64,000 bases of DNA from an uncultured Bacteroidales bacterium. Lineage in GTDB: Bacteria > Bacteroidota > Bacteroidia > Bacteroidales > Paludibacteraceae. Location: NCBI GenBank assembly GCA_900319105.1, contig ONND01000010.1, forward strand, positions 18,195 to 82,194, given 5' to 3'. Each line of letters begins with the position of its first letter. The stretch's first letter is position 1. Made by a program: the position numbers and the translations under genes. The notes below the pieces were generated by a model that was given only the letters and a program-made list of their open reading frames with translations, made no database searches and was not told where the DNA came from. This document shows positions 1 to 64,000 of the stretch, in pieces.

Positions 1-2
1 CA

Positions 3-605
3 GAGATAAGGAGTGGCAGTGCCGCCAGATCAAGCGTATCCGCCCGTTCGGCAGCCAGCACAGAGAGCCGTACTTATGGCAGTCGTAACACAGCATCCGC
101 TCGCTCGGCAGGAACCGTCTCCGCTCGTGCAGCCGGTACCAGTGGCGCAACAACACGCTCGTCAGGCACGGCAACGACAACTCGTTCGAGTAGCGCTGCA
201 ACGACCCGCTCATCCAGCGCATCAACGACTCGCTCATCGAGCGCATCAACGACTCGCTCATCGAGCGCATCAACGACCCGCTCATCCAGCGCATCAACGA
301 CACGCTCTTCGAGCGCATCTGCAACTCGCTCGTCCGGCACATCAACGGCAAGCCGTTCATCCGGCTCCTATAGTGGCAGTAGCTCACGCAGTAGCAGCTC
401 TTATGGCAGCAGTTCGCGTAGCAGCAGTTCTTACGGAAGTAGCACGCGTAGCAGCAGTTCTTATGGTGGAAGTTCCTATAGCGGATCTTCATCGAGAGGC
501 AGTTATTCGGGTGGAGGCTATTCCGGCGGTGGTTCCCGCGGAGGAGGATTCTCCGGAGGCGGAGGCAGCCGTGGAGGCGGTGGCGGAGGAAGTACCCGCA
601 GATAA
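3..605 (+). CDS. C-terminal part of a Ser/Thr/Arg- and Gly-rich repeat protein (5' end outside window)
   Basis: The frame is open from the left edge to the TAA at 603-605 and contains about 200 codons, so this is the 3' part of a gene that starts outside the window. The product is low complexity: an S/T/A/R-rich first part, then six copies of an 8-residue unit (TTRSSSAS-like), then SYGSSSRSSS-type repeats, and a very Gly-rich tail (SRGGGFSGGG) ending in STRR. No enzymatic domain is visible. Such tails occur on exported or surface-associated Bacteroidota proteins, but the domain that would define function is missing here. The codon pattern and the terminator directly behind the stop support this frame over the other open frames across the same DNA. 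Function unknown. Confidence 0.65.
   Translation, partial: EIRSGSAARSSVSARSAASTESRTYGSRNTASARSAGTVSARAAGTSGATTRSSGTATTTRSSSAATTRSSSASTTRSSSASTTRSSSASTTRSSSASTTRSSSASATRSSGTSTASRSSGSYSGSSSRSSSSYGSSSRSSSSYGSSTRSSSSYGGSSYSGSSSRGSYSGGGYSGGGSRGGGFSGGGGSRGGGGGGSTRR
200..343. repeat. 24-bp tandem repeat inside the S/T/R-rich gene
   Basis: Six consecutive 24-bp units start at 200, 224, 248, 272, 296 and 320, of the type AACGACTCGCTCATCGAGCG plus CATC. They encode the TTRSSSAS repeats in frame. Units 2 and 3 are identical, so copy number could change by slippage without breaking the frame. Confidence 0.85.
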
Positions 606-612
606 GAAAAGA

Positions 613-644
613 AATAAGGTGGTCTTTCGGCCACCTTATTTTAT
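613..644. terminator. Rho-independent terminator, probably bidirectional
   Basis: A 12-bp stem (613-624 with 629-640, one G-T pair) encloses a TTTC loop and is followed by T residues on the plus strand and preceded by A residues. It lies between the convergent S/R-rich gene (stop 605) and aspA (stop at 662), so it can serve both. Confidence 0.85.
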
Positions 645-661
645 ATACGTACGCGCGCACG

Positions 662-2053
662 TTAATGCGATGCGAGCATGCGTGCAGGATCTAACAGTTC
701 ATCGAGTTGTTCTTTGCTTAGCAATCCATGCTCTAACACAAGATCATATACACCGCGACCGGTCTCCAACGCCTCTTTGGCAATCTTCGTGGAAGCTTTG
801 TAACCGATAACCGGGTTCAGAGCGGTCACAATACCAATAGAGTTGCGTACCGTCTCTGCATTGTGCTCGCGGTTGATGGTAATGCCGTCGATACATTTCT
901 CGCGGAGGATCTTCATCACGTTGCGCAACCATGTGATAGACTCGAAGATACACTCGGTGATAATAGGCTCCATTACGTTCAACTGTAGTTGTCCTGCTTC
1001 GGCAGCAAAGCAAACCGCAGTGTCGTTTCCGATCACTTTGAAGCATACTTGGTTTGTTACCTCAGGAATAACGGGGTTCACCTTACCCGGCATGATTGAA
1101 CTGCCCGGTGCCATAGGCGGCAGGTTGATCTCATGCAGACCGCAGCGGGGACCGGAAGCCATCAGACGCAGGTCATTACAGGTCTTACTGAGCTTGACTG
1201 CCAGACGCTTGAGGGCTGCCGAGTAGCTGACATACGCACCTGTATCTGGAGTAGCCTCAACGAGGTCGCTTGCCAACTCGAACGGTTCGCCCGTTAACTC
1301 GCACATCTTCTTGATGCATAATTCGGCATAACCGGCTACGGCGTTCAGACCTGTACCGATTGCGGTACCTCCCATGTTGATCTCGTACAGCAGCTTGACG
1401 TTACGCTCCAAGTTTGCTACTTCCTCTTCCAGGTTGTTAGCGAAAGCGTGGAACTCCTGACCGCTGGTCATTGGCACAGCGTCTTGCAGTTGGGTACGTC
1501 CCATCTTGATCGAGTCGTTGAATTCATCGCCTTTCTTACGCAGCGAAGCAATCAGGCGTTTCAACTCCTCTTCCAGTCCGCGGTTCATGCGGATGAACGC
1601 ATAACGGAACGCAGAAGGGTAGGCGTCGTTGGTCGATTGGGCGCAATTGACGTGATCGTTCGGGGAGCAGAACTGGTACTCACCGCGTTGGTGACCCATT
1701 ATCTCCAGCGCACGGTTGGCAATCACCTCGTTAGCGTTCATGTTTACCGTTGTTCCCGCACCGCCTTGCACCAGGTCTGTAGGGAACTGATCGTGCATCT
1801 TACCGTCTATAATCTCACGGCACGCTTGTGCTATAGCCGCTGAGATCTCGTCGTTGATGACTCCTAACTCATGGTTCGCTTCCACGGCTGCCAATTTAAT
1901 GTACGCCATAGCAATGATGTACTCCGGGAAGTCGGACATCTTGAGGTTAGATACTTTGTAATTGTTAATGCCGCGTTGGGTTTGCACTCCGTAATAGGCC
2001 TCTGCCGGCACTTGCAGCTCGCCTAACAAATCGGATTCGATACGATAATTCAT
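662..2053 (-). CDS. aspA: Aspartate ammonia-lyase (aspartase)
   Basis: This 463-residue protein belongs to the fumarase/aspartase superfamily and should convert L-aspartate to fumarate and ammonia in the cytoplasm. The family signature GSSIMPGKVNP is at about residues 316-326 and supplies the flexible catalytic-serine loop. The TTVNMNANEVIANRA segment near residue 100 and the active-site STNDAYPSA segment are also present. Length matches bacterial AspA (about 470). Similarity to class II fumarase is expected, but the TTVNMNANEVIANRALE wording is AspA-like. Its ATG overlaps the ftsY stop as ATGA, so it is the last gene of the long minus-strand polysaccharide-ftsY operon and ends just before the terminator at 613-644. 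Confidence 0.93.
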   Translation of the reverse strand: MNYRIESDLLGELQVPAEAYYGVQTQRGINNYKVSNLKMSDFPEYIIAMAYIKLAAVEANHELGVINDEISAAIAQACREIIDGKMHDQFPTDLVQGGAGTTVNMNANEVIANRALEIMGHQRGEYQFCSPNDHVNCAQSTNDAYPSAFRYAFIRMNRGLEEELKRLIASLRKKGDEFNDSIKMGRTQLQDAVPMTSGQEFHAFANNLEEEVANLERNVKLLYEINMGGTAIGTGLNAVAGYAELCIKKMCELTGEPFELASDLVEATPDTGAYVSYSAALKRLAVKLSKTCNDLRLMASGPRCGLHEINLPPMAPGSSIMPGKVNPVIPEVTNQVCFKVIGNDTAVCFAAEAGQLQLNVMEPIITECIFESITWLRNVMKILREKCIDGITINREHNAETVRNSIGIVTALNPVIGYKASTKIAKEALETGRGVYDLVLEHGLLSKEQLDELLDPARMLASH

Positions 2054-3000
2054 AAGATAATAGATTTAACGAATTCTACTCTATTAAAACATTGCAGGTC
2101 TGTCATTTTTTCGCCCAGACCAATATAGCGAACAGGAATCTTGAATTGGTCACTTATACCGATGACGACGCCTCCTTTGGCGGTTCCGTCTAACTTGGTG
2201 ATTGCCAGTGACGTCACTTGGGTGGCTGCAGTGAACTGACGTGCTTGCTCGAAGGCATTTTGTCCGGTAGAGCCGTCTAATACGAGCATCACGTCGTGTG
2301 GAGCACCGGGGATCACTTTCTGCATCACGTTCTTTATTTTCGTCAACTCGTTCATCAGGTTGATCTTGTTATGCAGTCGTCCTGCAGTGTCAATCAGAAC
2401 CACGTCTGCATCATTGGCTTTGGCGGACTGTAAGGTGTCAAAAGCAACGGACGCAGGGTCTGAACCTTGCTGCTGCTTGATGACCGGTACACCGACTCGT
2501 TCGCCCCACAGACACAACTGCTCTACGGCTGCTGCACGGAAAGTGTCGGCGGCTCCGAGAAAGACTTTCTTTCCGGCGGCTTTGTATTGGTAGGCTAACT
2601 TACCGATGGTCGTCGTTTTGCCTACGCCGTTCACACCTACCACCATCACTACATAAGGCTTGGCAGGCAGCGGCGCCTCAAAATCGAGCACGTCCTCTAC
2701 ATTGTTCTCCTGTAGCAGTTGGGCAATCTCATCTACCAGCAGTCGGTTTAACTCGTCCGTACCGATGTATTTGTCGCGCTTCACGCGTTCCTGTACGCGC
2801 TCTACAATACGCAGCGTGGTCTCCACACCTACATCTGAAGTGATCAACGCCTCTTCCAGGTTGTCCAGTACCTCATCATCGATGCTGGATTTACCGGCAA
2901 TAGCGCGACCGATCTTACTTAGTACGGATTCTTTACTTTTCTCAAGACCCTTATCCAGAGTCTCTTTCTTTTCTTTACTGAATAATCCAAAAAATGCCAT
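2050..3000 (-). CDS. ftsY: Signal recognition particle receptor FtsY
   Basis: This 316-residue SRP-type GTPase docks SRP-ribosome complexes at the inner membrane for co-translational insertion. It shows the NG-domain order: helical N domain (residues 20-100), G1 loop GVNGVGKTTT at 122-131, the DTFRAAA segment, DTAGR near 205, TKLDGTAKGG near 263 and the closing YIGLGEKMTDL. The acidic A domain of the E. coli protein is absent, which is normal for Bacteroidota. It starts 3 nt downstream of the phosphotransferase stop and overlaps aspA by 4 nt, so it appears to be transcribed as the tail of the polysaccharide operon. Identification is firm. Confidence 0.96.
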   Translation of the reverse strand: MAFFGLFSKEKKETLDKGLEKSKESVLSKIGRAIAGKSSIDDEVLDNLEEALITSDVGVETTLRIVERVQERVKRDKYIGTDELNRLLVDEIAQLLQENNVEDVLDFEAPLPAKPYVVMVVGVNGVGKTTTIGKLAYQYKAAGKKVFLGAADTFRAAAVEQLCLWGERVGVPVIKQQQGSDPASVAFDTLQSAKANDADVVLIDTAGRLHNKINLMNELTKIKNVMQKVIPGAPHDVMLVLDGSTGQNAFEQARQFTAATQVTSLAITKLDGTAKGGVVIGISDQFKIPVRYIGLGEKMTDLQCFNRVEFVKSIIL

Positions 3001-3003
3001 ATA

Positions 3004-4002
3004 TTATTCTGTTTTTTTGTTTAAATATCCTTTCAAATAGTCTTCATGCAAATGATAATATCGCTTCATAAATATTATATATGCGGTGCATAGTACAATA
3101 AGGGTACATCCCGCGTATATCCAATGCGACCGTCCGATGTAAATCAATCCGATGGATATAATGAACTGCATCATCATGTATGCAGCGGATACTATTTCGT
3201 GAGGAATACGTAGTTCGTTTGCCAGGATCTGGAAGGCGTGCTTCCGATGGGCTTGGCCGAGATTCTCATGCAGCATGATGCGGTGGCATATAGTCAGTAC
3301 GGCATCCACACCATATACAGCCAATAGAATAATATAGGTAATATCCCCGGTTTGAAGGATAAGTTTTCCTAAAGGTAATAACACGATATAGGCCATTCCA
3401 ATGCTTCCGACGTCTCCCGCAAAGCATTTGGCTTTACCTTTCGGACGGAAATTAAAGAAACAGAAAATGACGCATGCTATACAAGCCACAATGAGGTAAG
3501 AAGTCTCAATGAAATGCAGGGATAGATTTAGTATCATCAAAGGAACGAGTACGGCGATCGAATAGCCGCCTGTGATACCATTGATCCCGTCCATAAAATT
3601 ATAGGCATTGATAATTCCTACGCATAGGATGAGGGCGGGGATGATAATCCACCAACTATCCCAATGAAGTATTCCGAAATCGGCAAACATCATAAACATG
3701 GCCGCAAACTGAGCGATTAGCCGCACCGAGTCGGGCAGGGAATGGATATCGTCCCAAAGGCTGATGCCGCAAACGATAGTCAGTCCTGCGAGGAACCACC
3801 AATAGTGGCATCCGAAAAATGCGCTCCAGATCCATGCGGCAAGCAAAAAGATGATTCCTCCTCCGCGGATGACCACTGTGTTGTGTGATGAACGCTCGTT
3901 TGGGCGGTCCACAATATTAAAACGGTCTGCAATGCGGAAATAGACTAACTCTAAAACCAAGAGCAAAGCCGCTATGATGATATATGTACAATATATAGGC
4001 AT
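3004..4002 (-). CDS. WecA/WbpL-type polyprenyl-phosphate glycosyl-1-phosphate transferase
   Basis: This polytopic membrane protein of 332 residues belongs to the MraY/WecA family. It would transfer a UDP-activated N-acetylated amino sugar phosphate to undecaprenyl phosphate, the first committed step of polysaccharide assembly. About ten hydrophobic helices are apparent. Diagnostic motifs are NAYNFMDGINGITGG (about 131-145), the catalytic FAGDVGSIG segment near 194 and HRKHAFQ near 237. It shares one base with the upstream epimerase stop (TAATG overlap). The pairing of an epimerase with a WbpL-like transferase at the end of a surface-polysaccharide operon is common in Bacteroidales capsule and O-antigen loci. 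The exact sugar cannot be told from sequence. Confidence 0.88.
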   Translation of the reverse strand: MPIYCTYIIIAALLLVLELVYFRIADRFNIVDRPNERSSHNTVVIRGGGIIFLLAAWIWSAFFGCHYWWFLAGLTIVCGISLWDDIHSLPDSVRLIAQFAAMFMMFADFGILHWDSWWIIIPALILCVGIINAYNFMDGINGITGGYSIAVLVPLMILNLSLHFIETSYLIVACIACVIFCFFNFRPKGKAKCFAGDVGSIGMAYIVLLPLGKLILQTGDITYIILLAVYGVDAVLTICHRIMLHENLGQAHRKHAFQILANELRIPHEIVSAAYMMMQFIISIGLIYIGRSHWIYAGCTLIVLCTAYIIFMKRYYHLHEDYLKGYLNKKTE

Positions 4003-4853
4003 TATAATATATGTTTTAATGATTGTTCAAAACTTACGAGTTGGTACTCAAAAGGCATTTGGCTCATTTGTGGCGCATAGTAATATGTACCGAACATCTT
4101 GTTGATCGGTTGCAGGAAATGACTTGCCAGACGAACAAAGGGATTAAGCCATTTGGCAAAATAGATGGAGTGGTGTTGTGCTTTGGCAAAATAGCGAATA
4201 ATCTCCACCGTGTCGCTGAGTTCACGGTTTTGCGGATAGAAAGTGCCGGATAACTGGCGGTTCACGGCTTGCAGTACAAACTCTGCGAGATTGTCAATGT
4301 AGAGCATACTGCGCTGGTTGTGGAAGTCGGGGAATACAGGAGTCTTTGCTGCCAACTTGATCAGCCTCGGGAAATTGCCTTTGGAGCCTTTCCCGTAGAT
4401 CATAGGTGGACGCAGAATACACACTTTGAAGGTGTCACACTCTAACTCATGCAAGCCTTTCTCCGCTTGCAGTTTGCTGTCTCCGTAGAAGCCGTTCGGG
4501 CATGGTTGTGTATCTGATGTGATCATTTCCGGTTTCAATGAGCGGCTTTCATGGAAAACAATCATACTACTCATGAATATAAATTGCTTCACTCCTGCCG
4601 CTTTTGCTTTTTGGGCTACCTCAATCGTCAAATCCCGGTTGACCTTATAGTACAATGCCTCCATGTTTGCTTTCGCATTCACGTGAGCAATTCCTGCTAC
4701 ATGATACACGACGTCGTAGATGGAGAAATCGGTGTCTCTCCATGTATCTTTAAGCATGTCTAATGTATCAACACGGTGGTTGCTGTGGTTTTTAATCCAC
4801 CGCTCAACACTTGTTCCGACATAGCTTCCGGCTCCTGTAATCAGTATATTCAT
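4002..4853 (-). CDS. NAD-dependent epimerase/dehydratase-family protein (sugar nucleotide reductase)
   Basis: The 283-residue protein is an extended short-chain dehydrogenase. The N-terminus carries the Rossmann glycine motif GAGSYVG (7-13), a catalytic SSM stretch near residue 95 and the YxxxK pair (YGDSK, about 123-127). Similar proteins paired with WbpL-like transferases reduce or epimerise a UDP-amino sugar before it is loaded on the lipid carrier (WbpV/FnlB-like), but the precise reaction is inference. Its ATG overlaps the stop of the upstream GT4 gene (4850-4853, ATGA). Confidence 0.82.
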   Translation of the reverse strand: MNILITGAGSYVGTSVERWIKNHSNHRVDTLDMLKDTWRDTDFSIYDVVYHVAGIAHVNAKANMEALYYKVNRDLTIEVAQKAKAAGVKQFIFMSSMIVFHESRSLKPEMITSDTQPCPNGFYGDSKLQAEKGLHELECDTFKVCILRPPMIYGKGSKGNFPRLIKLAAKTPVFPDFHNQRSMLYIDNLAEFVLQAVNRQLSGTFYPQNRELSDTVEIIRYFAKAQHHSIYFAKWLNPFVRLASHFLQPINKMFGTYYYAPQMSQMPFEYQLVSFEQSLKHIL

Positions 4854-5983
4854 AGTTTATATAATTCTTCTATATATTTCCAAATCACTGTATGGTCAAA
4901 ATGCTCAGCGACCCATTTTCGTCCGTTGATTCCCATTTCCGGATGATCGTAAGCTGATCTTATCTGCCGCGCAATGTCCTCGGGGTCATGCGTGGTGTAT
5001 AATCCGGTTATGCCGTCCTTGATAGCATCGATACATCCGGTTTCTTTGGTAGTAATAACGGGCTTTTGCATCGCTTGTGCCTCCAGTGCTCCGATCGGAA
5101 AACCTTCGCGGTAGGATGCTAAGACATAGATATTCATCATCGCATAAAAATACTCCATGTCCGTATCTATCAATCCGGCAAAAATGATGTGTTGATCATT
5201 TCGAATTCGCTCTTGAATATGCGCAGGCAATGCGTCTCTCTCTTCGAACATGCCCACCAAGAGCAATTTGGCGTGCAGTTCTTCGGGTAAACGGTCAAAA
5301 GCGTATATCAACTCAATAATACCTTTATCGCGCACGAGACGTCCCGTATAACCGATGACAAAATCGTTTTCGTTAATTCCGTATTGTAAGCGATAGGAAG
5401 CTAACTTTTGGGGATCGATTGATGAAGGGTTATATTTTTTCTGTGTATCTATACCGCCACAGGTGCCATTTCCTAAGAGTACTTGCTTGCTCGCAGGGCA
5501 TAAGTGGTCACGGAGACTTTGCTGCATGAGCGAGTTGCTCACACATACTACCTTCGTAGCACAGGCAGATGTCAGTTTGTCAATCCATATTAATAGCTTT
5601 CGTTTGAGTCCGTGGCTCGTTTCGTAAACAAGTCCGTGCCGGAAATAGATGCGTTTAGGCACGCCGCATAATTTAGCCGAAATCATACCTAATAAGGCAC
5701 CTTTGGGCGAGTGACCCTCCACGATGTCAATGTGGTTTTGGCGAATATACCGGCAAAGACGGAATATCGATTTGAGGTCGCTGATGATGGATATTTTGCG
5801 CGCTACAGGTGTTGCCAGATATTCAAAATGGTAGTATTCCGCTATTTTGGGTAGTCCTTCATCCGGAGAACAGGCAACGAACAATTTATATCCCTTGGGC
5901 GGGAAATAGAAGAATTGGTCACCTATAAAATGGCGCAATACAAAGCTAATATTTATGACGTGTAAGATATTCATTTGTGTCAA
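4850..5983 (-). CDS. Glycosyltransferase family 4 (GT-B fold)
   Basis: The 377-residue product has a GT-B arrangement. The N-terminal acceptor half contains the EGHSPKGALLG segment, and the C-terminal nucleotide-sugar half contains GYTGRLVRDKGI (about 211-222). The EX7E-like signature in YREGFPIGALEAQAMQKP lies near residues 295-312. It should add a sugar to the lipid-linked repeat unit on the cytoplasmic face of the inner membrane. Donor and acceptor are not predictable. It sits between the GT32-like gene and the epimerase with almost no spacing, in the polysaccharide operon. Confidence 0.88.
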   Translation of the reverse strand: MTQMNILHVINISFVLRHFIGDQFFYFPPKGYKLFVACSPDEGLPKIAEYYHFEYLATPVARKISIISDLKSIFRLCRYIRQNHIDIVEGHSPKGALLGMISAKLCGVPKRIYFRHGLVYETSHGLKRKLLIWIDKLTSACATKVVCVSNSLMQQSLRDHLCPASKQVLLGNGTCGGIDTQKKYNPSSIDPQKLASYRLQYGINENDFVIGYTGRLVRDKGIIELIYAFDRLPEELHAKLLLVGMFEERDALPAHIQERIRNDQHIIFAGLIDTDMEYFYAMMNIYVLASYREGFPIGALEAQAMQKPVITTKETGCIDAIKDGITGLYTTHDPEDIARQIRSAYDHPEMGINGRKWVAEHFDHTVIWKYIEELYKL

Positions 5984-6724
5984 TTATACGTGTATCAACC
6001 GATATATTTTCGATATAAATCGTTTCAGTCTCCATCCTCCAAGACTGAGTATCATCTTGCGTAGCCAGATATGCGATGCCGGCATCCATGATTGCGCATA
6101 ATGATGGATCGTATGGGTACGTTCTGTCATTTCCATTTTGCCGTCGATGCCAATAGGGCAGAAATACTCTTTTGGATAGATGGAAATACCTTCTATTATT
6201 TGGATCTCGTTGTTGATTTGCAATCCATGTTCAAACAGCACTTCTGTCGTTGTCGTGACGATGGTTTTGAGATCCATAGAACCGTCGTTCAGGATAAAGG
6301 AGCGTTTGTTGTATAAGTCCAGCAGTTCTTTGTAGATAGGGTTCTTCGGCTCTACTCCTAAGCCTAAACCGGGATTGACGGTGATGATCTGATTGTCCTT
6401 GGTTGGCGATGTCTCACACCCCATAAATGCGCCTTTGGCGATGATATCATCGAGCGGTTTTATCACTTCTACGTCGGTGTCGAAATAGATGCCGCCTTCC
6501 TGATACAGGATCCACAGGCGGGCGTAATCACTTACGAAGGCATATTTCTTCGCATTATACGCTTGTTCGCAGTATTTATTGCAACGGATATCAAAATTGC
6601 TTTCGTTCCATTCCTTGATTTCGTAATCGGGCATATAATGCTTCCACGAGGCGATACATCGCTTCGCGTCTTCGGGCAGAGGGTTGCCGCCAAACCAACA
6701 ATAATGTATTATTTTAGGTATCAT
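5984..6724 (-). CDS. DXD-containing glycosyltransferase, GT32-like
   Basis: The protein (246 residues from the preferred start) begins MIPKIIHYCWFGG, the standard opening of the GT32 'sugar-binding region with DXD motif' family. It carries the metal-binding DTD at residues 82-84 within GGIYFDTDVEV. An upstream ATG at 6745 would add seven residues. The start at 6724 is preferred because its ATG overlaps the stop of the upstream GT2 gene as ATGA, the coupling used throughout this operon, and the family normally starts with MIPKIIH. It likely transfers a hexose or similar sugar to the growing repeat unit. Confidence 0.86.
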   Translation of the reverse strand: MIPKIIHYCWFGGNPLPEDAKRCIASWKHYMPDYEIKEWNESNFDIRCNKYCEQAYNAKKYAFVSDYARLWILYQEGGIYFDTDVEVIKPLDDIIAKGAFMGCETSPTKDNQIITVNPGLGLGVEPKNPIYKELLDLYNKRSFILNDGSMDLKTIVTTTTEVLFEHGLQINNEIQIIEGISIYPKEYFCPIGIDGKMEMTERTHTIHHYAQSWMPASHIWLRKMILSLGGWRLKRFISKIYRLIHV

Positions 6725-7680
6725 AGGTAATGTCTGATAAAGCAATATAGTTTAGGCGAGAGCCTCGCTATTCGTATTTTGATATTCTCAGCAAAAGGAA
6801 AGTTGGCTTTGCTTTGCAGCGGGTATGGATATATCTCCTGTATCGAGATAATATACGATTGACGCTCGGCGTAGAAATGCTTTGATACGATAGTTAGTAT
6901 AGAGGTGATGATGGATGCGTTCATCGCATGCAACCAAATAGGATTAGAGACCGTTTGAAGCAATGCGGTATTTTGTCTCAGTACTGTTATATTATCTGCG
7001 ATGAGTCGTTTCCATCGCTCTTGGGTTGTCGGATGGGTTATTGAGTTAGCAAACTGAACATAGTTATACACCATCGTGTTGGAAGTCATCACCCGTTTTG
7101 CGGAATAAAGGAAACGCGGTAACCATTCCACATCTTCATAGAATATCCCTTCTTTGAAGAACAGGTTGTTTTCTAACAAAAGCTCGCGTCGGATCAGATA
7201 AACCACTGAGAAACAACGGACACTCAAATGACGATTGATAAACTCTTCACCGGTACATGCAGATTGTACATCTCCGGTAAATGTTTCAATGGGTTGTTTC
7301 TTATTGTTGAATATTAATTGCAAGCGAAATGCCAAGGCATCCAGTTGCTCTTTTTGCGCTTGTCGCACCAAAGAAGAATAGGTATTCGGTTCAACATAAT
7401 CATCAGAATCAACAAAACAAATATATTTTCCTTTTGCCGCCTTTATTCCGGTATTGCGTGCACCGGACAGACCCTTGTTAGACTGATGAATTACTTGTAT
7501 CTGCTTATATTGAGCGGCATATTCATCGCATTTCTGCGGGCATGTGTCGTCCGAGCCATCATCCACCAAGATGATTTCATATTCATCTGCGTTCAGATCC
7601 TGGTGAAGTAGGCTCATAACGCACCTGTCGAGATATTTCTCAACACGGAAAACAGGCACTATGACGGATAACAGTATCAT
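6721..7680 (-). CDS. Glycosyltransferase family 2
   Basis: This 319-residue GT-A protein starts with LLSVIVPVFRVEKYLDRC, followed by the nucleotide-binding VDDGSDD (about 39-45) and the metal-binding DSDD of CFVDSDDYVEP (about 92-102). The GLSGARNTGI segment between them is typical of GT2 enzymes of capsule and O-antigen loci. The C-terminal part is variable and probably determines the acceptor. It overlaps both neighbours by 4 nt. The sugar transferred is unknown. Confidence 0.9.
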   Translation of the reverse strand: MILLSVIVPVFRVEKYLDRCVMSLLHQDLNADEYEIILVDDGSDDTCPQKCDEYAAQYKQIQVIHQSNKGLSGARNTGIKAAKGKYICFVDSDDYVEPNTYSSLVRQAQKEQLDALAFRLQLIFNNKKQPIETFTGDVQSACTGEEFINRHLSVRCFSVVYLIRRELLLENNLFFKEGIFYEDVEWLPRFLYSAKRVMTSNTMVYNYVQFANSITHPTTQERWKRLIADNITVLRQNTALLQTVSNPIWLHAMNASIITSILTIVSKHFYAERQSYIISIQEIYPYPLQSKANFPFAENIKIRIARLSPKLYCFIRHYL

Positions 7681-8633
7681 ACAGTGGGGTAGTGGTATAG
7701 TTTTTTCAGACAGATACTAAATGTAGATTTGATGCATATTTCTGCGCGCTGACGCAGACTAAGTGCCGGCATGCGGAGGATGCAACCGAGCTTTTTCCAA
7801 GAAGATGAATAACTCATCATTTCCTCTATATCCTGTAAAAATTCAGATAGTTCTTTTTCTTGTATTTCACCGGCAAATAGTTTGTATGTGGCGCATAAGG
7901 GGATTAACCGTTCATCAATGGTAAAACCATAGAAAGTGGGCAGGCTTTTTACTTTGCCTGCGAAACTCAATTGGTTGTGCATACGGGCAATCACGTTCGC
8001 ATCGTGGTGACGGTAATGCATCAGTTTGTCCGGTAAATTGATCTTTACTCCTTTAACGACAGCAGTATAGGCGACCAATTCATCATAATACATCTGAAAA
8101 GCATACTCCGGTTTGGTCTGCGTGATGCTTAGTATCAAATCAACAAGGCATCGATTCATGATCATACTACATCCCTGTGAACGAGAGTAAGTCAGCATGG
8201 TAGCTTTCCAGCCTTCTGTTAATTCTCCATTGACTTCTCCGATTATTTTGCCAGCAGCATCTATGTCGTACCGCAAAGAAGAAACAGCAACAGGTTTAGA
8301 TGCCGGTAATGCATGTATGGCATTGTATAAGGTTTCTATTTTTTGTGGTAGCCAAATGTCATCTTGGTCACAAATGCAGACGTAGTCTCCAGTACATAAA
8401 CTGAAAGCACGGATAAAATTGGCATTGCAGCCTAATGTGTGCTCGTTGATATAAAAAGTCAATCCGTATTTTTGCTGATATTCTATAAGTATATCAACCG
8501 TTTTGTCGGTAGAACGGTCATCGCACACGATTACTTCATCCGGTAATCGGGTTTGCGAATAGAGGCTATCCAATTGCTGTCTTAGAAAACGCTCTCCATT
8601 ATAAGTGGCTAAGGCTACTGATATTTTGTTCAT
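7677..8633 (-). CDS. Glycosyltransferase family 2, rhamnosyltransferase-like
   Basis: The 318-residue product opens KISVALATYNGERFLRQQLDS and has CDDRSTD (about 38-44) and the DQDD metal site (CICDQDDIWLP, near 90-100). The ATYNGERFL...DQDDIW combination is frequent in GT2 enzymes annotated as rhamnosyltransferases, but the donor is not certain. It overlaps the flanking glycosyltransferase genes by 4 nt at both ends and is part of the same polysaccharide operon. Confidence 0.88.
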   Translation of the reverse strand: MNKISVALATYNGERFLRQQLDSLYSQTRLPDEVIVCDDRSTDKTVDILIEYQQKYGLTFYINEHTLGCNANFIRAFSLCTGDYVCICDQDDIWLPQKIETLYNAIHALPASKPVAVSSLRYDIDAAGKIIGEVNGELTEGWKATMLTYSRSQGCSMIMNRCLVDLILSITQTKPEYAFQMYYDELVAYTAVVKGVKINLPDKLMHYRHHDANVIARMHNQLSFAGKVKSLPTFYGFTIDERLIPLCATYKLFAGEIQEKELSEFLQDIEEMMSYSSSWKKLGCILRMPALSLRQRAEICIKSTFSICLKKLYHYPTV

Positions 8634-9556
8634 GCAATTCTACGTATTAGGTTCATTATAAATGTGACAGGAGACAGGATGATCGCCATAAGCAGCAATG
8701 ATAAATCTCCTGCTGAATTGAAGAACATCGTGATAAATCGGAGTTCCTCGCATGTCCTATAGCGAATAGCATGAATAGCGATTTGCGATATTTCAGAAGA
8801 AAGCCGATACGCAAGTAACGGGTATTCAGTAATGCTAATAATGGGTCTTATATGATGCAATAATAGCATATTCCCATTTGCCATTTTAGTATAAGAACTT
8901 GTTTTACTTGTTGGATTGATTCGGTAGTAAGAACCGATAAAATCCATTAGTGCCGGTTTGGGACAAAAACGGCTGACATCCAGATGTAATTTCCAGTCTT
9001 CCCGTTGGCGAATACGCTCGTCAAATCGTATTGTGTGCTCCTCAAGGAACTGACGGCGGAACATGAAGCAATGCATCGGAATAGAGAAACTTATTCCCCA
9101 TCGGCTCAACAATGCATTCCGTATATTGGTGTAGTACCGAAATTGGTTTTTAGGTTGCAAGTAATATTCTCCTAACTCTTTCATGGAATGAAAATACGCA
9201 TTAAGCGTATAGCTGACGTCTATTTTATTAGCTGTCATATACTCGCTCTGTAAGCGGAGTTTGTCACTATTGAGTAAATCATCTGCATCCAAGAATTGAA
9301 TATATTCCCCCTCTGCTACAGACAAACCTTTATTACGCGCTACCGCGGATCCCGAATTAGGTTGTTGTATTAAATGAAACCGCTTATCATTCCGGCAATA
9401 TGATGCAGCAACTTCGGCGCTATTATCCATAGAGCCGTCATCAATGATGATACATTCCCATTCATTAATCGTTTGCGCCAGCAGACTTTGCAGGGCATAA
9501 ACTAGAAATGTACCTTGATTAAAGCAAGGGATAATAATAGATACAAGCGGTTTCAT
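8630..9556 (-). CDS. Glycosyltransferase family 2
   Basis: A 308-residue GT-A enzyme with LVSIIIPCFNQGTFL at the N-terminus, IIDDGSMDNS (about 37-46) and QFLDADDLL (about 90-98) as donor and metal sites. The final 40 residues are hydrophobic and could attach the protein to the membrane. It lies directly behind the Wzy-like gene with a 4-nt overlap, as expected for a repeat-unit assembly enzyme. Substrate unknown. Confidence 0.88.
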   Translation of the reverse strand: MKPLVSIIIPCFNQGTFLVYALQSLLAQTINEWECIIIDDGSMDNSAEVAASYCRNDKRFHLIQQPNSGSAVARNKGLSVAEGEYIQFLDADDLLNSDKLRLQSEYMTANKIDVSYTLNAYFHSMKELGEYYLQPKNQFRYYTNIRNALLSRWGISFSIPMHCFMFRRQFLEEHTIRFDERIRQREDWKLHLDVSRFCPKPALMDFIGSYYRINPTSKTSSYTKMANGNMLLLHHIRPIISITEYPLLAYRLSSEISQIAIHAIRYRTCEELRFITMFFNSAGDLSLLLMAIILSPVTFIMNLIRRIA

Positions 9557-10770
9557 TTCTCATCAGGGATTTTTAATGTAAAGTGCAGCATAATGATTAC
9601 CATAAATATGCAAATGATATTATATGTTTCAAACAATGACATAAGCATCATGATGCATAAACAAGCCAAAGCCCAACGGCTTTTCGTTGTTGAGTTTCTG
9701 AATGTATTTATAATGCTTTCCAAAACAATCATAACGAAAATACCACAGAGCAGTAATCCACCCTGTAACAAATTAAGCATCCAGAAATTGTGCGGACCGC
9801 TACCGCCAATTTTTTCCATCATCCATTCCGGACTTTGTACTCCATAACCAAACCACATACTATTTTGAATGAGATAGGAGGCTTCTTCCCATAGATAGAT
9901 ACGTTCTGTAAACGAGGTGTCTTTTTGCAATGTGTTCTCAATAAATTGGGTAGCAAATTTTAAATTATCAATCGCAAATCCCTGCCATACGATGATATAG
10001 AAAAAGAGAATGTATAATAGCAGATAGATGGTCAAACCTATAGTATAGAGGAGGGGGGAGACCAATTTGTGAAGGAGGAAATAAATAGTGATGGCCACTA
10101 ATCCTACCGTGGATGTCATAGACCCCATTCCATAAACAGTTGCTACACTCACAGCTAATAGTAGCAGTAATCTCCAATAACCTCTTTGATGATGAATAAC
10201 GGTGATTCCCCGAGACATAATGCCAAGCAGGCATACCATACCTGTTTGGTTGTAATTACCGAAAAGGTGTCGACGTGGATCTCCGGTTCCTACCCATTCC
10301 GTATCTGTCCATAAACCATCAGGGAAGATGAGAAACAGAAATGCGTTAGCGTAAATGAGCAGAGAAAGTAACGTGGCTATGAATTCAATTAAAACAATTT
10401 TGTTTGCATCATTAGTAAGCCGAAATACCATTATTAGCAGCCATAAAGTAAGCCACTGATATATAATGGTGAAATGGATGGTGTCAGCTAGTAGGGTGAG
10501 TATAAATAAGGAAGCCCACCAATAATGTATCAAGCGTATAGGTCGTTCAGGAATAGCAACACTCAGCGTTTTGAAATGGAGATGAACAAAGCATACAACA
10601 ACCAACAATTGAAAAGCTTGAATAGCTCTGGTAATAAGGAAAACCAAACCGGACGATGGAACGGAAATGACGTTCAATCCAACAATTAACGCAATTAGAA
10701 AACCGCTTAACAGGAAATTAACTGACGTATGACGTGTATCGGTTGCTATGTCGTATGTGGAGTTAATCAT
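9553..10770 (-). CDS. Wzy-like O-antigen/capsule polymerase (O-antigen ligase family)
   Basis: The product (405 residues from the preferred start) is a polytopic membrane protein with about ten to twelve hydrophobic helices. A large hydrophilic loop carries WEEASYLIQNSMWFGYGVQSPE and GPHNFWMLNLLQGG, resembling the periplasmic loop of the Wzy_C/WaaL-type family. It would polymerise flipped repeat units in the periplasm. An in-frame ATG at 10812 would add 14 hydrophilic residues inside the preceding gene. The ATG at 10770 overlaps the flippase stop by 8 nt and starts closer to the first hydrophobic helix. Polymerase versus ligase cannot be settled by sequence alone. Confidence 0.78.
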   Translation of the reverse strand: MINSTYDIATDTRHTSVNFLLSGFLIALIVGLNVISVPSSGLVFLITRAIQAFQLLVVVCFVHLHFKTLSVAIPERPIRLIHYWWASLFILTLLADTIHFTIIYQWLTLWLLIMVFRLTNDANKIVLIEFIATLLSLLIYANAFLFLIFPDGLWTDTEWVGTGDPRRHLFGNYNQTGMVCLLGIMSRGITVIHHQRGYWRLLLLLAVSVATVYGMGSMTSTVGLVAITIYFLLHKLVSPLLYTIGLTIYLLLYILFFYIIVWQGFAIDNLKFATQFIENTLQKDTSFTERIYLWEEASYLIQNSMWFGYGVQSPEWMMEKIGGSGPHNFWMLNLLQGGLLLCGIFVMIVLESIINTFRNSTTKSRWALACLCIMMLMSLFETYNIICIFMVIIMLHFTLKIPDEK

Positions 10771-12274
10771 GTCTGTGTATATACGAATATATAAATTGTT
10801 GTTCGTTCTCATCGAGACATGTCAACCAAGCGGCAATCCCGCCAAGTAGTACAGAGCCGACTAGAGCTACAAAAAACCTGTAGCCGCTTGTTAGGAAGTG
10901 TTGCGTTGCATAGCATGTTCCGCAAATAACAAGGAAGGGAACGAATATTCGACCAAAAACATTTTTGCAGAAGGTAGCAATATTCAATCCGGCAATGCTT
11001 TTCAATAAAGGTAAACGGAGGAGAGAGCCAACAAACTCCACCACAGCATAACTTACAAGCGCCTCAGAGGCGGACAAATGCAGTTTTATACATGCCCAAA
11101 TAGCTACCAACGTTAAAAGTTTAGTAGTATAGAAGACGAGTGTATATGTTTTTAAATTTCCAATCGCCTGAATAGCAGAAGTGAGTCCGATAGATAATTG
11201 GTCGCATAGAGCGGCTATGAGTGTTATTTGGCAGAAAGCAACAGCATGTTCCGGTACTTCTCCCAGCCACCATCGTAAGATGGTCTCCATTTCAAATATA
11301 AGAGGAACGGACACCATGGATAATAACAAGAAGGCATATTTGCTTTCATACTCCGCCATTCGCATCATAAGAGAACGGTTTTTTGCTCCTTCTGCTTTGA
11401 CCAGTTGTGGATTGATGGCGTTAATAATGGATGAGGAAACGAATGCAACGGAACCAGACACTTGCGTTGCGATTCCGTATGCAGCATTAATAATGGCGCC
11501 GAAGAACAAGTTTAATACAACAGCTATGCCTTGGTTACGGGCCACAATACAACCGGAAGAGTATAATGTCCAGCCGGCAAAAGTTGATAGTTCTCTAACT
11601 GTCGAATTATCCCATTCTTTGAAATGCGGGAAGTGAAATTCCGGGAACTTTTTGCTGGCAAATATTGTCAAGGCAAGTAGATTAATAATCTGGATGCTCA
11701 GCATGAGAGCCGCGTATAGTATCAACCTATCTGACGAAGCAAATAGCAATAGCCAAGCGAAAAGAAGTTTCAATAAGCCGTCCAATACATCAATGCAAGA
11801 GATATATACGATATTTTCTTTGGCGATAAACAGTGCACGGATGGGAGCCAGTATAATGGAAACGAAGAACATGATAGAGGTGATGACATAGACCAAGGAG
11901 GCAGCCTCTAACCGGTTCTCCGGTATATTAAGCCCATAATAAATGACGGGATAGCATAATGCAAGTATGATTGCTACTAATCCGGCGCCAATAACAATAT
12001 GGAGCAATAAACTGTTGCTAAAAATGCTATGTATCTTATCTTGTTGTCCTTGTCCGTTGTAAAATGAAATATATCGCTGGGTGGTGATGACAGACGCATT
12101 CGTTAAAAACGCAAACATCGTAATGACACCTGCCACAAGGAAATAAACTCCAAAATCCGTTTGCCCTAAAGCAGCCAGCACAAAGCGCGTGGAAAACAAG
12201 GCCAGAAACGTATTTATCAGAGTCCGGATATATTGCGCAGCCGTATTTACTATGATGCGTTGTGAATTAGTCAT
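10763..12274 (-). CDS. Polysaccharide flippase, Wzx/MATE-like
   Basis: The protein (503 residues from MTNSQRIIVNTAAQYIRT) has about twelve to fourteen transmembrane helices and the pattern of the MOP/polysaccharide-transport superfamily that flips undecaprenyl-linked repeat units across the inner membrane. An in-frame ATG at 12394 would add 40 Pro/Ser-rich residues but lies deep inside the ugd gene in another frame. The ATG at 12274 is 10 nt after the ugd stop and fits family N-termini. Gene order ugd-wzx-wzy-glycosyltransferases is the usual Wzx/Wzy-dependent cluster. Confidence 0.85.
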   Translation of the reverse strand: MTNSQRIIVNTAAQYIRTLINTFLALFSTRFVLAALGQTDFGVYFLVAGVITMFAFLTNASVITTQRYISFYNGQGQQDKIHSIFSNSLLLHIVIGAGLVAIILALCYPVIYYGLNIPENRLEAASLVYVITSIMFFVSIILAPIRALFIAKENIVYISCIDVLDGLLKLLFAWLLLFASSDRLILYAALMLSIQIINLLALTIFASKKFPEFHFPHFKEWDNSTVRELSTFAGWTLYSSGCIVARNQGIAVVLNLFFGAIINAAYGIATQVSGSVAFVSSSIINAINPQLVKAEGAKNRSLMMRMAEYESKYAFLLLSMVSVPLIFEMETILRWWLGEVPEHAVAFCQITLIAALCDQLSIGLTSAIQAIGNLKTYTLVFYTTKLLTLVAIWACIKLHLSASEALVSYAVVEFVGSLLRLPLLKSIAGLNIATFCKNVFGRIFVPFLVICGTCYATQHFLTSGYRFFVALVGSVLLGGIAAWLTCLDENEQQFIYSYIHRHD

Positions 12275-12284
12275 CCTCTTTTTA

Positions 12285-13553
12285 TTAGTCTCTTCTGAAA
12301 ATATCGCGGGTGTACACTTTGGCGGCAACGTCGTCAAGGACGGGGTCGTAACGATTGGCGATGATGGCTTGGCTGCGGCTCTTGAAGGCGGCAAGATCGT
12401 TCACTACGAGAGAGCCGAAGAAGGTTGAGTTGTCCGGCAGAGTGGGCTCGTAGATGATGACTTGCGCACCTTTCGCTTTCACGCGCTTCATGATGCCTTG
12501 GATGGAGGACTGACGAAAATTGTCGCTGTTCGATTTCATCGTCAGGCGATAGACGCCGATAACACAAGGATGCTCCTCGGCGGCGTTGAACTGACCGTTA
12601 TGGTAGTAGTCATAGTAGCCTGCTTTCGCCAGAACGCGGTCGGCGATGAAATCCTTACGGGTTCGGTTGCTCTCCACGATTGCTTCGATGAGGTTCTCCG
12701 GCACGTCCTGATAGTTCGCCAGCAGTTGCTTGGTATCTTTCGGCAGGCAGTAGCCGCCATAACCGAACGACGGGTTGTTGTAGTGCGTTCCGATACGCGG
12801 GTCGAGGCACACGCCGTCAATGATGTCCTGCGTGTTCAGACCTTTCATCTCCGCGTAGGTGTCGAGCTCGTTGAAGTAGCTCACGCGCAACGCCAGATAG
12901 GTGTTGGCAAACAACTTGACCGCTTCGGCTTCGGTAGTGCCCATGATACGCACCTCTATGTCCTGCTTGATAGCACCTTCTTTGAGCAGCATAGCGAATC
13001 GTTCCGCTGCGGCTGTCAAGGTGGGATCGCTGAGGCTCGTACCGACGATGATACGAGAGGGGTAGAGGTTGTCGTACAGCGCTTTGCTCTCGCGCAGGAA
13101 CTCCGGCGAGAAAAGGATGTGCTCGCAGTTGTATTTCTTGCGAACGGACTCGGTGTAGCCGACGGGAATGGTGGACTTGATGACCATGATCGCTTGCGGG
13201 TTGACGCGGAGGACGGTCTCAATGACGTTCTCCACTGCCGAAGTGTCAAAATAATTCCGCTGGCTGTCGTAGTTCGTCGGTGCGGCTATAACGACATACT
13301 CCGCATCCTTGTACGCCGCCTCGGCATCCACTGTCGCCGTGAGGTCCAAAAAACTCCCTTGTCCCTTGTCCCTTGTCTCTTTGTCCTTTTCGAGGTATTT
13401 CTCGATATACTCGTCTTGGATGGGCGAACGGCGGGAGTTGATCATCTCCACTTTCTCGGGGATGATGTCCACCGCCGTCACCTTATTATGCTGGGCGAGT
13501 AGGGTTGCGATACTCAACCCTACGTAACCCGTTCCTGCTACTGCAATCTTCAT
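12285..13553 (-). CDS. ugd: UDP-glucose 6-dehydrogenase
   Basis: The 422-residue protein oxidises UDP-glucose to UDP-glucuronate for the surface polysaccharide. It has the NAD-binding GTGYVGLS (7-14), the central STIPVGYTE segment and the catalytic-cysteine motif [11 protein letters not shown] (Cys near 266), followed by the C-terminal UDP-binding domain. Length is normal. An unusual stretch [14 protein letters not shown] near residues 55-68 is encoded by a heptameric direct repeat (13356-13390), so a repeat array has been accepted in frame in a surface loop. It follows the shorter paralogue at 13556 with 2 nt between them. Confidence 0.93.
13356..13390. repeat. Heptamer array inside ugd
   Basis: Three identical CCCTTGT units are followed by CTCTTTG and TCCTTTT. 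All keep a strict 7-bp period and are translated on the minus strand as part of [11 protein letters not shown]. Confidence 0.85.
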
Positions 13554-13555
13554 GA

Positions 13556-14311
13556 TTAAATTTTTTCTTCGAATCCACGGAAGTGGACATTGAGTTCATG
13601 TAAGTGTTCCAACAGTGTTCCTAAAGAGGTACCTTCTGTCATTTTTGCGAAAGCATTCACGTCTTTCGGGAAACACTTGCCGCCGTAGCCGTACTTGCCG
13701 TCCGGACCCGGTACATACGTGTGCGTGTCGTTGATATAACCCGACAGCAGTATACCCGTGTGTACTTTGCGCCAGTCGGCACCCATCTTCTCGCAGTACT
13801 CCTTGCAGGCATTGAAATACGTCACTTTGTACGCGCCGAACACATTGTGCATGTATTTGGTCAACTCTGCTTCCAACGGACTCATTACCGTAAATTTCTT
13901 GCCCACGAAGATTTTTGTCAGCAGGTCCTGTGCGCCTGTGAAGACCATCGTCTGTTTGTTGAAGTCCTCGATGAACGTGCGTTCGGTCAGGAACTCGGGC
14001 ATGTAATACACGTTGTGACCCGTCTCTTTGGTTAACATCGCACTCGAGCCCGGCAGGATAGTCGTGCGCACGAAGACCGGTACGTCCGGCAGGTTCTTAA
14101 TCAACTCTTTCATCAGCCGCAAGTCCTGCGTGCCGTCTTCTTCCGTCGGTACGTGAATCTGCAGAAACGCGATGTCGATGTCGCTCAGATCATCATTGTA
14201 ACCCTTGTATGGGTCACTAATAAAAAGTTTGCACTCAGGGTTGTTGTTCTCCAACCAGTTTTTGAGGGCTCCTCCCACGAAGCCGCATCCGATAATTCCA
14301 ACTTTAATCAT
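13556..14311 (-). CDS. Short UDP-glucose/GDP-mannose dehydrogenase-family protein lacking the C-terminal domain
   Basis: The 251-residue product begins [14 protein letters not shown], a Rossmann NAD site. It keeps the central dimerisation helices ([18 protein letters not shown]) and a catalytic-cysteine-like motif [15 protein letters not shown] near 208-222. It stops soon after and so lacks the C-terminal UDP-binding domain of the 422-residue ugd product next door. It is the first gene behind the operon promoter. It may be a compact dehydrogenase with a different sugar substrate or a regulatory or partner subunit. The intact cysteine motif argues against simple decay. Confidence 0.75.
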
Positions 14312-14442
14312 TTTTTTTATTGTTTTTTGTTATTGATATCTCCTTAATTGTCTTTTTGTCTTTACTCTGTCAGGCGTAGCCGGTCTGTCAGCGTTAGCGG
14401 TCTTTACTCTGTCAGCGCAGCGGTCTTCCTACAAAAAGCCTG
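14312..14442 (-). other. Leader of the polysaccharide operon with repeated GC-rich units
   Basis: About 130 nt separate the promoter -7 box from the first start codon. The leader contains three related units (CTGTCAGGCGTAGCCGGT at 14367, CTGTCAGCGTTAGCGGTC at 14385, CTGTCAGCGCAGCGGTC at 14409). An A/T-rich stretch just before the ATG follows. No riboswitch was recognised. Confidence 0.5.
14367..14430. repeat. Three-copy CTGTCAGCGnAGCGGTC repeat in an operon leader
   Basis: Units begin at 14367, 14385 and 14409 and share CTGTCAG(C)G..AGC(C)GGTC, partly followed by TTTACT. They resemble the GCGCAGCGGTCTTT units seen over signal-peptide codons near 36.7 and 43.9 kb, suggesting one dispersed family. 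Confidence 0.65.
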
Positions 14443-14473
14443 CAAAGATACAAAAAATATTTTATATACGCAA
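14443..14473 (-). promoter_or_regulatory. Bacteroidota-type promoter for the polysaccharide-ftsY-aspA operon
   Basis: On the minus strand TTG (14473-14471) is followed after exactly 20 nt by TATCTTTG (14450-14443), matching the -33/-7 consensus of the Bacteroidota primary sigma factor. No comparable promoter was seen inside the twelve tightly spaced downstream genes. Confidence 0.85.
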
Positions 14474-14598
14474 GTGCGCGCGCGTTTTTTTATAAAAAAG
14501 TGATTTTTCTTCTCTTTTTTAATCCAAAAATACCATCAAAAACAGTATATATACATAGTATATATACTATATTGTATTTAAAAGTTAAAAACTATAAT

Positions 14599-14651
14599 TT
14601 AGTGCGTGATTAGTGCGTGATAAGTGCGTGATAAGTGCGTCATTAGTACGA
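14599..14651. repeat. 11-bp tandem iterons upstream of the DUF2723 gene promoter
   Basis: Units TTAGTGCGTGA (14599), TTAGTGCGTGA (14610), TAAGTGCGTGA (14621), TAAGTGCGTCA (14632) and a degenerate TTAGTACGA (14643) repeat about once per helical turn, ending 40 bp before the -33 box. They could be a same-face protein binding array. Confidence 0.8.
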
Positions 14652-14691
14652 AATTATAGGTAGAATATAAGTGTATTTTCTTGCTTATCAT

Positions 14692-14722
14692 TTGTGTATA
14701 TCATTTTTTTTTTGTACCTTTG
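14692..14722 (+). promoter_or_regulatory. Bacteroidota-type promoter for the DUF2723-cobW-pnuC operon
   Basis: TTG at 14692-14694 and TACCTTTG at 14715-14722 are separated by 20 nt containing an A/T-rich spacer. The first gene starts at 14807. Confidence 0.88.
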
Positions 14723-14806
14723 CGCCGATTTTGCCCTAATCCGGCCTAATCATGCCTGAAGCGGCCTGTTGATATACCGCAAATAAAACAAAAAATAACA
14801 ATAAAA

Positions 14807-17800
14807 ATGAAACAATTTAAACTTTGGAATACGCTTTGCGGATGGGTGGTATTTGCCATCGCAGCGGCAACGTATCTCCTTACGATGGAGCCCACCGCTT
14901 CCTTCTGGGATTGCGGCGAGTTCATCTCCAGCGCCTGGAAATTGGACGTTGGACACCCGCCCGGAGCACCGTTCTTCATGCTCATGGGCCATTTCTTTAG
15001 TCTGTTTGCGTCTGACACAGCGCACGTAGCCATGTGCGTGAATGCGCTGTCAGCACTCGCGAGTGCGTTCACGATCCTCTTCCTTTTCTGGACGATCACA
15101 GCGCTGGCGAGGAAGTTAGTAAAACCCCTCCCGACCTCCACACAAGGGGAGGAGAAGAATTCGCTGTGGGCGGATTTGGGCATTCTCGGAGCAGGGACAG
15201 TAGGTGCGCTGGCATACACGTTCAGCGACACGTTCTGGTTCTCCGCCGTCGAGGGTGAGGTGTATGCCTCGTCGTCGCTCTTCACCGCCGTCGTGTTCTG
15301 GCTCATCCTCAAATGGGACGAACAGGCGGACGAGGAAGGATCGGACAAGTGGCTTATCCTTATCATGTACCTCATGGGCCTCAGTATTGGTGTCCACCTG
15401 CTGAACTTGCTGACCATCCCTGCCATCGGACTCGTTTATTACTTCCGTAAATACGAATTCAGCTGGAAGGGACTTATCTATGCGTTCCTCGCTTCGTGTG
15501 CGGTTCTGCTGGTTATCCTGTATGGTATCATTCCGGGCGTACCTACCTTGATCGGTTGGTTCGAACTGGCGTTCGTCAACGGCCTCGGTTGTCCGTTCAA
15601 TACGGGTCTCGCGGTGTCGATCGTGCTCATCGTCGGTTTCCTGGTGTGGGCTATATGGTACACGCGCAAGAAAGAGTGGCGCTGGGCGAACACGGCAGCA
15701 ATCATGGTGGCGATGATCCTTATCGGTTACAGTTCGTACGCTGCACTCGTCATCCGTTCGAATGCGGACACTCCGATGGACCAGAACAGCCCGGATAATG
15801 TGTTCTCCCTCAAGTACTACCTCAACCGCGAGCAGTACGGCGACCGTCCGCTTTTCTACGGACAGACCTACAACGCGCCCGTAGAACTGGAGATCAAGGG
15901 TAATATGTGCATCCCGGTGGAGAACATAGGCCATGCGCAGTACGCTCCGGCTCCGAAAGTGGAGGGCGAGAAAGACCATTACGTCGTAACCGGACATAAG
16001 ACCAGCTACAAATTTATGCCGCAGTTCTGCATGCTCTTCCCGCGTATGTATTCGTCGCAGGGCAGCCATGTGCAGGCTTACAAAGAGTGGGCGAACGTCA
16101 AAGGCAAACGCGTCAAATATGACTATTGCGGTCAGACCAAGACGGACTACTGCCCGACTTTCGGCGAGAACCTGCGTTTCTTCTTCCGCTACCAGGTGAA
16201 CTTCATGTACTGGCGCTATTTCATGTGGAATTTCGTTGGTCGTCAGAATGACCTGCAGTCGTACGGCGAGATCACCAAGGGTAATTGGATCTCGGGTATT
16301 CCGTTCATCGATAACGCCATGCTTGGCGATCAGGACCTGCTGCCGACCGAACTGAAGGAGAATAAGGGCCATAACGTCTATTATTTCCTGCCGTTGCTGC
16401 TCGGCCTCATCGGTATTGTATGGCAAGTGTCGAAGCGTGACAAGGACGGCAAGGCAGAGGGTTGGAAGAACTTCACCCTGACGTTCCTGCTGTTCTTCCT
16501 CACGGGTCTGGCGATCGTGATGTACCTCAACCAGACGCCTTACCAGCCGCGTGAACGAGACTACGCGTATGCAGGTTCGTTCTATGCGTTCTGTATCTGG
16601 ATCGGTCTGGGCGTTTTGGCATTGATTGATTGGATCAATGGACAATGGACAAAGGACAAAGGACAATGGATTAAAAATACCATAGCTGTTGTTGTTTCTG
16701 TTGTTTGCCTCGGAGTGCCGGCGCTGATGGCATCGCAGAACTGGGACGATCACGACCGCTCGCAGCGGTACTCCTGCCGTGACTTCGGCGCGAACTACCT
16801 CAAGTCCTGCGAGTCGCAAGCGATCCTCTTCTCCAACGGCGATAACGATACCTTCCCCCTCTGGTACAATCAGGAAGTAGAGGAGGTCGGCACGGATATC
16901 CGTGTATGTAACCTCTCGTACCTGCAGACCGATTGGTATATCTCGCAGATGAAGCGTCCGTACTACGAATCCAAAGCACTTCCTATCTCCTGGGAGTACA
17001 AGGATTTCATGCCGGGTAAGAATGAGATCGCCCGCGTCGATAACCGTCTTGGTCAGCCCATCAGCGTAGAGAAAGCCTTCAACTTCCTCTGCTCGGAGGA
17101 CTCCCGAACGAAGACCCGCGAAGGCGATAACTACATCCCCTCCGACCAACTCTATATCGAGACGCCGGCCGGCGAACAGATACTCTTTAAAAAGAAGCGC
17201 ATGTACACGCGCTCGGAGATGATGATCATGGAGATGCTCTCTACCAATAAATGGCAGCGACCCATCTATTTCTGCGCGACCGTGGGTAATGACTATTACC
17301 TCGGCCTTGAGCCCTACATGGAACTCACAGGCCTCGCTTATCAGATCACTCCGACCCGTAGCCGCGACGGACAGCCGCGCGTCAACACGGAGAAGATGTA
17401 CGATAACATGATGCATAAGTTCCAGTTCGGTAACATGAACATCCCGGGTATCTATATCGACGAGAACCTGATGCGTATGTGCCGCACCCATCGTATGATG
17501 TTTGCCCAGCTCGCGGAACAACTGCTGCGCGAGAACCAACGCGACAAAGCGCTCGAAGTACTCGACTATGCCGAGGAACAACTGCCGGGCTATAACATCT
17601 CCTACGACTATACTTCGGCGTCTATGGCTTCGATGTATTTCGCACTGGGTGAGAAAGAGAAAGCCGAAGCAATCATGGAGAAGGTGGCGCAGAGCTGCGT
17701 TGAGTACCTGCGTTTTGCTGCCTCCCTCAATCGCGCGCAGAAGCGTTCGCTTGAGTCCTCCACAGGCCGTGAGGCGGCTATCCTCGGATACGTGCTGCAG

Positions 17801-17872
17801 TCCTGCGAACGCAACGGCGCGAACGACATCGTTGATAAATACTATCAGGACTATGCGACGTACGCTAAATAA
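14807..17872 (+). CDS. DUF2723 membrane glycosyltransferase (GT117, protein O-mannosyltransferase-like)
   Basis: The 1021-residue protein begins with the DUF2723 hallmark: LTMEPTASFWDCGEFISSAWKL near residues 25-46, then HPPGAPFFMLMGHFF. About ten or more membrane helices follow in the first 650 residues, then a soluble C-terminal region with TPR-like helices. The family is typical of Bacteroidota and is believed to transfer sugars from a lipid donor to exported proteins. Two repeat insertions are translated in frame: a palindromic CCTCCC/GGGAGG unit giving KPLPTSTQGEEKN near 105-117, and a heptamer array giving NGQWTKDKGQWIKN near 610-623. It is the first gene of a plus-strand operon. Confidence 0.9.
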   Translation: MKQFKLWNTLCGWVVFAIAAATYLLTMEPTASFWDCGEFISSAWKLDVGHPPGAPFFMLMGHFFSLFASDTAHVAMCVNALSALASAFTILFLFWTITALARKLVKPLPTSTQGEEKNSLWADLGILGAGTVGALAYTFSDTFWFSAVEGEVYASSSLFTAVVFWLILKWDEQADEEGSDKWLILIMYLMGLSIGVHLLNLLTIPAIGLVYYFRKYEFSWKGLIYAFLASCAVLLVILYGIIPGVPTLIGWFELAFVNGLGCPFNTGLAVSIVLIVGFLVWAIWYTRKKEWRWANTAAIMVAMILIGYSSYAALVIRSNADTPMDQNSPDNVFSLKYYLNREQYGDRPLFYGQTYNAPVELEIKGNMCIPVENIGHAQYAPAPKVEGEKDHYVVTGHKTSYKFMPQFCMLFPRMYSSQGSHVQAYKEWANVKGKRVKYDYCGQTKTDYCPTFGENLRFFFRYQVNFMYWRYFMWNFVGRQNDLQSYGEITKGNWISGIPFIDNAMLGDQDLLPTELKENKGHNVYYFLPLLLGLIGIVWQVSKRDKDGKAEGWKNFTLTFLLFFLTGLAIVMYLNQTPYQPRERDYAYAGSFYAFCIWIGLGVLALIDWINGQWTKDKGQWIKNTIAVVVSVVCLGVPALMASQNWDDHDRSQRYSCRDFGANYLKSCESQAILFSNGDNDTFPLWYNQEVEEVGTDIRVCNLSYLQTDWYISQMKRPYYESKALPISWEYKDFMPGKNEIARVDNRLGQPISVEKAFNFLCSEDSRTKTREGDNYIPSDQLYIETPAGEQILFKKKRMYTRSEMMIMEMLSTNKWQRPIYFCATVGNDYYLGLEPYMELTGLAYQITPTRSRDGQPRVNTEKMYDNMMHKFQFGNMNIPGIYIDENLMRMCRTHRMMFAQLAEQLLRENQRDKALEVLDYAEEQLPGYNISYDYTSASMASMYFALGEKEKAEAIMEKVAQSCVEYLRFAASLNRAQKRSLESSTGREAAILGYVLQSCERNGANDIVDKYYQDYATYAK
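15123..15154. repeat. Palindromic CCTCCCGACC...GGGGAGG unit inside the DUF2723 gene
   Basis: ACCCCTCCCGACCTCC followed by AAGGGGAGGAG forms an inverted repeat that is read in frame as PLPTSTQGEE. A related unit is inside the DUF1015 gene at 52386-52419. Confidence 0.7.
16636..16670. repeat. Heptamer array inside the DUF2723 gene
   Basis: Five consecutive 7-bp units read CAATGGA, CAATGGA, CAAAGGA, CAAAGGA, CAATGGA. They are translated as part of GQWTKDKGQW, in a loop between membrane segments. Confidence 0.9.
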
Positions 17873-17892
17873 CAAACAACAAACTACAAATG
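17872..17892. repeat. Short heptamer array over the cobW start codon
   Basis: ACAAACA, ACAAACT and ACAAATG follow one another at 17872-17892. The ATG of the next gene (17890) is the end of the third unit. Confidence 0.6.
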
Positions 17893-19071
17893 ACAACAAT
17901 TAATAAAATACCTGTATTATTAATCACCGGTTATCTGGGGAGCGGAAAGACGACGCTTCTGAACCGCATCCTCACGAACGAGAAAGGTATTCGCTTCGCC
18001 GTTATCGTCAATGATATCGGCGAGGTGAATATCGATGCCTCGCTTATTCAGCAGGGCGGGGTAGTGAGCCAGCAGGACGATTCGCTGGTGGCGCTGCAGA
18101 ACGGCTGTATCTGCTGTACGCTCAAGATGGACTTGATTCAGCAATTGCACGACCTCGTGGCGCAACACGCGTACGACTACATCGTTATCGAGGCATCGGG
18201 AATCTGTGAACCTGCGCCGATCGCACAAACGATCTGTTCATACGCCCAGATGGTTCCTGCTTTTGCGCAGGACGGTCTGCCGGTTATCGATTGTATCTGC
18301 TCCGTGGTCGATGCCCTTCGTCTGCGTGACGAGTTCGACGGCGGAGACGCTTTGGCGCACTACGTGCCGAAAGAAGAAGATCTCGCAGCCCTCGTTATCG
18401 AGCAGATCGAGTTCAGCAACATTGTACTGCTGAATAAGGCCTCCGAGGTAAGCGAAGAAGAGCTGGCGCGTATCAAATCCATTATTCGCGCTATCCAACC
18501 CACCGCCGAGATCATCGAGACCAACTACTGCGATGTGGACTTCGACAAGATCCTCCACACACGAATGTTTGACTTTGACCGTACCGCTACGTCGGCGGCT
18601 TGGATACAAGAGGTGGAGGACGCCAGCCATCATCATGACCATGATGACGATGACGACGATGATGATGACCATGATCATGAGCATGGAGACCATGATCACT
18701 TGGCGGAGTTCGGTATCGAGACTTATGTCTATTATGCCCGCAAGCCGTTTGACCTTGGCATGTTCGATGAGTTCGTTGCTGCCCATTGGCCGAAAAACGT
18801 GATCCGCTGCAAAGGAATGTGTTATTTCGCGGAAGAGTACGACATGTGCTATCTCTTTGAGCAGGCAGGCAAGCAGTTTAACCTCCGTAAGGCAGGCGAA
18901 TGGTTTGCTACGATGCCCAAGGAGGAGTTGATGCAACTCATGGCGGATGATGCACAGCTCCGCAAAGATTGGGACGACCAGTACGGCGACCGGATGCAGA
19001 AACTGGTCTTCATCGGGCAGCACTTGGATATACCCGCCCTCAAACAAGCACTCGATAACTGCCTGCAATGA
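17890..19071 (+). CDS. CobW/COG0523-family GTP-binding zinc metallochaperone
   Basis: This 393-residue G3E GTPase has Walker A GYLGSGKT (14-21), the hallmark metal-binding CICC (73-76) and a C-terminal CobW_C domain. A His/Asp-rich metal-sponge loop (HHHDHDDDDD and HDHEHGDHDH) lies near 247-270. COG0523 proteins deliver zinc, or sometimes cobalt, to client metalloenzymes at the cost of GTP. The His-rich loop favours zinc or nickel handling. It is 17 nt after the DUF2723 gene and overlaps the following lipoprotein gene by 4 nt. No Zur box was recognised. Confidence 0.92.
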   Translation: MTTINKIPVLLITGYLGSGKTTLLNRILTNEKGIRFAVIVNDIGEVNIDASLIQQGGVVSQQDDSLVALQNGCICCTLKMDLIQQLHDLVAQHAYDYIVIEASGICEPAPIAQTICSYAQMVPAFAQDGLPVIDCICSVVDALRLRDEFDGGDALAHYVPKEEDLAALVIEQIEFSNIVLLNKASEVSEEELARIKSIIRAIQPTAEIIETNYCDVDFDKILHTRMFDFDRTATSAAWIQEVEDASHHHDHDDDDDDDDDHDHEHGDHDHLAEFGIETYVYYARKPFDLGMFDEFVAAHWPKNVIRCKGMCYFAEEYDMCYLFEQAGKQFNLRKAGEWFATMPKEELMQLMADDAQLRKDWDDQYGDRMQKLVFIGQHLDIPALKQALDNCLQ

Positions 19072-20789
19072 GAAAAATCATCGCGATCATAGGGATAGTC
19101 CTGGTGTGCGTGGGATGCGCTAACCGGGGTATCGGACCACAAGGCGGACCGAGGGATTCGATTCCTCCGCAACCCTTGCGGTCTGTGCCCGAGAACGGCG
19201 CTCTGAACTTCACAGGAAAGAAGATAGATGTAACGTTCAGCGAGTACCTCCAACTGGATAATATCAGTCAGAACCTGCTGATGTCACCTCCGCAGCAACA
19301 CGCCCCGGAGGTTAAAGCGAACGGTAAACACTTGATCGTCCAGTTTGAGGATACCCTCAAGCCGAACACCACCTATACGCTCGATTTCGGACATTCGGTC
19401 TGCGATTTTACGGAGCGAAACCCGCTACCGAACTATACCTTCGCGTTCTCGACAGGACCTGTTATTGATACCTTGCAACTCAGCGGTCGCGTCTATGACG
19501 CAGAGAACCTCAACCCGCTCAAGGGGATCACGGTGGGCGTATATGCCAACCTTGAGGACTCCGTCTTCACCCGACTTCCTTTTGACCGCATCGGGCGGAC
19601 GGACTCGGCGGGCGCTTTCCGGATAGGAAACATGCAGGAGGGTGTCTATCGCCTTTATGCCGTGGAGGATATCAGTCGCGACTATCGTTTGACGATAGGA
19701 GAGCCGCTCGCCTATGCGGATGAGACGGTGACGCCCGAGGCGCAGACCGACTCGGCACTCACCCTTTGGCTCTTCTCCCAACAGCAGCAACGCCTTTACA
19801 TGCAGCGTACCCAGCGCGAGAAACAGCATAAGATCATCATTCCTTTCTCCGCTACACCGGATAGTATGCCTCAGGTGCGACCGCTGACGGACAGCCTCAA
19901 TTACTACATCACGTATAGCGCCAAGCGTGACACGCTCACAATGTGGCTCACCGACAGCACCTCCATCCTTCATGACTCGCTTTTCCTGGAGATCCGGTAC
20001 CGCCGCACCGACTCGGTCTATCATCTGGAATGGGCGATGGACACCCTGCGGGCAATCTGGCGGAAACCTCGTATGTCAGCGAAGATGCAGAAGATGATGC
20101 AGGAGCGGCAAAAGAACCGCAAGGTGGACATCCGTTCCAATGCCCGCTCGGGATTCGATATCTACGATACCCTGCGCATCGTCTCAACGACTCCCTTAAA
20201 GGATTTCATCGCCGACTCGATGCACCTCTACGAACGTATTGATACCATCCTCAAACCCGTAGCATTTAAGATAGCACCTACCGACACGCTGCCTATGCAG
20301 TTGGATCTCATGGCGTCCCTTAAGGCGGGTAAGAAATACGAACTGCACCTCGATAGTGCGGCGCTGCATGATGTCTATGACGCACCGAACAAACAGGAGA
20401 AATTCACGCTGCAACTCAAGACGCCGGAGGACTATTCCACACTGCGGGTCAAGCTGAATCCGTACCTGCCGAAAGCCCGCATCCAATTGCTCAATGCGCG
20501 GGACGAGGTCGTTCGGGAGTTGCCGGCTAATCCTGCAGGAGCATTCTTCAACTACCTCAAACCGGATGTCTATTACCTGCGTCTCTATCTTGATCTGAAC
20601 GACGACCAGCGTTGGACAACAGGTAGTTGGGATGAGCACCGACAGCCCGAACAGGTCTTCTATTTCCCTGCGAAACTGCAGACCAAGCCCAACTGGGATT
20701 TTGAGGAAGAGTGGGATTATCTTGCGGTACCGCAGACCGTAGCCAAGCCCGCGGAACTCATCAAAGCATCTTCGTCTAAAAAGAAGTAA
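19068..20789 (+). CDS. Lipoprotein with Ig-like (Big_5) domain
   Basis: The 573-residue product has a lipoprotein signal peptide ending in LVCVGC (Cys17). An Ig-like Big_5 segment follows (SVPENGALNFTGKKIDVTFSEYL), then an SGRVYDAENLNPLKGITVGVY segment resembling a carboxypeptidase-regulatory-like fold. The C-terminal half is a longer region of unknown function. Such proteins are anchored in the Bacteroidota outer membrane or periplasm and are conserved but uncharacterised. It overlaps the cobW stop by 4 nt (ATGA) and abuts pnuC. Confidence 0.8.
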   Translation: MRKIIAIIGIVLVCVGCANRGIGPQGGPRDSIPPQPLRSVPENGALNFTGKKIDVTFSEYLQLDNISQNLLMSPPQQHAPEVKANGKHLIVQFEDTLKPNTTYTLDFGHSVCDFTERNPLPNYTFAFSTGPVIDTLQLSGRVYDAENLNPLKGITVGVYANLEDSVFTRLPFDRIGRTDSAGAFRIGNMQEGVYRLYAVEDISRDYRLTIGEPLAYADETVTPEAQTDSALTLWLFSQQQQRLYMQRTQREKQHKIIIPFSATPDSMPQVRPLTDSLNYYITYSAKRDTLTMWLTDSTSILHDSLFLEIRYRRTDSVYHLEWAMDTLRAIWRKPRMSAKMQKMMQERQKNRKVDIRSNARSGFDIYDTLRIVSTTPLKDFIADSMHLYERIDTILKPVAFKIAPTDTLPMQLDLMASLKAGKKYELHLDSAALHDVYDAPNKQEKFTLQLKTPEDYSTLRVKLNPYLPKARIQLLNARDEVVRELPANPAGAFFNYLKPDVYYLRLYLDLNDDQRWTTGSWDEHRQPEQVFYFPAKLQTKPNWDFEEEWDYLAVPQTVAKPAELIKASSSKKK

Positions 20790-21461
20790 ATGACCCCCAT
20801 GGTAAATAGTAAGTGGTTTGGCTATTCGTTTCTGGCGTTCGGCTTGCTGATTCAGGTCGTAACATACCTCATCTCGAATTCCCTCAACCCCTATTCGCTC
20901 ATTCATCTCTCGCTCATCAGCGGCTGTCTGGGCGTTTTCTCGGTCGTACTCACGGCACAGGGAAATATATGGATGTACCTCTTTGGCTTTGCGCAGGTAA
21001 TCACCTATACCATCCTCTGTTTCCAGCAGCGTTTCTATGCCGAGATAGCCATCAATGCCTATTATTTCCTGACGATGGTTTATGGCGTGTATGCTTGGCG
21101 TAAACGCCTGAACGCCGACGCTTCTACTATCTCTCCGCGCAACCTCACATGGAAGGCCGTAGTGCTCATCGCCGTTGCTACGGTCATCGGCGCATGGCTG
21201 GTAGGATGGGGATTAGCGGCGTGGACAGATGATACGCAGCCTTACCTGGATGCCTATACAACAGTACCTGCACTTGTGGCGCAGGTACTGATGATTCTTG
21301 TCTATCGCGAGCATTGGTTCATATGGCTCGCCGTGGATCTGTTTAGTGTCGTTCTATGGCTTCGTGCCGGTGATTATTGTCTGGCAGCGTTGTACGCTTT
21401 CTGGTGTTTGAACTGCCTCTACGGCCTTTACCGCTGGAAATCCCTAACCACTAACCCCTAA
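20790..21461 (+). CDS. pnuC: PnuC-family nicotinamide riboside/mononucleotide transporter
   Basis: The 223-residue membrane protein has seven or so hydrophobic helices. It carries the PnuC signature GNIWMYLFGFAQVITYTILCF and the downstream AEIAINAYYFLTMVYGVYAW, which form the substrate pore. The family imports nicotinamide riboside or related vitamins by facilitated diffusion, to be trapped by a kinase. Its ATG begins directly after the previous stop codon. The last codons (SLTTNP, stop) are made of a CTAACCA-type heptamer repeat, so the C-terminal tail is repeat-derived. Confidence 0.88.
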   Translation: MTPMVNSKWFGYSFLAFGLLIQVVTYLISNSLNPYSLIHLSLISGCLGVFSVVLTAQGNIWMYLFGFAQVITYTILCFQQRFYAEIAINAYYFLTMVYGVYAWRKRLNADASTISPRNLTWKAVVLIAVATVIGAWLVGWGLAAWTDDTQPYLDAYTTVPALVAQVLMILVYREHWFIWLAVDLFSVVLWLRAGDYCLAALYAFWCLNCLYGLYRWKSLTTNP

Positions 21462-21526
21462 CCGTACACCATACACCGTACACCGTACACCGTACACCGT
21501 ACACCGTACACCGTACACCATACACC
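21442..21526. repeat. Heptamer arrays at the pnuC/DUF4837 convergent junction
   Basis: CTAACCA-type units at the end of pnuC pass into about ten CCGTACA/CCATACA units from 21463. The whole 65-bp gap between the convergent genes is this array. Confidence 0.92.
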
Positions 21527-22564
21527 TTACTCCTTCTCATTCGGCATCTTCAGGGTATAGAGGATCGCCTCCATCTGGCGCATGGCATTGCGTTTCTTCT
21601 GACCTGCAGCGTAGAGGAACGCCTCGGCGGTCACTATGCGGCCGTTCACTTGATCCAGTCTCGTCAGGCTGACGAAAGGACCACCCATCGCTTCTCCGTT
21701 CATAATCTTCCATAGGCCGCGTGTCTCCATCGCATAGAAACCGCCTACTGTGTCCCGCAACGCCGCTACACTACGCGTCACAGGCGGGAAATGCTTGTAC
21801 TCCGTGCCCATATAACTGCCCTCCACTTGTGCGGTCACCAGCTTGCCCATCACCGTATTACGCATCGCGATAATAGAGTCGTTGCTGAACTGTTCCTGCG
21901 CCGTGTACGGGTAACTATAGACCACTACATCCTTGCGCATCGGACCTTTGTTGTTGCAGCACCACAGGACATTTACCATTTTGCCATTTACCATGTTGTC
22001 ATTTACTTTCAGAGTGGTATCCATAATGAGCATGTAGTCCTCAGGAATCAATATATCATAGCCCTGTTTGTTAAGTATCGCACGCGCGTCCTTATTCGTA
22101 TTCGCGCGATAGAAGCGGATCTGACGGGCTAACTCTTCCTGTACAAACCACTCGCGGATGCGTCCGCCGTTCGTCTGCCAGTACGCTAATAAATCCTCCT
22201 CACTCGGCGCCTGAATACGGATCATCGCCTGAGGTTTGGACCATACATCACGCGATTTGGTGGTCTTCACCTGAGTGTATTTATGCTCGTTGATATCAAT
22301 AAGCAGGATATTACGCGAAGCCTTGAAGAGGTCATCGAACTGATTGACAGGCACATGCGAGGTCGTAAAGGTCGCTTCCATCTGGGGCAGGCCATACATG
22401 TCAGCACGCATCGTGTCGCAAAGGGCTTTCGATACACTCGACGGACTCACCACGATGCACTCGTAGATAGACCCCGTGGCGGAAGTTAACAAACGATCGG
22501 TGCTCTTTCCGCAACCCATCATTACCAGCGCTAATAGCGAAATAAAGATACTCTTTTTCATCAT
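21527..22564 (-). CDS. DUF4837-family lipoprotein
   Basis: The 345-residue protein has a lipoprotein signal (LALVMMGC) and the DUF4837 features: a PQMEATFTTSHVPVNQFDDLFKASRNIL core and the closing FYAMETRGLWKIMNGEAMGGPFVS segment. The family is confined to Bacteroidota and its function is unknown. A heptamer array (21970-22006) is translated as KVNDNMVNGKMVNV, where the family would have a shorter loop. It has its own promoter, divergent from the AraC-type gene. Confidence 0.85.
   Translation of the reverse strand: MMKKSIFISLLALVMMGCGKSTDRLLTSATGSIYECIVVSPSSVSKALCDTMRADMYGLPQMEATFTTSHVPVNQFDDLFKASRNILLIDINEHKYTQVKTTKSRDVWSKPQAMIRIQAPSEEDLLAYWQTNGGRIREWFVQEELARQIRFYRANTNKDARAILNKQGYDILIPEDYMLIMDTTLKVNDNMVNGKMVNVLWCCNNKGPMRKDVVVYSYPYTAQEQFSNDSIIAMRNTVMGKLVTAQVEGSYMGTEYKHFPPVTRSVAALRDTVGGFYAMETRGLWKIMNGEAMGGPFVSLTRLDQVNGRIVTAEAFLYAAGQKKRNAMRQMEAILYTLKMPNEKE
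21970..22006. repeat. Heptamer array inside the DUF4837 gene
   Basis: CATTTAC, CATTTTG, CATTTAC, CATGTTG and CATTTAC units occur with single-base spacers after the second and fourth units. They are read in frame as VNDNMVNGKMVN. Confidence 0.75.
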
Positions 22565-22583
22565 TATTAAGTATTTGAGACTG

Positions 22584-22614
22584 CAAAATTACATATTTTC
22601 TGCGAAATAAACAA
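22584..22614 (-). promoter_or_regulatory. Promoter for the DUF4837 gene
   Basis: On the minus strand TTG (22614-22612), 20 nt, then TAATTTTG (22591-22584) fits the Bacteroidota consensus. It is back to back with the promoter at 22632-22662. Confidence 0.75.
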
Positions 22615-22631
22615 AAAAAAACGAAAAAAAT

Positions 22632-22662
22632 TTGCATATTTCAAAAAATTATACTACCTTTG
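22632..22662 (+). promoter_or_regulatory. Promoter for the AraC-family gene
   Basis: TTG at 22632-22634, a 20-nt spacer, and TACCTTTG at 22655-22662. The start codon follows at 22721. Confidence 0.85.
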
Positions 22663-22720
22663 CAGCCGCAGTGAGAAAAATGAATAAGTTTAACAGACAA
22701 TCTTTTAATCTAATAATTTT

Positions 22721-23575
22721 ATGACACTTTACACAGACTCAATCTTTCTGACAAATGAGACAGAGGGGTTTAAACAGTGCCGGGATACGCGTTGGGAGAT
22801 TTCCACGACGGTTCTATTATGCACCGCCGGCTTCATTGATGTCTTCTATCGTGGAGAAATGTTACGAATAGGTAAGGATGATATCTTCATCCGTGTGCCG
22901 AACGCCACGAAGTTAGGTCCGTTCGAGATGTCGCCGGACTTCCGCTTCATGCAGATTTCTATTCCTATCACGCTCTTCGAAAATCTGATGTACGGGAATA
23001 TGCGTGTGGAGCCGAACTGGTGGGCGAAGCAGGAGTACCTCAAGCTGCATCCCGTCTTCCATCTGTCGGCGAAATCGATTGAGTTTTGCGAGGTATATTT
23101 CCATCTGTTGACGTTACAGCTCCAGGATAAGCAGTCCGAGTACCGCAAGCAGATCCTTATGCTCATCGCCCGCGGTGCAACCATGGAATTGCTCAATTAT
23201 ATGGATAAGGCGGTTTCGTTTGATGATATCATGCATCGTACGTCTGTTAATTCCAGCGACTATACCTTCCGTGCCTTCACCCAGCTCTTACGTGAGTTCC
23301 CTCATGAGCGTGAGGTACAATGGTACGCAAAGAAACTGGACATCACTCCGAAATATCTGTCGGAGATATGCAAGGAGCGTAGCGGCAAGTCTGCCAGCGA
23401 GTGGATCGCTGATATCACGGTAGCCGAACTCAAGCATTACCTGCGCGAGACGACGCTTCCTATCCGCGAGGTAGCGAAAGCAATGGAGTTCCCCAATGCC
23501 AGTTTCTTCTGCCAATATACGAAGAAGCATACAGGCATGACGCCGAACCACTTCCGCAAAACCAAAGAAGCATAA
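22721..23575 (+). CDS. AraC-family transcriptional regulator
   Basis: The 284-residue protein has an N-terminal cupin-like sensing half (IGKDDIFIRVPNATKLGPFE) and a C-terminal AraC DNA-binding domain with two helix-turn-helices. The domain includes WYAKKLDITPKYLSEICKERSGKSASEWI and the second HTH IREVAKAMEFPNASFFCQYTKKHTGMTPNHFRK. The ligand and targets are unknown. It has its own promoter and terminator and is therefore monocistronic. The divergent DUF4837 gene and the convergent glyA are possible but unproven targets. Confidence 0.9.
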   Translation: MTLYTDSIFLTNETEGFKQCRDTRWEISTTVLLCTAGFIDVFYRGEMLRIGKDDIFIRVPNATKLGPFEMSPDFRFMQISIPITLFENLMYGNMRVEPNWWAKQEYLKLHPVFHLSAKSIEFCEVYFHLLTLQLQDKQSEYRKQILMLIARGATMELLNYMDKAVSFDDIMHRTSVNSSDYTFRAFTQLLREFPHEREVQWYAKKLDITPKYLSEICKERSGKSASEWIADITVAELKHYLRETTLPIREVAKAMEFPNASFFCQYTKKHTGMTPNHFRKTKEA

Positions 23576-23602
23576 AAAAAGCAGCCTTGAGCTGCTTTTT
23601 TT
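23574..23602 (+). terminator. Rho-independent terminator after the AraC-family gene
   Basis: GCAGC (23581-23585) pairs with GCTGC (23591-23595), extended by A7/T7 on the flanks. The T tract ends just before the heptamer array at 23604. Confidence 0.88.
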
Positions 23603-23603
23603 A

Positions 23604-23741
23604 TGTACAATTTACAATGTACAATTTACAATGTACAAAGGGGTCTTGGGGTTTGGTACAAGGTTTTAAGATACGTACTTTCTATCAAGTTAGTACCAAA
23701 GTCACCAGAACGCTTTATTAATTGTTAATTATTAATTGTTA
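23604..23741 (+). repeat. Composite dispersed repeat, copy A (heptamer array - core - heptamer array)
   Basis: Five TGTACAA/TTTACAA units (23604-23638) are followed by a 75-bp core (23639-23713). The core contains TTTTAAGATACGTACTTTCT and ends CCAAAGTCACCAGAACGCT. ATTGTTA/ATTATTA units follow (23714-23741). The same three-part structure occurs on the other strand at 46650-46782. Within the core TTTGGTAC (23653-23660 region) and GTACCAAA form an inverted repeat. It lies between convergent genes and shows no ORF. Confidence 0.88.
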
Positions 23742-23749
23742 ATTTCTTT

Positions 23750-25030
23750 TTACCAAGCAAAGAGCGGATGTTTGGTCATTTCGCGGTTGACCTCTGCGCG
23801 GACAGCCGCGATGACCTGCTCGTTCGTCGGATCCATCAGTACGCGGTCGATCAACTCAACGATCCAACCCATCTGATCTTCCTTCAGCCCACGCGTCGTG
23901 ATAGCCGGAGTACCGAACCTTAGACCGCTGGTTTGGAAAGCCGAACGGCTGTCAAACGGAACCATGTTCTTATTGGTCGTGATGTCAGCGCTCACTAAGG
24001 CCTGCTCGGCTACCTTCCCCGTCAGATCCGGATACTTGGTACGCAGGTCGATGAGCATGGAGTGGTTGTCCGTTCCGCCGGAGATCACCTTGTAGCCCTT
24101 GTCCATGAAAGCCTGTGCCATTACGGCTGCATTCCGTTTAACCTGTTTCTGGTAGGTCTTGAAATCCTCCGTCAGGGCCTCACCGAAAGCAACGGCTTTA
24201 GCGGCAATCACGTGCTCCAACGGACCACCTTGCGTGCCGGGGAAGACCGCTGAGTCAAGCAGAGCACTCATTTTCTTGATCTCACCCTTCGGCGTCGTTT
24301 TACCCCAAGGATTGTCAAAATCCTTGCCCATGAGGATGATACCTCCTCGTGGTCCGCGAAGCGTCTTATGCGTTGTACTGGTCACGATGTGCGCGTACTT
24401 GAGCGGGTTCTCCAACAAGCCTGCAGCAATCAATCCTGCCGGATGTGCCATATCGACCATGAAGATCGCACCGATCTCATCCGCTACGCGACGGATACGA
24501 GCATAGTCCCACTCGCGGCTGTAGGCACTCGCACCGGCAATGATTAGTTTCGGTTTGTTCGTGCGCGCCTTGAGCTCCAGGTCATCGTAGTCCACACGAC
24601 CGGTCTCGGGATTCAGATCATAACCGATGGCGTTGAACATCAGCCCCGAGAAATTAACGGCCGAACCATGACTGAGGTGACCACCGTGACTCAGGTTCAG
24701 CCCCATGAACGTGTCTCCGGCTTTGAGGCAAGCCATGAAAACGGCCATGTTTGCCTGCGCTCCCGAGTGCGGTTGCACATTCACGTACTCGGCATGGTAG
24801 AGTTGCTTCAGCCGGTCGCGGGCGATATTCTCCGCTACGTCCACTACCTCGCAACCTCCGTAGTAGCGATGCCCGGGATAACCCTCCGCGTACTTATTGG
24901 TCAGTACGCTCCCCATCGCTTCCATCACTTGGTCGCTAACGAAGTTCTCACTGGCGATCAACTCGATGCCTTTCGTCTGACGTTCGCGCTCCCGGCGGAT
25001 GACGTCAAAAATCTCTGTGTCACGATTCAT
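23750..25030 (-). CDS. glyA: Serine hydroxymethyltransferase
   Basis: The 426-residue PLP enzyme interconverts serine and glycine and charges tetrahydrofolate with a one-carbon unit. The PLP-lysine motif [13 protein letters not shown] (Lys near 226) and the N-terminal [10 protein letters not shown] substrate loop are intact. The [14 protein letters not shown] segment is also conserved. Length is standard. It is monocistronic from a strong promoter at 25058-25088 and converges on the AraC gene. The 3' side holds composite repeat A rather than a clear minus-strand terminator. Confidence 0.97.
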
Positions 25031-25057
25031 ATGTTGTTTGTTTTATGAAATTTGCTG

Positions 25058-25088
25058 CAAAGATACGACAAATTTACTATATACGCAA
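25058..25088 (-). promoter_or_regulatory. Promoter for glyA
   Basis: On the minus strand TTG (25088-25086), 20 nt, TATCTTTG (25065-25058). Confidence 0.85.
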
Positions 25089-25115
25089 ATAATTCAGCAT
25101 TTTTATCATAAATAC

Positions 25116-25146
25116 TTGCATATATCAAAAAAAAGCTGTAAATTTG
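25116..25146 (+). promoter_or_regulatory. Promoter for the YwqG-like/Sel1 cluster
   Basis: TTG at 25116-25118, 20 nt, TAAATTTG at 25139-25146. It is divergent from the glyA promoter and precedes the gene at 25189. Confidence 0.78.
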
Positions 25147-25188
25147 CAGCGGATTAATGATTAGTACCTAATTGAACACTCCCTATGT

Positions 25189-25704
25189 ATGCTGCCGGAT
25201 GACAACATAAACCGCATGTGGGGTTTTGCTCAACTTCCTGACTCGTTTCCGTATCCTTTCCATGGAGAGGATAATCCGATGACGCCGGTATGCCAGGCGC
25301 ATTTAGACGGAGGCATTCTTTATATCTTTGCCGATTTGGACTATTTCTTTGGAGATTTGGACGCCGAAAGCGGTCATATAGGCGAGTGGGATAAGGGTTT
25401 TTACCGTGTATTATATACGATGGAGGATACTCCGTTGCATCTCCATGAGATATGTTATCCGGACGGCACTCCTGCCGTGCCGGAAGCACGTCCGTTAGGG
25501 GAGGAACTGCTTCATCCGCCTACCTGCTGGACGGATGAGTTGGCGCAGGACTATCCCGGGTACGAAGTGTTATTCCAACTGGACGAAGATGACGATATAG
25601 GTCTGCGGTTCTATGATTGCGGCACGCTGTTTTTCCTCATTAAGCCGGAAGACCTCCAAGCGCACCGCTTTGACCGCGTTCGCTGTGCCCTGTACTCCTA
25701 CTAA
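25189..25704 (+). CDS. YwqG/DUF1963-like protein
   Basis: The 171-residue acidic protein shows the pattern of YwqG/DUF1963: an opening WGFAQLPDSFPYP, then PVCQAHLDGGILYIFADLDYFF, and a late LFQLDEDDDIGLRFYDCGTLFFLI that matches the 'GD-G-FFI' closing of the family. The function of DUF1963 proteins is not established; they often occur in clusters with Sel1-repeat or immunity-like genes. It is the first gene of the plus-strand cluster, with its own promoter. ATG at 25189 is chosen because the overlapping ATG at 25185 leads to an early stop. Confidence 0.7.
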   Translation: MLPDDNINRMWGFAQLPDSFPYPFHGEDNPMTPVCQAHLDGGILYIFADLDYFFGDLDAESGHIGEWDKGFYRVLYTMEDTPLHLHEICYPDGTPAVPEARPLGEELLHPPTCWTDELAQDYPGYEVLFQLDEDDDIGLRFYDCGTLFFLIKPEDLQAHRFDRVRCALYSY

Positions 25705-25728
25705 ATGACCAAATAAATGGTAAATGAA
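25703..25728. repeat. AAATGAC/AAATGGT/AAATGAA units between genes
   Basis: A short degenerate 6-7-bp array fills the gap between the YwqG-like and Sel1 genes and includes the start codon region of the latter. It resembles the AAATGGT array at 55801. Confidence 0.5.
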
Positions 25729-26924
25729 TGAATATGACTCCTATTTTTCAAAACTACCTCACTCAAAACGACATCAACGGCTATCTGACTGCCCTGCATA
25801 AAGAAGCCGAAAACGGAGATGCCGGTTCACTACGAATCTTACTCTACCTATCCGTAATGGTATCCGAGGTGGAGGATGCGATGGACTACGTCGATAAACT
25901 CATGAATATCGAAGACGACTATGTCTTTGCCGTATGGCCATATCTGTCCGCCGCCATCAACGAACTGAACGAGGAGCTCGGTACGTGTGACGACGACGAG
26001 AAGTACAAATACGCCCTCGGGGCGAAGTTCAAGACTGCCCTCAACACCGGCGACATGGAGTATGAGAAAGAGCATCCCGATTTCAAGTCCCCCTTCCGGC
26101 TCTTTGGCGACAAAATCATTATTTTGCAGCGCGCGTACCTTAATCATGTAGGCAAGCAGACCTATCCCGTGATAGACGACAGCGTGGCGATGAAGCCCTG
26201 CGCGCCGAAGGAGAAGATTGACTACTGGTACAGCCTGTACCGCCGTAGTGACTGCTCGGCAAACCAGGAGACTATTTATAACGACGCCAAACCTTATGCC
26301 GAGCAGGGTGACCCCGATGCGATGCTTGTAGTAGGTTACCTGCTCGCCCACGGCATAGAGACCAAATACGACAGCCCGCGCGTTATTATCCTTCGCGCCA
26401 ACCCGAATTTTGCGCTGCCATTCCTCCGCCGCGCCGCAGACGCCGGACGACCGCTCGCCTGCTCCGAGACGGCTTTCATCCTATATGACCAAGCCAAAGA
26501 GCATCCCGAATACAGAGAACTCGCGGACCAATATCTGGAGAAAGGTGCTTCCTTGAAAGACAAGAACTCACTCCTCAAACTCTTCAACTACTATGAGGAC
26601 AAAGACGATGCCAAAGCTTTTGCGTACCTCGTTCCCCTCGCCGAAGTGTATGACACGCATGAGTACGACCTTGAGCTCGCCTATTGGTACGAGAAAGGCC
26701 GCGGCTGCGAGAAGGACGAGAAGAAGGCCTTCGAGCTCGTCGAATATGTATGGAAGAACTCCTCCGCCAGCCCTTACGACAGCAGTCAGGAGGATTCCGT
26801 CAGTATGCTCTGCCGCTATCTGCGCGAAGGTATCGGATGCGAGAAAGACCCTGAGCGCGCAGAAAAAATCGCCCGTTGGTACCAAGATGACGAAGACCGG
26901 ATGTTGGAAATGCTAACCAGGTAA
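25728..26924 (+). CDS. Sel1/TPR-like repeat protein
   Basis: The 398-residue protein contains Sel1-like repeats, most clearly YAEQGDPDAMLVVGYLLAHG (about 185-204), ALPFLRRAADAGRPLA, and YDLELAYWYEKGRGCEKDEKKAFELV followed by LCRYLREGIGCEKDPERAEKIA. Sel1 repeats are alpha-solenoid protein-interaction modules. No signal peptide is seen, so it is probably cytoplasmic. A second in-frame ATG six bases downstream is an equally possible start. It belongs to the 25.2-30.9 kb cluster of little-characterised genes. Confidence 0.75.
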   Translation: MNMTPIFQNYLTQNDINGYLTALHKEAENGDAGSLRILLYLSVMVSEVEDAMDYVDKLMNIEDDYVFAVWPYLSAAINELNEELGTCDDDEKYKYALGAKFKTALNTGDMEYEKEHPDFKSPFRLFGDKIIILQRAYLNHVGKQTYPVIDDSVAMKPCAPKEKIDYWYSLYRRSDCSANQETIYNDAKPYAEQGDPDAMLVVGYLLAHGIETKYDSPRVIILRANPNFALPFLRRAADAGRPLACSETAFILYDQAKEHPEYRELADQYLEKGASLKDKNSLLKLFNYYEDKDDAKAFAYLVPLAEVYDTHEYDLELAYWYEKGRGCEKDEKKAFELVEYVWKNSSASPYDSSQEDSVSMLCRYLREGIGCEKDPERAEKIARWYQDDEDRMLEMLTR

Positions 26925-26943
26925 TTGAGAATTGAGAATTATG
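26923..26943. repeat. Three AATTGAG-type heptamers over a stop/start junction
   Basis: AATTGAG, AATTGAG and AATTATG fill the 16-bp gap. The last unit contains the next start codon (ATG at 26941). Confidence 0.7.
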
Positions 26944-27393
26944 GAAACACTACAATCTACTCCCGAGGCATTAGAGAAATATGCCAGGATCTGCTATGAC
27001 TATTGCGAGAAAGCCCAAAAGATTCTGCAAGAACAAGACGACCCCAGCCCCATTACCGGCTGGGCGCGCGAAGTGATTGTCTATGCCAAGCACCTCGGAC
27101 AGTTCGAGCACATGCTGGGAGCTGCGTACGTCGTCACGCGCGATATGGCGGAGTGCCTCTTCGACCATCCGCGCCTCTTGCTCGAACTCAAAGAGACCGA
27201 GCTGGAGATCCTGGAATATATAGAGGCTGTCGAGCACCATGATCTGGAAATCACCGATGACCTCCGTGCAGAGATAAACACCCTCTGCCATAATATACAG
27301 GCCGCAGATGAAGGACGATGGGAGGTCATTGACGAACAACTCGGTGATGACGAGCCCGAAGACGATGACGGACGCTACGACGCTTGGGCGTAG
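26941..27393 (+). CDS. Acidic hypothetical protein, paralogue of the 29888 gene product
   Basis: This 150-residue, strongly acidic, helical protein has no recognised domain. It aligns with the first 130 residues of the protein at 29888-30484. The common skeleton is KYAR-C, DPSPIT/DPTPIT, AREV, DHPRL-L-LK, LE, VE, LR and NIQAADE-RW, so the two are diverged duplicates on either side of the large secreted protein. The ATG at 26941 is preferred over an in-frame TTG nine bases upstream. It lacks the C-terminal GIEWKSPARMNPG tail of its paralogue and ends with a poly-acidic DDEPEDDDGRYDAWA. Confidence 0.65.
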   Translation: METLQSTPEALEKYARICYDYCEKAQKILQEQDDPSPITGWAREVIVYAKHLGQFEHMLGAAYVVTRDMAECLFDHPRLLLELKETELEILEYIEAVEHHDLEITDDLRAEINTLCHNIQAADEGRWEVIDEQLGDDEPEDDDGRYDAWA

Positions 27394-27398
27394 GGAAT

Positions 27399-27433
27399 GT
27401 GAAAAATGAAAAGTGAAAAATGAAAAAACGAAA
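27399..27433. repeat. GTGAAAA/ATGAAAA heptamer array
   Basis: GTGAAAA, ATGAAAA, GTGAAAA, ATGAAAA and AACGAAA fill most of the gap before the secreted-protein gene. The array offers spurious GTG/ATG codons, but the functional start is 27443. Confidence 0.8.
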
Positions 27434-27442
27434 GGCATAGTT

Positions 27443-29881
27443 ATGAAAAAGACAATCATCCTGCTTACATTAGCAATGACTGCGCTTACAGCCTACGCGC
27501 AGACCTATCTCATTGAGGCACTCAAACCTGCGGAAGAAAATCGCATCAAAATCATCTCTTCCAAAGTGGGGTTGAATGATTTTGACGCCCAGCGTATTGC
27601 GCATATCTATCATGTCAACACTACGCTGGTCATCCGAGGTGCGGCACACGGGCTCATCGGTTCCGACGACCACGGATATGTGACCTATAACCTCAAGGGG
27701 GAGTACTCCAAACTCACTTTCTGGTTAGGACCCACTTCGCGTGCAGGCGGCACTACCGCCAAAACACTGCTCACTATTACGGCGGACGGCAAGCGGATAT
27801 TTGACCAGCCCGTCTTCAATTACGACCCGCCGCGGTTCGTCACCCTCGATGTGAAGGGCGTGGACGAGATCAAGTTCAAAGTGCTGGTAGGAGAGATAGA
27901 CTTGGCGCTCGCCTACGCCCAGCTATGGAAAGAAGGAGCGAATATAGTGCAACCCAAACTGCCGGTGAACTATCCGCAAGGCAGACTCAAACTGGTGGAA
28001 CAACTCATCCCTTATTATACCAGCGGGCAGATACAGACTATCCAACCGAAGGACAAAGCGCCCAACTCGCTGGAGGAGTACCCCAACGTCGAGGAGAAAA
28101 TCAGCATGGCCCGTCATGAGTTCACCAGCGGCCTTCAGTTCACCTCGGACCAGAAACTCATCGGCAATCCGTCCTACTACTCCTATTTCTGGCTGGGCAA
28201 GCGCTACGAGAAACTATCCTTCATCGTCGGTCCGCGTGACAACCAGAGTTCCAACACCTCCGCCTGGCTCGTCATCTACGGCGACAAGAAAAAGATTCTC
28301 TATGAGGAGATTGTACGCCAGACCGACCTGCCGCGACAAGTCGTCGTCGATGTCAAGGGACAGGAGAGCGTCTGTTTCTCCTGCGAACTGCGCTCCAGTG
28401 ACTTCCTCGGCTCTATCACCTTCGGCGCGGTGGATATATATGCGTATCCTGCCGGAGACAGTTCCGTACCGCAGGAGGGATTGGCTAATATCAATAAAGA
28501 ACAGGTCGCCAAACTCAAATCGCCGGCATCTCTTATGACCAATATCCTACCGTACTCCGTAAGAGGCGTGGCGAAAGCAAAGAACACCCTCTTTACCGGC
28601 GAGTCGTCTTATATCACTTTCTCCATGGGAGGCGAGAAATTCTCCGAGGGGCTGATACTGGCCTCGGGTGCCACTTTATTCGACGATAATATAGACGCTT
28701 ACGCCACCTTCGACCTCGCGGGCGAATTCGACTACATATCCTTCTATGCCGGTATGCTCACCAACAGGCGTGTGCTGGAAGATGACAGGCTCCGTATCTA
28801 TGCAGACAATCAACTCATCTTCGACACGGTGATTCATTGCACCTGGCCGAACCAATACTTCGAGGTGCCAATCCATAAATGCCGCTCGCTGCGTTTCGCC
28901 AAGCCCGGCAACAAGAAACAAAAACAATGTTTCATCGGTGTGGGAGATATAGCCCTCTACCGCGGCAAACCGGTCAAGAACGACCTTTTCTACCACGAAT
29001 ATCCTGACTTCCCGGAGGAAGCAGACCTCATTGACCTCTGCCAGCGACCGTATTTCCACTACGTGGGACGGTATCTCTCCTCACTCACCAACTTCGATTT
29101 CAACGACTGCTTCAAACCCGGCGGCACCAAACGGGACTGCTTCAATATGAAAGACGGTTCTCAAATCTGCAAAGGCGTCATGCTTGAAGCAAACGTGCCG
29201 CTCGCGTTCGAGGATATTACCATGACAGACGCAGCCATCATGTTCCTCGTTGGAGCGGGATCAGCGCTCAGCCAGAGCGATATGGCAGCTTATACAGGAA
29301 CCACTGCAGGTGCAGGGCTGGCAGGAGACTTGGCTGTTCTCAAACTCATCAATCCCGACAACAAAGGGCAAGCATCTGTAGTCGCCTTCAATCCTTACGG
29401 AGAATACCAGAGCTGCACCTTCTCTATCGCCAACAAAGCGGAGTACTGGGACGAAGTGGACAAACTTGTTAACCTCGGCGAACGCAAAGACCATCCGTTC
29501 CGCCTCAATGTCATCGCCGACCAGCGTCTAGTCAAGCAGATCGAACTGACCAACCGCATGGAGCCGCAGACCTTCACCGTCCCGATCAATAACTGCCGTT
29601 CGCTCGTCTTCTGGCTCGAGCCCGGGGACACCCGTTCCGGTCAGTTCGTGCTTTATGACATGAAGGTCAGCAAGAGGCCCTATACGCCTGTCAAACAATG
29701 CTGGGAAGTGACCTTCGAGAAAGGCGGTGCCAAACAGACTATCTATGGCTGGCTCACCGAGCAGGAGGTATTGGAGAACATCGCGGAGATGCGTGCCGAT
29801 ACCTCGATCAGCAAGATCTCTTACCGTCCCGCTAATGTGTCCGACCGCGATGCATGTGAGAAACTATTTGACCAACAATAA
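27443..29881 (+). CDS. Large secreted protein with repeated NPCBM-like beta-sandwich domains
   Basis: The 812-residue product has a signal peptide (MKKTIILLTLAMTALTAYAQ). It contains several copies of an NPCBM-like jelly-roll pattern: GYVTYNLKGEYSKLTFWLGP (about 70-90), SYYSYFWLGKRYEKLSFIVGP, AYATFDLAGEFDYISFYAG, and QASVVAFNPYGEYQSCTFSI, each followed by a KLLI/RIYADNQLIF-type strand. NPCBM modules are associated with carbohydrate binding. No catalytic domain is seen. The start at 27443 is chosen for the signal peptide; an in-frame GTG lies in the upstream heptamer array. It lies between the two paralogous acidic-protein genes. Confidence 0.7.
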   Translation: MKKTIILLTLAMTALTAYAQTYLIEALKPAEENRIKIISSKVGLNDFDAQRIAHIYHVNTTLVIRGAAHGLIGSDDHGYVTYNLKGEYSKLTFWLGPTSRAGGTTAKTLLTITADGKRIFDQPVFNYDPPRFVTLDVKGVDEIKFKVLVGEIDLALAYAQLWKEGANIVQPKLPVNYPQGRLKLVEQLIPYYTSGQIQTIQPKDKAPNSLEEYPNVEEKISMARHEFTSGLQFTSDQKLIGNPSYYSYFWLGKRYEKLSFIVGPRDNQSSNTSAWLVIYGDKKKILYEEIVRQTDLPRQVVVDVKGQESVCFSCELRSSDFLGSITFGAVDIYAYPAGDSSVPQEGLANINKEQVAKLKSPASLMTNILPYSVRGVAKAKNTLFTGESSYITFSMGGEKFSEGLILASGATLFDDNIDAYATFDLAGEFDYISFYAGMLTNRRVLEDDRLRIYADNQLIFDTVIHCTWPNQYFEVPIHKCRSLRFAKPGNKKQKQCFIGVGDIALYRGKPVKNDLFYHEYPDFPEEADLIDLCQRPYFHYVGRYLSSLTNFDFNDCFKPGGTKRDCFNMKDGSQICKGVMLEANVPLAFEDITMTDAAIMFLVGAGSALSQSDMAAYTGTTAGAGLAGDLAVLKLINPDNKGQASVVAFNPYGEYQSCTFSIANKAEYWDEVDKLVNLGERKDHPFRLNVIADQRLVKQIELTNRMEPQTFTVPINNCRSLVFWLEPGDTRSGQFVLYDMKVSKRPYTPVKQCWEVTFEKGGAKQTIYGWLTEQEVLENIAEMRADTSISKISYRPANVSDRDACEKLFDQQ

Positions 29882-29887
29882 TGCCTT

Positions 29888-30484
29888 ATGGAAACCCAAT
29901 TGGATAAATATGCTCGTCTGTGCAACGAGTTCCCCAGCCAAGCCGAACAGATCGTGCAGAACCAGGAAGATCCTACTCCTATCACCCTCATGGCAAGGGA
30001 GGTGTTAGATGAGATTCGTGCGTACCAAGACGGCACGGAAGGGTGGGAGTATCTATGTGTAGCCGCAATGCGTATGGCAGACTGGCTGACTGACCATCCC
30101 CGGCTGGCGTTGCAACTCAAGCAAGCAGCATTGGAGAGGATGCAGCAGGTGGAACATCTTCTGGATGACGAGGATTGCGAGTTGCGCGAGAACCTCCGGA
30201 AGCAGGCCGAGACGCTCCGTGCGAACATACAGGCGGCGGATGAAAAACGATGGGATGATATTATCCTGTCCGGACATCTCAAGCATGACCCCGTCGAGTG
30301 GACGCAGGCCTATGAAGAGCTCATTGATGACGCAGAGAAAGAGGTGTATGAGCACCTGAAAGATGTACCGCGCGGTATGGGTTTCTGCTTTGCCTATTGG
30401 GCCGCCAAACGCGATGCGCTCGTTAAACGCGGCATCGAATGGAAAAGCCCCGCAAGAATGAACCCCGGGGTGCTGTTTGACTAA
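29888..30484 (+). CDS. Hypothetical protein, paralogue of the 26941 gene product with an extra C-terminal domain
   Basis: The 198-residue protein has two parts. Residues 1-130 are homologous to the 150-residue protein at 26941 (KYARLC, DPTPITLMAREV, DHPRLALQLKQAALE, NIQAADEKRW). Residues 135-198 form a separate region with AYEELIDDAEKEVYEHLKDVP and a C-terminal GIEWKSPARMNPGVLFD. The latter looks like a conserved tail seen in uncharacterised Bacteroidota proteins, but I cannot assign it. Predicted cytoplasmic, acidic and helical. Confidence 0.65.
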   Translation: METQLDKYARLCNEFPSQAEQIVQNQEDPTPITLMAREVLDEIRAYQDGTEGWEYLCVAAMRMADWLTDHPRLALQLKQAALERMQQVEHLLDDEDCELRENLRKQAETLRANIQAADEKRWDDIILSGHLKHDPVEWTQAYEELIDDAEKEVYEHLKDVPRGMGFCFAYWAAKRDALVKRGIEWKSPARMNPGVLFD

Positions 30485-30492
30485 TCATCCCC

Positions 30493-30534
30493 CTTTCATC
30501 TTTAGACTTTAAACTTTCAACTTTCAACTATCAT
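30493..30534. repeat. CTTTCAA-type heptamer array abutting a start codon
   Basis: CTTTCAT, CTTTAGA, CTTTAAA, CTTTCAA, CTTTCAA and CTATCAT end immediately before the ATG at 30535, leaving no room for a conventional ribosome-binding site. Confidence 0.88.
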
Positions 30535-30858
30535 ATGCCTACCATTCATGTAACCGGCTACGTGGTCTCTTCTGACCCGGGCATCCGCAATTTCTCGTCC
30601 TATCAAGGTACCGTCGATACAGCCGGCCTCGCGCCCGGCATGGACGTCGAGCGTCTGGCAATCACCGACTCTTGGTGGAGAAGCGAAGTGGGGCGTAAGT
30701 TCGCGGAATTGCAGTTCATCGAACTCCGCGAGAACGGCATCCTCTTCCAATACGGAGCGAATGCGATCTTTGTCGAGTTCGGAAAAAGCAAGAAGATCGC
30801 TGAAGTTGGCCTCAGTTACGCCTATGGCGAACTCTACATCGAAGTGAAGAACGACTAA
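30535..30858 (+). CDS. Small hypothetical protein
   Basis: This 107-residue protein is predicted to be mainly beta (MPTIHVTGYVVSSDPGIRNF at the start, GLSYAYGELYIEVKND at the end) with no signal peptide or known motif. It is the last gene of the plus-strand cluster and its stop codon directly abuts the stop of the convergent amidase gene. The heptamer array occupies its entire upstream gap. Function unknown. Confidence 0.55.
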   Translation: MPTIHVTGYVVSSDPGIRNFSSYQGTVDTAGLAPGMDVERLAITDSWWRSEVGRKFAELQFIELRENGILFQYGANAIFVEFGKSKKIAEVGLSYAYGELYIEVKND

Positions 30859-33213
30859 CTACTTCTCCAAGAGCCAATTGATAGATCGGCGGTAGAGTTG
30901 ATCGAAATCGAGCGCTGCCTCAATCGGGAAGCCAAAGACGAGAGTTCTTCGGTTTTCTGATGCGGAGGTCCCTCCGGGTAGGAATGCGACAGCAGCGGGC
31001 ACACGCATATCTTCGTACGCCGCCCATCGGATAGCCTCTTTCTCCGGCTTCAATCCCTGCGGATTGGCGGTGAAGAGATGGGCGTCGTTGGGCGCGAGGG
31101 AGAGATGGAAACGTGGCGAAGGAACCCGTCCTCCGGGCGTTAACGGTTGTGCCGGCGAAGGGTTAAGACGTACCTTACCGCTACGCGTGGCATGCGCCGC
31201 GTAATACGAGGCATGGAGGGTTCGTTTCGCCCATGCCGGATCGATTGCATCGAAATGGTCTGTACTGAGCAGCAGTCGTCCTCCGGCGGCTACATGGCTC
31301 TCGATGAAGCGCATGGCGGCATCCGAGAGCGGACGGCGTTGACGACCGCAGATGAAATCGAGGAGTATTGGCTGTTGGCTATTAGCTATTGGCTGTTGGT
31401 CAGTGAGCATACCGGCTGTACAGGAGACATAAGAGAGGTTCATCTGTCGCAGGACGCCGCCGTGCTGGGCAGACCAGTCATGGGTATTACCGACAGTGAA
31501 CTGTCCCGCATGATCGCGATAGCACGATCCCCATCCGCAGTTATCATCATTGAGCCATAGATCTGTACGGAGGAAATTCCATTGCTCGCCGATATAGGCG
31601 CAGGAGAAATAGTCCTCGCAGGCATAACTGCCCGGCACGATCCCAGCGTAGGTACTATCCGCAAACCAGTCCGGACCATACACGTCGTTGAAAGCATCCA
31701 CGATAAGGACCGGCTTCGCCTGCTGGCTGTTAGCTGTTGGCTGTTGGCTATTAGCGGACAGATAGGCGCTGATGGTAGGCGAGGGGAGGGAGAGACCGCC
31801 GTCATTGCCTGCTACCACATAATAGTCGTACTTCACGCCGGGCTGGAGTTGCAGTTTCAAAGAGGTGGCTTTCTCGACCTGCTGTACATCCCACTCGCCT
31901 TCGTCTGCACGGATATAAACCATGTAATACGAAGGGGTTGCGCTCTGCTCCAATGAATCCAGACAAGGCTTCCATTCCATCACCGCGTTGGAGTTTTGGT
32001 CCGTTGTGTTTGTGATCCGGATGCCGAGATCCTGTACCGGCAGAGGTTGCACGATCGCATTTGCTCCATTGATGTATCGCAGGATGCCCTTATAGACAGC
32101 CCTCGCTGCGACGAACCGGAAATGCGGGTCGAGACCGTAGCGCATATCCGCCATGTTCTTATGGCTGAGCAGCTCGAGGATGATACTCGGCACAACAGGC
32201 ACGCGGCTCTCGCAGTAGTTAGCTTCCTTGAGTTGGCGTCTCGTCCATTCGGGCGCCAGGGTACGCAGGTCACTGGTCAGTTGGGTCTGGATCCAGTCGG
32301 CAAGGTTACGATTGGTCTTCTCCCGATCGCGTCCGTCGCGTAGGGTGAGGTGTCCGTCATCGTCCTTGGCAGTGTAGATAACGAGCGTGCCGACGATCGT
32401 CGAGTCATCGCCGCTATCGAGTCCGTCCGTGTGGAGGGCTACGCATAGATCCACGGGTTGATCCAAGGCATTGATCCACATAGCCCGACATTTCATGTCG
32501 TCCTTGTATTCATCCCCTTCGTATAGATCCCATAAGGTCGAATCTACGCCCTGTGTCTGCAGCCAATAGCGTGCTCCTTCGGTCCATTGCGGCATACCGG
32601 ATCGTCCGGGCTGCTGATTATCCAGTCCGGCACGCGGCATCAGTACCGTTGCGCCGGCGTTCTCTAACATCTGCTGCACTCGGCGTACGTACTCACGGCT
32701 ATAGAGGTCTTCCACCGTGGTCCAGAGGGTTGCCCGCTGCCAGATCCACTCGTCCCGGTCGCGGTTGTAATATAGCCCATGGGAGGGATAGAGCACGATC
32801 GTGCGCTCCGTGAGGTCAGAACACTTATCCCTGCCGCATTTGCCGGGCGCCTTGATCCCCTCACGTGCACACTCCGTGATGAGGGTTGAGATATCGGTAT
32901 TGGCGCTGAAGATGGTCACCTTGCCGTTCTCATGACCAAGCACCCAGCGGCTGACTTTCTGCTTGAGAGTGGTGAGGCTCTCCGGCGTCCAGCGGTAGTC
33001 CCGCAGGGTGGTATTGGTATAAAGGGTGATCCGGTCTCCGTTCACGCGCATGTTCTTTACCCTCACGGTCGGTGACCATAGGGTAGAGAAACCGGTATAG
33101 GCCATCAGCGAGTCGCCTAACTCCTTCATCCCGATTTGGGCGTAGGCAGGACCAAAGAGCGCTTCGCTCAAGGACAATAGACAAAAGACAATAATGAACT
33201 TAGAAATCCGCAT
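30859..33213 (-). CDS. Secreted N-acetylmuramoyl-L-alanine amidase-like protein with fibronectin-like region
   Basis: The 784-residue protein has a signal peptide (ISKFIIVFCLLSLSEALFGPAYAQ). An Amidase_3-like region spans about 130-370: IVLYPSHGLYYN, VRRVQQMLENAGATVLMPRAGLD, DLCVALHTDG and PSIILELLSHKN supply candidate zinc and catalytic residues. A fibronectin-III-like segment follows near 385-480, then a long C-terminal region of unknown fold. It should act on peptidoglycan in the periplasm or outside. Two heptamer arrays are translated as ANSQQPTANSQQ and TDQQPIANSQQP, and the signal peptide overlaps a GC-rich repeat. It overlaps the preceding gene by 14 nt. Confidence 0.78.
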   Translation of the reverse strand: MRISKFIIVFCLLSLSEALFGPAYAQIGMKELGDSLMAYTGFSTLWSPTVRVKNMRVNGDRITLYTNTTLRDYRWTPESLTTLKQKVSRWVLGHENGKVTIFSANTDISTLITECAREGIKAPGKCGRDKCSDLTERTIVLYPSHGLYYNRDRDEWIWQRATLWTTVEDLYSREYVRRVQQMLENAGATVLMPRAGLDNQQPGRSGMPQWTEGARYWLQTQGVDSTLWDLYEGDEYKDDMKCRAMWINALDQPVDLCVALHTDGLDSGDDSTIVGTLVIYTAKDDDGHLTLRDGRDREKTNRNLADWIQTQLTSDLRTLAPEWTRRQLKEANYCESRVPVVPSIILELLSHKNMADMRYGLDPHFRFVAARAVYKGILRYINGANAIVQPLPVQDLGIRITNTTDQNSNAVMEWKPCLDSLEQSATPSYYMVYIRADEGEWDVQQVEKATSLKLQLQPGVKYDYYVVAGNDGGLSLPSPTISAYLSANSQQPTANSQQAKPVLIVDAFNDVYGPDWFADSTYAGIVPGSYACEDYFSCAYIGEQWNFLRTDLWLNDDNCGWGSCYRDHAGQFTVGNTHDWSAQHGGVLRQMNLSYVSCTAGMLTDQQPIANSQQPILLDFICGRQRRPLSDAAMRFIESHVAAGGRLLLSTDHFDAIDPAWAKRTLHASYYAAHATRSGKVRLNPSPAQPLTPGGRVPSPRFHLSLAPNDAHLFTANPQGLKPEKEAIRWAAYEDMRVPAAVAFLPGGTSASENRRTLVFGFPIEAALDFDQLYRRSINWLLEK
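31366..31400. repeat. Heptamer array inside the amidase gene (C-terminal region)
   Basis: TATTGGC, TGTTGGC, TATTAGC, TATTGGC and TGTTGGT are read on the minus strand as DQQPIANSQQP. Confidence 0.88.
31721..31755. repeat. Second heptamer array inside the amidase gene
   Basis: TGCTGGC, TGTTAGC, TGTTGGC, TGTTGGC and TATTAGC encode ANSQQPTANSQQ. The unit family is the same as at 31366, so the two arrays are related and 320 bp apart. Confidence 0.88.
33157..33198. repeat. GAGCGCTTCGCTC hairpin plus AGGACAA heptamers over a signal-peptide coding region
   Basis: GAGCG-CTT-CGCTC (33157-33169) is followed by AGGACAA, TAGACAA, AAGACAA and TAATGAA. On the minus strand this encodes the hydrophobic core of the amidase signal peptide. 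Close relatives are at 43871-43895 and 36595-36717. Confidence 0.75.
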
Positions 33214-33763
33214 CGCTCATGTCGCTATGTGCCTTCTGATTCTTGCTGACTGCATCCTCATAGGACTTGAGCAGATCGGCTGCCATCTTAGGCTGGTATC
33301 CTTCGGTGATGTCATAGTCCTTGGCGTCGTTCTCCTTGAAGACTACACGCACCTTGATGATCGCAATGTTGCTCTTGAGATGGTCAATGACCTCCTGGGT
33401 AACCTCATATTCGGTCTCTGTCCAGTACTTGGTGATGGTCTCACGGGCCACTTTCTCCGTATTCTTGTACTTCTTCACGTCCGAGCCGGCGGCACGGTTC
33501 AGGCGCACGGCTTTGCCATCCGCAAAGCGGATGAGAATACGGGAGGCATCGGTGAACTCGTTGTAAGCGTTCGTGTTGACGGTCTTGACGATGAGGGTCG
33601 TGATGTCCTGACCGTTCACATGATCCTGACAAAACGCAATCTGAGGCTTGAGGTTTTTGTTCACCGAACCATCTACATGAATAAACTTACCGCGCTCAGC
33701 GGCATTCAGACTCATTGTTGCAGCTACCAAAAGAGCTGCCAATACAGAAAATACCTTTTTCAT
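33200..33763 (-). CDS. Small secreted hypothetical protein
   Basis: This 187-residue product has a clear signal peptide (MKKVFSVLAALLVAATMSLNAA) and a soluble part with no recognised family. The mature part contains QIAFCQDHVNGQDITTLIVKTVNTNAYNEF-type beta-rich sequence and a charged C-terminus. It lies between the TraB/GumN-like gene (6-nt gap) and the amidase gene (14-nt overlap) in the long minus-strand block. Function unknown. Confidence 0.7.
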   Translation of the reverse strand: MKKVFSVLAALLVAATMSLNAAERGKFIHVDGSVNKNLKPQIAFCQDHVNGQDITTLIVKTVNTNAYNEFTDASRILIRFADGKAVRLNRAAGSDVKKYKNTEKVARETITKYWTETEYEVTQEVIDHLKSNIAIIKVRVVFKENDAKDYDITEGYQPKMAADLLKSYEDAVSKNQKAHSDMSDADF

Positions 33764-33769
33764 TGTTGT

Positions 33770-34663
33770 TTATATTTTGATTTTAAATTTACGATTGACG
33801 GGCCGTACGCGGTACCCGGCTTTACGGAGTTGCTCAATCAGCCCTTTGTCTCCGCCAATATAGATGGCGTTGAGGGTGATGAAGGCTCCGCCTTTGGCGA
33901 TGTGTGGCGCAAGGCGTTTGACCCATTGTTCATTGCGCTGACAAAAGACCTTGTAATCCGAGAAGGAGATCGACGAGGTGTTATTCGGTCCTTCTACCTG
34001 GAAGGCTATATCGGTGAGTTGTCCATTGCGGTACAGATCGCGAATAGCGCGTTCCTGCTTGACCTCGTTCTCGGGGTACTCCATGACCTTGAGCAGCTCC
34101 TTGCATTGCCAGTGGAAAGGCTCGCGGTCAAAGAGCATATACATTGTCTCGCCGATATTATCCAGTCCGATGACGGGAATATTCCTCTCGGCTGCTACCT
34201 GCTCGAAGAAAGTCTCCATCGATCGCTGCTCGTTATAGTGCAACCAAATCTTCATCAATTCGGTTCGATAGAGCTCCGTGAGGTACGAGGGTTTCATGCG
34301 GCATAGTTGTTCAAAAGTCATGCCCAGAGTAACGCGAAGGCTGTTGTCGATAAACGTATACTCCTTTTCGCTATAGAAATTGCTCAGTTTAACAGAGTCG
34401 GGCAGGAGAGCAGCTTTGCGCAATGCAGCGATTGCTTCGTAGTCCTGCATCGCAAATTCCGTGACTACTTTTTTGCACTTCCCGAAGCACTTGAATACAT
34501 TCGGAATGGTGTCTAAAAAACTCATATCCACGTACCGGTTTGTCGCCAGAAGATACGATTTGCCCTTACTGGACTTGCCGCTGATCTCGTAGAGAACCTG
34601 AGCGGATGTACAAAGGTACAAAGTACAAAGTACAAAGGTTACTATGTATCGGAAGGGTCTCAT
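33770..34663 (-). CDS. TraB/GumN-family-like secreted protein with altered first motif
   Basis: The 297-residue exported protein has the TraB/GumN layout: an N-terminal SYLLATNRYVDMSFLDTIPNVFKCF element, a helical middle and the closing AFITLNAIYIGGDKGLIEQLRKAGYRVRPV. In typical members the first motif is GTxH; here it reads ATNR, so the conserved histidine is missing and any metal-dependent activity is doubtful. The signal peptide codons (IVTFVLCTLYLCTSA) are partly a GTACAAA heptamer array. The start overlaps the upstream TPR gene by 4 nt (ATGA). Confidence 0.7.
   Translation of the reverse strand: MRPFRYIVTFVLCTLYLCTSAQVLYEISGKSSKGKSYLLATNRYVDMSFLDTIPNVFKCFGKCKKVVTEFAMQDYEAIAALRKAALLPDSVKLSNFYSEKEYTFIDNSLRVTLGMTFEQLCRMKPSYLTELYRTELMKIWLHYNEQRSMETFFEQVAAERNIPVIGLDNIGETMYMLFDREPFHWQCKELLKVMEYPENEVKQERAIRDLYRNGQLTDIAFQVEGPNNTSSISFSDYKVFCQRNEQWVKRLAPHIAKGGAFITLNAIYIGGDKGLIEQLRKAGYRVRPVNRKFKIKI
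34608..34636. repeat. GTACAAA heptamer array in a signal-peptide coding region
   Basis: Four GTACAAA units, with one extra G after the first, encode the LCTLYLCT core of the TraB/GumN-like signal peptide on the minus strand. Confidence 0.85.
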
Positions 34664-36738
34664 TTGAATCTCGTGATTAAGTTATACGCTTGATAGATAC
34701 CTAACTCGCCGGCTTTGCTGAGGTCCGCCAGACCTTTTTCGGTCTCGCCTATATAGACGTAGGTCAGACCGCGATTGAAATAGGCCTCTGCGAAATCCTC
34801 ATCAATAGCAATCGCCTTGGTATAGTTATTAATGGCGTCGTGCCATTCCTTCTGGGCACAGAGGATATTCGCTTTGTTATAGAGCGCGTAGGAGAAATCC
34901 GGCCGAAGTCGGATCACCTGGTCGTAGTCGCGGAGCATGATATCATAGTCCATGGAGCCGGTGACGACCTGCTCTCCCGTTGTGCGTTGGTACTCGAGCA
35001 GCCGATATCGCCAGTTAGCGCGGCAGAACGTAGCGAGGATGGTGAGCGACGAGGTGTTGTCTAACATCGACAGGGCGCGGGTACAGTCGTCAATGGCGCT
35101 GGTGTAGTCCTGCACAATCGCAAACTCAATAGCGCGCGCCATGAAGAGCACAGGGTGGGGCATCTCGTCGATCTGATTGGATATACGGGTGATCTCGGAG
35201 AAGTGGAAATCCACCAGCTCTGCCGTGAGCGATACCTCCTGACAGGTCAGTTTGAGGTCCGCCGGCATGATCTGCGCATGATTGATCTGTTCGATCGTCA
35301 TATGATCGTAGTTCGTGCGCCTCAGGCTGCGGTCCTGGGTGTAGTAACTGACAGCTATATTGGGTTCGTTGACGACATCCTGGTAGCGTTTTTGTACCGA
35401 TCCGCGGGTCTCGGAGTCGTATTGTTGCTCCTCCTCCGGTATATCCGTTTGGTTTTGTGCCGTAGAGGCGGAGAACTCCTTACGATGGTCTTTCTTCTGC
35501 GGTTGGGCGTCGGCTATCTGAAGATCCGTATTGGGCTGGTTAGCCTGTATCTCATCCTTGCGCTGCTCGAGGTCGTAGGCTTTCTTGCGATAAGCGTACG
35601 CCGCCTTGGTATTGCCTAACTTGGTCTGCGCCTGGGAGGCCATGTAGTACGCCGGCAGGAAATACGGGTAGCGCGCGATGAGTGTATCGAGGTCTCCGAT
35701 GACCGATTTCCATTGTTTGAGTTGCATTTGTACCAGACTGCGTTGGTACCGCATCTCGGTGCGCTCGGGATCCAGACGAATAGCCGTATTAAGGTCCTCC
35801 AAGGCGCGGTTGTAGTCACCTACCTCCTGCCGCATCACACCTCGGTTATAGTAACAATCCGCATCGCGGGGGGATAACTTGACAGCCTGGTCATAGTCGC
35901 TCAATGCTCCGCGGTAATTATGCCGGTGGTAGTGAATGATACCCCGGTTGATGTAGTCGCCTGCCCATTTGGAACCGAGGTTGATCGCCTGAGTCAACTG
36001 GACATAAGCTTCGTCTTCATGTTGGCGCATAAGGTTCGCTACACCGAGAGCTGACCAAACGGCCGGATTGGTCTTGTCGTACTGAGCCGCCTGCTCGAAG
36101 GACTCCACGGCGCAGAGAGTGTCCTTTTTTAGAATACAGATACGTCCTTTCTCGGTCCATACAGACGATGACTGAGGTTCACGTTTGAGCATCATCTCGA
36201 TATCCTCCAGGGCTTCGTCGTACCGTTTGTTCTCGGCGCGTACATCAGCGCGCAGGAGGGTATAGGTGCGGTTCTCCGGTGAGAAACGCAGCGCCTCGGT
36301 ATAGTCCGCTTCGGCTTTGTCGTACATGCCTAACATGCGATAGATGTAGCCGCGGGCATAATAGCAACCCGGCGAGAACGGATTACGCTCAATAGCCGAA
36401 TTGCAATCCTTCAAAGCACCCTGATAGTCCTCCAACTGGATTTTGGCAATCGCCCGGAAGAAATAAGGCTCGGAGAGGTACGGCTTGAGTCGGATGACCT
36501 GGTTGAAATATTGGATGGATAGAACATAGTCCTCAAAATACAAGGCATTCCGTCCGATCGCGGTAATGCGGTCGGTATTGAGCTGCGCCTGTGCAGGAGT
36601 AAGGACAAAGGACAAAGGACTAAGGACTAAAATGAGTCGTAAGATCCATTTTGTCTTTATTCTTTTAGCGAACGCAGCGAGCGGTCTTTGCTCCTTGAGC
36701 GAACGTAGCGAGCGGCCTATTTTACTTACATCCTTCAT
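34660..36738 (-). CDS. Exported TPR-repeat protein
   Basis: The product (692 residues from the preferred start) has a membrane segment or signal near its N-terminus (ILRLILVLSPLSFVLTPAQAQ). At least eight TPR units follow (for example SEPYFFRAIAKIQLEDYQGA, CYYARGYIYRMLGMYDKAEA, CYYNRGVMRQEVGDYNRALE, AEAYFNRGLTYVYIGETEKG). A Gln/Asp-rich linker near 420-470 separates two TPR blocks. TPR arrays act as protein-interaction scaffolds. The start is uncertain: candidate ATGs at 36774, 36762 and 36738 all lie inside the PBP gene end. The region between them and the signal peptide is filled by GCGAACG repeats and a heptamer array, so the original start may have been overwritten. Confidence 0.75.
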   Translation of the reverse strand: MKDVSKIGRSLRSLKEQRPLAAFAKRIKTKWILRLILVLSPLSFVLTPAQAQLNTDRITAIGRNALYFEDYVLSIQYFNQVIRLKPYLSEPYFFRAIAKIQLEDYQGALKDCNSAIERNPFSPGCYYARGYIYRMLGMYDKAEADYTEALRFSPENRTYTLLRADVRAENKRYDEALEDIEMMLKREPQSSSVWTEKGRICILKKDTLCAVESFEQAAQYDKTNPAVWSALGVANLMRQHEDEAYVQLTQAINLGSKWAGDYINRGIIHYHRHNYRGALSDYDQAVKLSPRDADCYYNRGVMRQEVGDYNRALEDLNTAIRLDPERTEMRYQRSLVQMQLKQWKSVIGDLDTLIARYPYFLPAYYMASQAQTKLGNTKAAYAYRKKAYDLEQRKDEIQANQPNTDLQIADAQPQKKDHRKEFSASTAQNQTDIPEEEQQYDSETRGSVQKRYQDVVNEPNIAVSYYTQDRSLRRTNYDHMTIEQINHAQIMPADLKLTCQEVSLTAELVDFHFSEITRISNQIDEMPHPVLFMARAIEFAIVQDYTSAIDDCTRALSMLDNTSSLTILATFCRANWRYRLLEYQRTTGEQVVTGSMDYDIMLRDYDQVIRLRPDFSYALYNKANILCAQKEWHDAINNYTKAIAIDEDFAEAYFNRGLTYVYIGETEKGLADLSKAGELGIYQAYNLITRFK
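36595..36629. repeat. AGGACAA/AGGACTA heptamer array in a signal-peptide coding region
   Basis: AGGAGTA, AGGACAA, AGGACAA, AGGACTA and AGGACTA encode LVLSPLSFVLTP of the TPR protein signal on the minus strand. Confidence 0.88.
36667..36717. repeat. Two-copy AGCGAACGnAGCGAGCGG repeat
   Basis: AGCGAACGCAGCGAGCGGTC (36667) and AGCGAACGTAGCGAGCGGCC (36698), separated by TTTGCTCCTTG, are translated on the minus strand as RSLRSLKEQRPLAAFAKRI at the N-terminus of the TPR protein. Confidence 0.8.
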
Positions 36739-38992
36739 TGGGGTCAAACCAAGCAGGTACATCAAATTGTTCATCGGGACTATACCCTAAATCCTCGTCT
36801 GCCAGCACTTTCTGCATGTACAGCGCGCAGATAGGCAGTGCCATGGAGGCTCCCTGTCCCTGTGCCATATTATCAAAATGTATGCCACGATCTTCACCGC
36901 CTACCCAAGTTCCCGAGACAAGTGAGGGGGTGAAGCACATAAACCATCCGTCAGAGTTATTATTCGTCGTACCCGTTTTACCGCCCATCGGAGCCCGGAT
37001 GCCGTATTTGAATCGTGTGCGCACACCGGTACCATGATCAAGTACCGCGCGCAGCATATAGATCATCTTATAGGAGGTCGTCTCGCTGATGATCTCATGT
37101 GTGCGAGGCGAGAAAGTACCGATCACATTGCCGTTGGCGTCCTCTATGCGGGTGACGTACAGCGGTTCGGTGCGGATTCCCTTATTGGCATAGGTCGTGT
37201 AGGCATCCACCATCTCCTCGACGCTCACTTCACATGGACCGAGACAGAGCGAGACAACCGGATCCAGTTGACCCTTAATACCGAAGGAACGCATGATCTT
37301 GACCAGCTGCTCGGGAGTGAACAGCGACATCAGGTAGGCGGCATACCAGTTGGACGACTCTTTTAGTCCCCAAGTTATGCTGACTGTATCGCCCTGATAT
37401 TTCTCATGCGTATCCCGCGGTGCCCACTTGTCGCCGTTCGGAAGGACGAAGACCACGGAGTCATACACCCAGGTCTCGCAGGGCCACATTCCTTCATCCA
37501 TGGCGAGGGTGTAGAGGAACGGCTTGACCGTTGATCCTACCTGCCGACGACCCTTGGTACACATGTCGTATTGGAAATGTGCGAAGTTGGGACCTCCGAC
37601 GTAGGCCTTGACATGACCTGTATGCGGATCCATGGACATGAAGCCGCACCGCAGGTAGCTCTTCTGCCATTTGATCGAGTCGTACGGGCTCATCAAGGTG
37701 TCAATCATGCCTTGGTCGTAGGTGAAAATCTGCATCTCCCGCGGCGTATGGAAGGAACGGACAATAGAGTCGTTGCTGACTCCCTGATGTCTCATGTTCC
37801 GCCAGCGGTCGGTCTGACGCATGGAGCGGTTCATGATGCCGTTGATCTCTTCCTGGGTCAGGCTGCGCGAGAAAGGAGCGTTCTTCTTTTTCTTCAGTTC
37901 CTTGAAGAAACTCTTCTGCTGTTCTTTCATATGTTCGTTGACCGCCTCTTCGGCATAACGCTGCATACGTGAGTCGATCGTAGTGTATATCTTCAATCCG
38001 TCCTGGTAGATGTCATATTTACTGCCATCTGCCTTGCGGTTCTTCTCGCAGAAGCCATAGAGCGGGTTCGTGTCCCATTGTTCCTTATCCAGTTCGTATT
38101 GCTGTTGATTCCATTCGGGATAGTCGCTCTGTTTGGGCTCTTTGGCGGTCAGTGTTACCCGCAGGAACTCGCGGAAATAAGGTGCTATACCTTGCTTGTG
38201 ATCGACCGAACGGTAGTGTAACTCCAAGGGCAGGGCGGATAGCGAATCGCGTGCTGCCTCGTCCAGAAAACCGTATTTCTCCATTTGGCTGAGTACCGTG
38301 TTCCGGCGTCCTGTCGCCCGCTCGGGATGCCGCACGGGGTTGTAGAGCGAGGGGTTCTTACACATGCCGACGAGCATCGCAGCCTGCTCGGTCTTCAGCT
38401 CCGAAGGGGTGGTGGAGAAATAAACCTGCGAAGCGGACTGAATACCTACGGCATTGTATAGAAAATCAAACTGATTGAGGTACATCAGCAGGATCTCGTC
38501 TTTCGAGTAAAGCCGTTCGAGTTTGGTGGCGATGACCCATTCAATAGGTTTTTGCATCGCGCGCTCGAAGATATTATTCGCACGGGGCGACCATAACTGC
38601 TTGGCCAGCTGTTGGGTGAGGGTAGAGCCACCTCCGGCGCGACCTAACTTGAGGATTGCACGGAACATGGACTTAAAATCGACCCCTGTATGCTTGTAGA
38701 AACGTACGTCCTCCGTCGCTACCAAAGCATGAATAAGGTTCGGCGAGAGGTCGGCGTACTGCACACCTACGCGGTTCTCATAGCGGTAATAGCGCCCCAA
38801 GGACTGCATGTCCGCAGAAATGATCTCGCTCGCGAAGGTGTTTTTCGGGTTCTGCAATTCCTCCAAGGGAGGCAGATAACCCAACACACCGCGGGTAATG
38901 AGCCATAGAATGAGCCATACGACCAAAATACCTCCGAAAAAGAGGCTCCAAAACCAAATCAAAAAAGGTTTGTACCACGTTTTCATCTTCAT
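36722..38992 (-). CDS. Bifunctional penicillin-binding protein 1A (class A PBP)
   Basis: The 756-residue protein polymerises and cross-links peptidoglycan. It has a cytoplasmic stub and one N-terminal TM helix (LIWFWSLFFGGILVVWLILWL). The GT51 glycosyltransferase motifs EDVRFYKHTGVD (near 93), GGGSTLTQQLAKQL (near 119) and the RKxxE-like KPIEWVIATKLER follow. The transpeptidase domain has SxxK (GSTVKPF, near 491), SSN (ESSNWYAAY) and KTGTTNNNSDGWF (near 668). It overlaps hemW by 4 nt. Length is typical for Bacteroidota PBP1A. Confidence 0.95.
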   Translation of the reverse strand: MKMKTWYKPFLIWFWSLFFGGILVVWLILWLITRGVLGYLPPLEELQNPKNTFASEIISADMQSLGRYYRYENRVGVQYADLSPNLIHALVATEDVRFYKHTGVDFKSMFRAILKLGRAGGGSTLTQQLAKQLWSPRANNIFERAMQKPIEWVIATKLERLYSKDEILLMYLNQFDFLYNAVGIQSASQVYFSTTPSELKTEQAAMLVGMCKNPSLYNPVRHPERATGRRNTVLSQMEKYGFLDEAARDSLSALPLELHYRSVDHKQGIAPYFREFLRVTLTAKEPKQSDYPEWNQQQYELDKEQWDTNPLYGFCEKNRKADGSKYDIYQDGLKIYTTIDSRMQRYAEEAVNEHMKEQQKSFFKELKKKKNAPFSRSLTQEEINGIMNRSMRQTDRWRNMRHQGVSNDSIVRSFHTPREMQIFTYDQGMIDTLMSPYDSIKWQKSYLRCGFMSMDPHTGHVKAYVGGPNFAHFQYDMCTKGRRQVGSTVKPFLYTLAMDEGMWPCETWVYDSVVFVLPNGDKWAPRDTHEKYQGDTVSITWGLKESSNWYAAYLMSLFTPEQLVKIMRSFGIKGQLDPVVSLCLGPCEVSVEEMVDAYTTYANKGIRTEPLYVTRIEDANGNVIGTFSPRTHEIISETTSYKMIYMLRAVLDHGTGVRTRFKYGIRAPMGGKTGTTNNNSDGWFMCFTPSLVSGTWVGGEDRGIHFDNMAQGQGASMALPICALYMQKVLADEDLGYSPDEQFDVPAWFDPNEGCK

Positions 38993-40083
38993 ATCATCAA
39001 TTTTTCTATTATCGTGTTTAATATATGTATTCCTTTTTGGGTGGCGACTAACCTGCCGTCCTCTGTAATGCGTAATAACTGGTCTTTGACTGTCATTTTC
39101 GTGACCATTTCGTGACCATTACGTACGTTTACGTCCGATAAGGGGATCCCTTTGTTCGTTCTCAGCCCCAACATGATCCGCTCGTTATACAGATCCTTCT
39201 CCGTCAGGGTCTCACTCTCGCGCACCAACGTGCCCTCTTCTATGCCGCGTATATATGCCTCCAGGTCACAGGGATTCCAGCTGCGTATATTCCTTATATA
39301 ACTATGCGCGCCTGCGCCTACGCCCACGTATGGCGTGCCGTCCCAGTAACTGCTGTTATGTTTCGCTTCGTAGCCCGGCAGCGCAAAATTACTGACCTCA
39401 TAATGCACGAATCCTGCCTCTTTCAGCCGTTCGCAGAGATAGTCGTACATCGCGTTCTCCGTCTCTTCATCTGTCTCCTGTATCTCACCCCGGTCACGCA
39501 TCTTCGTCAGCGCGGTGCCTTCTTCGTACATCAGCCCGTAGGTAGAGATATGTTGTACACCGAGACTCAATGCCTTCTCTATGTCCGCTTTCCATTGTTC
39601 CATCGTCTGGCCCGGCAGGGCGTAGATGAGGTCGATGGAGAGGTTGTCAAATCCTGTTTCTTGTGCCATTTGTACGGCCTCAATGGCTTGTTGGGCATTG
39701 TGCCGCCGGCCGATGAGTTGTAATAACTCGTCTTGAAACGACTGCACACCCATAGACAGCCTGTTCACGCCTATATCCTTCAAACCCCGTATATATTCCT
39801 CCGTCGCATCGCCCGGATTGAGCTCTACGGTATATTCTGCTATGCATTGACTGGTTATTGACTGGTTAATAACTGTTAGGTCCTCCAAACGTAACGTGCT
39901 TGGAGTCCCTCCTCCGATGTAAATCGTCCGTATGGGTTCGCCTGCTTCGTTTTGTCTCTCCTTGATCTCTTTGCATAGTGCCTTCACATATGCCTCTTGC
40001 CTCCCCAACTGCGTGGTAGAGAAGAAATCGCAGTACAAGCACCTCTTCTTGCAAAACGGTATATGTACGTATAACCCTGCCAT
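38989..40083 (-). CDS. hemW: Radical SAM heme chaperone HemW (HemN-like)
   Basis: The 364-residue radical SAM protein begins MAGLYVHIPFCKKRCLYCDF with the CX3CX2C cluster ligands at Cys11, 15 and 18. It also carries the GGGTPS segment and LSMGVQSFQDELL. It resembles HemW rather than true HemN because it is short and lacks the HemN N-terminal extension. HemW binds heme and inserts it into respiratory enzymes; some relatives have been called coproporphyrinogen dehydrogenase. Its start codon sits 1 nt from a CCACTAA heptamer array. Confidence 0.9.
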   Translation of the reverse strand: MAGLYVHIPFCKKRCLYCDFFSTTQLGRQEAYVKALCKEIKERQNEAGEPIRTIYIGGGTPSTLRLEDLTVINQSITSQCIAEYTVELNPGDATEEYIRGLKDIGVNRLSMGVQSFQDELLQLIGRRHNAQQAIEAVQMAQETGFDNLSIDLIYALPGQTMEQWKADIEKALSLGVQHISTYGLMYEEGTALTKMRDRGEIQETDEETENAMYDYLCERLKEAGFVHYEVSNFALPGYEAKHNSSYWDGTPYVGVGAGAHSYIRNIRSWNPCDLEAYIRGIEEGTLVRESETLTEKDLYNERIMLGLRTNKGIPLSDVNVRNGHEMVTKMTVKDQLLRITEDGRLVATQKGIHILNTIIEKLMI

Positions 40084-40118
40084 CCACTAACCATTAACCA
40101 CTAACCGCTAACCCCTAA
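40084..40118. repeat. CCACTAA heptamer array between rarA and hemW
   Basis: CCACTAA, CCATTAA, CCACTAA, CCGCTAA and CCCCTAA. The rarA stop codon (minus strand, 40117-40115) is inside the array. Confidence 0.92.
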
Positions 40119-41335
40119 TCCTTTTTCCAAAACACCGTCCCTACCAACTCATCCGGCATGTATTGCTGCTCGGTCCAGTGCCCCGGATAATCGTGCGGGT
40201 ACTTATAGCCGTCGGCGTAACCCAGTTCTTTCATCAGGCTCGTCGGAGCATTGCGCAGATGCAACGGAACAGGTAAGTTGCCCGTCTCCCGCACTTTCGC
40301 CAACGCACCGTCGATCGCCAGATAGGCCGAGTTATCTTTCTTGCAGGTCGCCAAGTAGATCGTCGTCTCCGCCAAGGGGATCCGACCTTCCGGCCAGCCG
40401 ATCTTATTCACTACATCGAAACAGGTGTTTGCTAACAGCATTGCGTTCGGGTTTGCCAGTCCGATATCTTCGCTCGCTAAGATCACCAACCGCCGGGCGA
40501 TGAACTTAGGATCTTCTCCGCCTTCAATCATCCGTGCCAGCCAGTATATCGCCGCCTGCGGATCGCTGCCACGCACGGATTTGATGAACGCCGAGATGAT
40601 GTCGTAGTGCATCTCGCCGTCCTTGTCATACGCTACGGGGTTCTGCTGTAGTTGTTTGGTGACGGTCTCGTTGTCAATGATCTTGACGCCGCTATTGCTG
40701 ACTAACTCGATGATGTTGAGTAGCTTGCGTGCGTCGCCGCCGCTGTACCGAAGCAGCGCCTCGGTGTCCTTGATCTCCAATCCTAATGAGCGGATATACT
40801 CGTCTTGCGTCAGTGCACGGTTCAGTAATTCCAGCAGATCGTCTTTGTCTAAAGACTTCAGCACATAGACCTGACAGCGGCTCAGAAGCGGTGTGATCAC
40901 CTCAAAGGACGGGTTCTCGGTCGTCGCGCCGATGAGCGTGATCGTTCCTTCCTCTACTGCTCCCAAAAGACTGTCCTGCTGACTCTTGCTGAACCGGTGG
41001 ATCTCATCAATGAAGAGGATCGGGCTGCGTCCGTCTGCCGGTGCAAAAAGACCACTATTGATGGAAGCGGTACGTTTGGCTTTGTCGATCACATCGCGCA
41101 CTTCCTTCACGCCGCTCGTCACAGCACTCAGTGTGTAAAACGGCCGTTGTAACTGATGAGCGATGATCCGCGCCAGAGTCGTTTTTCCGACGCCAGGAGG
41201 ACCCCATAAGATAAAGCTGGCAATATTGCCGCTCTCGATCATCTGACGAAGGATAGCTCCTTGTCCCACCAGATGTTTTTGCCCTATATACTCGTCCAAG
41301 GTCTTCGGACGAAGTCTTTCCGCTAATGGTAACAT
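40115..41335 (-). CDS. rarA: Replication-associated recombination protein A (RarA/MgsA AAA+ ATPase)
   Basis: The 406-residue AAA+ clamp-loader-like ATPase acts at stalled replication forks. Walker A GPPGVGKT is at 45-52 and Walker B ILFIDEIHRF is near 112. The sensor and C-terminal MgsA tetramerisation domain (WLARMIEGGEDPKFIARRL and DYPGHWTEQQYMP) are intact. It sits directly upstream of hemW and 4 nt downstream of recN, a plausible DNA-repair grouping. Confidence 0.94.
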   Translation of the reverse strand: MLPLAERLRPKTLDEYIGQKHLVGQGAILRQMIESGNIASFILWGPPGVGKTTLARIIAHQLQRPFYTLSAVTSGVKEVRDVIDKAKRTASINSGLFAPADGRSPILFIDEIHRFSKSQQDSLLGAVEEGTITLIGATTENPSFEVITPLLSRCQVYVLKSLDKDDLLELLNRALTQDEYIRSLGLEIKDTEALLRYSGGDARKLLNIIELVSNSGVKIIDNETVTKQLQQNPVAYDKDGEMHYDIISAFIKSVRGSDPQAAIYWLARMIEGGEDPKFIARRLVILASEDIGLANPNAMLLANTCFDVVNKIGWPEGRIPLAETTIYLATCKKDNSAYLAIDGALAKVRETGNLPVPLHLRNAPTSLMKELGYADGYKYPHDYPGHWTEQQYMPDELVGTVFWKKD

Positions 41336-41339
41336 AAAA

Positions 41340-42947
41340 TCATTTACAATTTAGTCGTTTACCATATACCAATTCTTTGGCTGTGTTGAGTGCGGCCTCT
41401 GTTACATTATTGCCGCTCAGCATTGTAGCTATTTCTGTTATCCGTTCGTCGTCGTTCAAGCGACTGATATGTGTCTCGGTGCGGGTAGCGGTATCGGCCT
41501 TATAGACCTTATAGTGATTCTCGCCGAGTGCGGCTATCTGAGGTAGATGGGTGATCGCGATGATCTGTCGGCTCTTTGCCATCTCGCGCATGATAGCCGC
41601 CATCTGGGTGGCGATCTCTCCGCTCACACCGGTGTCTATCTCATCGAAGATGATGGTAGGCAGTCCTTTGGTGCTGGCGATGAGTGCTTTGACGCAGAGC
41701 ATCAGCCGGCTGATCTCACCGCCCGACGCCACTTCGCTCACGGCTCTCAGACTCTGATTGAGGTTCGCGGCAAAATAAATCTGCACTTCGTCGCAACCCT
41801 TGGGAGTGAAGTCCTCGGTAGGCGTCACCGGAACATCTATCTTTGCATGTGCCACGCCGAGTTGTTGGAGCCCTTTGATAAGTCTTTCGCACATTTGCGG
41901 GATGACTGCCTTGCGGCACTTGGTCAGCACCTCTGCCGCTTTTGTCAATACCTTTTTCTCCTCCTCAACCGCTTTCTTGGCCTGCTCGATATCAAAATCG
42001 AAGGAGTCGAGACGTTTCACTTGTTCCGCAATCTCGTCCCGCATACTGATCAGTTCCTCAATCGTCTCGGCGCTGAACTTCCGCTTCAAGTCCTCCAACG
42101 CGCCGATTCGCTCTTCTACCCATTCGAGCCGTGCCGGATCCATCTCAATATGATTCAGTTTGCGTTCGGCCTCTTCGGAAATGTCCTGCAACTCTATACG
42201 GGCACTGTCGATCCGTTCCTGCAGGTCAGGCGCCGCTTCATCCAAGCGGCATGCCCGAAGGGCTTCTATTGCACTGCCTTGCTCGCCGCTGAGCGCAGCC
42301 ACGGCAGTTTCCAGCGCTGTACGGATCTCCTCCGCATGGCTCAGCGTGTATTGCTCTTGTTCCAATGATTCGAGTTCGCCCGCCTCCAGATGCGCCTCGT
42401 CCAGCAGTTGGTAGCGGTACTGGATGTAATCCGCGTCCTGTTGACTTTTCTTGGCGAGGTTTTGCAGCCGGTGTAACTCTTCTACAGCCGCTGTATAGCG
42501 CTCGTAGTGGGTCGTATAGTCTGCTTGCTGTGCATCATTATGCGCCAGGGCGTCCACTACCTCCAACTGAAAATCAGCGTTCTCTATCAGCAGGTTGGCG
42601 TGTTGCGAGTGGATGTCAATCAGTTGGTTCGCCAAGACCTTCAGTTCCTGCAAGGTCACGACGCTGTCATCGACGAACGAGCGACTCTTGCCGTTGGCGT
42701 ACAACTCTCGACGGATGATGGTATCCTTTGTACCTTGTATATAAAACGTGGCTTCGATGATACATTTGTCCTCGCCGTCTGTGATGGCTTTGCTGTCCGC
42801 CCGGGCGCCCAGTACCAACGCCAATGCTCCGAGGATGATACTCTTACCGGAACCGGTCTCACCTGTCAGCACCGAGAAACCATCGCTGAAATCGATATCC
42901 AAATGGCTGATCAGTGCGTAGTTCTGTATGTATAAATGCGTCAGCAT
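41340..42947 (-). CDS. recN: DNA repair protein RecN (SMC-like)
   Basis: The 535-residue SMC-family ATPase has N-terminal Walker A TGETGSGKS (28-36). A coiled-coil middle (about 150-370) and the C-terminal signature plus Walker B follow (VASGGEISRLMLCVKALI, PTIIFDEIDTGVSG). It helps repair double-strand breaks. Immediate neighbours are the DUF4835/PorD-like gene upstream and rarA downstream. The 5' gap is a CTTTCAA heptamer array. Confidence 0.95.
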   Translation of the reverse strand: MLTHLYIQNYALISHLDIDFSDGFSVLTGETGSGKSIILGALALVLGARADSKAITDGEDKCIIEATFYIQGTKDTIIRRELYANGKSRSFVDDSVVTLQELKVLANQLIDIHSQHANLLIENADFQLEVVDALAHNDAQQADYTTHYERYTAAVEELHRLQNLAKKSQQDADYIQYRYQLLDEAHLEAGELESLEQEQYTLSHAEEIRTALETAVAALSGEQGSAIEALRACRLDEAAPDLQERIDSARIELQDISEEAERKLNHIEMDPARLEWVEERIGALEDLKRKFSAETIEELISMRDEIAEQVKRLDSFDFDIEQAKKAVEEEKKVLTKAAEVLTKCRKAVIPQMCERLIKGLQQLGVAHAKIDVPVTPTEDFTPKGCDEVQIYFAANLNQSLRAVSEVASGGEISRLMLCVKALIASTKGLPTIIFDEIDTGVSGEIATQMAAIMREMAKSRQIIAITHLPQIAALGENHYKVYKADTATRTETHISRLNDDERITEIATMLSGNNVTEAALNTAKELVYGKRLNCK

Positions 42948-42956
42948 TTCTTAAAA

Positions 42957-43009
42957 CTTTAAACTTTCAACTTTCCTACTTCTTTCAACTCTCAACTTTC
43001 AACTTACTT
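42957..43009. repeat. CTTTCAA heptamer array between porD-like gene and recN
   Basis: CTTTAAA, CTTTCAA, CTTTCCT, a 4-nt interruption, CTTTCAA, CTCTCAA, CTTTCAA and CTTACTT. The stop codon of the upstream gene (minus strand, 43006-43004) falls in the last unit. Confidence 0.9.
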
Positions 43010-43927
43010 TGTAATTCGCTCGTAGGTCTGTTGCCTTGTCGGGTCGATGTCCATTAGGATGTCATAAACTTCTTTCTTCTCTTTGTCCGTTCCTTTGCAG
43101 AAGATATCCACGAGTTCCTCTGCTTTGGCGTCGAGGAAGGTATTGATGACGTAGGTAGCCGGACGCGAACGGTAGGCCTCCTTGAGAACCGGCAGGCCTT
43201 CCGCAATGCGCGCGCGACCGTTCGTGACGTTCGCGCTCATCTCGTCCAGACCCAGGCGATGATACTCGTAGTAGAAATTACGGTATTTCTTGAAGGCCTC
43301 GTCCAGGAGGTTATTGATCAGCGCATAGCGGTTTCTGTTGCTCTCAAATGCCAGCCATCCTTTCTGCTCTGTACTTTCCATGGACGAACTCTGGCAGGTC
43401 TGACAGATCAACTCGCATTGCTGGAAATAGGGCGTGCCGCTCAGGCGCTGGTAACTGTCCTGGTCATGCCCGATGATGAGATAAACATAGTACGCTAACA
43501 TCGCCGTCAGGTTCGTCGTGAAGGTATTCTGCTGATACTCGATGCGGTCGTATTCCTCGTAGTGAAAATTGAACGCATTATCCTTGAAGTTCAGCAATGT
43601 GGTGGTGTAGGTCGTGCCATAGACCGGACGACGGCTCTGTAGCGTCATCTCGCATTTGAACATATGATCCACGCTGAGCTCTTTGACCACAATGAGCATA
43701 CTACATTCAATACGCTCTTTCTCGGCGTAGGTCATGTTGGTCCAGCGATTATCGTTCATGTAGCTCTCGATGGACGATTTGAGGGTCTCGAAGATCTGCT
43801 TGTTTGATCCGTCTATCTGATCCGAGTTGATGCTCACCGTACAGCGTAACTCTTGAGCCTTTAGAGAACTAAAGACCGCTGCGCTCAAGGACAAAAGTCC
43901 CAATACTATAATCTTAAAACTTTTCAC
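43004..43927 (-). CDS. DUF4835 family protein, PorD-like (type IX secretion associated)
   Basis: The product (about 307 residues) has a signal peptide and the DUF4835 pattern: ELRCTVSINSDQIDGSNKQIFETL at the mature N-terminus, RRPVYGTTYTTTLLNFKDNAF, YYVYLIIGHDQDSYQRLSGTPYFQ and NRNRYALINNLLDEAF. DUF4835 proteins are annotated as PorD of the type IX secretion system and are often near recN. No ATG exists at the 5' end: GTG at 43927 (MKSFKIIVLGLLSLS) is preferred, while a TTG at 43936 lies inside a heptamer array. The signal peptide also overlaps an AAAGACCGCTGCGCTCAAGG repeat. Confidence 0.8.
   Translation of the reverse strand: MKSFKIIVLGLLSLSAAVFSSLKAQELRCTVSINSDQIDGSNKQIFETLKSSIESYMNDNRWTNMTYAEKERIECSMLIVVKELSVDHMFKCEMTLQSRRPVYGTTYTTTLLNFKDNAFNFHYEEYDRIEYQQNTFTTNLTAMLAYYVYLIIGHDQDSYQRLSGTPYFQQCELICQTCQSSSMESTEQKGWLAFESNRNRYALINNLLDEAFKKYRNFYYEYHRLGLDEMSANVTNGRARIAEGLPVLKEAYRSRPATYVINTFLDAKAEELVDIFCKGTDKEKKEVYDILMDIDPTRQQTYERITK
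43871..43895. repeat. AAAGACCGCTGCGCTCAAGGACAAA unit in the PorD-like signal peptide
   Basis: This GC-rich unit is read on the minus strand as LLSLSAAVF. It is closely similar to the unit at 33157-33177, which lies at the same position in another signal peptide (LLSLSEALF). Confidence 0.7.
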
Positions 43928-43929
43928 TT

Positions 43930-43974
43930 CTTTCAACTTTCAACTTCTTTCAACTTTCAACTTTCAACTATTTA
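43930..43974. repeat. CTTTCAA heptamer array between DUF4831 and porD-like genes
   Basis: Two CTTTCAA units, a 3-nt CTT interruption, then three CTTTCAA and CTATTTA. It contains the stop codon of the DUF4831 gene (minus strand, 43970-43968) and precedes the GTG start of the next gene. Confidence 0.9.
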
Positions 43975-45005
43975 CTAATAGACACTACATTTCCTGTCTT
44001 CTCGCTAAAGACGATTTTCGGCAGTCCGCCTTTGAAAAGCTCTTTGGGCAGAGGTACGTTCACGCCTATCTGTGCAATGCTGATTGTGCGGCGGTTAAGT
44101 TCTTTGCCTTTGTACAGCACTTTGACCTCACCGCTTCCGGGCAGGTTATACACGATCTGCGACACGGCCGCATTTTTCTTTTTCTCCGGCGTGTTGACTA
44201 ATTGCTGGGGACGCAGGTTGACGCTCACTACTACCGTGTTAGCCTCCAAGTTCTCCTCGGTCGTAAAACCGTTCTCCTCCGAGAAATAGAGGATACATTT
44301 CTTCTCTTCCGGAGCGAACTCAACTCGCTTATGCTCTGTCTTCTTCTTGCGCTTGCCGATGAAGAGCTCCGTCAGCGCGCGTTCCTGTTTGTCCAGTTCT
44401 GCCAATACCAGTTCCATGGACTTGCCGTCTGCCGGCGAATGTTCTACTTCGCCATTGAGCAGGTACATACGGGTCTCGCGCAGATGAAAGATCTGCTTGG
44501 CTACCGCATTGGCTTGTGCCAAAGGATTGGCGGCCGTCAGCACTTCCTCCGGCAGCGGAGCTACTTTCTCCTGCGGCTTCTGGGGCTTAGGGGTGCTCGG
44601 ATTGAAGCCTTTCTGCTTCTTCGCGGCCTGATCCGGTTCGCTTAACGGCAGGTTATAGCCTTTCAGGATTCCTTTCTCGTTCAGACTCAATAACAGCGGA
44701 ACATCTTTCTCCGGTACCACTTTATGGGCACGGGAATAGTCCGGCGACGTCATGGTCAGGATATTGGCATCCTTGATGGCGTACGTCGTCTTGTTCGCCA
44801 GCACTGCGTCTGTCGCACCGAGCATGGCTTCAGCGTACTGCGCATAAATACCCGGTTCTTCCTGAACGATGGTATAGGCCAAGTCCACTACTACGGTCGT
44901 CTTAGGCGAATAATATACGACCGCCGGCTCGCCTTGTTCCACTACTTGCGCATAACTTGCGCTTAGCATCATCGCTCCTAAGAGCAAAACAAAAATCTTT
45001 TTCAT
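43968..45005 (-). CDS. DUF4831 family secreted protein
   Basis: The 345-residue protein has a signal peptide (MKKIFVLLLGAMMLSASYAQ). DUF4831 features follow: VVYYSPKTTVVVDLAYTIVQEEPGIYAQYAEAMLG at the start and the repeated ANAVAKQIFHLRETRMYLLNGEVEHSPADGKSM segment. The family is Bacteroidota-specific and uncharacterised. A Pro/Lys-rich linker (NPSTPKPQKPQEK) is near 130-145. It is flanked by heptamer arrays on both sides. Confidence 0.85.
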   Translation of the reverse strand: MKKIFVLLLGAMMLSASYAQVVEQGEPAVVYYSPKTTVVVDLAYTIVQEEPGIYAQYAEAMLGATDAVLANKTTYAIKDANILTMTSPDYSRAHKVVPEKDVPLLLSLNEKGILKGYNLPLSEPDQAAKKQKGFNPSTPKPQKPQEKVAPLPEEVLTAANPLAQANAVAKQIFHLRETRMYLLNGEVEHSPADGKSMELVLAELDKQERALTELFIGKRKKKTEHKRVEFAPEEKKCILYFSEENGFTTEENLEANTVVVSVNLRPQQLVNTPEKKKNAAVSQIVYNLPGSGEVKVLYKGKELNRRTISIAQIGVNVPLPKELFKGGLPKIVFSEKTGNVVSISK

Positions 45006-45028
45006 ATCATTTATTCTTTATCATTTAA

Positions 45029-45080
45029 CCACTAACCACTAATCCACTAACCACTAATCCACTAACCACTAATCCACTAA
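45029..45080. repeat. CCACTAA heptamer array between aroE and DUF4831 genes
   Basis: Seven CCACTAA units are arranged as three pairs plus one, each pair followed by an extra T, giving a 15-bp super-repeat. The aroE stop codon (minus strand, 45071-45069) lies inside. Confidence 0.93.
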
Positions 45081-45791
45081 CCCATTCCAAATCTTCCATG
45101 CGGCTTTGGCCTGACCGTAGAGCATCTCCATTCCGTTTTGGATAGTAGCTCCTTGCGCCTTGCCCTTGTGGAGGAACAGGGTCTCTTCGGGATTGTAGAT
45201 ACAATCAAACAGCAAATGTTGTGCCGTAATAAACGCGTAGGGTATATCCGGACAGGCATCAACCTCGGGAAACATTCCCAAAGGCGTACAGTTGACGATG
45301 AGAGTATGATCCTTCATGATGTCTTCCGTCAGGTCTTTATAACCGAGCATGCAGGCTTGAGGTGTGCGGCTGACGAGGGTAGGGATGACCCCTAATTTGC
45401 GAAGCCCGTAGCACACGGCTTTCGAAGCGCCTCCTGTTCCGAGCACCAAAGCCTTTCTGTCATCGGCACGCAGCAAAGGACGGATTGATTCGATAAAACC
45501 TAAACAGTCCGTGTTATAGCCCACATGTTTATGTACCACATTCACCGCGCCGATTGCCTCGGCGGTCTCATCCAGACGATCCAAGTACGGAATGATGGCC
45601 TGCTTGTAGGGAATCGTTACATTCATTCCGTCCAGATAGTTGAGCAATTCGTTCACTCGTTCAGCCGTTAACTCCTTTAGGGGGTACAAAGAGTATTCGG
45701 CATCAATGCCTGATGTCGTAAATTTCTCGTTGAAGTATTTCGCCGAGAAGGACTGTACCAACGGATATCCGATTATACCGAAGTGACGCAT
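45069..45791 (-). CDS. aroE: Shikimate dehydrogenase
   Basis: The 240-residue enzyme reduces 3-dehydroshikimate with NADPH in aromatic amino acid synthesis. It has GYPLVQSFSAKYFNE at the substrate site (SxS-type serines), NVTIPYK near 58-64 with the catalytic lysine, and the nucleotide loop GTGGASKAV near 117-125. A C-terminal NGMEMLYGQA segment is also present. It is slightly shorter than E. coli AroE, which is usual for Bacteroidota. It overlaps tilS by 19 nt. The last residues GLVD and the stop are encoded by the heptamer array. Confidence 0.93.
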   Translation of the reverse strand: MRHFGIIGYPLVQSFSAKYFNEKFTTSGIDAEYSLYPLKELTAERVNELLNYLDGMNVTIPYKQAIIPYLDRLDETAEAIGAVNVVHKHVGYNTDCLGFIESIRPLLRADDRKALVLGTGGASKAVCYGLRKLGVIPTLVSRTPQACMLGYKDLTEDIMKDHTLIVNCTPLGMFPEVDACPDIPYAFITAQHLLFDCIYNPEETLFLHKGKAQGATIQNGMEMLYGQAKAAWKIWNGLVD

Positions 45792-46651
45792 AGTTGTTTC
45801 TTTTTTATGGTGGCTACATGAGTCTTTGAGCGGAATGTCTTACCTCCTTCTCCGCGTTGTAAAGCCTCGTAAATTTTTTCTATTTCCGCAAATCCGCACT
45901 CGCGAAGTTGCTCGTATAGTTTTACAATCCCTGCTTCGCGGGTATCTTTACCTTCGATAATATCTACATAACCCTGCATGTACTCTGCCGTTTGAGCGAG
46001 GTGCTCAATCTCCGCCTTGGAGTAGCTTTTCAACTGCTCGCGGATCGCATTACGGGTGATCGTAGTGTCGCTGTTTGTGCTGTCTGTGACCCATCCGATG
46101 CCTCGGATATCACGCAGGTAATGTTCTATATAATCATGTGTCGTACAGAGTAACGGCCGTACGATCGGCATTCCTTCCGGCACGATCGGGTTTGCACTTT
46201 TCGGTCGCATTCCGGCGAGACCGCGAAGACCCGTCCCGCGCTTGAGATTAAGCAGGACGGTCTCGGCCTGATCGTTCTGATGGTGTGCAACGCACACCGC
46301 CTGGCAGTGGTGTTGACGGGCTATCTCATCGAACCATCTATATCGTAGTTCACGCGCCGCCACCTCTATACTGACGCGCTGTGCGTGCGCGTACGTTTCC
46401 GTATTAAATCGGATCGTCTCCAGAGTGACGTCACGCTCTCCGCATAACGAACGGACGAACGCTTCGTCACGCTCACTCTCTGCACCGCGTAACTGGAAGT
46501 TACAATGGGCTGCAATACACGTATAGCCGGCACGAAGCAGCACATCGAGTAGCGCTACACTATCCGCTCCGCCGCTTACGCCTACCAACACAGGCTGGTC
46601 TTTGTCCAATAATCCGTGCTTGCGTATATATATTTTAACCCGTCTTAACAA
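45773..46651 (-). CDS. tilS: tRNA(Ile)-lysidine synthase, short form
   Basis: The PP-loop ATPase motif SGGADS is at 26-31, followed by AAHCNFQLRGAESERDE and CVAHHQNDQAETVLLNLKRGTGLRGLAGM, all diagnostic of TilS. The enzyme modifies C34 of tRNA-Ile2 so that it reads AUA. At 292 residues it is much shorter than usual (about 430 or more): it ends just after GGKTFRSKTHVATIKKKQL and so lacks the TilS C-terminal domain. No ATG is available. TTG at 46651 is the only in-frame start after an upstream TGA, and it lies at the edge of composite repeat B. It overlaps aroE by 19 nt. Confidence 0.88.
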   Translation of the reverse strand: MLRRVKIYIRKHGLLDKDQPVLVGVSGGADSVALLDVLLRAGYTCIAAHCNFQLRGAESERDEAFVRSLCGERDVTLETIRFNTETYAHAQRVSIEVAARELRYRWFDEIARQHHCQAVCVAHHQNDQAETVLLNLKRGTGLRGLAGMRPKSANPIVPEGMPIVRPLLCTTHDYIEHYLRDIRGIGWVTDSTNSDTTITRNAIREQLKSYSKAEIEHLAQTAEYMQGYVDIIEGKDTREAGIVKLYEQLRECGFAEIEKIYEALQRGEGGKTFRSKTHVATIKKKQLCVTSV

Positions 46652-46782
46652 TTGTCAATTAAAAATTAATAATTAATAAAGCGTCCTGGTGACTTTGGTG
46701 CTGATTTGATAGAAAGTACGTATCTTAAAAGTCCGTACTTACTCCAAGAGCCCTTTGTACATTGTAAATTGTACATTGTACA
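46650..46782 (-). repeat. Composite dispersed repeat, copy B
   Basis: Read on the minus strand it is TGTACAA/TTTACAA units (46782-46755), a ~74-bp core (46754-46681) and ATTAATT-type units (46677-46650). The core matches copy A (23639-23713) at most positions, including an uninterrupted TTTTAAGATACGTACTTTCT followed by ATCAA. The element spans the whole ettA-tilS gap and supplies the tilS start region. Confidence 0.88.
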
Positions 46783-46784
46783 TT

Positions 46785-48461
46785 TTAATCCGTTAAGCCG
46801 CGATAGCGTGCTCTCTTCGGCTCGCAGGCTTCCTCGCCGAGACGCATTTTCTTATTCTCCTCGTATTCTGAGTAACTACCCTCGAACCAGAACACCTTGC
46901 CGTCTCCTTCGTAGGCAAGAATGTGCGTGCATATACGGTTCAGGAACCAACGGTCGTGCGAAATCACTACCGCACAGCCGGCGAAGTTCTCCAGACCTTC
47001 CTCCAGCGCACGAAGCGTATTGACATCGATATCATTCGTCGGCTCGTCGAGCAGCAGTACGTTTGCCTCGCTCTTGAGCGTCAGCGCCAGATGGAGTCTG
47101 TTGCGCTCACCGCCGGAGAGCACACCGCATTTCTTCTCTTGGTCTGCGCCGGTGAAGTTAAAGCGGCTCAGATAAGCGCGTGCGTTGATCTCGCGGCCTG
47201 CCACACGGATGAACTCCGTGCCGCCGCTGATGGTCTCGAATACCGTCTTATTCGGGTCAATGTCCGTATGTTGCTGATCTACATAGCCGATCTTGACGGT
47301 TTCGCCTACGCTGAACGTACCTTTATCGGCTTTCTCGCTGCCGATGATCATACGGAACAAGGTTGTCTTACCGGCGCCGTTCGGACCAATCACGCCGACT
47401 ATGCCGTTCGGCGGTAACATGAAGTTCAGATCCTCGAAGAGTAGCCGGTCTCCAAAGGACTTGGCTACGCCCTCGGCGTTGATAACTTTGTTGCCCAGAC
47501 GCGGACCGTTCGGAATGAAGATCTCGAGTTTCTCCTCGCGCTCTTTCTGCTCCTCGTTCAACATACGGTCGTACGACTCCAGACGTGCTTTCTGCTTCGC
47601 ATGACGTGCCTTGGGCGCCATGCGGATCCATTCCAACTCGCGCTCGAGGGTTTTACGGCGTTTGGATGCCTGTTTCTCCTCCTGCGCCATGCGGTTTGTT
47701 TTCTGTTCCAGCCAGGACGAGTAGTTACCTTTCCATGGAATACCTTCTCCGCGGTCCAACTCAAGAATCCAACCTGCCACATTATCGAGGAAATAGCGGT
47801 CGTGCGTGATACAGATCACGGTACCGGGGTATTGCTGCAGGTGTTGCTCGAGCCAGTCGATAGACTCGGCGTCCAGATGGTTCGTCGGCTCGTCCAGCAG
47901 CAGTACATCGGGTTGTTGCAACAACAAGCGGCATAACGCCACACGGCGGCGCTCACCTCCGGAGAGGGTAGTGACACTCGCGTCGTCGGGCGGGCAACGA
48001 AGCGCGTCCATCGCGCGATCCAGTTTCTGGTCTATGTTCCAGGCGTCCGCGGCATCAAGTTTGTCTTGCAACTCTGCCTGACGCGCCAGCAACTTATCGA
48101 AATCCGCGTCCGGTTCGCCAAACGCCATGTTGATCTCGTCGTACTCCTTGAGCATGTCCATCACTGGCTGTACACCTTCCTGTACCACCTCACGAACGGT
48201 CTTCGACGGGTCCAGTTTCGGGTCTTGCTCCAAGTAGCCAACGCTGTATCCGGGACTCCAGACAACCTCGCCCTGGTACTCTTTCTCTATACCGGCGATG
48301 ATCTTGAGCAAGGTCGATTTACCGGCACCGTTCAGGCCGATGATACCGATCTTGGCGCCGTAGAAAAAACTCAGGTAGATATTCTTCAATACCTGTTTCT
48401 GGGGACCGAAACTCTTGTTCAGCCCCACCATCGAAAAGATAATCTTTTTATCGTCTGCCAT
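46785..48461 (-). CDS. ettA: ABC-F protein EttA (energy-dependent translational throttle)
   Basis: The 558-residue protein has two ABC cassettes: Walker A GLNGAGKST (43-51) and GPNGAGKTT (near 355), with signature motifs LSGGERRRVALCRLL and LSGGERNRLHLALTL. The EttA arm region lies in cassette 1 and the linker is rich in charged residues (QKTNRMAQEEKQASKRRK). It has no membrane segment. ABC-F EttA binds the ribosomal E site and regulates translation according to ATP level. Its stop codon abuts composite repeat B. Confidence 0.95.
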   Translation of the reverse strand: MADDKKIIFSMVGLNKSFGPQKQVLKNIYLSFFYGAKIGIIGLNGAGKSTLLKIIAGIEKEYQGEVVWSPGYSVGYLEQDPKLDPSKTVREVVQEGVQPVMDMLKEYDEINMAFGEPDADFDKLLARQAELQDKLDAADAWNIDQKLDRAMDALRCPPDDASVTTLSGGERRRVALCRLLLQQPDVLLLDEPTNHLDAESIDWLEQHLQQYPGTVICITHDRYFLDNVAGWILELDRGEGIPWKGNYSSWLEQKTNRMAQEEKQASKRRKTLERELEWIRMAPKARHAKQKARLESYDRMLNEEQKEREEKLEIFIPNGPRLGNKVINAEGVAKSFGDRLLFEDLNFMLPPNGIVGVIGPNGAGKTTLFRMIIGSEKADKGTFSVGETVKIGYVDQQHTDIDPNKTVFETISGGTEFIRVAGREINARAYLSRFNFTGADQEKKCGVLSGGERNRLHLALTLKSEANVLLLDEPTNDIDVNTLRALEEGLENFAGCAVVISHDRWFLNRICTHILAYEGDGKVFWFEGSYSEYEENKKMRLGEEACEPKRARYRGLTD

Positions 48462-48464
48462 AAA

Positions 48465-48485
48465 CTTTCAACTTTCAACTTTCAA
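48465..48485. repeat. CTTTCAA heptamer array between folA and ettA
   Basis: Three perfect CTTTCAA units plus CTTCTTT. The folA stop codon and its last codons (KEVES) are inside the array. Confidence 0.9.
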
Positions 48486-48972
48486 CTTCTTTCACGTATT
48501 CTGCGAACGTGAAAGCATAGGGGTTATTCTCGTCTGCCTCGTGCTTTTCGGCGCTCAGCAGTTTCCATTCGGTCTCTTTGATCTCCGGAAAGAACGTGTC
48601 GGCATCCTCCCAAGAATGATGGATATGCGTGATATACAGTTTGTCCGCGCGCTCCATCATCTGGCGATACACCATCCCGCCGCCAATGACGAAGGCTTCT
48701 TCTTCGCCTGCCACTTTGGCGCATAGTTCATCAAGCGAGTATGCCACTTCTGCGCCTTCAAAAGTCTTGCCCGGAACGTCCGTCAAGACGATATTACGCC
48801 TATTAGGCAGCGGATGCTTGGGTAGCGAGAAGAACGTCCTCTCGCCCATCATCACGGTCTTGCCGCTGGTGATCTCTTTGAAATGTTTCAAATCCGCCGG
48901 CATGTGACACAACAGGTCACCTTTCTTGCCGATCGCGTAGTTCTCTGCGATCGCTACTATAATAGAAATCAT
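48475..48972 (-). CDS. folA: Dihydrofolate reductase
   Basis: The 165-residue enzyme reduces dihydrofolate with NADPH. It has [19 protein letters not shown] at the N-terminus, [24 protein letters not shown] (NADPH and folate site) and [13 protein letters not shown]. The usual LPW before the ADLKHF helix reads LLCHMP here. It overlaps thyA by 4 nt, the common thyA-folA pairing: ThyA makes dihydrofolate, which FolA recycles. The C-terminal KEVES is heptamer-derived. Confidence 0.95.
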
Positions 48973-49763
48973 ACGCTTACAACGCCCGCGATGTGGGGAT
49001 GCGGGTCGTATCCCTCTAATTGAAAATCTTCGTACTGAAAACTAAACAAGTCCTTCACCTCGGGGTTAATAATCATCTTCGGCAGTGCCCGCGGTTCGCG
49101 GGTCAACTGCAGTTTGACTTGCTCCAGATGGTTGAGGTATATATGTGCATCGCCGAGTGTGTGTACAAAATCGCCGCATTGCAGCCCCGTCACCTGCGCC
49201 ATCATCTGGAGGAGTAGGGCATAGCTGGCGATATTAAACGGCACGCCGAGGAAGATATCCGCGCTGCGCTGGTAGAGCTGCAAACTCAGTTTGCCGTCCG
49301 CCACATAGAATTGGAACAGACAATGGCAGGGCGGTAACGCCATTTTCTCCACTTCCGCTACGTTCCAGGCGCTGACCATCAGTCGCCGGCTGTCGGGATT
49401 TTCCTTGATGGTCTTTACGATATTTGCAATCTGGTCGATATGACCGCCGTTATAATCCGGCCATGAACGCCACTGATGGCCATACACCGGACCCAACTCG
49501 CCGTTCTCGTCCGCCCATTCATTCCAGATACGTACGCCGTGATCCTGCAGATATTTCACATTCGTGTCGCCCTGTAAGAACCATAGCAACTCGTAGATGA
49601 TGGACTTGAGATGCAGTTTCTTGGTGGTAAGAAGCGGAAAACCATCCGACATCTTGAATCGCATCTGATGGCCGAAGACGGAGATAGTGCCCGTTCCTGT
49701 CCTGTCATGTTTGGTAGTGCCTTCTTCCAGCACCCGTTTGCATAAATCTAAATATTGCTTCAT
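48969..49763 (-). CDS. thyA: Thymidylate synthase
   Basis: The 264-residue protein, the same length as E. coli ThyA, converts dUMP to dTMP with methylene-tetrahydrofolate. It contains the catalytic cysteine motif [12 protein letters not shown] (Cys near 146), [19 protein letters not shown] and the C-terminal [13 protein letters not shown]. It shares one base with the PorE-like gene stop and overlaps folA, forming a tight nucleotide-synthesis pair. Confidence 0.97.
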
Positions 49764-51820
49764 TAGTATAACTTGTATGTCGTTTTGAGTACCTTGAACT
49801 CCGTGCGGCGGTTAATCTGGTTGCAGACTTCCTGTTGGTCGGCTTTGAGCTTGAGGATGAACTCCTCGTTCAGCTCCTGCTCTACCGGAATGAACGGATA
49901 TTTTTTGTTCAGCGCTTTGTCGGCGATGACGGGTTTGCTCTTGCCGTACCCAACCGGCGTCAGACGTTCTTTCTCGATGCCGTGTTGGATCAGGTAGTCG
50001 CAGCAGCTCTGCGCACGTTTCTGGGACAACTCGTTATTGAAACTCTCGTTACCCTTCATATCGGTGTGGGCGCTCAACTCAATGGTGATGTTCGGGTTGT
50101 CGTTCAGCAGTTTGACGAGTTTCTCCAACTCGGTCTCCGACGCTTTGGTCAACTCCCATCGTCCGAACTCATAGAAGATATTATCCATCTTCACCGGCCG
50201 GCTGATCGGATTGAGTACAAAATTCATCGTATAGGTCTTGCTGTCCTTCAGACCCTTGGTGTCCCATTTCTCTTTGTCGTTCAGGTAGCCGCGTGAGGTA
50301 ACAAGCATGACGTACTTCACGTCTTTCTTGAGCTTGATCTTGTAGGTGCCGTCCCGGCGGGCACTCAGTTTGCTGTTGGTACCATCCGAACCGACTAACC
50401 GCAGTTTGGCGTCGGAGATCGGATTGCCGGCTTCGTCGCTGATTGTTCCTTCGGCGATGAACTCCATCTCCGGCAGCCAGAAACGGTAGATCTTGTCGAA
50501 CCCTTTCTTGTCCCCTTTATTGGACGAGAAGAAGCCGTCTTGTGTGTTGCCGGCGAAGGTGATACCGAAATCGTCTCCGATGCCGTTGAAGGTCGAGCCC
50601 ATGTTATAGAGCACCCATACAACACTGTCTTTCGACGTGGTGTCGCGTACCGCCTTGAAGATGTCGAGACCGCCATAACCCGGATGACCGTTACTCGAGA
50701 AATAGAGCGTACCGTCTGCATGCACGTACGGGTACATCTCGTCTGCGGTAGTGTTGATGCCGGCTCCGAGCGGTTGCGGGTTCACCCAATCGGTTCCCTC
50801 TTGCTCCGCCATCCATATATCCTTGCCTCCCATGCCTCCGGGGGCGTCGCTCACGAAATAGAGGGTGTCGCCGGTCGGACACAAAGCCGGATGACCTACC
50901 GTGATCGTACTATCCGAGAAAATCTTCACTTCCTGCGCTTCGCCCCATTCGCCACTCGCACGTTCACTCAAGCAGATCTTGGCGCCTAAGTCCTTGCCGT
51001 TGATCGGCTTGGAGTAGGTGAAATACATACTTCGTCCGTCGCGGGTAAAACTGCAAACACCCATCTCTGCGTTTCCTGCCTGCTTGCCGCCGGTCGAGTC
51101 GTTCTCCTGCTGGTTCTCGTCGCCGTCCCCGTACAGACCGTCCGCTAACTCGATCGACTCCCATTCGCCCGCTGCATTCTTACGCGTCTGATAGAGCTGG
51201 AAGAGCTGCTGACCGGTTACGCTGCTCGGACGTTTGAGTTTTTTCGTTCCGCCTTTCTGTTTCTCCTGGCGGTTCGAGGTGAACATGAGCGCATCGTTGT
51301 TGTCGCCGATGAACATCGGTGCAAAATTACTGGTACGCTTCTGATTGAACTCTTTCGCCTCCGACACTTTGTATCGGGATCCTTCCCGTTTCCACTCGTC
51401 TATCTTCGAGCAGGCGTACTTGCCGGCTTGGGCGACGTAGTTGTCCGGATGTGCCTGGAGGTATAACTCATAGTTCTTTGCCGCATCTTTGTACTTACCC
51501 TGGTATTGCAGGGTCTGTGCGGCACGCAGGTACACCGTTGAGTCTTTCAACTGGTACTTGCATCGCAGCGCATTCTGGTACGCGTTAGCGGCACGAGGGT
51601 TATTGATCAAACGGTAACACTCGCCTTGCTGGTAGGCTACGTAGCCTTTGAGAGCACGGTCTTTCTTGGTGCTCAAACGGCTGTAGCAGGATTTATAAAT
51701 CTCCCCTGCCGAGTAGTATTCACCGATGGCGAACTTCTTATCCGCACGTTTGATACGTTTCTGAATAGAACACCCGCAAAGGCACAGGATGGCTAATATG
51801 AATATGATTTGCTTTTTCAT
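49763..51820 (-). CDS. PorE-like outer-membrane lipoprotein (TPR, propeller, CRD, OmpA domains)
   Basis: The 685-residue lipoprotein (lipobox LCLCGC, Cys17) has the PorE domain order. N-terminal TPR-like helices span about 25-145. A PD40-type beta-propeller covers about 165-435 ([58 protein letters not shown]). A carboxypeptidase-regulatory-like fold near 440-540 and a C-terminal OmpA peptidoglycan-binding domain follow ([24 protein letters not shown]). PorE links the type IX secretion machinery to peptidoglycan. With the DUF4835 gene it suggests a type IX secretion system, though other OmpA-PD40 proteins share this layout. Confidence 0.78.
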
Positions 51821-53094
51821 TATTCCAAACTATGTACGACCAGTCCCGACCTCAACTTCGGCTCGAACCAAGTCGTCTTGGGCGGCATGATGTTACCGCT
51901 GTCGGCGATGTCGATGATCTGCTGCATCGTAACAGGGTAGAGGGCTAAGGCCATCTTCATCTCGCCGCTATCGACACGTTTCTTCAGTTCGCCCAAGCCG
52001 CGAATGCCGCCTACGAAATCAATCCGTTTGTCGGTTCGCAGGTCCTTGATGCCTAATATCTTGTCGAGGATCAGGTTGCTGGAGATGGTCACGTCCAGAA
52101 CGCCAATCGGGTCTGCGTCATTATAACGGCCTTCTTTGGCGGTCAACGAGTACCATTTGCCGCCGAGGTACAGGCTAAAATTATGCAAGCCCTTGGGTTT
52201 TACGCTATTTTCACCATTAAGCGAAGCGTCACCATTATAACATTTAACAATAAAGTCCTCCTCCAGCGCTTTGAGGAACTCCTCCTCTGTCAGCCCGTTC
52301 AGGTCCTTTACCACGCGGTTATAGTCGATGATAGTGAGTTGGTTGTCCGGGAAGCACACCGCCATGAAGAACTCGTACTCAGGGATCTCCCCTCCTTTAC
52401 GGAGGGTCGGGGAGAGGTCTTTTCTCTCCTTCCCTACGCCCGCAGCAGCTGCGCTTCTGTGGTGCCCGTCCGCAATATACATGGCGGGAATCTCAGCAAA
52501 GATATCCGTGATGCGTTGGATGGTCTTCTTGTCGTTGATCACCCAGAACGTGTGCCTAAAACCCTCGGGCGCCGCTACGAAATCGTACTCCGGCTCACCT
52601 TTGCACACCTCCGCTACGATCGCATCGAGGTCATCGCGGTGAGGGTAGGCGAAGAACACCGGCTCCATGTTCGCGTTCAGCGTGCGCACATGTTTCATCC
52701 GGTCTTCCTCTTTGTCCTTGCGCGTCAACTCGTGCTTCTTGATGCGGCCCTCCAGGTAGTCATCCACCCATGCGCCTACCACCAGACCATATTGTGTCTT
52801 GCCGTTCATCGTCTGCGCATAGACGTAGTATTTCTCCTCCTGGTCTTGAACGAGCCAACCCTTGAGCTTGAATCGCTGGAACTGCTGCTTGGCCTCTGCA
52901 TAGACGCGGGGGTCATGCTCATCCGTGCCCGGCGCAAAATTGATCTCCGGCTTGATGATGTGATACAGACTCATCTCATTGCCCGCGGCTTCCTGGCGTG
53001 CTTCTTCGCTATTGAGCACGTCGTAAGGACGGCTACTCACTTGCTCCACCAACTCCTTCGGCGGACGTATTCCTTTAAACGGTTTTATTTTCAT
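51820..53094 (-). CDS. DUF1015 family protein
   Basis: The 424-residue protein has the DUF1015 hallmarks: FKGIRPPKELVEQVSSRPYDVLN at the start, then KHVRTLNANMEPVFFAYPH and PAMYIADGHHRSAAAAGVGKE (about 208-229). A C-terminal GIRGLGELKKRVDSGEMKMALALYPVTM is also present. The biochemical role is not firmly established. Two repeat units are translated in frame: a palindromic CTCCCC/GGGGAG unit as DLSPTLRKGGEIPE and an AAGCGAAGCGTCA unit as NGDASLNGENS. It is 25 nt downstream of the bactofilin gene. Confidence 0.85.
   Translation of the reverse strand: MKIKPFKGIRPPKELVEQVSSRPYDVLNSEEARQEAAGNEMSLYHIIKPEINFAPGTDEHDPRVYAEAKQQFQRFKLKGWLVQDQEEKYYVYAQTMNGKTQYGLVVGAWVDDYLEGRIKKHELTRKDKEEDRMKHVRTLNANMEPVFFAYPHRDDLDAIVAEVCKGEPEYDFVAAPEGFRHTFWVINDKKTIQRITDIFAEIPAMYIADGHHRSAAAAGVGKERKDLSPTLRKGGEIPEYEFFMAVCFPDNQLTIIDYNRVVKDLNGLTEEEFLKALEEDFIVKCYNGDASLNGENSVKPKGLHNFSLYLGGKWYSLTAKEGRYNDADPIGVLDVTISSNLILDKILGIKDLRTDKRIDFVGGIRGLGELKKRVDSGEMKMALALYPVTMQQIIDIADSGNIMPPKTTWFEPKLRSGLVVHSLE
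52212..52238. repeat. CACCATTAAGCGAAGCGTCA repeat, copy in the DUF1015 gene
   Basis: The 20-bp CACCATTAAGCGAAGCGTCA and the following CATTTA-type sequence recur at 63402-63428 upstream of the holin-like gene. Here it is read as GDASLNGE on the minus strand. Confidence 0.8.
52386..52419. repeat. Palindromic CTCCCC...GGGGAG unit inside the DUF1015 gene
   Basis: TCTCCCCTCC, TTTAC and GGAGGGTCGGGGAGA form an imperfect palindrome read in frame as LSPTLRKGGEIP. It is related to 15123-15154. Confidence 0.72.
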
Positions 53095-53119
53095 GAAGAA
53101 AAAAATGTTTTGTGTGTTT

Positions 53120-53488
53120 TTATTGTTTTTTTCCTTCTAAAGTAGGCGCTGCTCCCATCGAGCAGGTTCCGTTGAACATTGCACCCGGCTCTACGATCAG
53201 CGTCTTGGTCTTCACGTCGCCTTGGATCTTACCGCTGGCGCGCAGACTCAACTGCTGATGGCATATGATCTTGCCATCCATCAGACCCATGATCTCTGCG
53301 TTCTGGCAGGTCACATTACCTTTCACGCGACCGGCCTCGCCGATCACCACCTTACCGGTACAATTCAACTCACCCTCAATCAGACCGTCGATACGATAGT
53401 CGCTGTCTGCCGTGATGTTTCCTACAATCTTACTGCCTGCGGTTAATGAGTTGAACATCGAACCGCTTTGTTGTTTCTCATTTGCCAT
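53120..53488 (-). CDS. Bactofilin (polymer-forming cytoskeletal protein)
   Basis: The 122-residue protein is a single bactofilin domain: IVGNITADSDYRIDGLIEGELNCTGKVVIGEAGRVKGNV and GDVKTKTLIVEPGAMFNG give the repeating short strands of the beta-helix. Bactofilins polymerise without nucleotide and organise envelope growth or shape. An upstream in-frame ATG at 53572 would add 28 residues, but that stretch covers the promoter -7 box at 53550. The ATG at 53488 (MANEKQQSGSMF) is therefore the start. It leads the DUF1015-porE-thyA block. Confidence 0.9.
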   Translation of the reverse strand: MANEKQQSGSMFNSLTAGSKIVGNITADSDYRIDGLIEGELNCTGKVVIGEAGRVKGNVTCQNAEIMGLMDGKIICHQQLSLRASGKIQGDVKTKTLIVEPGAMFNGTCSMGAAPTLEGKKQ

Positions 53489-53549
53489 AATTCCTATATA
53501 TTTTTTATTATTATTCCGTCTCAATTCGTGTATGCACACAAATCGGGCA

Positions 53550-53580
53550 CAAAGGTACAACAAAAATTGCACATATGCAA
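53550..53580 (-). promoter_or_regulatory. Promoter for the bactofilin-led housekeeping block (in repeat copy 1)
   Basis: On the minus strand TTG (53580-53578), 20 nt, TACCTTTG (53557-53550). It is the only clear promoter found at the head of the block that runs down to 30.9 kb, although internal promoters may be missed. Confidence 0.85.
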
Positions 53581-53771
53581 GTTTTAGAGGAAGAATTTTT
53601 CTTTAGCAAATAAAATTTGCGTGTTTAGGAGGGATGTTATTCGTTTATGCTTGCATAAAAACGGAGAACAGCACTCATAAACGCACTCATGCTTGCATAT
53701 GTCCGGCAGGACGCGACTGTACTTTCGGGGGAATTGGCAAAGCCAAGGCGGCGTCCGAAGGTACTACTTTT
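53550..53771 (-). repeat. 222-bp long direct repeat, copy 1 (promoter plus upstream structured region)
   Basis: This matches 54937-55158 almost base for base over about 160 bp, then diverges only in an internal hairpin. It includes the promoter, an A/T-rich stretch, the palindrome TTTATGCTTGCATAAA, and GGACGC/GCGTCC arms (53709-53714 region with 53751-53756) enclosing a TTGGC-AAA-GCCAA hairpin. CATATGCAAG (53574 region) and CTTGCATATG (53692-53701) are inverted relative to each other. Confidence 0.92.
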
Positions 53772-53778
53772 TATCTGG

Positions 53779-54181
53779 TCGTTGGTCGATGGTGATTTTT
53801 AGGTAATCAAAAACGCGGCGGTACGGCTCTTGATGAGCCTTGGTCTAATCGTTTAAAGTCGTTCTTTCGTGCAAGCCCGACGCCCGCCTTCAACCGCTTA
53901 TCCTACGTCCGGCTGGATAGCCGTACTACCGCCTTACAAAAAATCAGAAGATTTAATCGTGCCCTTTGGGCTAAGAAAAATCTTCTTGTCAAAAAATCGC
54001 TTCGTTGCACTCCGCTTTCAAAAACTGCTTCGCAATGCGGGTGTAGCCGTTTCTACGCGCCGAATGGGTTTTTGAAAGTGACCGTAGGAAGGCCGCAAGT
54101 TTACAAAGCGGACGCAGCCTGCGCGTTTTTGATTTACCTTAACTCTTCCGCATATGATTGATGATTGGTCGATGGTCCATG
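53779..54181. repeat. Structured non-coding element with inverted ends, flanked by heptamers
   Basis: Ends GGTAATCAAAAACGCG (53802-53817) and CGCGTTTTTGATTTACC (54122-54138) are inverted repeats. Inside, 53817-53828 pairs with 53919-53933 (3-nt bulge) and AGAAGATTT (53946-53954) pairs with AAATCTTCT (53978-53986) around a GCCC-TTT-GGGC hairpin. CTTTCAAAAAC (54015-54025) pairs with GTTTTTGAAAG (54068-54078). TCGTTGG/TCGATGG heptamers flank the left side (53779-53792) and ATGATTG/GTCGATG heptamers the right (54154-54181). No convincing ORF is present. It could be a MITE-like element or a structured RNA. Confidence 0.75.
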
Positions 54182-54198
54182 CGAGGGCTGTTGTTGGC

Positions 54199-54230
54199 CG
54201 AAGATACAACAAAAAAAATGACATACACAA
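54199..54230 (-). promoter_or_regulatory. Weak promoter-like sequence reading into the structured element
   Basis: On the minus strand TTG (54230-54228), 21 nt, TATCTTCG (54206-54199), one mismatch from the -7 consensus. It overlaps the terminator of the gene at 54267 and would transcribe the element at 53779-54181. Confidence 0.35.
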
Positions 54231-54242
54231 GTGTGTATGCCA
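54211..54242 (-). terminator. Terminator of the secreted-protein gene at 54267
   Basis: On the minus strand GCATACACA (54240-54232) pairs with TGTGTATGT (54229-54221, one G-T pair), followed by A then eight T residues. Confidence 0.75.
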
Positions 54243-54266
54243 CTTTTTCGTTTTTTTTCTGTGTTT

Positions 54267-54899
54267 TTACTTCACCAACGCACCCGACATGTTATACATC
54301 TTGCCGTCACGCAGGATACGAACTTGACCGTCCGGAGCGATGAATTTAACCGGTTTCTGGCTCTCGAAGACGTTTTCTACACCTTGCGGCTTACCTGCGA
54401 TCGTGAATATCGCACCCTTTTTAGTCTCTGTGACGGTTGATCCGGCTGCATCGTAGCCGGTCACAACAGCGTAGTAAGCGCCTGCCTTCAGGGTGTAATC
54501 CGACTCATTGACGTTCTCTTCCCATCCGGTTTTGAACGCTGCTTTTGCGTCTGCCGGTGCTTCAGGATTGTCCTTGATCTTGGGGTAGGTCTGACCATAC
54601 TGCAGGATAGTAGTAGTTTTTATTCCGAAATAGCCGGGATTGTTGGAAATAGCATAAGCAGAAGCCGGACCTACAAGGTAGCCGATCGGTGCAGTTGTCT
54701 TCATGGCTACTGTATCAACGGCATACAGATACACCAAATAAATCTTACTCAGCGTTGAGTCTGCCTTCCACACGATGGAGGCTACACCGGGATTTTTCTC
54801 GTTCTCCTGAGCCATGATGCCCTGGATCGAAGGAGTTGTTTGTGCGTAAGCACTAACTGCCAATACTACGGCAGCAAAAAGAGTTAAAAGTTTCTTCAT
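54267..54899 (-). CDS. Secreted protein with short C-terminal tail typical of Bacteroidales surface proteins
   Basis: The 210-residue protein has a signal peptide (MKKLLTLFAAVVLAVSAYAQ) and a soluble domain of unknown family. Its C-terminal tail, KFIAPDGQVRILRDGKMYNMSGALVK, resembles the short sorting-type tails found on many secreted Bacteroidales proteins. An upstream in-frame ATG at 54959 is rejected because it lies over the promoter. It has its own promoter inside repeat copy 2, which is nearly identical to the bactofilin promoter, so the two genes probably share transcriptional behaviour. Confidence 0.78.
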   Translation of the reverse strand: MKKLLTLFAAVVLAVSAYAQTTPSIQGIMAQENEKNPGVASIVWKADSTLSKIYLVYLYAVDTVAMKTTAPIGYLVGPASAYAISNNPGYFGIKTTTILQYGQTYPKIKDNPEAPADAKAAFKTGWEENVNESDYTLKAGAYYAVVTGYDAAGSTVTETKKGAIFTIAGKPQGVENVFESQKPVKFIAPDGQVRILRDGKMYNMSGALVK

Positions 54900-54936
54900 A
54901 CGCGTTATTTTTTTAGAGTTAGTTCCAAATCCGCTG

Positions 54937-54967
54937 CAAAGGTACAACAAAAATTGCACATATGCAA
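54937..54967 (-). promoter_or_regulatory. Promoter for the secreted-protein gene (in repeat copy 2)
   Basis: On the minus strand TTG (54967-54965), 20 nt, TACCTTTG (54944-54937), identical to the copy at 53550-53580. Confidence 0.85.
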
Positions 54968-55158
54968 GTTTTTGAGGAAGAATTTTTCTTTAGCAAATAA
55001 AATTTGCGTGTTTAGGAGGGATGTTATTCGTTTATGCTTGCATAAAAACGGAGAACAGCACTCATAAACGCATTCCTCATGCTTGCATATGCCCCGCAGG
55101 ACGCGACCGTACTTTCGGGGGAATGCCCACAGGGCAGGCGGCGTCCGAAATTACTGCT
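54937..55158 (-). repeat. 222-bp long direct repeat, copy 2
   Basis: Same orientation and order as 53550-53771. The internal hairpin is GCCC-ACA-GGGC here instead of TTGGC-AAA-GCCAA, while the outer GGACGC/GCGTCC arms are unchanged. Copies lie upstream of two different minus-strand genes. Confidence 0.92.
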
Positions 55159-55255
55159 TTTTTTTGACATGTGCAAACATTCAGGCATTTTTTCGTCCAA
55201 TAAAATAAAATTTTATCTATAGTAAGGCGGATAAACCTTTCCATTTTTCCCTTTT
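55159..55255. other. A/T-rich non-coding segment
   Basis: About 100 bp between repeat copy 2 and the 77-bp tandem repeat. No gene, promoter or strong inverted repeat was recognised here. Confidence 0.5.
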
Positions 55256-55429
55256 GTCGCATTATTGCGGCAACCATTTTCCCCTCCGTCCATTTTACGG
55301 CAATTAGATTGCCGTTCTCTCTGTGCATTTTTGTCGCATTATTGCGGCAACCATTTTCCCCTCCGTCCATTTTACGGCAATTAGATTGCCGTTCTCTCTG
55401 TGCATTTTTGTCGCATCATTGCGACAACC
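55256..55429. repeat. 77-bp tandem repeat with two hairpins per unit
   Basis: Units start at 55256, 55333 and 55410 (the last partial). Each has TTGTCGC-ATTATT-GCGGCAA and ACGGCAAT-TAG-ATTGCCGT stems. The third copy of the first stem reads TTGTCGC-ATCATT-GCGACAA, restoring perfect pairing. The 77-bp period is not a codon multiple, so this is not coding. Confidence 0.9.
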
Positions 55430-55430
55430 A

Positions 55431-55497
55431 CACCCGCCTTTTTGAGGCCCTCCCTCCAACACCCGCCTTTTTGAGGCCCTCTCTCCAACACCCGCCT
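55431..55497. repeat. 29-bp tandem repeat (CACCCGCCTTTTTGAGGCCC type)
   Basis: Units begin at 55431, 55460 and 55489 (partial) with no spacers, directly left of the large hairpin at 55498. Confidence 0.88.
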
Positions 55498-55593
55498 TGT
55501 CGTATGTGCTCCGGCAAAAACATTCTTTTGCGGATGGGGAACGCAAAAGCATGAGTGGGGGGCACCACGTTTTTTGCGGAGCAGCATACGACA
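55498..55593. other. Large imperfect hairpin with nested perfect hairpin
   Basis: Outer arms: TGTCGTATG, GCTCC and GCAAAAAC (55498-55521) pair with GTTTTTTGC, GGAGC and CATACGACA (55569-55593) with small bulges. Inside is CTTTTGCG (55525-55532) with CGCAAAAG (55542-55549). No ORF. It sits between two 29-bp repeat arrays. Confidence 0.85.
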
Positions 55594-55607
55594 CACCATC
55601 ACAAATA

Positions 55608-55692
55608 CATCAGCCAAAGGCTTTAGAGCCTCAAAACATCAGCCATCGTCTTCCGAGCCTCAAAACATCCAAAGGCTCCCGAGCCTCAAAAC
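55608..55692. repeat. Second 29-bp tandem repeat (CATCAGCC...GAGCCTCAAAA type)
   Basis: Units begin at 55608, 55637 and 55666 (third unit 26 bp). The GAGCCTCAAAA end is roughly the reverse complement of TTTTTGAGGCCCTC in the left array, so the two arrays face each other across the hairpin. Confidence 0.85.
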
Positions 55693-55756
55693 AGCAACCC
55701 CCTTGTCCCTATTCCTGCCTATCCCTGCATAAAAAGGCCTATTTTTGCAAATAAAT

Positions 55757-55787
55757 TTGCGTATATCAAAAATTTTTCGTACCTTTG
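55757..55787 (+). promoter_or_regulatory. Promoter for the Sel1/restriction-modification operon
   Basis: TTG at 55757-55759, 20 nt, TACCTTTG at 55780-55787. The downstream leader is an AAATGGT array and the first ATG is at 55837. Confidence 0.88.
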
Positions 55788-55800
55788 CACCGCAAAAAAT

Positions 55801-55835
55801 AAATGGTAAATGGTAAATGACAAAATAGTAAATAA
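55801..55835. repeat. AAATGGT heptamer array in the operon leader
   Basis: AAATGGT, AAATGGT, AAATGAC, AAAATAG and TAAATAA fill the leader between promoter and start codon. Confidence 0.8.
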
Positions 55836-55836
55836 T

Positions 55837-56287
55837 ATGATGTTCAATTTTACCCCCCCCCAGTAGCGAAAATGTCGTAAAGGGCATTGCTCTTTTCTTC
55901 CTCCTCTTCTTTTGTTTTGCTGTTTACATGCGCGGCTATCATGCCGGCATGTGTAGTTCCGAAAAGGTTACTACCTGCGGTGGGGATTCCCCCGAACCCG
56001 TCTCAATCCGCAAATCCCTTTTCTTTAATCCCGATTCGATAGCTTATTATACCTCTATAGCCGCACGCGAGGACGACCCCCGCGCGCTCTTCATTGCCGG
56101 CATGGCGGCTCATCTGAGCTATGCCGACCCTGATTACCCCGATTCCATCGCCGTGCTTTCCCTCGACGAAGCCGACCATTACCTCCTCCGTGCCGCTGAA
56201 TTAGGCAACCCCGACGCCATAAAATATATTAGGTGCTGTGACTATCATGGCACCTGGTCTCATTTTGTTCCTGATAATTGTAAATAA
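55837..56287 (+). CDS. Sel1-like membrane protein, 5' end out of frame at a C9 tract (putative phase-variable gene)
   Basis: From the ATG at 55837 the frame runs MMFNFTPPPVAKMS and stops. With one C fewer in the nine-C tract at 55853-55861 it would read MMFNFTPPSSENVVKGIALF and continue through a transmembrane helix (GIALFFLLFFCFAVYM) into the open frame ending at 56287. That full product (about 150 residues) has a cytoplasmic N-terminus, one TM helix and a Sel1-like stretch (ALFIAGMAAHLSYAD, DEADHYLLRAAELGNPDAIKYI). In the sequence as given only internal starts such as 55928 or 55949 remain open. A sequencing or assembly error in the homopolymer is the main alternative. Eight nt separate it from the methylase gene. 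Confidence 0.7.
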
Positions 56288-56301
56288 TTGGTGCCATGAT
56301 A
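56243..56301 (+). promoter_or_regulatory. 12-bp perfect inverted repeat covering the methylase start codon
   Basis: TATCATGGCACC (56243-56254, inside the end of the Sel1-like gene) is the exact reverse complement of GGTGCCATGATA (56290-56301), which contains the ATG at 56296. In RNA this would hide the start codon unless a ribosome translating the upstream gene to its stop at 56285-56287 opens it. Confidence 0.8.
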
Positions 56302-58092
56302 AGAACCGAGATAATCAATACCATTGGCCGCCAATTCCTTACGACCAACATTGAGAATGACGAGTATAGCTACCCCAAAGCATTCACTGCTGCACATAAA
56401 GATTTTGCAGCGGTGAAGATAGGTAGTCATCAGAACTTGGATATCCGTTTTGTTGACAAGCACGCACGCGTGGCTGTCCTTGTAGAAACGAAGCAGAACT
56501 TTGACACTTCCTACGACAAAAACAAGAAGCAACTTAATGCCTATATGGCGTATGAAAAAGTGCTTACGGGCTACGCCATTATTGGTATTCTTGCCAATAC
56601 GAACGATGATCGTATTCGCGTTTGGCGTGACTGCGTTTCTGATGATACATTCCTAAAGGACTTAACCGCCCTGACATCTTTTGCGGACTACCGTAATATT
56701 ATTGCGCCTGCGCGTGTAAACAACAAGGAGCAAGTGATCAAGAATACCTACAAACTCAACGAAACCCTGCATGGAATGGGTATTTCCGAAACCTTGCGCA
56801 GTCAGTTTGTGGGTACGTGTATTCTTGCGCTCAAAAACCATCTAAAATACGAAGGGCTTTCCACTACTCAAATCCTATCCGGCATTTACGATGTGTTGAG
56901 TGATTTGTTACACAATGACTTAAATCGTGCGGACAAGTTGTCTATCCTTCATACAAAGGTACTCCAAGACCAAAAAATCAGACAATTAGACGCCAAAGAT
57001 ATTACGCAAGTTCTCGATGATATCAGCAAGGATATTATGCCGTATATCAATGAGGAAACCGCCAAGGGACAGGACTTATTGAATCTATTCTTCACTACCT
57101 TTAATAAATACGTAGGCAAGGCAGATAAAAACCAAGCTTTTACCCCCGACCACATTGTTTCATTCATGTGCGATGTAATAGGTATTAACCACACCTCGCG
57201 CGTGCTCGATCCTTGTTGTGGTAGCGGGGCTTTCTTGGTGCGTGCCATGACAAACGCGCTGAACGACTGCCAAACGGAGAACGAGCGTAACGAGGTAAAA
57301 CAGCAACACATATACGGCATAGAGGCGGAAGAAAAAGCCTTTGGTTTGAGTACCACCAACATGCTTATCCACGGAGACGGGAACTCCAATGTGGTCATGA
57401 AGAGTTGCTTTGACCTCAAGCAGTGGATTAAAGAAGCGCATATAGACCGCGTACTGATGAATCCGCCTTACAATGCCCAAAAACCATTCTGTCAGCCATC
57501 ATACGTAGCGCAATGGAAAAGGGACTGCAAGGAAGATCCGAGCAAAGGACTGCATTACCTCTATTACATTGCGGAAACCGTAGGCACAGGTAAGTTGGCG
57601 GTACTATTGCCTATGCAATGCGCCATAGGAGACAAGGGTGACATTAAGAAATTCAAGGAACTAATGATGCAACACCACCGCCTCGACGCTGTCTTTTCCC
57701 TGCCGGCAGAAATGTTCTATCCGGGCGCAAGCGTAGTGGCTTGTTGTATGATTTGGGAGTTAGGCATCCGCCATGAAAGCGCCAATATACCTACCTTCTT
57801 TGGCTATTTCAAAGAGGACGGATTCACCAAACGAAAGAACCTCGGACGAGTGGAGCGCATTGACCCCAAAACAGGGGAAGGAGCATGGAAAGCTATCCAC
57901 GACAAATGGTTGCACCTCTACCAAACACGCACGGCAGAGGTAGGTTTGTCCGCGGTGCAGAAAGTCAGCTATGATGACGAGTGGTGCGCAGAAGCATACA
58001 TGGAGACGGACTATAACACCCTTTCCGAAAAAGACTTTATCCAGAAGTTAGTGGACTACTCCGCTTTCTTGGTTCAAAACGAGGAGGTCTAA
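56296..58092 (+). CDS. Fused restriction endonuclease-methyltransferase subunit, BcgI A-like (type IIB/IIG)
   Basis: The 598-residue protein combines a nuclease-like N-terminus and an adenine-methylase domain. Asp49 and Glu64-Thr-Lys66 in LDIRF...VAVLVETKQ form a PD-(D/E)XK pattern. A helical connector spans about 150-280. SAM-binding motif I is DPCCGSGAFLV (near 302) and catalytic motif IV is NPPY (near 392). Size and gene order with a two-TRD S subunit match BcgI-like systems better than a classical type I HsdM, which lacks the nuclease site. It should methylate and cut a bipartite site chosen by the S subunit. Its start codon lies in a 12-bp inverted repeat. Confidence 0.82.
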   Translation: MIRTEIINTIGRQFLTTNIENDEYSYPKAFTAAHKDFAAVKIGSHQNLDIRFVDKHARVAVLVETKQNFDTSYDKNKKQLNAYMAYEKVLTGYAIIGILANTNDDRIRVWRDCVSDDTFLKDLTALTSFADYRNIIAPARVNNKEQVIKNTYKLNETLHGMGISETLRSQFVGTCILALKNHLKYEGLSTTQILSGIYDVLSDLLHNDLNRADKLSILHTKVLQDQKIRQLDAKDITQVLDDISKDIMPYINEETAKGQDLLNLFFTTFNKYVGKADKNQAFTPDHIVSFMCDVIGINHTSRVLDPCCGSGAFLVRAMTNALNDCQTENERNEVKQQHIYGIEAEEKAFGLSTTNMLIHGDGNSNVVMKSCFDLKQWIKEAHIDRVLMNPPYNAQKPFCQPSYVAQWKRDCKEDPSKGLHYLYYIAETVGTGKLAVLLPMQCAIGDKGDIKKFKELMMQHHRLDAVFSLPAEMFYPGASVVACCMIWELGIRHESANIPTFFGYFKEDGFTKRKNLGRVERIDPKTGEGAWKAIHDKWLHLYQTRTAEVGLSAVQKVSYDDEWCAEAYMETDYNTLSEKDFIQKLVDYSAFLVQNEEV

Positions 58093-59238
58093 ATGGACAC
58101 AAGTACGTGGAAATGGTTTCGCTATGACGAAATCTTTGATATAAGAAAAGGGAAAAGACTTACGAAAGAAAATATGACGGAAGGAAATATCCGTTATATT
58201 GGTGCTATTGACTCAAATAATGGACTATCGGCATTTATAGGCAATGATAGTCTATTACATCAAGGCAACACAATTACAGTTTCATATAACGGTTCAATTG
58301 GCTATGCTTTTTATCAAGATAAAGAATTTTGGGCTACAGACGATGTAAATGTATTATACCCAAGATTCTCGTTGAATAGATACATAGCAATGTTTCTTTG
58401 CCGTCTAATAGAGATGGAACAATATAGATTTTGTTATGGGAGGAAATGGGATTTGGAAGCAATGAATAAATCTAAAATCAAACTCCCTGTAACTCCGGAA
58501 GGAACTCCAGATTGGAAATATATGGAAGATTTCGTCAAAGACCAAATCATCCCCCAACTCCCCAAGAAAGCACAAAGAGTTTGGCTACAAAAGTACGACA
58601 CAAAACCCATGCAGCAAGAGAAAATGAAACTCAATACACAAGATTGGAAATGGTTTCGCTACACGGACTTATTCCAAATATCTGGGTCAAAGACTACGCC
58701 CGTAGAGGAATTAGAATCTTATGGGAAGGGAGAATATCCATACGTGACAACACAGGCTGTAAATAACGGCATTGAAGGCTATTATAACTATTGGACAGAA
58801 AAGGGAGGAGTTCTTACAGTTGATTCAGCTGTATTAGGATTTTGTTCTTATCAAGAAAAAAACTTTTCTGCGTCTGATCACGTTGAGGTACTAACGCCTC
58901 TCTTTGAGATGAATAAATATATCGCTATATTTCTGGTCACGTTAATAAATAAGGAACAATATAGGTATAGTTATGGTAGAAAATGTAGCCAAATAAAATT
59001 AAGAAATTCTAAAATCAAACTCCCCGTTACTCCCTCTGGCACCCCCGATTGGAAATTCATGGAGGACTATATCAAATCCCTTCCGTACTCTAAAAACATC
59101 GAGCCAAGCAAGCCCAACGAGATTGTAGATGAGTTAATGGAGGTTAAGAAAGAGATGATCAAAATGCGTCGAGCAATGGAAGCCCAACAATCCGGCTCGC
59201 TCGTCAACTACGGCACCGTAAATATCTACGAAAAATAG
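58093..59238 (+). CDS. Restriction-modification specificity (S) subunit with two TRDs
   Basis: The 381-residue protein contains two homologous target-recognition domains. Each opens with WKWFRYDEIFDI or WKWFRYTDLFQI and closes with SKIKLPVTPEGTPDWKYMEDFV or SKIKLPVTPSGTPDWKFMEDYI, and the second is followed by a coiled coil near 340-365. It starts on the base after the methylase stop. The conserved half-repeats (about 58471-58531 and 59008-59068) flank AT-rich, divergent TRD interiors, so TRD exchange or duplication is plausible. The C-terminus SLVNYGTVNIYEK resembles the N-terminus of the next protein. Confidence 0.88.
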   Translation: MDTSTWKWFRYDEIFDIRKGKRLTKENMTEGNIRYIGAIDSNNGLSAFIGNDSLLHQGNTITVSYNGSIGYAFYQDKEFWATDDVNVLYPRFSLNRYIAMFLCRLIEMEQYRFCYGRKWDLEAMNKSKIKLPVTPEGTPDWKYMEDFVKDQIIPQLPKKAQRVWLQKYDTKPMQQEKMKLNTQDWKWFRYTDLFQISGSKTTPVEELESYGKGEYPYVTTQAVNNGIEGYYNYWTEKGGVLTVDSAVLGFCSYQEKNFSASDHVEVLTPLFEMNKYIAIFLVTLINKEQYRYSYGRKCSQIKLRNSKIKLPVTPSGTPDWKFMEDYIKSLPYSKNIEPSKPNEIVDELMEVKKEMIKMRRAMEAQQSGSLVNYGTVNIYEK

Positions 59239-59266
59239 AAAAAATTCAAGAAAGATACATTTATAT

Positions 59267-59297
59267 TTGCGTATCTCATAAAAAAGCAGTACCTTTG
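59267..59297 (+). promoter_or_regulatory. Promoter for the hairpin leader and small gene at 59492
   Basis: TTG at 59267-59269, 20 nt, TACCTTTG at 59290-59297, located 28 bp after the S-subunit stop. Confidence 0.86.
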
Positions 59298-59364
59298 CAC
59301 CGTCTTAGACTCCAAGACACTAAAACGGGGAAAATATTTATTTTGTAAAGGCATATTCCTTTTA

Positions 59365-59455
59365 GACAAGTCGGCAAACTTAAGCAACAGAAGAAATATG
59401 TCCCAAATACCTTGTATGGGTAGGTGGGACATAGTTGCAAATCCGCCGACTTGTC
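59365..59455 (+). ncRNA. Candidate structured RNA with three nested perfect stems
   Basis: GACAAGTCGGC (59365-59375) pairs with GCCGACTTGTC (59445-59455). Inside, GCAAC (59384-59388) pairs with GTTGC (59434-59438), and TATGTCCCA (59397-59405) pairs with TGGGACATA (59425-59433). All three stems are perfect, and the last two are contiguous on the 3' side, so they could stack. It is 67 nt after a promoter and 37 nt before the ATG at 59492. It may be a cis-acting leader or a separate small RNA; no known family was recognised. Confidence 0.7.
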
Positions 59456-59491
59456 TTGTGTTCCACTTGCCCATGCATTTTTTTAACAATC

Positions 59492-59887
59492 ATGGTCAAT
59501 AACATCAACAACTTCGGAGTGATCAATTTCTACGAATCCAACTCCGCCAATGCCCACTCCGAATCCAAACAAGTAGAGGACATCACTCCCGTTTCTCCGT
59601 CCGTTACGTCCGAATTTGATTCGGACATCCCCGATTCGATCATCTTCACAAAAAAAGCCAAACAGGAAAACAAAATCCCCGCCATCGTCCAAGCCCTCCA
59701 AAAATCCATCATCGGCAGAAAAGACAAGACCCGCGCCCTTGTAAAGGAACTGCAATCTTGGCAAAACGACAACTATATCGACCCCCATTATAATGCGCAA
59801 GTTATGTACGATGAATTGCAGAAAATCCTCCCTCTCCCGTTTGGCTATGAGGTCTTCAAAAAGCATTACAACAACACCAGATATTAG
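59492..59887 (+). CDS. Hypothetical protein downstream of the restriction-modification pair
   Basis: The 131-residue protein begins MVNNINNFGVINFYESNSA, then has a Ser/Glu/Asp-rich segment (PSVTSEFDSDIPDS) and a helical, basic C-terminal half (RKDKTRALVKELQSWQNDNYIDPHYNAQVMYDELQKILPLPFGYEVFKKHYN). An in-frame ATG at 59435 lies inside the hairpin region and is not preferred. The N-terminal NNFGVINFYE resembles NYGTVNIYE at the end of the S subunit. No known domain was recognised. It ends in a terminator-like hairpin. Confidence 0.6.
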   Translation: MVNNINNFGVINFYESNSANAHSESKQVEDITPVSPSVTSEFDSDIPDSIIFTKKAKQENKIPAIVQALQKSIIGRKDKTRALVKELQSWQNDNYIDPHYNAQVMYDELQKILPLPFGYEVFKKHYNNTRY

Positions 59888-59943
59888 TACCGATTTAGTA
59901 CCGATTTAGTACCGAAAGTACCGAAATAGTACCGTCAGTACCG
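59886..59943. repeat. AGTACCG repeats after the 59492 gene
   Basis: AGTACCG occurs at 59886, 59897, 59908, 59917, 59928 and 59937, with 11, 11, 9, 11 and 9-bp spacing, between the stop codon and the terminator. Confidence 0.85.
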
Positions 59944-59976
59944 AACGAGTCCCGAAATTCGAGACTCGTTTTTTTT
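59944..59976 (+). terminator. Rho-independent terminator, overlapping the next promoter
   Basis: AACGAGTC-c-CGAA (59944-59956) pairs with TTCG-a-GACTCGTT (59958-59970), one mismatch, followed by T8. The T tract forms the spacer of the promoter at 59959-59989. Confidence 0.85.
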
Positions 59977-59989
59977 ATACCTACCTTTG
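59959..59989 (+). promoter_or_regulatory. Promoter overlapping the terminator
   Basis: TACCTTTG at 59982-59989 is a perfect -7 box. The -33 position 20 nt upstream reads TTC rather than TTG, so strength is uncertain. It precedes the gene at 60052. Confidence 0.6.
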
Positions 59990-60006
59990 CATCGCCTTTC
60001 GGAACA

Positions 60007-60051
60007 AACACCTCGCGTTGAGGTCGTTAAATCCCTCCGATCGGCGGTGTT
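60007..60051 (+). promoter_or_regulatory. Structured leader abutting the start codon of the 60052 gene
   Basis: AACACC (60007-60012) can pair with GGTGTT (60046-60051), the six bases just before the ATG. Inside are alternative CCTC/GAGG (60011-60023) and CCGATCGG (60037-60044) stems. This could control translation; no riboswitch class was recognised. Confidence 0.45.
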
Positions 60052-60468
60052 ATGATTTATACGTTTTTATCTTCAGTTTTCATCGCCCTCTTTCTCGTAG
60101 TGGGCACTCTCGCCATGATGGGCTTCTTTGAACTCATGCACAAGAACATGCCCCTTAATTGGCTCTGCTACCAGCACGTTATCGTTCTCGCCGCTATCGC
60201 GGTACTTTGTTTCATCCTCGCCTGCATCACAGGCGCACAAATCCCCAACTGCTATCCGTTCGTAACATGCAGATCACCGACGAGGGATGTATCATGCACG
60301 AAGTCAGACCCTGTTTTAGCCCGAGCCAGCACAATCACAATGGCGGTTCTGCTTATCCTTGTATGCGCAATTTTGCTAACCGCTCTTGCCACACTCTCAT
60401 TTGGGAGGCTTGGGTCGGACCGCGTACGCCCGGCATGGAGATTGACCACATTAATGGCGATAAGATGA
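60052..60468 (+). CDS. Small membrane protein, 3' half overlapping the HNH gene
   Basis: The frame encodes 138 residues. The first 65 contain two clear hydrophobic helices (FLSSVFIALFLVVGTLAMMGFF and VIVLAAIAVLCFILACITGA), which look genuine. From about 60267 the same DNA encodes the HNH protein in another frame, and one of the two is probably fortuitous there. The membrane protein may truly end later by overlap, or a frameshift may have removed its original stop. Function unknown. Confidence 0.45.
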   Translation: MIYTFLSSVFIALFLVVGTLAMMGFFELMHKNMPLNWLCYQHVIVLAAIAVLCFILACITGAQIPNCYPFVTCRSPTRDVSCTKSDPVLARASTITMAVLLILVCAILLTALATLSFGRLGSDRVRPAWRLTTLMAIR

Positions 60469-60638
60469 ACTGGTCGCTTGACAACCTCGAAGAGGTCACA
60501 CCCGCCGAGAACCGCAAGCGCGCAGTCCTGCTGCGCGAACTACGTCGCAACGGGCGCGACCCCAAGCAGATGACCCGCGACGAACTGCAAGCCATCTTCC
60601 GCAAGTACCGCCTCGTCGATCCCGAAACCATTGAGTAA
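60267..60638 (+). CDS. HNH endonuclease (HNH_3-type)
   Basis: The 123-residue protein carries HTLIWEAWVGPRTPGMEIDHINGDKMNWSLDNLEEVT followed by PAENRKRA, the H-N-H core (His of EIDHING, Asn of NLEEVT) of phage and free-standing HNH endonucleases. The N-terminal CIMHEVRPCF strand is typical as well. It would nick or cut DNA. Start at 60267 (MQITDEG) is chosen because an upstream ATG at 60159 leads through a non-homologous stretch. It suggests a phage or mobile-element origin for this region. Confidence 0.8.
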   Translation: MQITDEGCIMHEVRPCFSPSQHNHNGGSAYPCMRNFANRSCHTLIWEAWVGPRTPGMEIDHINGDKMNWSLDNLEEVTPAENRKRAVLLRELRRNGRDPKQMTRDELQAIFRKYRLVDPETIE

Positions 60639-60665
60639 CATCCAACCCCCTATTTTGTTAATTAG

Positions 60666-60682
60666 GTCGGATGCTATCCGAC
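60666..60682 (+). promoter_or_regulatory. Hairpin in the leader of the SH3-like gene
   Basis: GTCGGAT (60666-60672) and ATCCGAC (60676-60682) form a perfect 7-bp stem with a 3-nt loop, 19 nt before the ATG at 60702. No T tract follows. Confidence 0.5.
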
Positions 60683-60701
60683 ATCTAAAATCCCTACAAT
60701 T

Positions 60702-60974
60702 ATGAATATCCCCGATTTAAGAAAAGCCCTGCACGAGGGCATCGTGCTCTTTCAGTTTCAGAAGATCGACGGCACACTCCGTTCGGCTCGCGGCACCACC
60801 TGCCCCGACCTCGTGCCCTCGCCCGACACACCCAAAGGCAAGCGCACACCCGAGCAACAAGCCGCCTACGAGCGCCAGACCGTCACCTTCTACGACATCG
60901 ACAAAAAGGCCTGGCGATCCATGCGCATCGACACCATTTGGTCGTACCAGCGTGCCCTCAAACTCTCCGAATAA
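60702..60974 (+). CDS. DUF2693/WYL_2-type SH3-like small protein
   Basis: The 90-residue protein has the pattern HEGIVLFQFQKIDGTLRSARGTTCPDLVP, then TVTFYDIDKKAWRSMRIDTIWSY. This resembles the SH3 beta-barrel small proteins (DUF2693) common in Bacteroides mobile elements and phages. These may bind nucleic acid, but their role is not established. It is followed 6 nt later by the zinc-ribbon gene. Confidence 0.75.
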   Translation: MNIPDLRKALHEGIVLFQFQKIDGTLRSARGTTCPDLVPSPDTPKGKRTPEQQAAYERQTVTFYDIDKKAWRSMRIDTIWSYQRALKLSE

Positions 60975-60980
60975 CGCCTT

Positions 60981-61193
60981 ATGGAAACCGTTAAATGTGA
61001 GTACTGCGGTAAGGAATTACCTAAAGACCAAGCCACGTTCTGCGAGGATGCCGGCTTCTATGCCTGTCCGGATTGCGCGGACGAGCATCTGGTCACCTGC
61101 GAAAGATGCGGTATGTTAATCGACCGCGACGATGCATATAAGGGTTTTGACGGCTACCTTTGCGAGTGCTGCCACGATGATCTCTTTGGATAA
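60981..61193 (+). CDS. Small zinc-ribbon protein
   Basis: The 70-residue protein carries CEYCGKEL, CPDCADEHL, CERCGML and CECCHDD, four CxxC knuckles able to bind two zinc ions. It has no other domain. Such proteins are frequent in phage and conjugative-element small-gene clusters, with unknown targets. A plausible RBS and start for the next gene follow within 25 nt. Confidence 0.7.
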   Translation: METVKCEYCGKELPKDQATFCEDAGFYACPDCADEHLVTCERCGMLIDRDDAYKGFDGYLCECCHDDLFG

Positions 61194-61214
61194 ATAAAGA
61201 AAGGAGAATTGATT

Positions 61215-61541
61215 ATGAAATATGTAAATACTTTAGATGGTATGGAAAAACTCATGGAGTTTTTCCAGCTATTAGGAATAGAATGTCGAAAGGTTGATTT
61301 TGACAAAGACGGTTTCAGTAGAACGATTAGGTTCTTTGCTAATGGGGAAGAATACGAGATAGTGTGGTTTAAAAATGAATGTACACTTAAATTCAAAGGT
61401 ATTCGTGTGAAGTTTTGCTATATTGAAGAAGATATAACATATCCAGTAAAGGCGGATATTGTTCTACGTTTCCAATATGAAGAAATAGAGAAATGGTCTG
61501 ATATTAGACTATTGATTAATGCTAGCACCCGGAAAGAATGA
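61215..61541 (+). CDS. Hypothetical protein, AT-rich
   Basis: The 108-residue protein (MKYVNTLDGMEKLMEFFQLL) has mixed alpha/beta sequence with EYEIVWFKNECTLKFKGIRVKF and no known motif. The coding sequence is clearly more AT-rich than both neighbours. The start has an AGGAG ribosome-binding site 7-8 nt upstream of the ATG, unlike most genes in the window, which suggests separate acquisition. An in-frame TTG six bases upstream is less likely. Its stop overlaps the next ATG (ATGA). Confidence 0.55.
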   Translation: MKYVNTLDGMEKLMEFFQLLGIECRKVDFDKDGFSRTIRFFANGEEYEIVWFKNECTLKFKGIRVKFCYIEEDITYPVKADIVLRFQYEEIEKWSDIRLLINASTRKE

Positions 61542-62107
61542 AACTCCTTCTCGACGATAAGCAACACCACGGCTACAACCTCAACGCCAACGAGGCCTGT
61601 ATCTTTGCCGCTATCCTTAAATGCACCCGTGCGGGACGAGGATGGTACGGCAACTATCGAGAACTCGCCGCCGCTATGCCTTTCGTCATTAACCGTACTA
61701 CCGTATATCGGGCTATACAAAAATTGTTGAATTTAGGGTTAATAGAGGAACGTGAGAATAAAACATTATTCGCTGTGCAAATTGCACAAGAGAGTGTGCA
61801 AAATGAACACGAAAGTGTGCAAAATGCACAAGAATGTGTGCAATCTGCACTCCCCCCTAATAACCCCCCTATAATTAATAATATGAACGAAAATCAACTA
61901 TCTTCTCCCGCGCAGGACGCGCGTATAGAAGAAAAGAAGACGGAGGAAAATTTGGATTTTATGGATTTTTGGTTCTTGTTTTCCGCTCCGAAAGAAATGT
62001 TAAATCGAGAGAATGCCTGCCGCCGCCGAAGAGCGAAATCCGTTCTTCTATCTCAACAATCACAACGAACCCCAACCCGAATTCCTTTCCGGACTGGACC
62101 AGGATAA
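61538..62107 (+). CDS. Helix-turn-helix protein with internal VQNxxE repeats, possible 3' frameshift
   Basis: Residues 1-75 form a winged-HTH-like domain (LNANEACIFAAILKCTRAG, YRELAAAMPFVINRTTVYRAIQKLLNLGLIEE) as in replication or DNA-binding proteins of mobile elements. A repeat region then reads AQESVQNEHESVQNAQECVQ. Near FMDFWFLFSAPKEMLNRENAC the sequence looks like the conserved 'FW' C-terminal region of such proteins. After that it turns into an Arg/Ser/Thr-rich tail, while a better-looking continuation (NPFFYLNNHN) lies in another frame from 62013. The 3' end may therefore be frameshifted. Confidence 0.6.
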   Translation: MKLLLDDKQHHGYNLNANEACIFAAILKCTRAGRGWYGNYRELAAAMPFVINRTTVYRAIQKLLNLGLIEERENKTLFAVQIAQESVQNEHESVQNAQECVQSALPPNNPPIINNMNENQLSSPAQDARIEEKKTEENLDFMDFWFLFSAPKEMLNRENACRRRRAKSVLLSQQSQRTPTRIPFRTGPG

Positions 62108-62219
62108 GTTGCGCGAAAAAGGCATTCCGATGGTACAAGTCAAGTACAACGGCAGGTTCCTTATCTGCACACGCGAGACGATGGATCTTTTCGGACTCGA
62201 ATGGAACCGCGATTGGTAA
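62013..62219 (+). CDS. Out-of-frame continuation or separate small ORF
   Basis: This 68-residue frame (MPAAAEERNPFFYLNNHNEP, then MVQVKYNGRFLICTRETMDLFGLEW) overlaps the HTH gene by 95 nt in another reading frame. Its composition is protein-like. It may be the true C-terminus of the HTH protein after a one-base frameshift near 62010, or an overlapping gene started by its own ATG. Confidence 0.45.
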   Translation: MPAAAEERNPFFYLNNHNEPQPEFLSGLDQDKLREKGIPMVQVKYNGRFLICTRETMDLFGLEWNRDW

Positions 62220-62324
62220 TTGATTTGGCTGTTTACCTGCGGTGCTCTCCCTCCGCACAATGCCACAAACGATAATTTTTAATGTTTAACAGCGGCGTAC
62301 ATGCCGCACAAAACCAATTCTATT

Positions 62325-62636
62325 ATGGCTAAAGAACTTAAAACCATCTACATCGACGAGATTGCTCGTCAAACAAATACAATGATTGAACGTGCCCATA
62401 AAAAGCACAAGTCTTTTAACGCCTATTGCATCTTCGTCGAAGGTGACCACTGGCATGCGCTCGTGCCTAATTACAAAAACGAAAAGGAGCGGCAGAAAGA
62501 GACAAGAAGATTGATGGATGTACTTATCCAAAACGAGCGTCTCTGCAATGCTTTCGCTGAGTTCGTTTGTCCGCCCGCTAGGTTCTTTGAACGGAAGGCA
62601 AAGAAAGAACAAAAAGAAACACCCGCTAAGGACTAA
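62325..62636 (+). CDS. Hypothetical basic protein
   Basis: The product (103 residues from MAKELKTIYIDEIARQTN) is helical and basic, with HKKHKSFNAYCIFVEGDHWHALVPNYKNEKERQKETRRL and a Lys/Glu-rich tail. An ATG at 62301 would add eight residues. No known domain. It belongs to the run of small accessory genes and is followed by 11-bp tandem repeats. Confidence 0.5.
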   Translation: MAKELKTIYIDEIARQTNTMIERAHKKHKSFNAYCIFVEGDHWHALVPNYKNEKERQKETRRLMDVLIQNERLCNAFAEFVCPPARFFERKAKKEQKETPAKD

Positions 62637-62639
62637 CAA

Positions 62640-62680
62640 CTGATAATCGACTGATAATCGACTGATAATCGACTGATAAA
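62640..62680. repeat. CTGATAATCGA 11-bp tandem repeat
   Basis: Three perfect units (62640, 62651, 62662) and a partial fourth (62673) sit between two small genes, about one helical turn apart. Confidence 0.88.
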
Positions 62681-62702
62681 CATATGTTCCCGATTTAATT
62701 AA

Positions 62703-63080
62703 ATGACACGTATGGAAATCATCTTATCTAAACAATGCAAGTTCCTTTGCGGCTCACTCGGAAAAGGCTTTGGCTACCATATTCAGAGACGTACCGACCT
62801 CGACGGAAAAACCCGATTTTGGGGCGTGAGACAATCGAAAGGCGAGATCCCTGCCAACGGGCACCTGCGCTTCATCCTCACCTGCGCCGAACTCGCACAA
62901 ATGAAACTGCACATCGCCGACATCTGTGTCTCGAAAGACGAGATGCGTAGTGCTCTTATAGAGGCGGGAAAGATAGACCTCTGGCCGGCATTGATGCATA
63001 TTTGCGAAAGCCGTGGGGTGAAATCGGATTTACTAAATGCCGGTGATATCTTTTACTTCAAAAATTATTGTAACTTATGA
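62703..63080 (+). CDS. Hypothetical protein of a mobile-element type
   Basis: The 125-residue protein contains CKFLCGSLGKGFGYHIQRR, then FWGVRQSKGEIPANGHLRFI and LHIADICVSKDEMRSALIEAGK. I recognise the general pattern from uncharacterised Bacteroides mobile-element proteins but know no function. A second ATG lies nine bases downstream. The stop overlaps the next start as ATGA. Confidence 0.55.
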   Translation: MTRMEIILSKQCKFLCGSLGKGFGYHIQRRTDLDGKTRFWGVRQSKGEIPANGHLRFILTCAELAQMKLHIADICVSKDEMRSALIEAGKIDLWPALMHICESRGVKSDLLNAGDIFYFKNYCNL

Positions 63081-63310
63081 AAGAAGAAAACAGGTGCGAC
63101 ATTTATATTGTCTTGAATCATTTACAAAAACGAGATCCCGATTGGAAGCACGTCAAAATGCTGCCCAAGTTCAAAACGATCTATCAAGGATGGGCTGATG
63201 GATGCGTCCGGCACCATATACACTCACGCGTGTATTTCTCCCGTAAATGGAAGGACGGATGGTTGCCTTTTATGGAATTTGGAGAGTTCTTCAACTACGC
63301 AATGGAGTAG
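63077..63310 (+). CDS. Small hypothetical protein
   Basis: The 77-residue basic and aromatic protein (CDIYIVLNHLQKRDPDWKHV, VYFSRKWKDGWLPFMEFGEFF) has no known motif. It is translationally coupled to the preceding gene by an ATGA overlap and is followed by a terminator-promoter junction. Confidence 0.5.
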   Translation: MKEENRCDIYIVLNHLQKRDPDWKHVKMLPKFKTIYQGWADGCVRHHIHSRVYFSRKWKDGWLPFMEFGEFFNYAME

Positions 63311-63328
63311 AATTAACAATTATCAACG

Positions 63329-63363
63329 AACGGAGCCACAAAATTTGGTGGCTTCGTTTTTTT
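63329..63363 (+). terminator. Rho-independent terminator, overlapping the next promoter
   Basis: AACGgAGCCAC (63329-63339) pairs with GTGGCTtCGTT (63348-63358, one G-T pair) and runs into a T tract. The loop supplies the TTG of the following promoter. Confidence 0.85.
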
Positions 63364-63375
63364 GTACTACCTTTG
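63345..63375 (+). promoter_or_regulatory. Promoter for the holin-like/DUF5675 genes
   Basis: TTG at 63345-63347 (in the terminator loop), 20 nt, TACCTTTG at 63368-63375. Confidence 0.8.
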
Positions 63376-63401
63376 CACCGGATTTCAAAATAGCTTCATT
63401 A

Positions 63402-63428
63402 CACCATTAAGCGAAGCGTCAACATTTA
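63402..63428. repeat. CACCATTAAGCGAAGCGTCA repeat, copy in the leader of the holin-like gene
   Basis: Shares the 20-bp CACCATTAAGCGAAGCGTCA with 52212 onward and then ACATTTA. It lies between the promoter and the start codon at 63448. Confidence 0.8.
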
Positions 63429-63447
63429 GAAATACACCATTGCATTT

Positions 63448-63669
63448 ATGAATAAAGCACCCGAAAATATTGCCCAATTGATTATCGCCGCTTTGGTGGT
63501 ACTCGGAGGCATGGTACTCCTTTATATCGGAGTCTCTATTGACCCGAAAGGAGAAATCCACGAGACCGTCCTTGTAGCCTTCGGGGAAGCCGCTACTTTT
63601 GCTGGCTCGATCATGGGTATTGATTATCACTATAAAAACCGATTTAACAATGGAACTAAAACTGATTAG
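63448..63669 (+). CDS. Small membrane protein, holin-like
   Basis: The 73-residue protein has two hydrophobic stretches (LIIAALVVLGGMVLLYIGV and VLVAFGEAATFAGSIMGI) and a short charged tail. Size, topology and position directly before a DUF5675 gene resemble phage holin-type membrane proteins, but no signature proves it. It overlaps the DUF5675 gene by about 20 nt. Confidence 0.6.
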   Translation: MNKAPENIAQLIIAALVVLGGMVLLYIGVSIDPKGEIHETVLVAFGEAATFAGSIMGIDYHYKNRFNNGTKTD

Positions 63670-64000
63670 GAAAGAGACCGCGGAAGGCGGCGTGTACGGC
63701 TCTATCCATTTGGATGGCGAGCGGGACTCGTACGACGTTGGAACGCTGGAGAACGCCGAAACACTCATTCCCGAAGGACGCTACCCGCTTCGGATGACCT
63801 ACTCGCCTAAGTTCGGCAAGATGAGACCGGAGATTTGTGACGTACCTGACCGTTCCGGCATCCGCTTTCATCTCGGTACAAAGCCGCAACACTCCACCGG
63901 CTGTGTTCTCGTCTCCCCATTTGGATTGGGGGCTATCGAAGCTCAAATCAACTTAAACAAGAAATATGATGAAGAAACTTTTATTACTGTGTGTAGCGTT
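63650..64000 (+). CDS. DUF5675 family protein (3' end outside window)
   Basis: The frame is open from ATG 63650 to the window end (117 codons). It shows the DUF5675 pattern: a short N-terminal strand, GTLENAETLIPEGRYPLRMTYSPKF, then ICDVPDRSGIRFHLGTKPQHSTGCVLV with His and Cys residues. The family is found in phages, prophages and related elements, often with lysis or cell-wall genes; its activity is not established. Near the end an overlapping ATG ATG (63966) would start MMKKLLLLCVA, a possible signal peptide of the next gene. Confidence 0.78.
   Translation, partial: MELKLIRKETAEGGVYGSIHLDGERDSYDVGTLENAETLIPEGRYPLRMTYSPKFGKMRPEICDVPDRSGIRFHLGTKPQHSTGCVLVSPFGLGAIEAQINLNKKYDEETFITVCSV
63966..64000 (+). 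CDS. Possible start of a next gene with signal peptide (partial)
   Basis: ATGATGAAGAAACTTTTATT encodes MMKKLLL and continues LLCVA to the edge, a typical lipoprotein or secreted-protein start. It overlaps the DUF5675 frame, which may or may not end soon after the window. Confidence 0.35.
   Translation, partial: MMKKLLLLCVA

Follow-up and report, generated by a model that had tools for sequence, protein, structure and literature searches.

Arrays of short direct repeats with a step of about 7 bp recur in the window (the whole 64,000-nt stretch of DNA analyzed), and their sequence varies between sites and between species. This pattern suggests a copying error that favors one step length, not a coded signal. 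The arrays were probably left by a mutational process acting throughout the genome, in which a strand realigns about 7 nt away. The source genome is a draft Bacteroidales genome of 2,257,794 bases, 91% complete and close to rumen Paludibacteraceae, in which a 16S search found none. The window itself has zero Rfam matches at the gathering score.

Period spectrum of the arrays

Runs of 10 or more exact self-matches number 15 at lag 7 in the window and 0 at each of lags 2 to 6 and 8, with a mean of 0.0 lag-7 runs in 10 first-order Markov shuffles. A larger sample, consisting of the window and 40 stretches (802,552 bases, 36% of the genome), contains 125 arrays of period 7, compared with 2, 17, and 10 at periods 6, 8, and 9, the periods that the initial annotation had set against it, and 0 at period 5. 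Longer periods gave 3 (10 bp), 27 (11 bp), 3 (12 bp), and 11 (15 bp) arrays; the commonest period within 5 to 11 nt is thus 7, followed by 11. One order-2 Markov shuffle of the sample yielded 0 arrays at period 7 and a single array overall (period 13). Tandem Repeats Finder (minimum score 30) placed a period-7 row at 19/19 of the coordinates at which arrays had been named from the sequence, and it added rows absent from that first list at 21444-21463, 33173-33191, 45005-45027, 46657-46679, and 46755-46784. The period had been described as strict. Its dominance is borne out, but its strictness is not, given the 8-bp arrays, a mixed 7/8 array at 45026-45082, and the 11-bp second class.

Close relatives show the same period-7 pattern, with 72 exact lag-7 runs in 396 kb and 36 in 310 kb against 0 and 3 at period 6, although inherited arrays are counted repeatedly here because the stretches are partly the same locus. 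Five further genomes were picked because they carry AAAGTTG arrays. Array densities of 618, 212, and 114 per Mb in G290, G286, and G156 are biased upward, since many stretches were placed on AAAGTTG hits; 140 kb of G245, sampled away from the listed hits, contain 7 arrays of period 7 and 6 of period 9. AAAGTTG control counts are uninformative because AAAGTTG read backwards is a rotation of itself. At 84 to 87% EttA identity, 20 runs fall at lag 11 and 4 at lag 7, and in G002 the 8-bp arrays (7) outnumber the 7-bp arrays (4). Beyond close relatives, the dominance of 7 is not clear.

The genomes compared are drafts, mostly metagenome-assembled genomes (MAGs), which would favor an assembly artefact as the source of the arrays. 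However, the arrays reappear at orthologous places in independently named assemblies, and the shuffles, with 0 period-7 arrays, speak against chance; it is extremely improbable that either accounts for them.

Arrays in the window and at orthologous sites

The arrays of the window are as follows.

13355..13386, minus strand: TCCCTTG array (sense CAAGGGA), within a called gene
16631..16670, plus strand: TGGACAA/AGGACAA array, in the loop between two hydrophobic stretches of a TMEM260-like protein (gene 14807-17872)
17867..17890, plus strand: AAACAAC array across the stop of 14807-17872, reaching the next start at 17890
21444..21535, no strand: CTAACCA/CTAACCC passing into CCGTACA, about 13 units, over the stops of two convergent genes; the longest array of the window
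23616..23737, plus strand: composite palindromic element (model R1) with a left heptamer arm, a core, and an inverted right heptamer arm, taking in most of the TGTACAA and ATTGTTA arrays (23603-23638, 23715-23744)
26923..26940, plus strand: AATTGAG array, 3' end of 25728-26924
27399..27427, plus strand: TGAAAAA/TGAAAAG array, 5' end of 27413-29881
30500..30533, plus strand: CTTTCAA/CTTTAAA array, just 5' of the start at 30535
31366..31399, minus strand: AGCCAAC (sense) array, linker of the amidase-like gene 30859-33213
31720..31755, minus strand: second AGCCAAC array of the same amidase-like gene
34608..34637, no strand: GTACAAA array near the 5' end of 33770-34663
36595..36630, minus strand: AGGACAA array near the 5' end of the TPR gene 34660-36774
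40084..40118, minus strand: TTAGTGG-type array between rarA-like and hemW-like genes
42950..43010, minus strand: AAAGTTG-type arrays between porD and recN
43930..43969, minus strand: AAAGTTG array between 43968-45005 and porD, with a 17-bp super-period (17-bp Tandem Repeats Finder row at 43918-43963)
45026..45082, minus strand: mixed 7- and 8-bp array (GGTTAGT/GGATTAGT) between an aroE-like gene and 43968-45005; the alternating steps appear as a 15-bp row in Tandem Repeats Finder
46657..46777, minus strand: second copy of the composite palindromic element, between ettA and the next gene; its TTGTACA arm array is 46755-46784
48463..48488, minus strand: AAAGTTG array containing the upstream gene's stop and ending at the ettA start codon
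55800..55819, no strand: TAAATGG array between open reading frames 54267-54959 and 55928-56287

Many arrays have imperfect units. Across the sample, 69/125 arrays are not within a called gene, many lie exactly between a stop and a start codon, and others occur within genes or close to their starts. At the 3' ends of genes, 22/26 arrays include a stop triplet in the gene sense (null, 0.47), a relation that is partly true by definition. The claim that arrays inside genes are free of stops is too broad: 15/35 arrays deep in genes have a stop triplet in one frame or another (null, 0.34), and therefore only in-frame stops are excluded there.

When array length and content were compared at orthologous junctions of relatives, as the initial annotation had proposed, heptamer, length, and presence were all found to vary. 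A period-7 array is present in at least 1 of 20 genomes (the window and 19 relatives) at 11/13 junctions and in 44/217 junction instances, with at most 5 distinct heptamers per junction; instances were kept if the upstream alignment stopped no more than 8 residues short of the end and the gap was -200 to 300. The relatives carry other heptamers at the same spot or have no array, and a tight stop/start overlap without an array is common. The rarA-like/hemW-like junction has a 2-nt gap in ten relatives and a 10-nt gap, with an extra 8-bp unit, in one, and a 42-bp equivalent of the ettA-start array is present in L052 and missing from its 95%-identical relative L056. Coding sites vary as well. The TMEM260-like loop has a period-7 or -8 array in 10/30 orthologs, with at least 6 different units, and other orthologs of the 16631..16670 site have none. 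Among the best 15 of 30 returned loci of the amidase-like gene, L213 and L215 have other heptamers in the linker at 31366..31399, and at 31720..31755 the window gene has 22 residues, compared with 11 to 15 in 12 of the other 14 orthologs. Different heptamers with the same period at orthologous junctions and in the loop support the earlier proposal of a shared generating process without selection for one sequence, as do the weak triplet preferences among the distinct heptamers (largest z of 3.8 for 32 triplets in each of three sets), which do not point to a shared sequence motif.

Origin of the arrays

The arrays most likely arise while DNA is being synthesized, by slipped-strand mispairing or by short tandem duplication. 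Many sequences could serve as the unit, and the step length, which may be set by the replication or repair machinery, would be the fixed part. Selection would act as a filter on places, and arrays would survive where an out-of-frame insertion does little harm, namely, around start and stop codons, close to where genes begin, and in loops of low conservation. After their birth, arrays would gain and lose units, decay by substitution, and sometimes be swapped between species by recombination.

Length differences show an excess of whole units. Gap differences are divisible by 7 in 15/32 same-heptamer pairs, 16/62 different-heptamer pairs, and 75/245 array-versus-compact pairs; the expectation is 1 in 7, and the pairs are not independent. 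In close pairs of genomes (the closest are 95% identical), clean single-gap differences inside arrays measure 7, 7, 7, 8, 42, 43, and 49 bp; copy number often shifts by whole units between relatives, and some arrays shift by split or messy gaps (2+20, 6+18, and 15+6 bp), of which only some sums are multiples of 7. At three coding sites, the net gain is roughly 8 residues; these 24 nt are not divisible by 7, and at one site the window gene shows this gain too but has no recognized array. Similarity between units falls with distance, from a mean of 0.88 mismatches between adjacent units (n=319) to 1.19 four apart (n=67) and 1.5 five apart (n=36). Loops of 7 nt escape MutS. MutS scored above the family cutoff in 38/41 genus genomes, including our own; therefore, its loss is not needed and was rejected as the cause.

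Not all of the data fit this process easily. The sampled 36% of the genome contains 60 different consensus heptamers. After removal of 15 arrays near the palindromic core, the remaining 110 arrays use 56 distinct heptamers, compared with 96 to 106 in 12 draws of a null matched for GC and stops but not for peptide constraints, and the commonest heptamer occurs in 9 arrays versus 2 to 4 in the null. The earlier description of the arrays as unrelated therefore does not hold for all of them, given this reuse and the four window arrays (within 23603-23744 and 46657-46784) that are arms of one element. Slippage alone does not explain heptamer reuse at unrelated sites. In addition, the lengths of coding-region arrays peak at 30 to 33 bp (31 to 33 bp in 19/35), and 42/91 ettA-region arrays of L051 to L069 measure 30 to 33 bp; this peak counts against simple slippage because simple slippage should give a falling distribution. 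Our own intergenic arrays lack the peak (13/69).

These features could be accounted for by copying between sites, in which template switching, ectopic gene conversion, or a mobile palindromic element would insert heptamer modules of about 30 bp from a genome-wide stock at permissive sites, and slippage would only edit them later. The reuse and the length mode argue for it, as do the ortholog L192, in which three sites of one gene have AGTCGAA-type units, and the composite element with its heptamer arms. A formal test for local seeds was negative, with a mean of 1.38 mismatches between the array heptamer and the array-less orthologous junction (n=24) and 1.21 for other junctions (n=240); it counts against slippage and therefore leaves room for copying. 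Two L212 arrays do have a unit-like seed, found by eye, in the array-less orthologs L215 and L213. The decay of unit similarity with distance speaks against copying, and heptamer identity within G000 (0.023) is about that with G002 (0.026; 4 arrays sampled). A genome-specific vocabulary was rejected on the same figures, with samples of 3 to 16 arrays from other genomes, which are too few. On balance, copying between sites is the less probable explanation, with perhaps a one-in-four standing, and its specific form, in which 30- to 33-bp modules from a lineage-specific stock are written into stop/start junctions and protein loops, is rather doubtful. If copying did occur, repeat DNA fixed mainly in its 7-nt step would keep rewriting gene ends and linker peptides, and the palindromic element would be one visible vehicle.

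The element is 122 bp long, is present in 13 copies in our genome, and is a dispersed palindrome whose model matches both strands (hairpin z of -2.2 to -4.6 for 4 folded copies). It adjoins 15/125 own array calls, and, given its 13 copies, these probably spread with it. Under strict filters, by which weak matches were lost, it was found in only 4/41 genus genomes, whereas the arrays are widespread, and it was rejected as the source of all arrays. Mobilization by a RAYT was likewise rejected, as the Y1 transposase (PF01797) gave no match over the cutoff in 8 genomes and two weak matches below it; telomerase-like or reverse-transcriptase templating was set aside because RVT_1 (PF00078), the one family searched, had zero matches in our 91% complete draft. 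Both results also weigh against copying.

In the element arms, AATnnA is kept at invariant positions every 7 bp in 15/15 aligned copies, and this conservation, together with the precise placement of many arrays between stop and start codons, would suit selected signals for translation coupling, termination, or protein binding that happen to consist of 7-bp units. Such signals are nevertheless quite unlikely as a general explanation, since sequence, length, and presence vary between orthologous junctions, array-less overlaps are common, and arrays without a common motif also lie in coding loops. A 7-bp unit does not preserve the reading frame, and arrays within genes or close to gene starts could in principle act as phase-variation (contingency) loci, in which unit gain or loss shifts the frame and switches genes. 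The many imperfect arrays and the 69/125 outside called genes make this very improbable. Slippage with a preferred 7-nt step has the best claim as the maker of the arrays.

Comparison with known heptamer repeats

The arrays keep their period with little constraint on sequence, and the same junctions and loops bear different arrays in many species of a single genus. Step length can therefore be separated from sequence, and the 7-nt step becomes measurable and its cause testable, which bears on why heptamers dominate bacterial repeats of 5 to 11 nt. That gene ends and linkers can consist of repeat DNA also has consequences for gene calling and for how C-terminal variation is interpreted in rumen metagenomes.

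Among long simple sequence repeats with units of 5 to 11 nt (Mrazek et al. 2007, as related in PMC4679880 and PMC4692102), heptanucleotides are the most abundant class in most genomes, phylogenetically scattered, and a 7-nt polymerase interaction is the proposed cause. The arrays described here likewise have 7 nt as the commonest step in this range, far above chance, but they belong to an uncultured rumen lineage, comprise 60 heptamers, and change heptamer between species at orthologous sites.

The heptamers of cyanobacteria are named short tandemly repeated repetitive (STRR) sequences. These and the GGGGA(C/T)T repeats of Nostoc (PMC4692102, available part) are, like our arrays, tandem heptamers that are often intergenic; one or a few sequences are described for them there, compared with many here, and GGGGATT and GGGGACT are missing from our list of 125 arrays. 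Xanthomonas has arrays of a single G-rich family, GGGAATC, most often of about four units, mostly at the same gene pairs in two species with varied length and sequence (PMC4692102, same part), whereas our arrays represent many families and GGGAATC is absent from them. The cyanobacterial parallel first drawn is of the right kind, although our heptamers match none of those spelled out for the compared systems in the available parts of these publications.

The composite element resembles REP and MITE-like elements in being short, dispersed, palindromic, and, in the copies read, mostly intergenic. REPs usually number more than 100 per genome (PMC2817692, available part), whereas the element has 13 copies, arms of 7-bp-phased heptamers, and no Y1 transposase over the cutoff. 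TAACTGA repeats occur in Beggiatoaceae, Cyanobacteria, and a few Bacteroidetes, including two sets in Paludibacter propionicigenes (PMC4679880). Arrays of the TAACTGA type make up 0/125 of our arrays, and one was found in G290. In both systems, direct repeats of heptamers lie close to start codons and Bacteroidetes are among the carriers; our genome differs in carrying many heptamer families.

Period 7 in the genome of the window

The window (G000:C16:18195-82194) belongs to a draft genome of 2.26 Mb in 30 contigs, and its EttA protein shares up to 99% identity with those of named MAGs (uncultured Bacteroidales, Paludibacteraceae), many of which are of ruminant rumen or gut origin. Its genes include those of the type IX secretion parts PorD and PorE, HemW, RecN, EttA, serine hydroxymethyltransferase, and a TMEM260-like protein. 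A Type IIG-like restriction-methyltransferase gene, followed by that of a specificity subunit, lies at 56296-59238, and tandem repeats of 77 bp and 29 bp lie upstream of these restriction-modification genes, at 55252-55693.

A short tandem array with a 7-bp unit (heptamer) was found at all 19 sites that the initial annotation had named. At lag 7, the window contains 15 runs of at least 10 exact self-matches, with none at lags 2 to 6 and 8 and a mean of 0.0 lag-7 runs in ten shuffles. Across 802,552 bases of the same genome, 125 arrays have period 7, followed by period 11 (27 arrays), 8 (17), 15 (11), 9 (10), 10 and 12 (3 each), 6 (2), and 5 (0); one shuffle of the sampled genome gave a single array, of period 13. 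Period 7 therefore dominates over periods 6, 8, and 9, but the strict 7-bp period originally claimed did not hold, since other periods occur. The period-11 arrays are the second commonest class, and 8 of the 27 lie between divergent genes.

Period-11 arrays in the window
14599-14647, period-11 array
39097-39124, period-11 array
39846-39875, period-11 array
59884-59934, period-11 array
62639-62679, period-11 array

Only 56 of the 125 period-7 arrays fall within a called gene, compared with 79% of randomly placed 35-bp pieces, and the remainder occupy gene ends or intergenic regions. Among the 56, 35 lie deep in the gene and 21 lie within 60 codons of a start; the placement of the latter is uncertain because gene calls begin at the first possible start codon, and their true position may be upstream of the start.

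Orthologous sites and spread among relatives

The gene order around ettA is mostly kept in 19 named relatives (L051 to L069), in which 8 to 14 window genes were recovered. When array length and content were compared at the same junctions, as the initial annotation had proposed, the relatives varied in both heptamer and presence: of the 13 junctions, 11 bear a period-7 array in some genomes, which makes 44 of the 217 junction instances, and a single junction can show as many as five heptamers. Another 11 instances carry an 8-bp array, and the others have stop and start codons that overlap or almost touch, or different spacers. At the junction from 48969 to 48475, 7 of 18 genomes have arrays, with five heptamers, and 9 have a gap of -1 nt. 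Gap differences were multiples of 7 in 15 of 32 same-heptamer pairs, 16 of 62 different-heptamer pairs, and, for an array paired with a compact junction, 75 of 245; the expected proportion is 1 in 7, and the pairs are not independent. A palindromic repeat of about 80 to 100 bp, other than the composite element described below, is present at some of these junctions in L051, L058, and L066. CCTCTCC...GGGAGGG-type palindromes occur in L055 and L069 at sites of the kind that heptamer arrays occupy, and one in the window (about 15120-15157) lies within a coding linker.

Arrays also vary inside genes. Of 30 orthologs of the TMEM260-like protein, 10 have an array in a loop flanked by two hydrophobic stretches, with the units TGGACAA, ATTAAAA, AAAGGTG, and AGTCGAA and two 8-bp units. 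One linker of an amidase-like gene contains AGCCAAC in the window and ATGACCA-type and CTCCAAT-type units in the orthologs L213 and L215. At three sites of this gene, the protein with the array exceeds most of its relatives in length by about 8 residues; at one of them, the window gene has an equal gain without a recognized array. For two sites of the ortholog L212, a single unit-like sequence was found by eye in an array-less ortholog (CAAACGA in L215 and TCACCCA in L213).

At the ettA start, an entire array of 42 bp separates the close pair L052 and L056 (95.2% identical). Between L061 and L063 (93.6% identical), a local alignment of about 16.7 kb contains four indels; both 7-bp indels are array units, and those of 2 and 20 bp constitute another array, present only in L063. 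The differences between L067 and L069 are 7 bp in one array and 8 bp in an array with an 8-bp unit; those between L054 and L055 amount to 49 bp and 43 bp, at two separate junctions. Other arrays contain messy gaps, such as 6 plus 18 bp (L052/L056) and 15 plus 6 bp (L054/L055). Downstream of ettA, L055 has an L053-like allele that its closest relative, L054, does not share, which suggests recombination between species.

Exact lag-7 runs numbered 72 in 396 kb of loci with EttA at least 95% identical, 36 in 310 kb at 87 to 90%, 4 in 160 kb at 84 to 87% (versus 20 at lag 11), and 11 in 529 kb below 84%; most of this sequence is a single locus in different genomes, and an inherited array therefore enters the counts repeatedly. 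Samples of 80 kb from five genus members had 3, 4, 16, 9, and 7 period-7 arrays and 1, 0, 1, 0, and 0 period-6 arrays, and in one of them (G002) period-8 arrays (7) outnumbered period-7 arrays (4). Of 295 Bacteroidales genomes from 183 genera, 20 have three consecutive AAAGTTG units, and these fall in 19 genera. Five of the genomes with AAAGTTG arrays were examined, among which G290 reached 618 and G286 212 period-7 arrays per Mb, some of them with other heptamers, although these densities are inflated because several stretches were placed on AAAGTTG matches. In 140 kb of G245, sampled away from the listed matches, 7 arrays had period 7 and 6 had period 9. Three stretches of G290 (L280 to L282; another family), picked on AAAGTTG matches, hold 23 period-7 arrays in 37 kb, one of them TAACTGA-type.

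A palindromic element with heptamer arms

Two copies of one element lie in the window, and the arrays at 23603-23744 and 46657-46784 form their arms.

Copies of the composite element in the window
23616-23737, 122-bp element with inverted heptamer arms
46657-46777, 122-bp element with inverted heptamer arms

Fifteen copies (12 from this genome and one each from L053, L060, and L064) align over about 122 bp. The left arm has AATnnA at every 7 bp, the core is an imperfect palindrome (AAAGGGCT...GTTTGGTAC...GTAC.AAA...CGCTTT), and the right arm is inverted. A model search with strict filters located the element in 4 of 41 genus genomes: this one has 13 copies, G046 has 5, and G015 and G034 each have a single copy in shortened form. 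All four copies that were folded were more stable than shuffles (z of -2.2 to -4.6). No Y1 transposase scored over the cutoff in the 8 genomes tested.

Origin of the arrays and relation to known repeats

The arrays are best explained by tandem slippage or duplication, which would proceed with a favored step of 7 nt. Mismatches between units rise from 0.88 for neighbors to 1.19 for units four apart, a trend that fits stepwise duplication. The formal test for seeds, however, was negative, with 1.38 mismatches at the array-less orthologous junction and 1.21 at other junctions. Arrays in coding sequence and around ettA have a length peak near 30 to 33 bp, which the intergenic arrays of this genome lack. 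MutS scored above the cutoff in 38 of 41 genus genomes, including this one.

Slippage from random local seeds does not by itself produce the observed reuse of heptamers: outside the palindromic element, 110 arrays share 56 heptamers, versus 96 to 106 in 12 GC- and stop-matched draws, in which peptide constraints were unmatched. Some heptamers may be more prone to slip or better tolerated; the alternative is that arrays are copied or homogenized between sites. A search of this draft, which is 91% complete, detected no RVT_1 reverse transcriptase, a result that speaks against an RNA-templated writer of arrays.

Searches of the CC-licensed PMC literature found nothing joining heptamer tandem repeats with Bacteroidales, or Paludibacteraceae with tandem repeats, and apparently nothing closer than PMC4679880 and PMC4692102. 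Heptanucleotides are already described as the commonest class of 5- to 11-nt repeats, and these two papers report a suggestion by Mrazek and colleagues that the length of 7 nt reflects the stretch contacted by the polymerase. What appears to be new, as we have not seen it in print, is the finding for this lineage that orthologous sites keep the period but not the sequence, and, likewise, that a palindrome carries heptamer arms.
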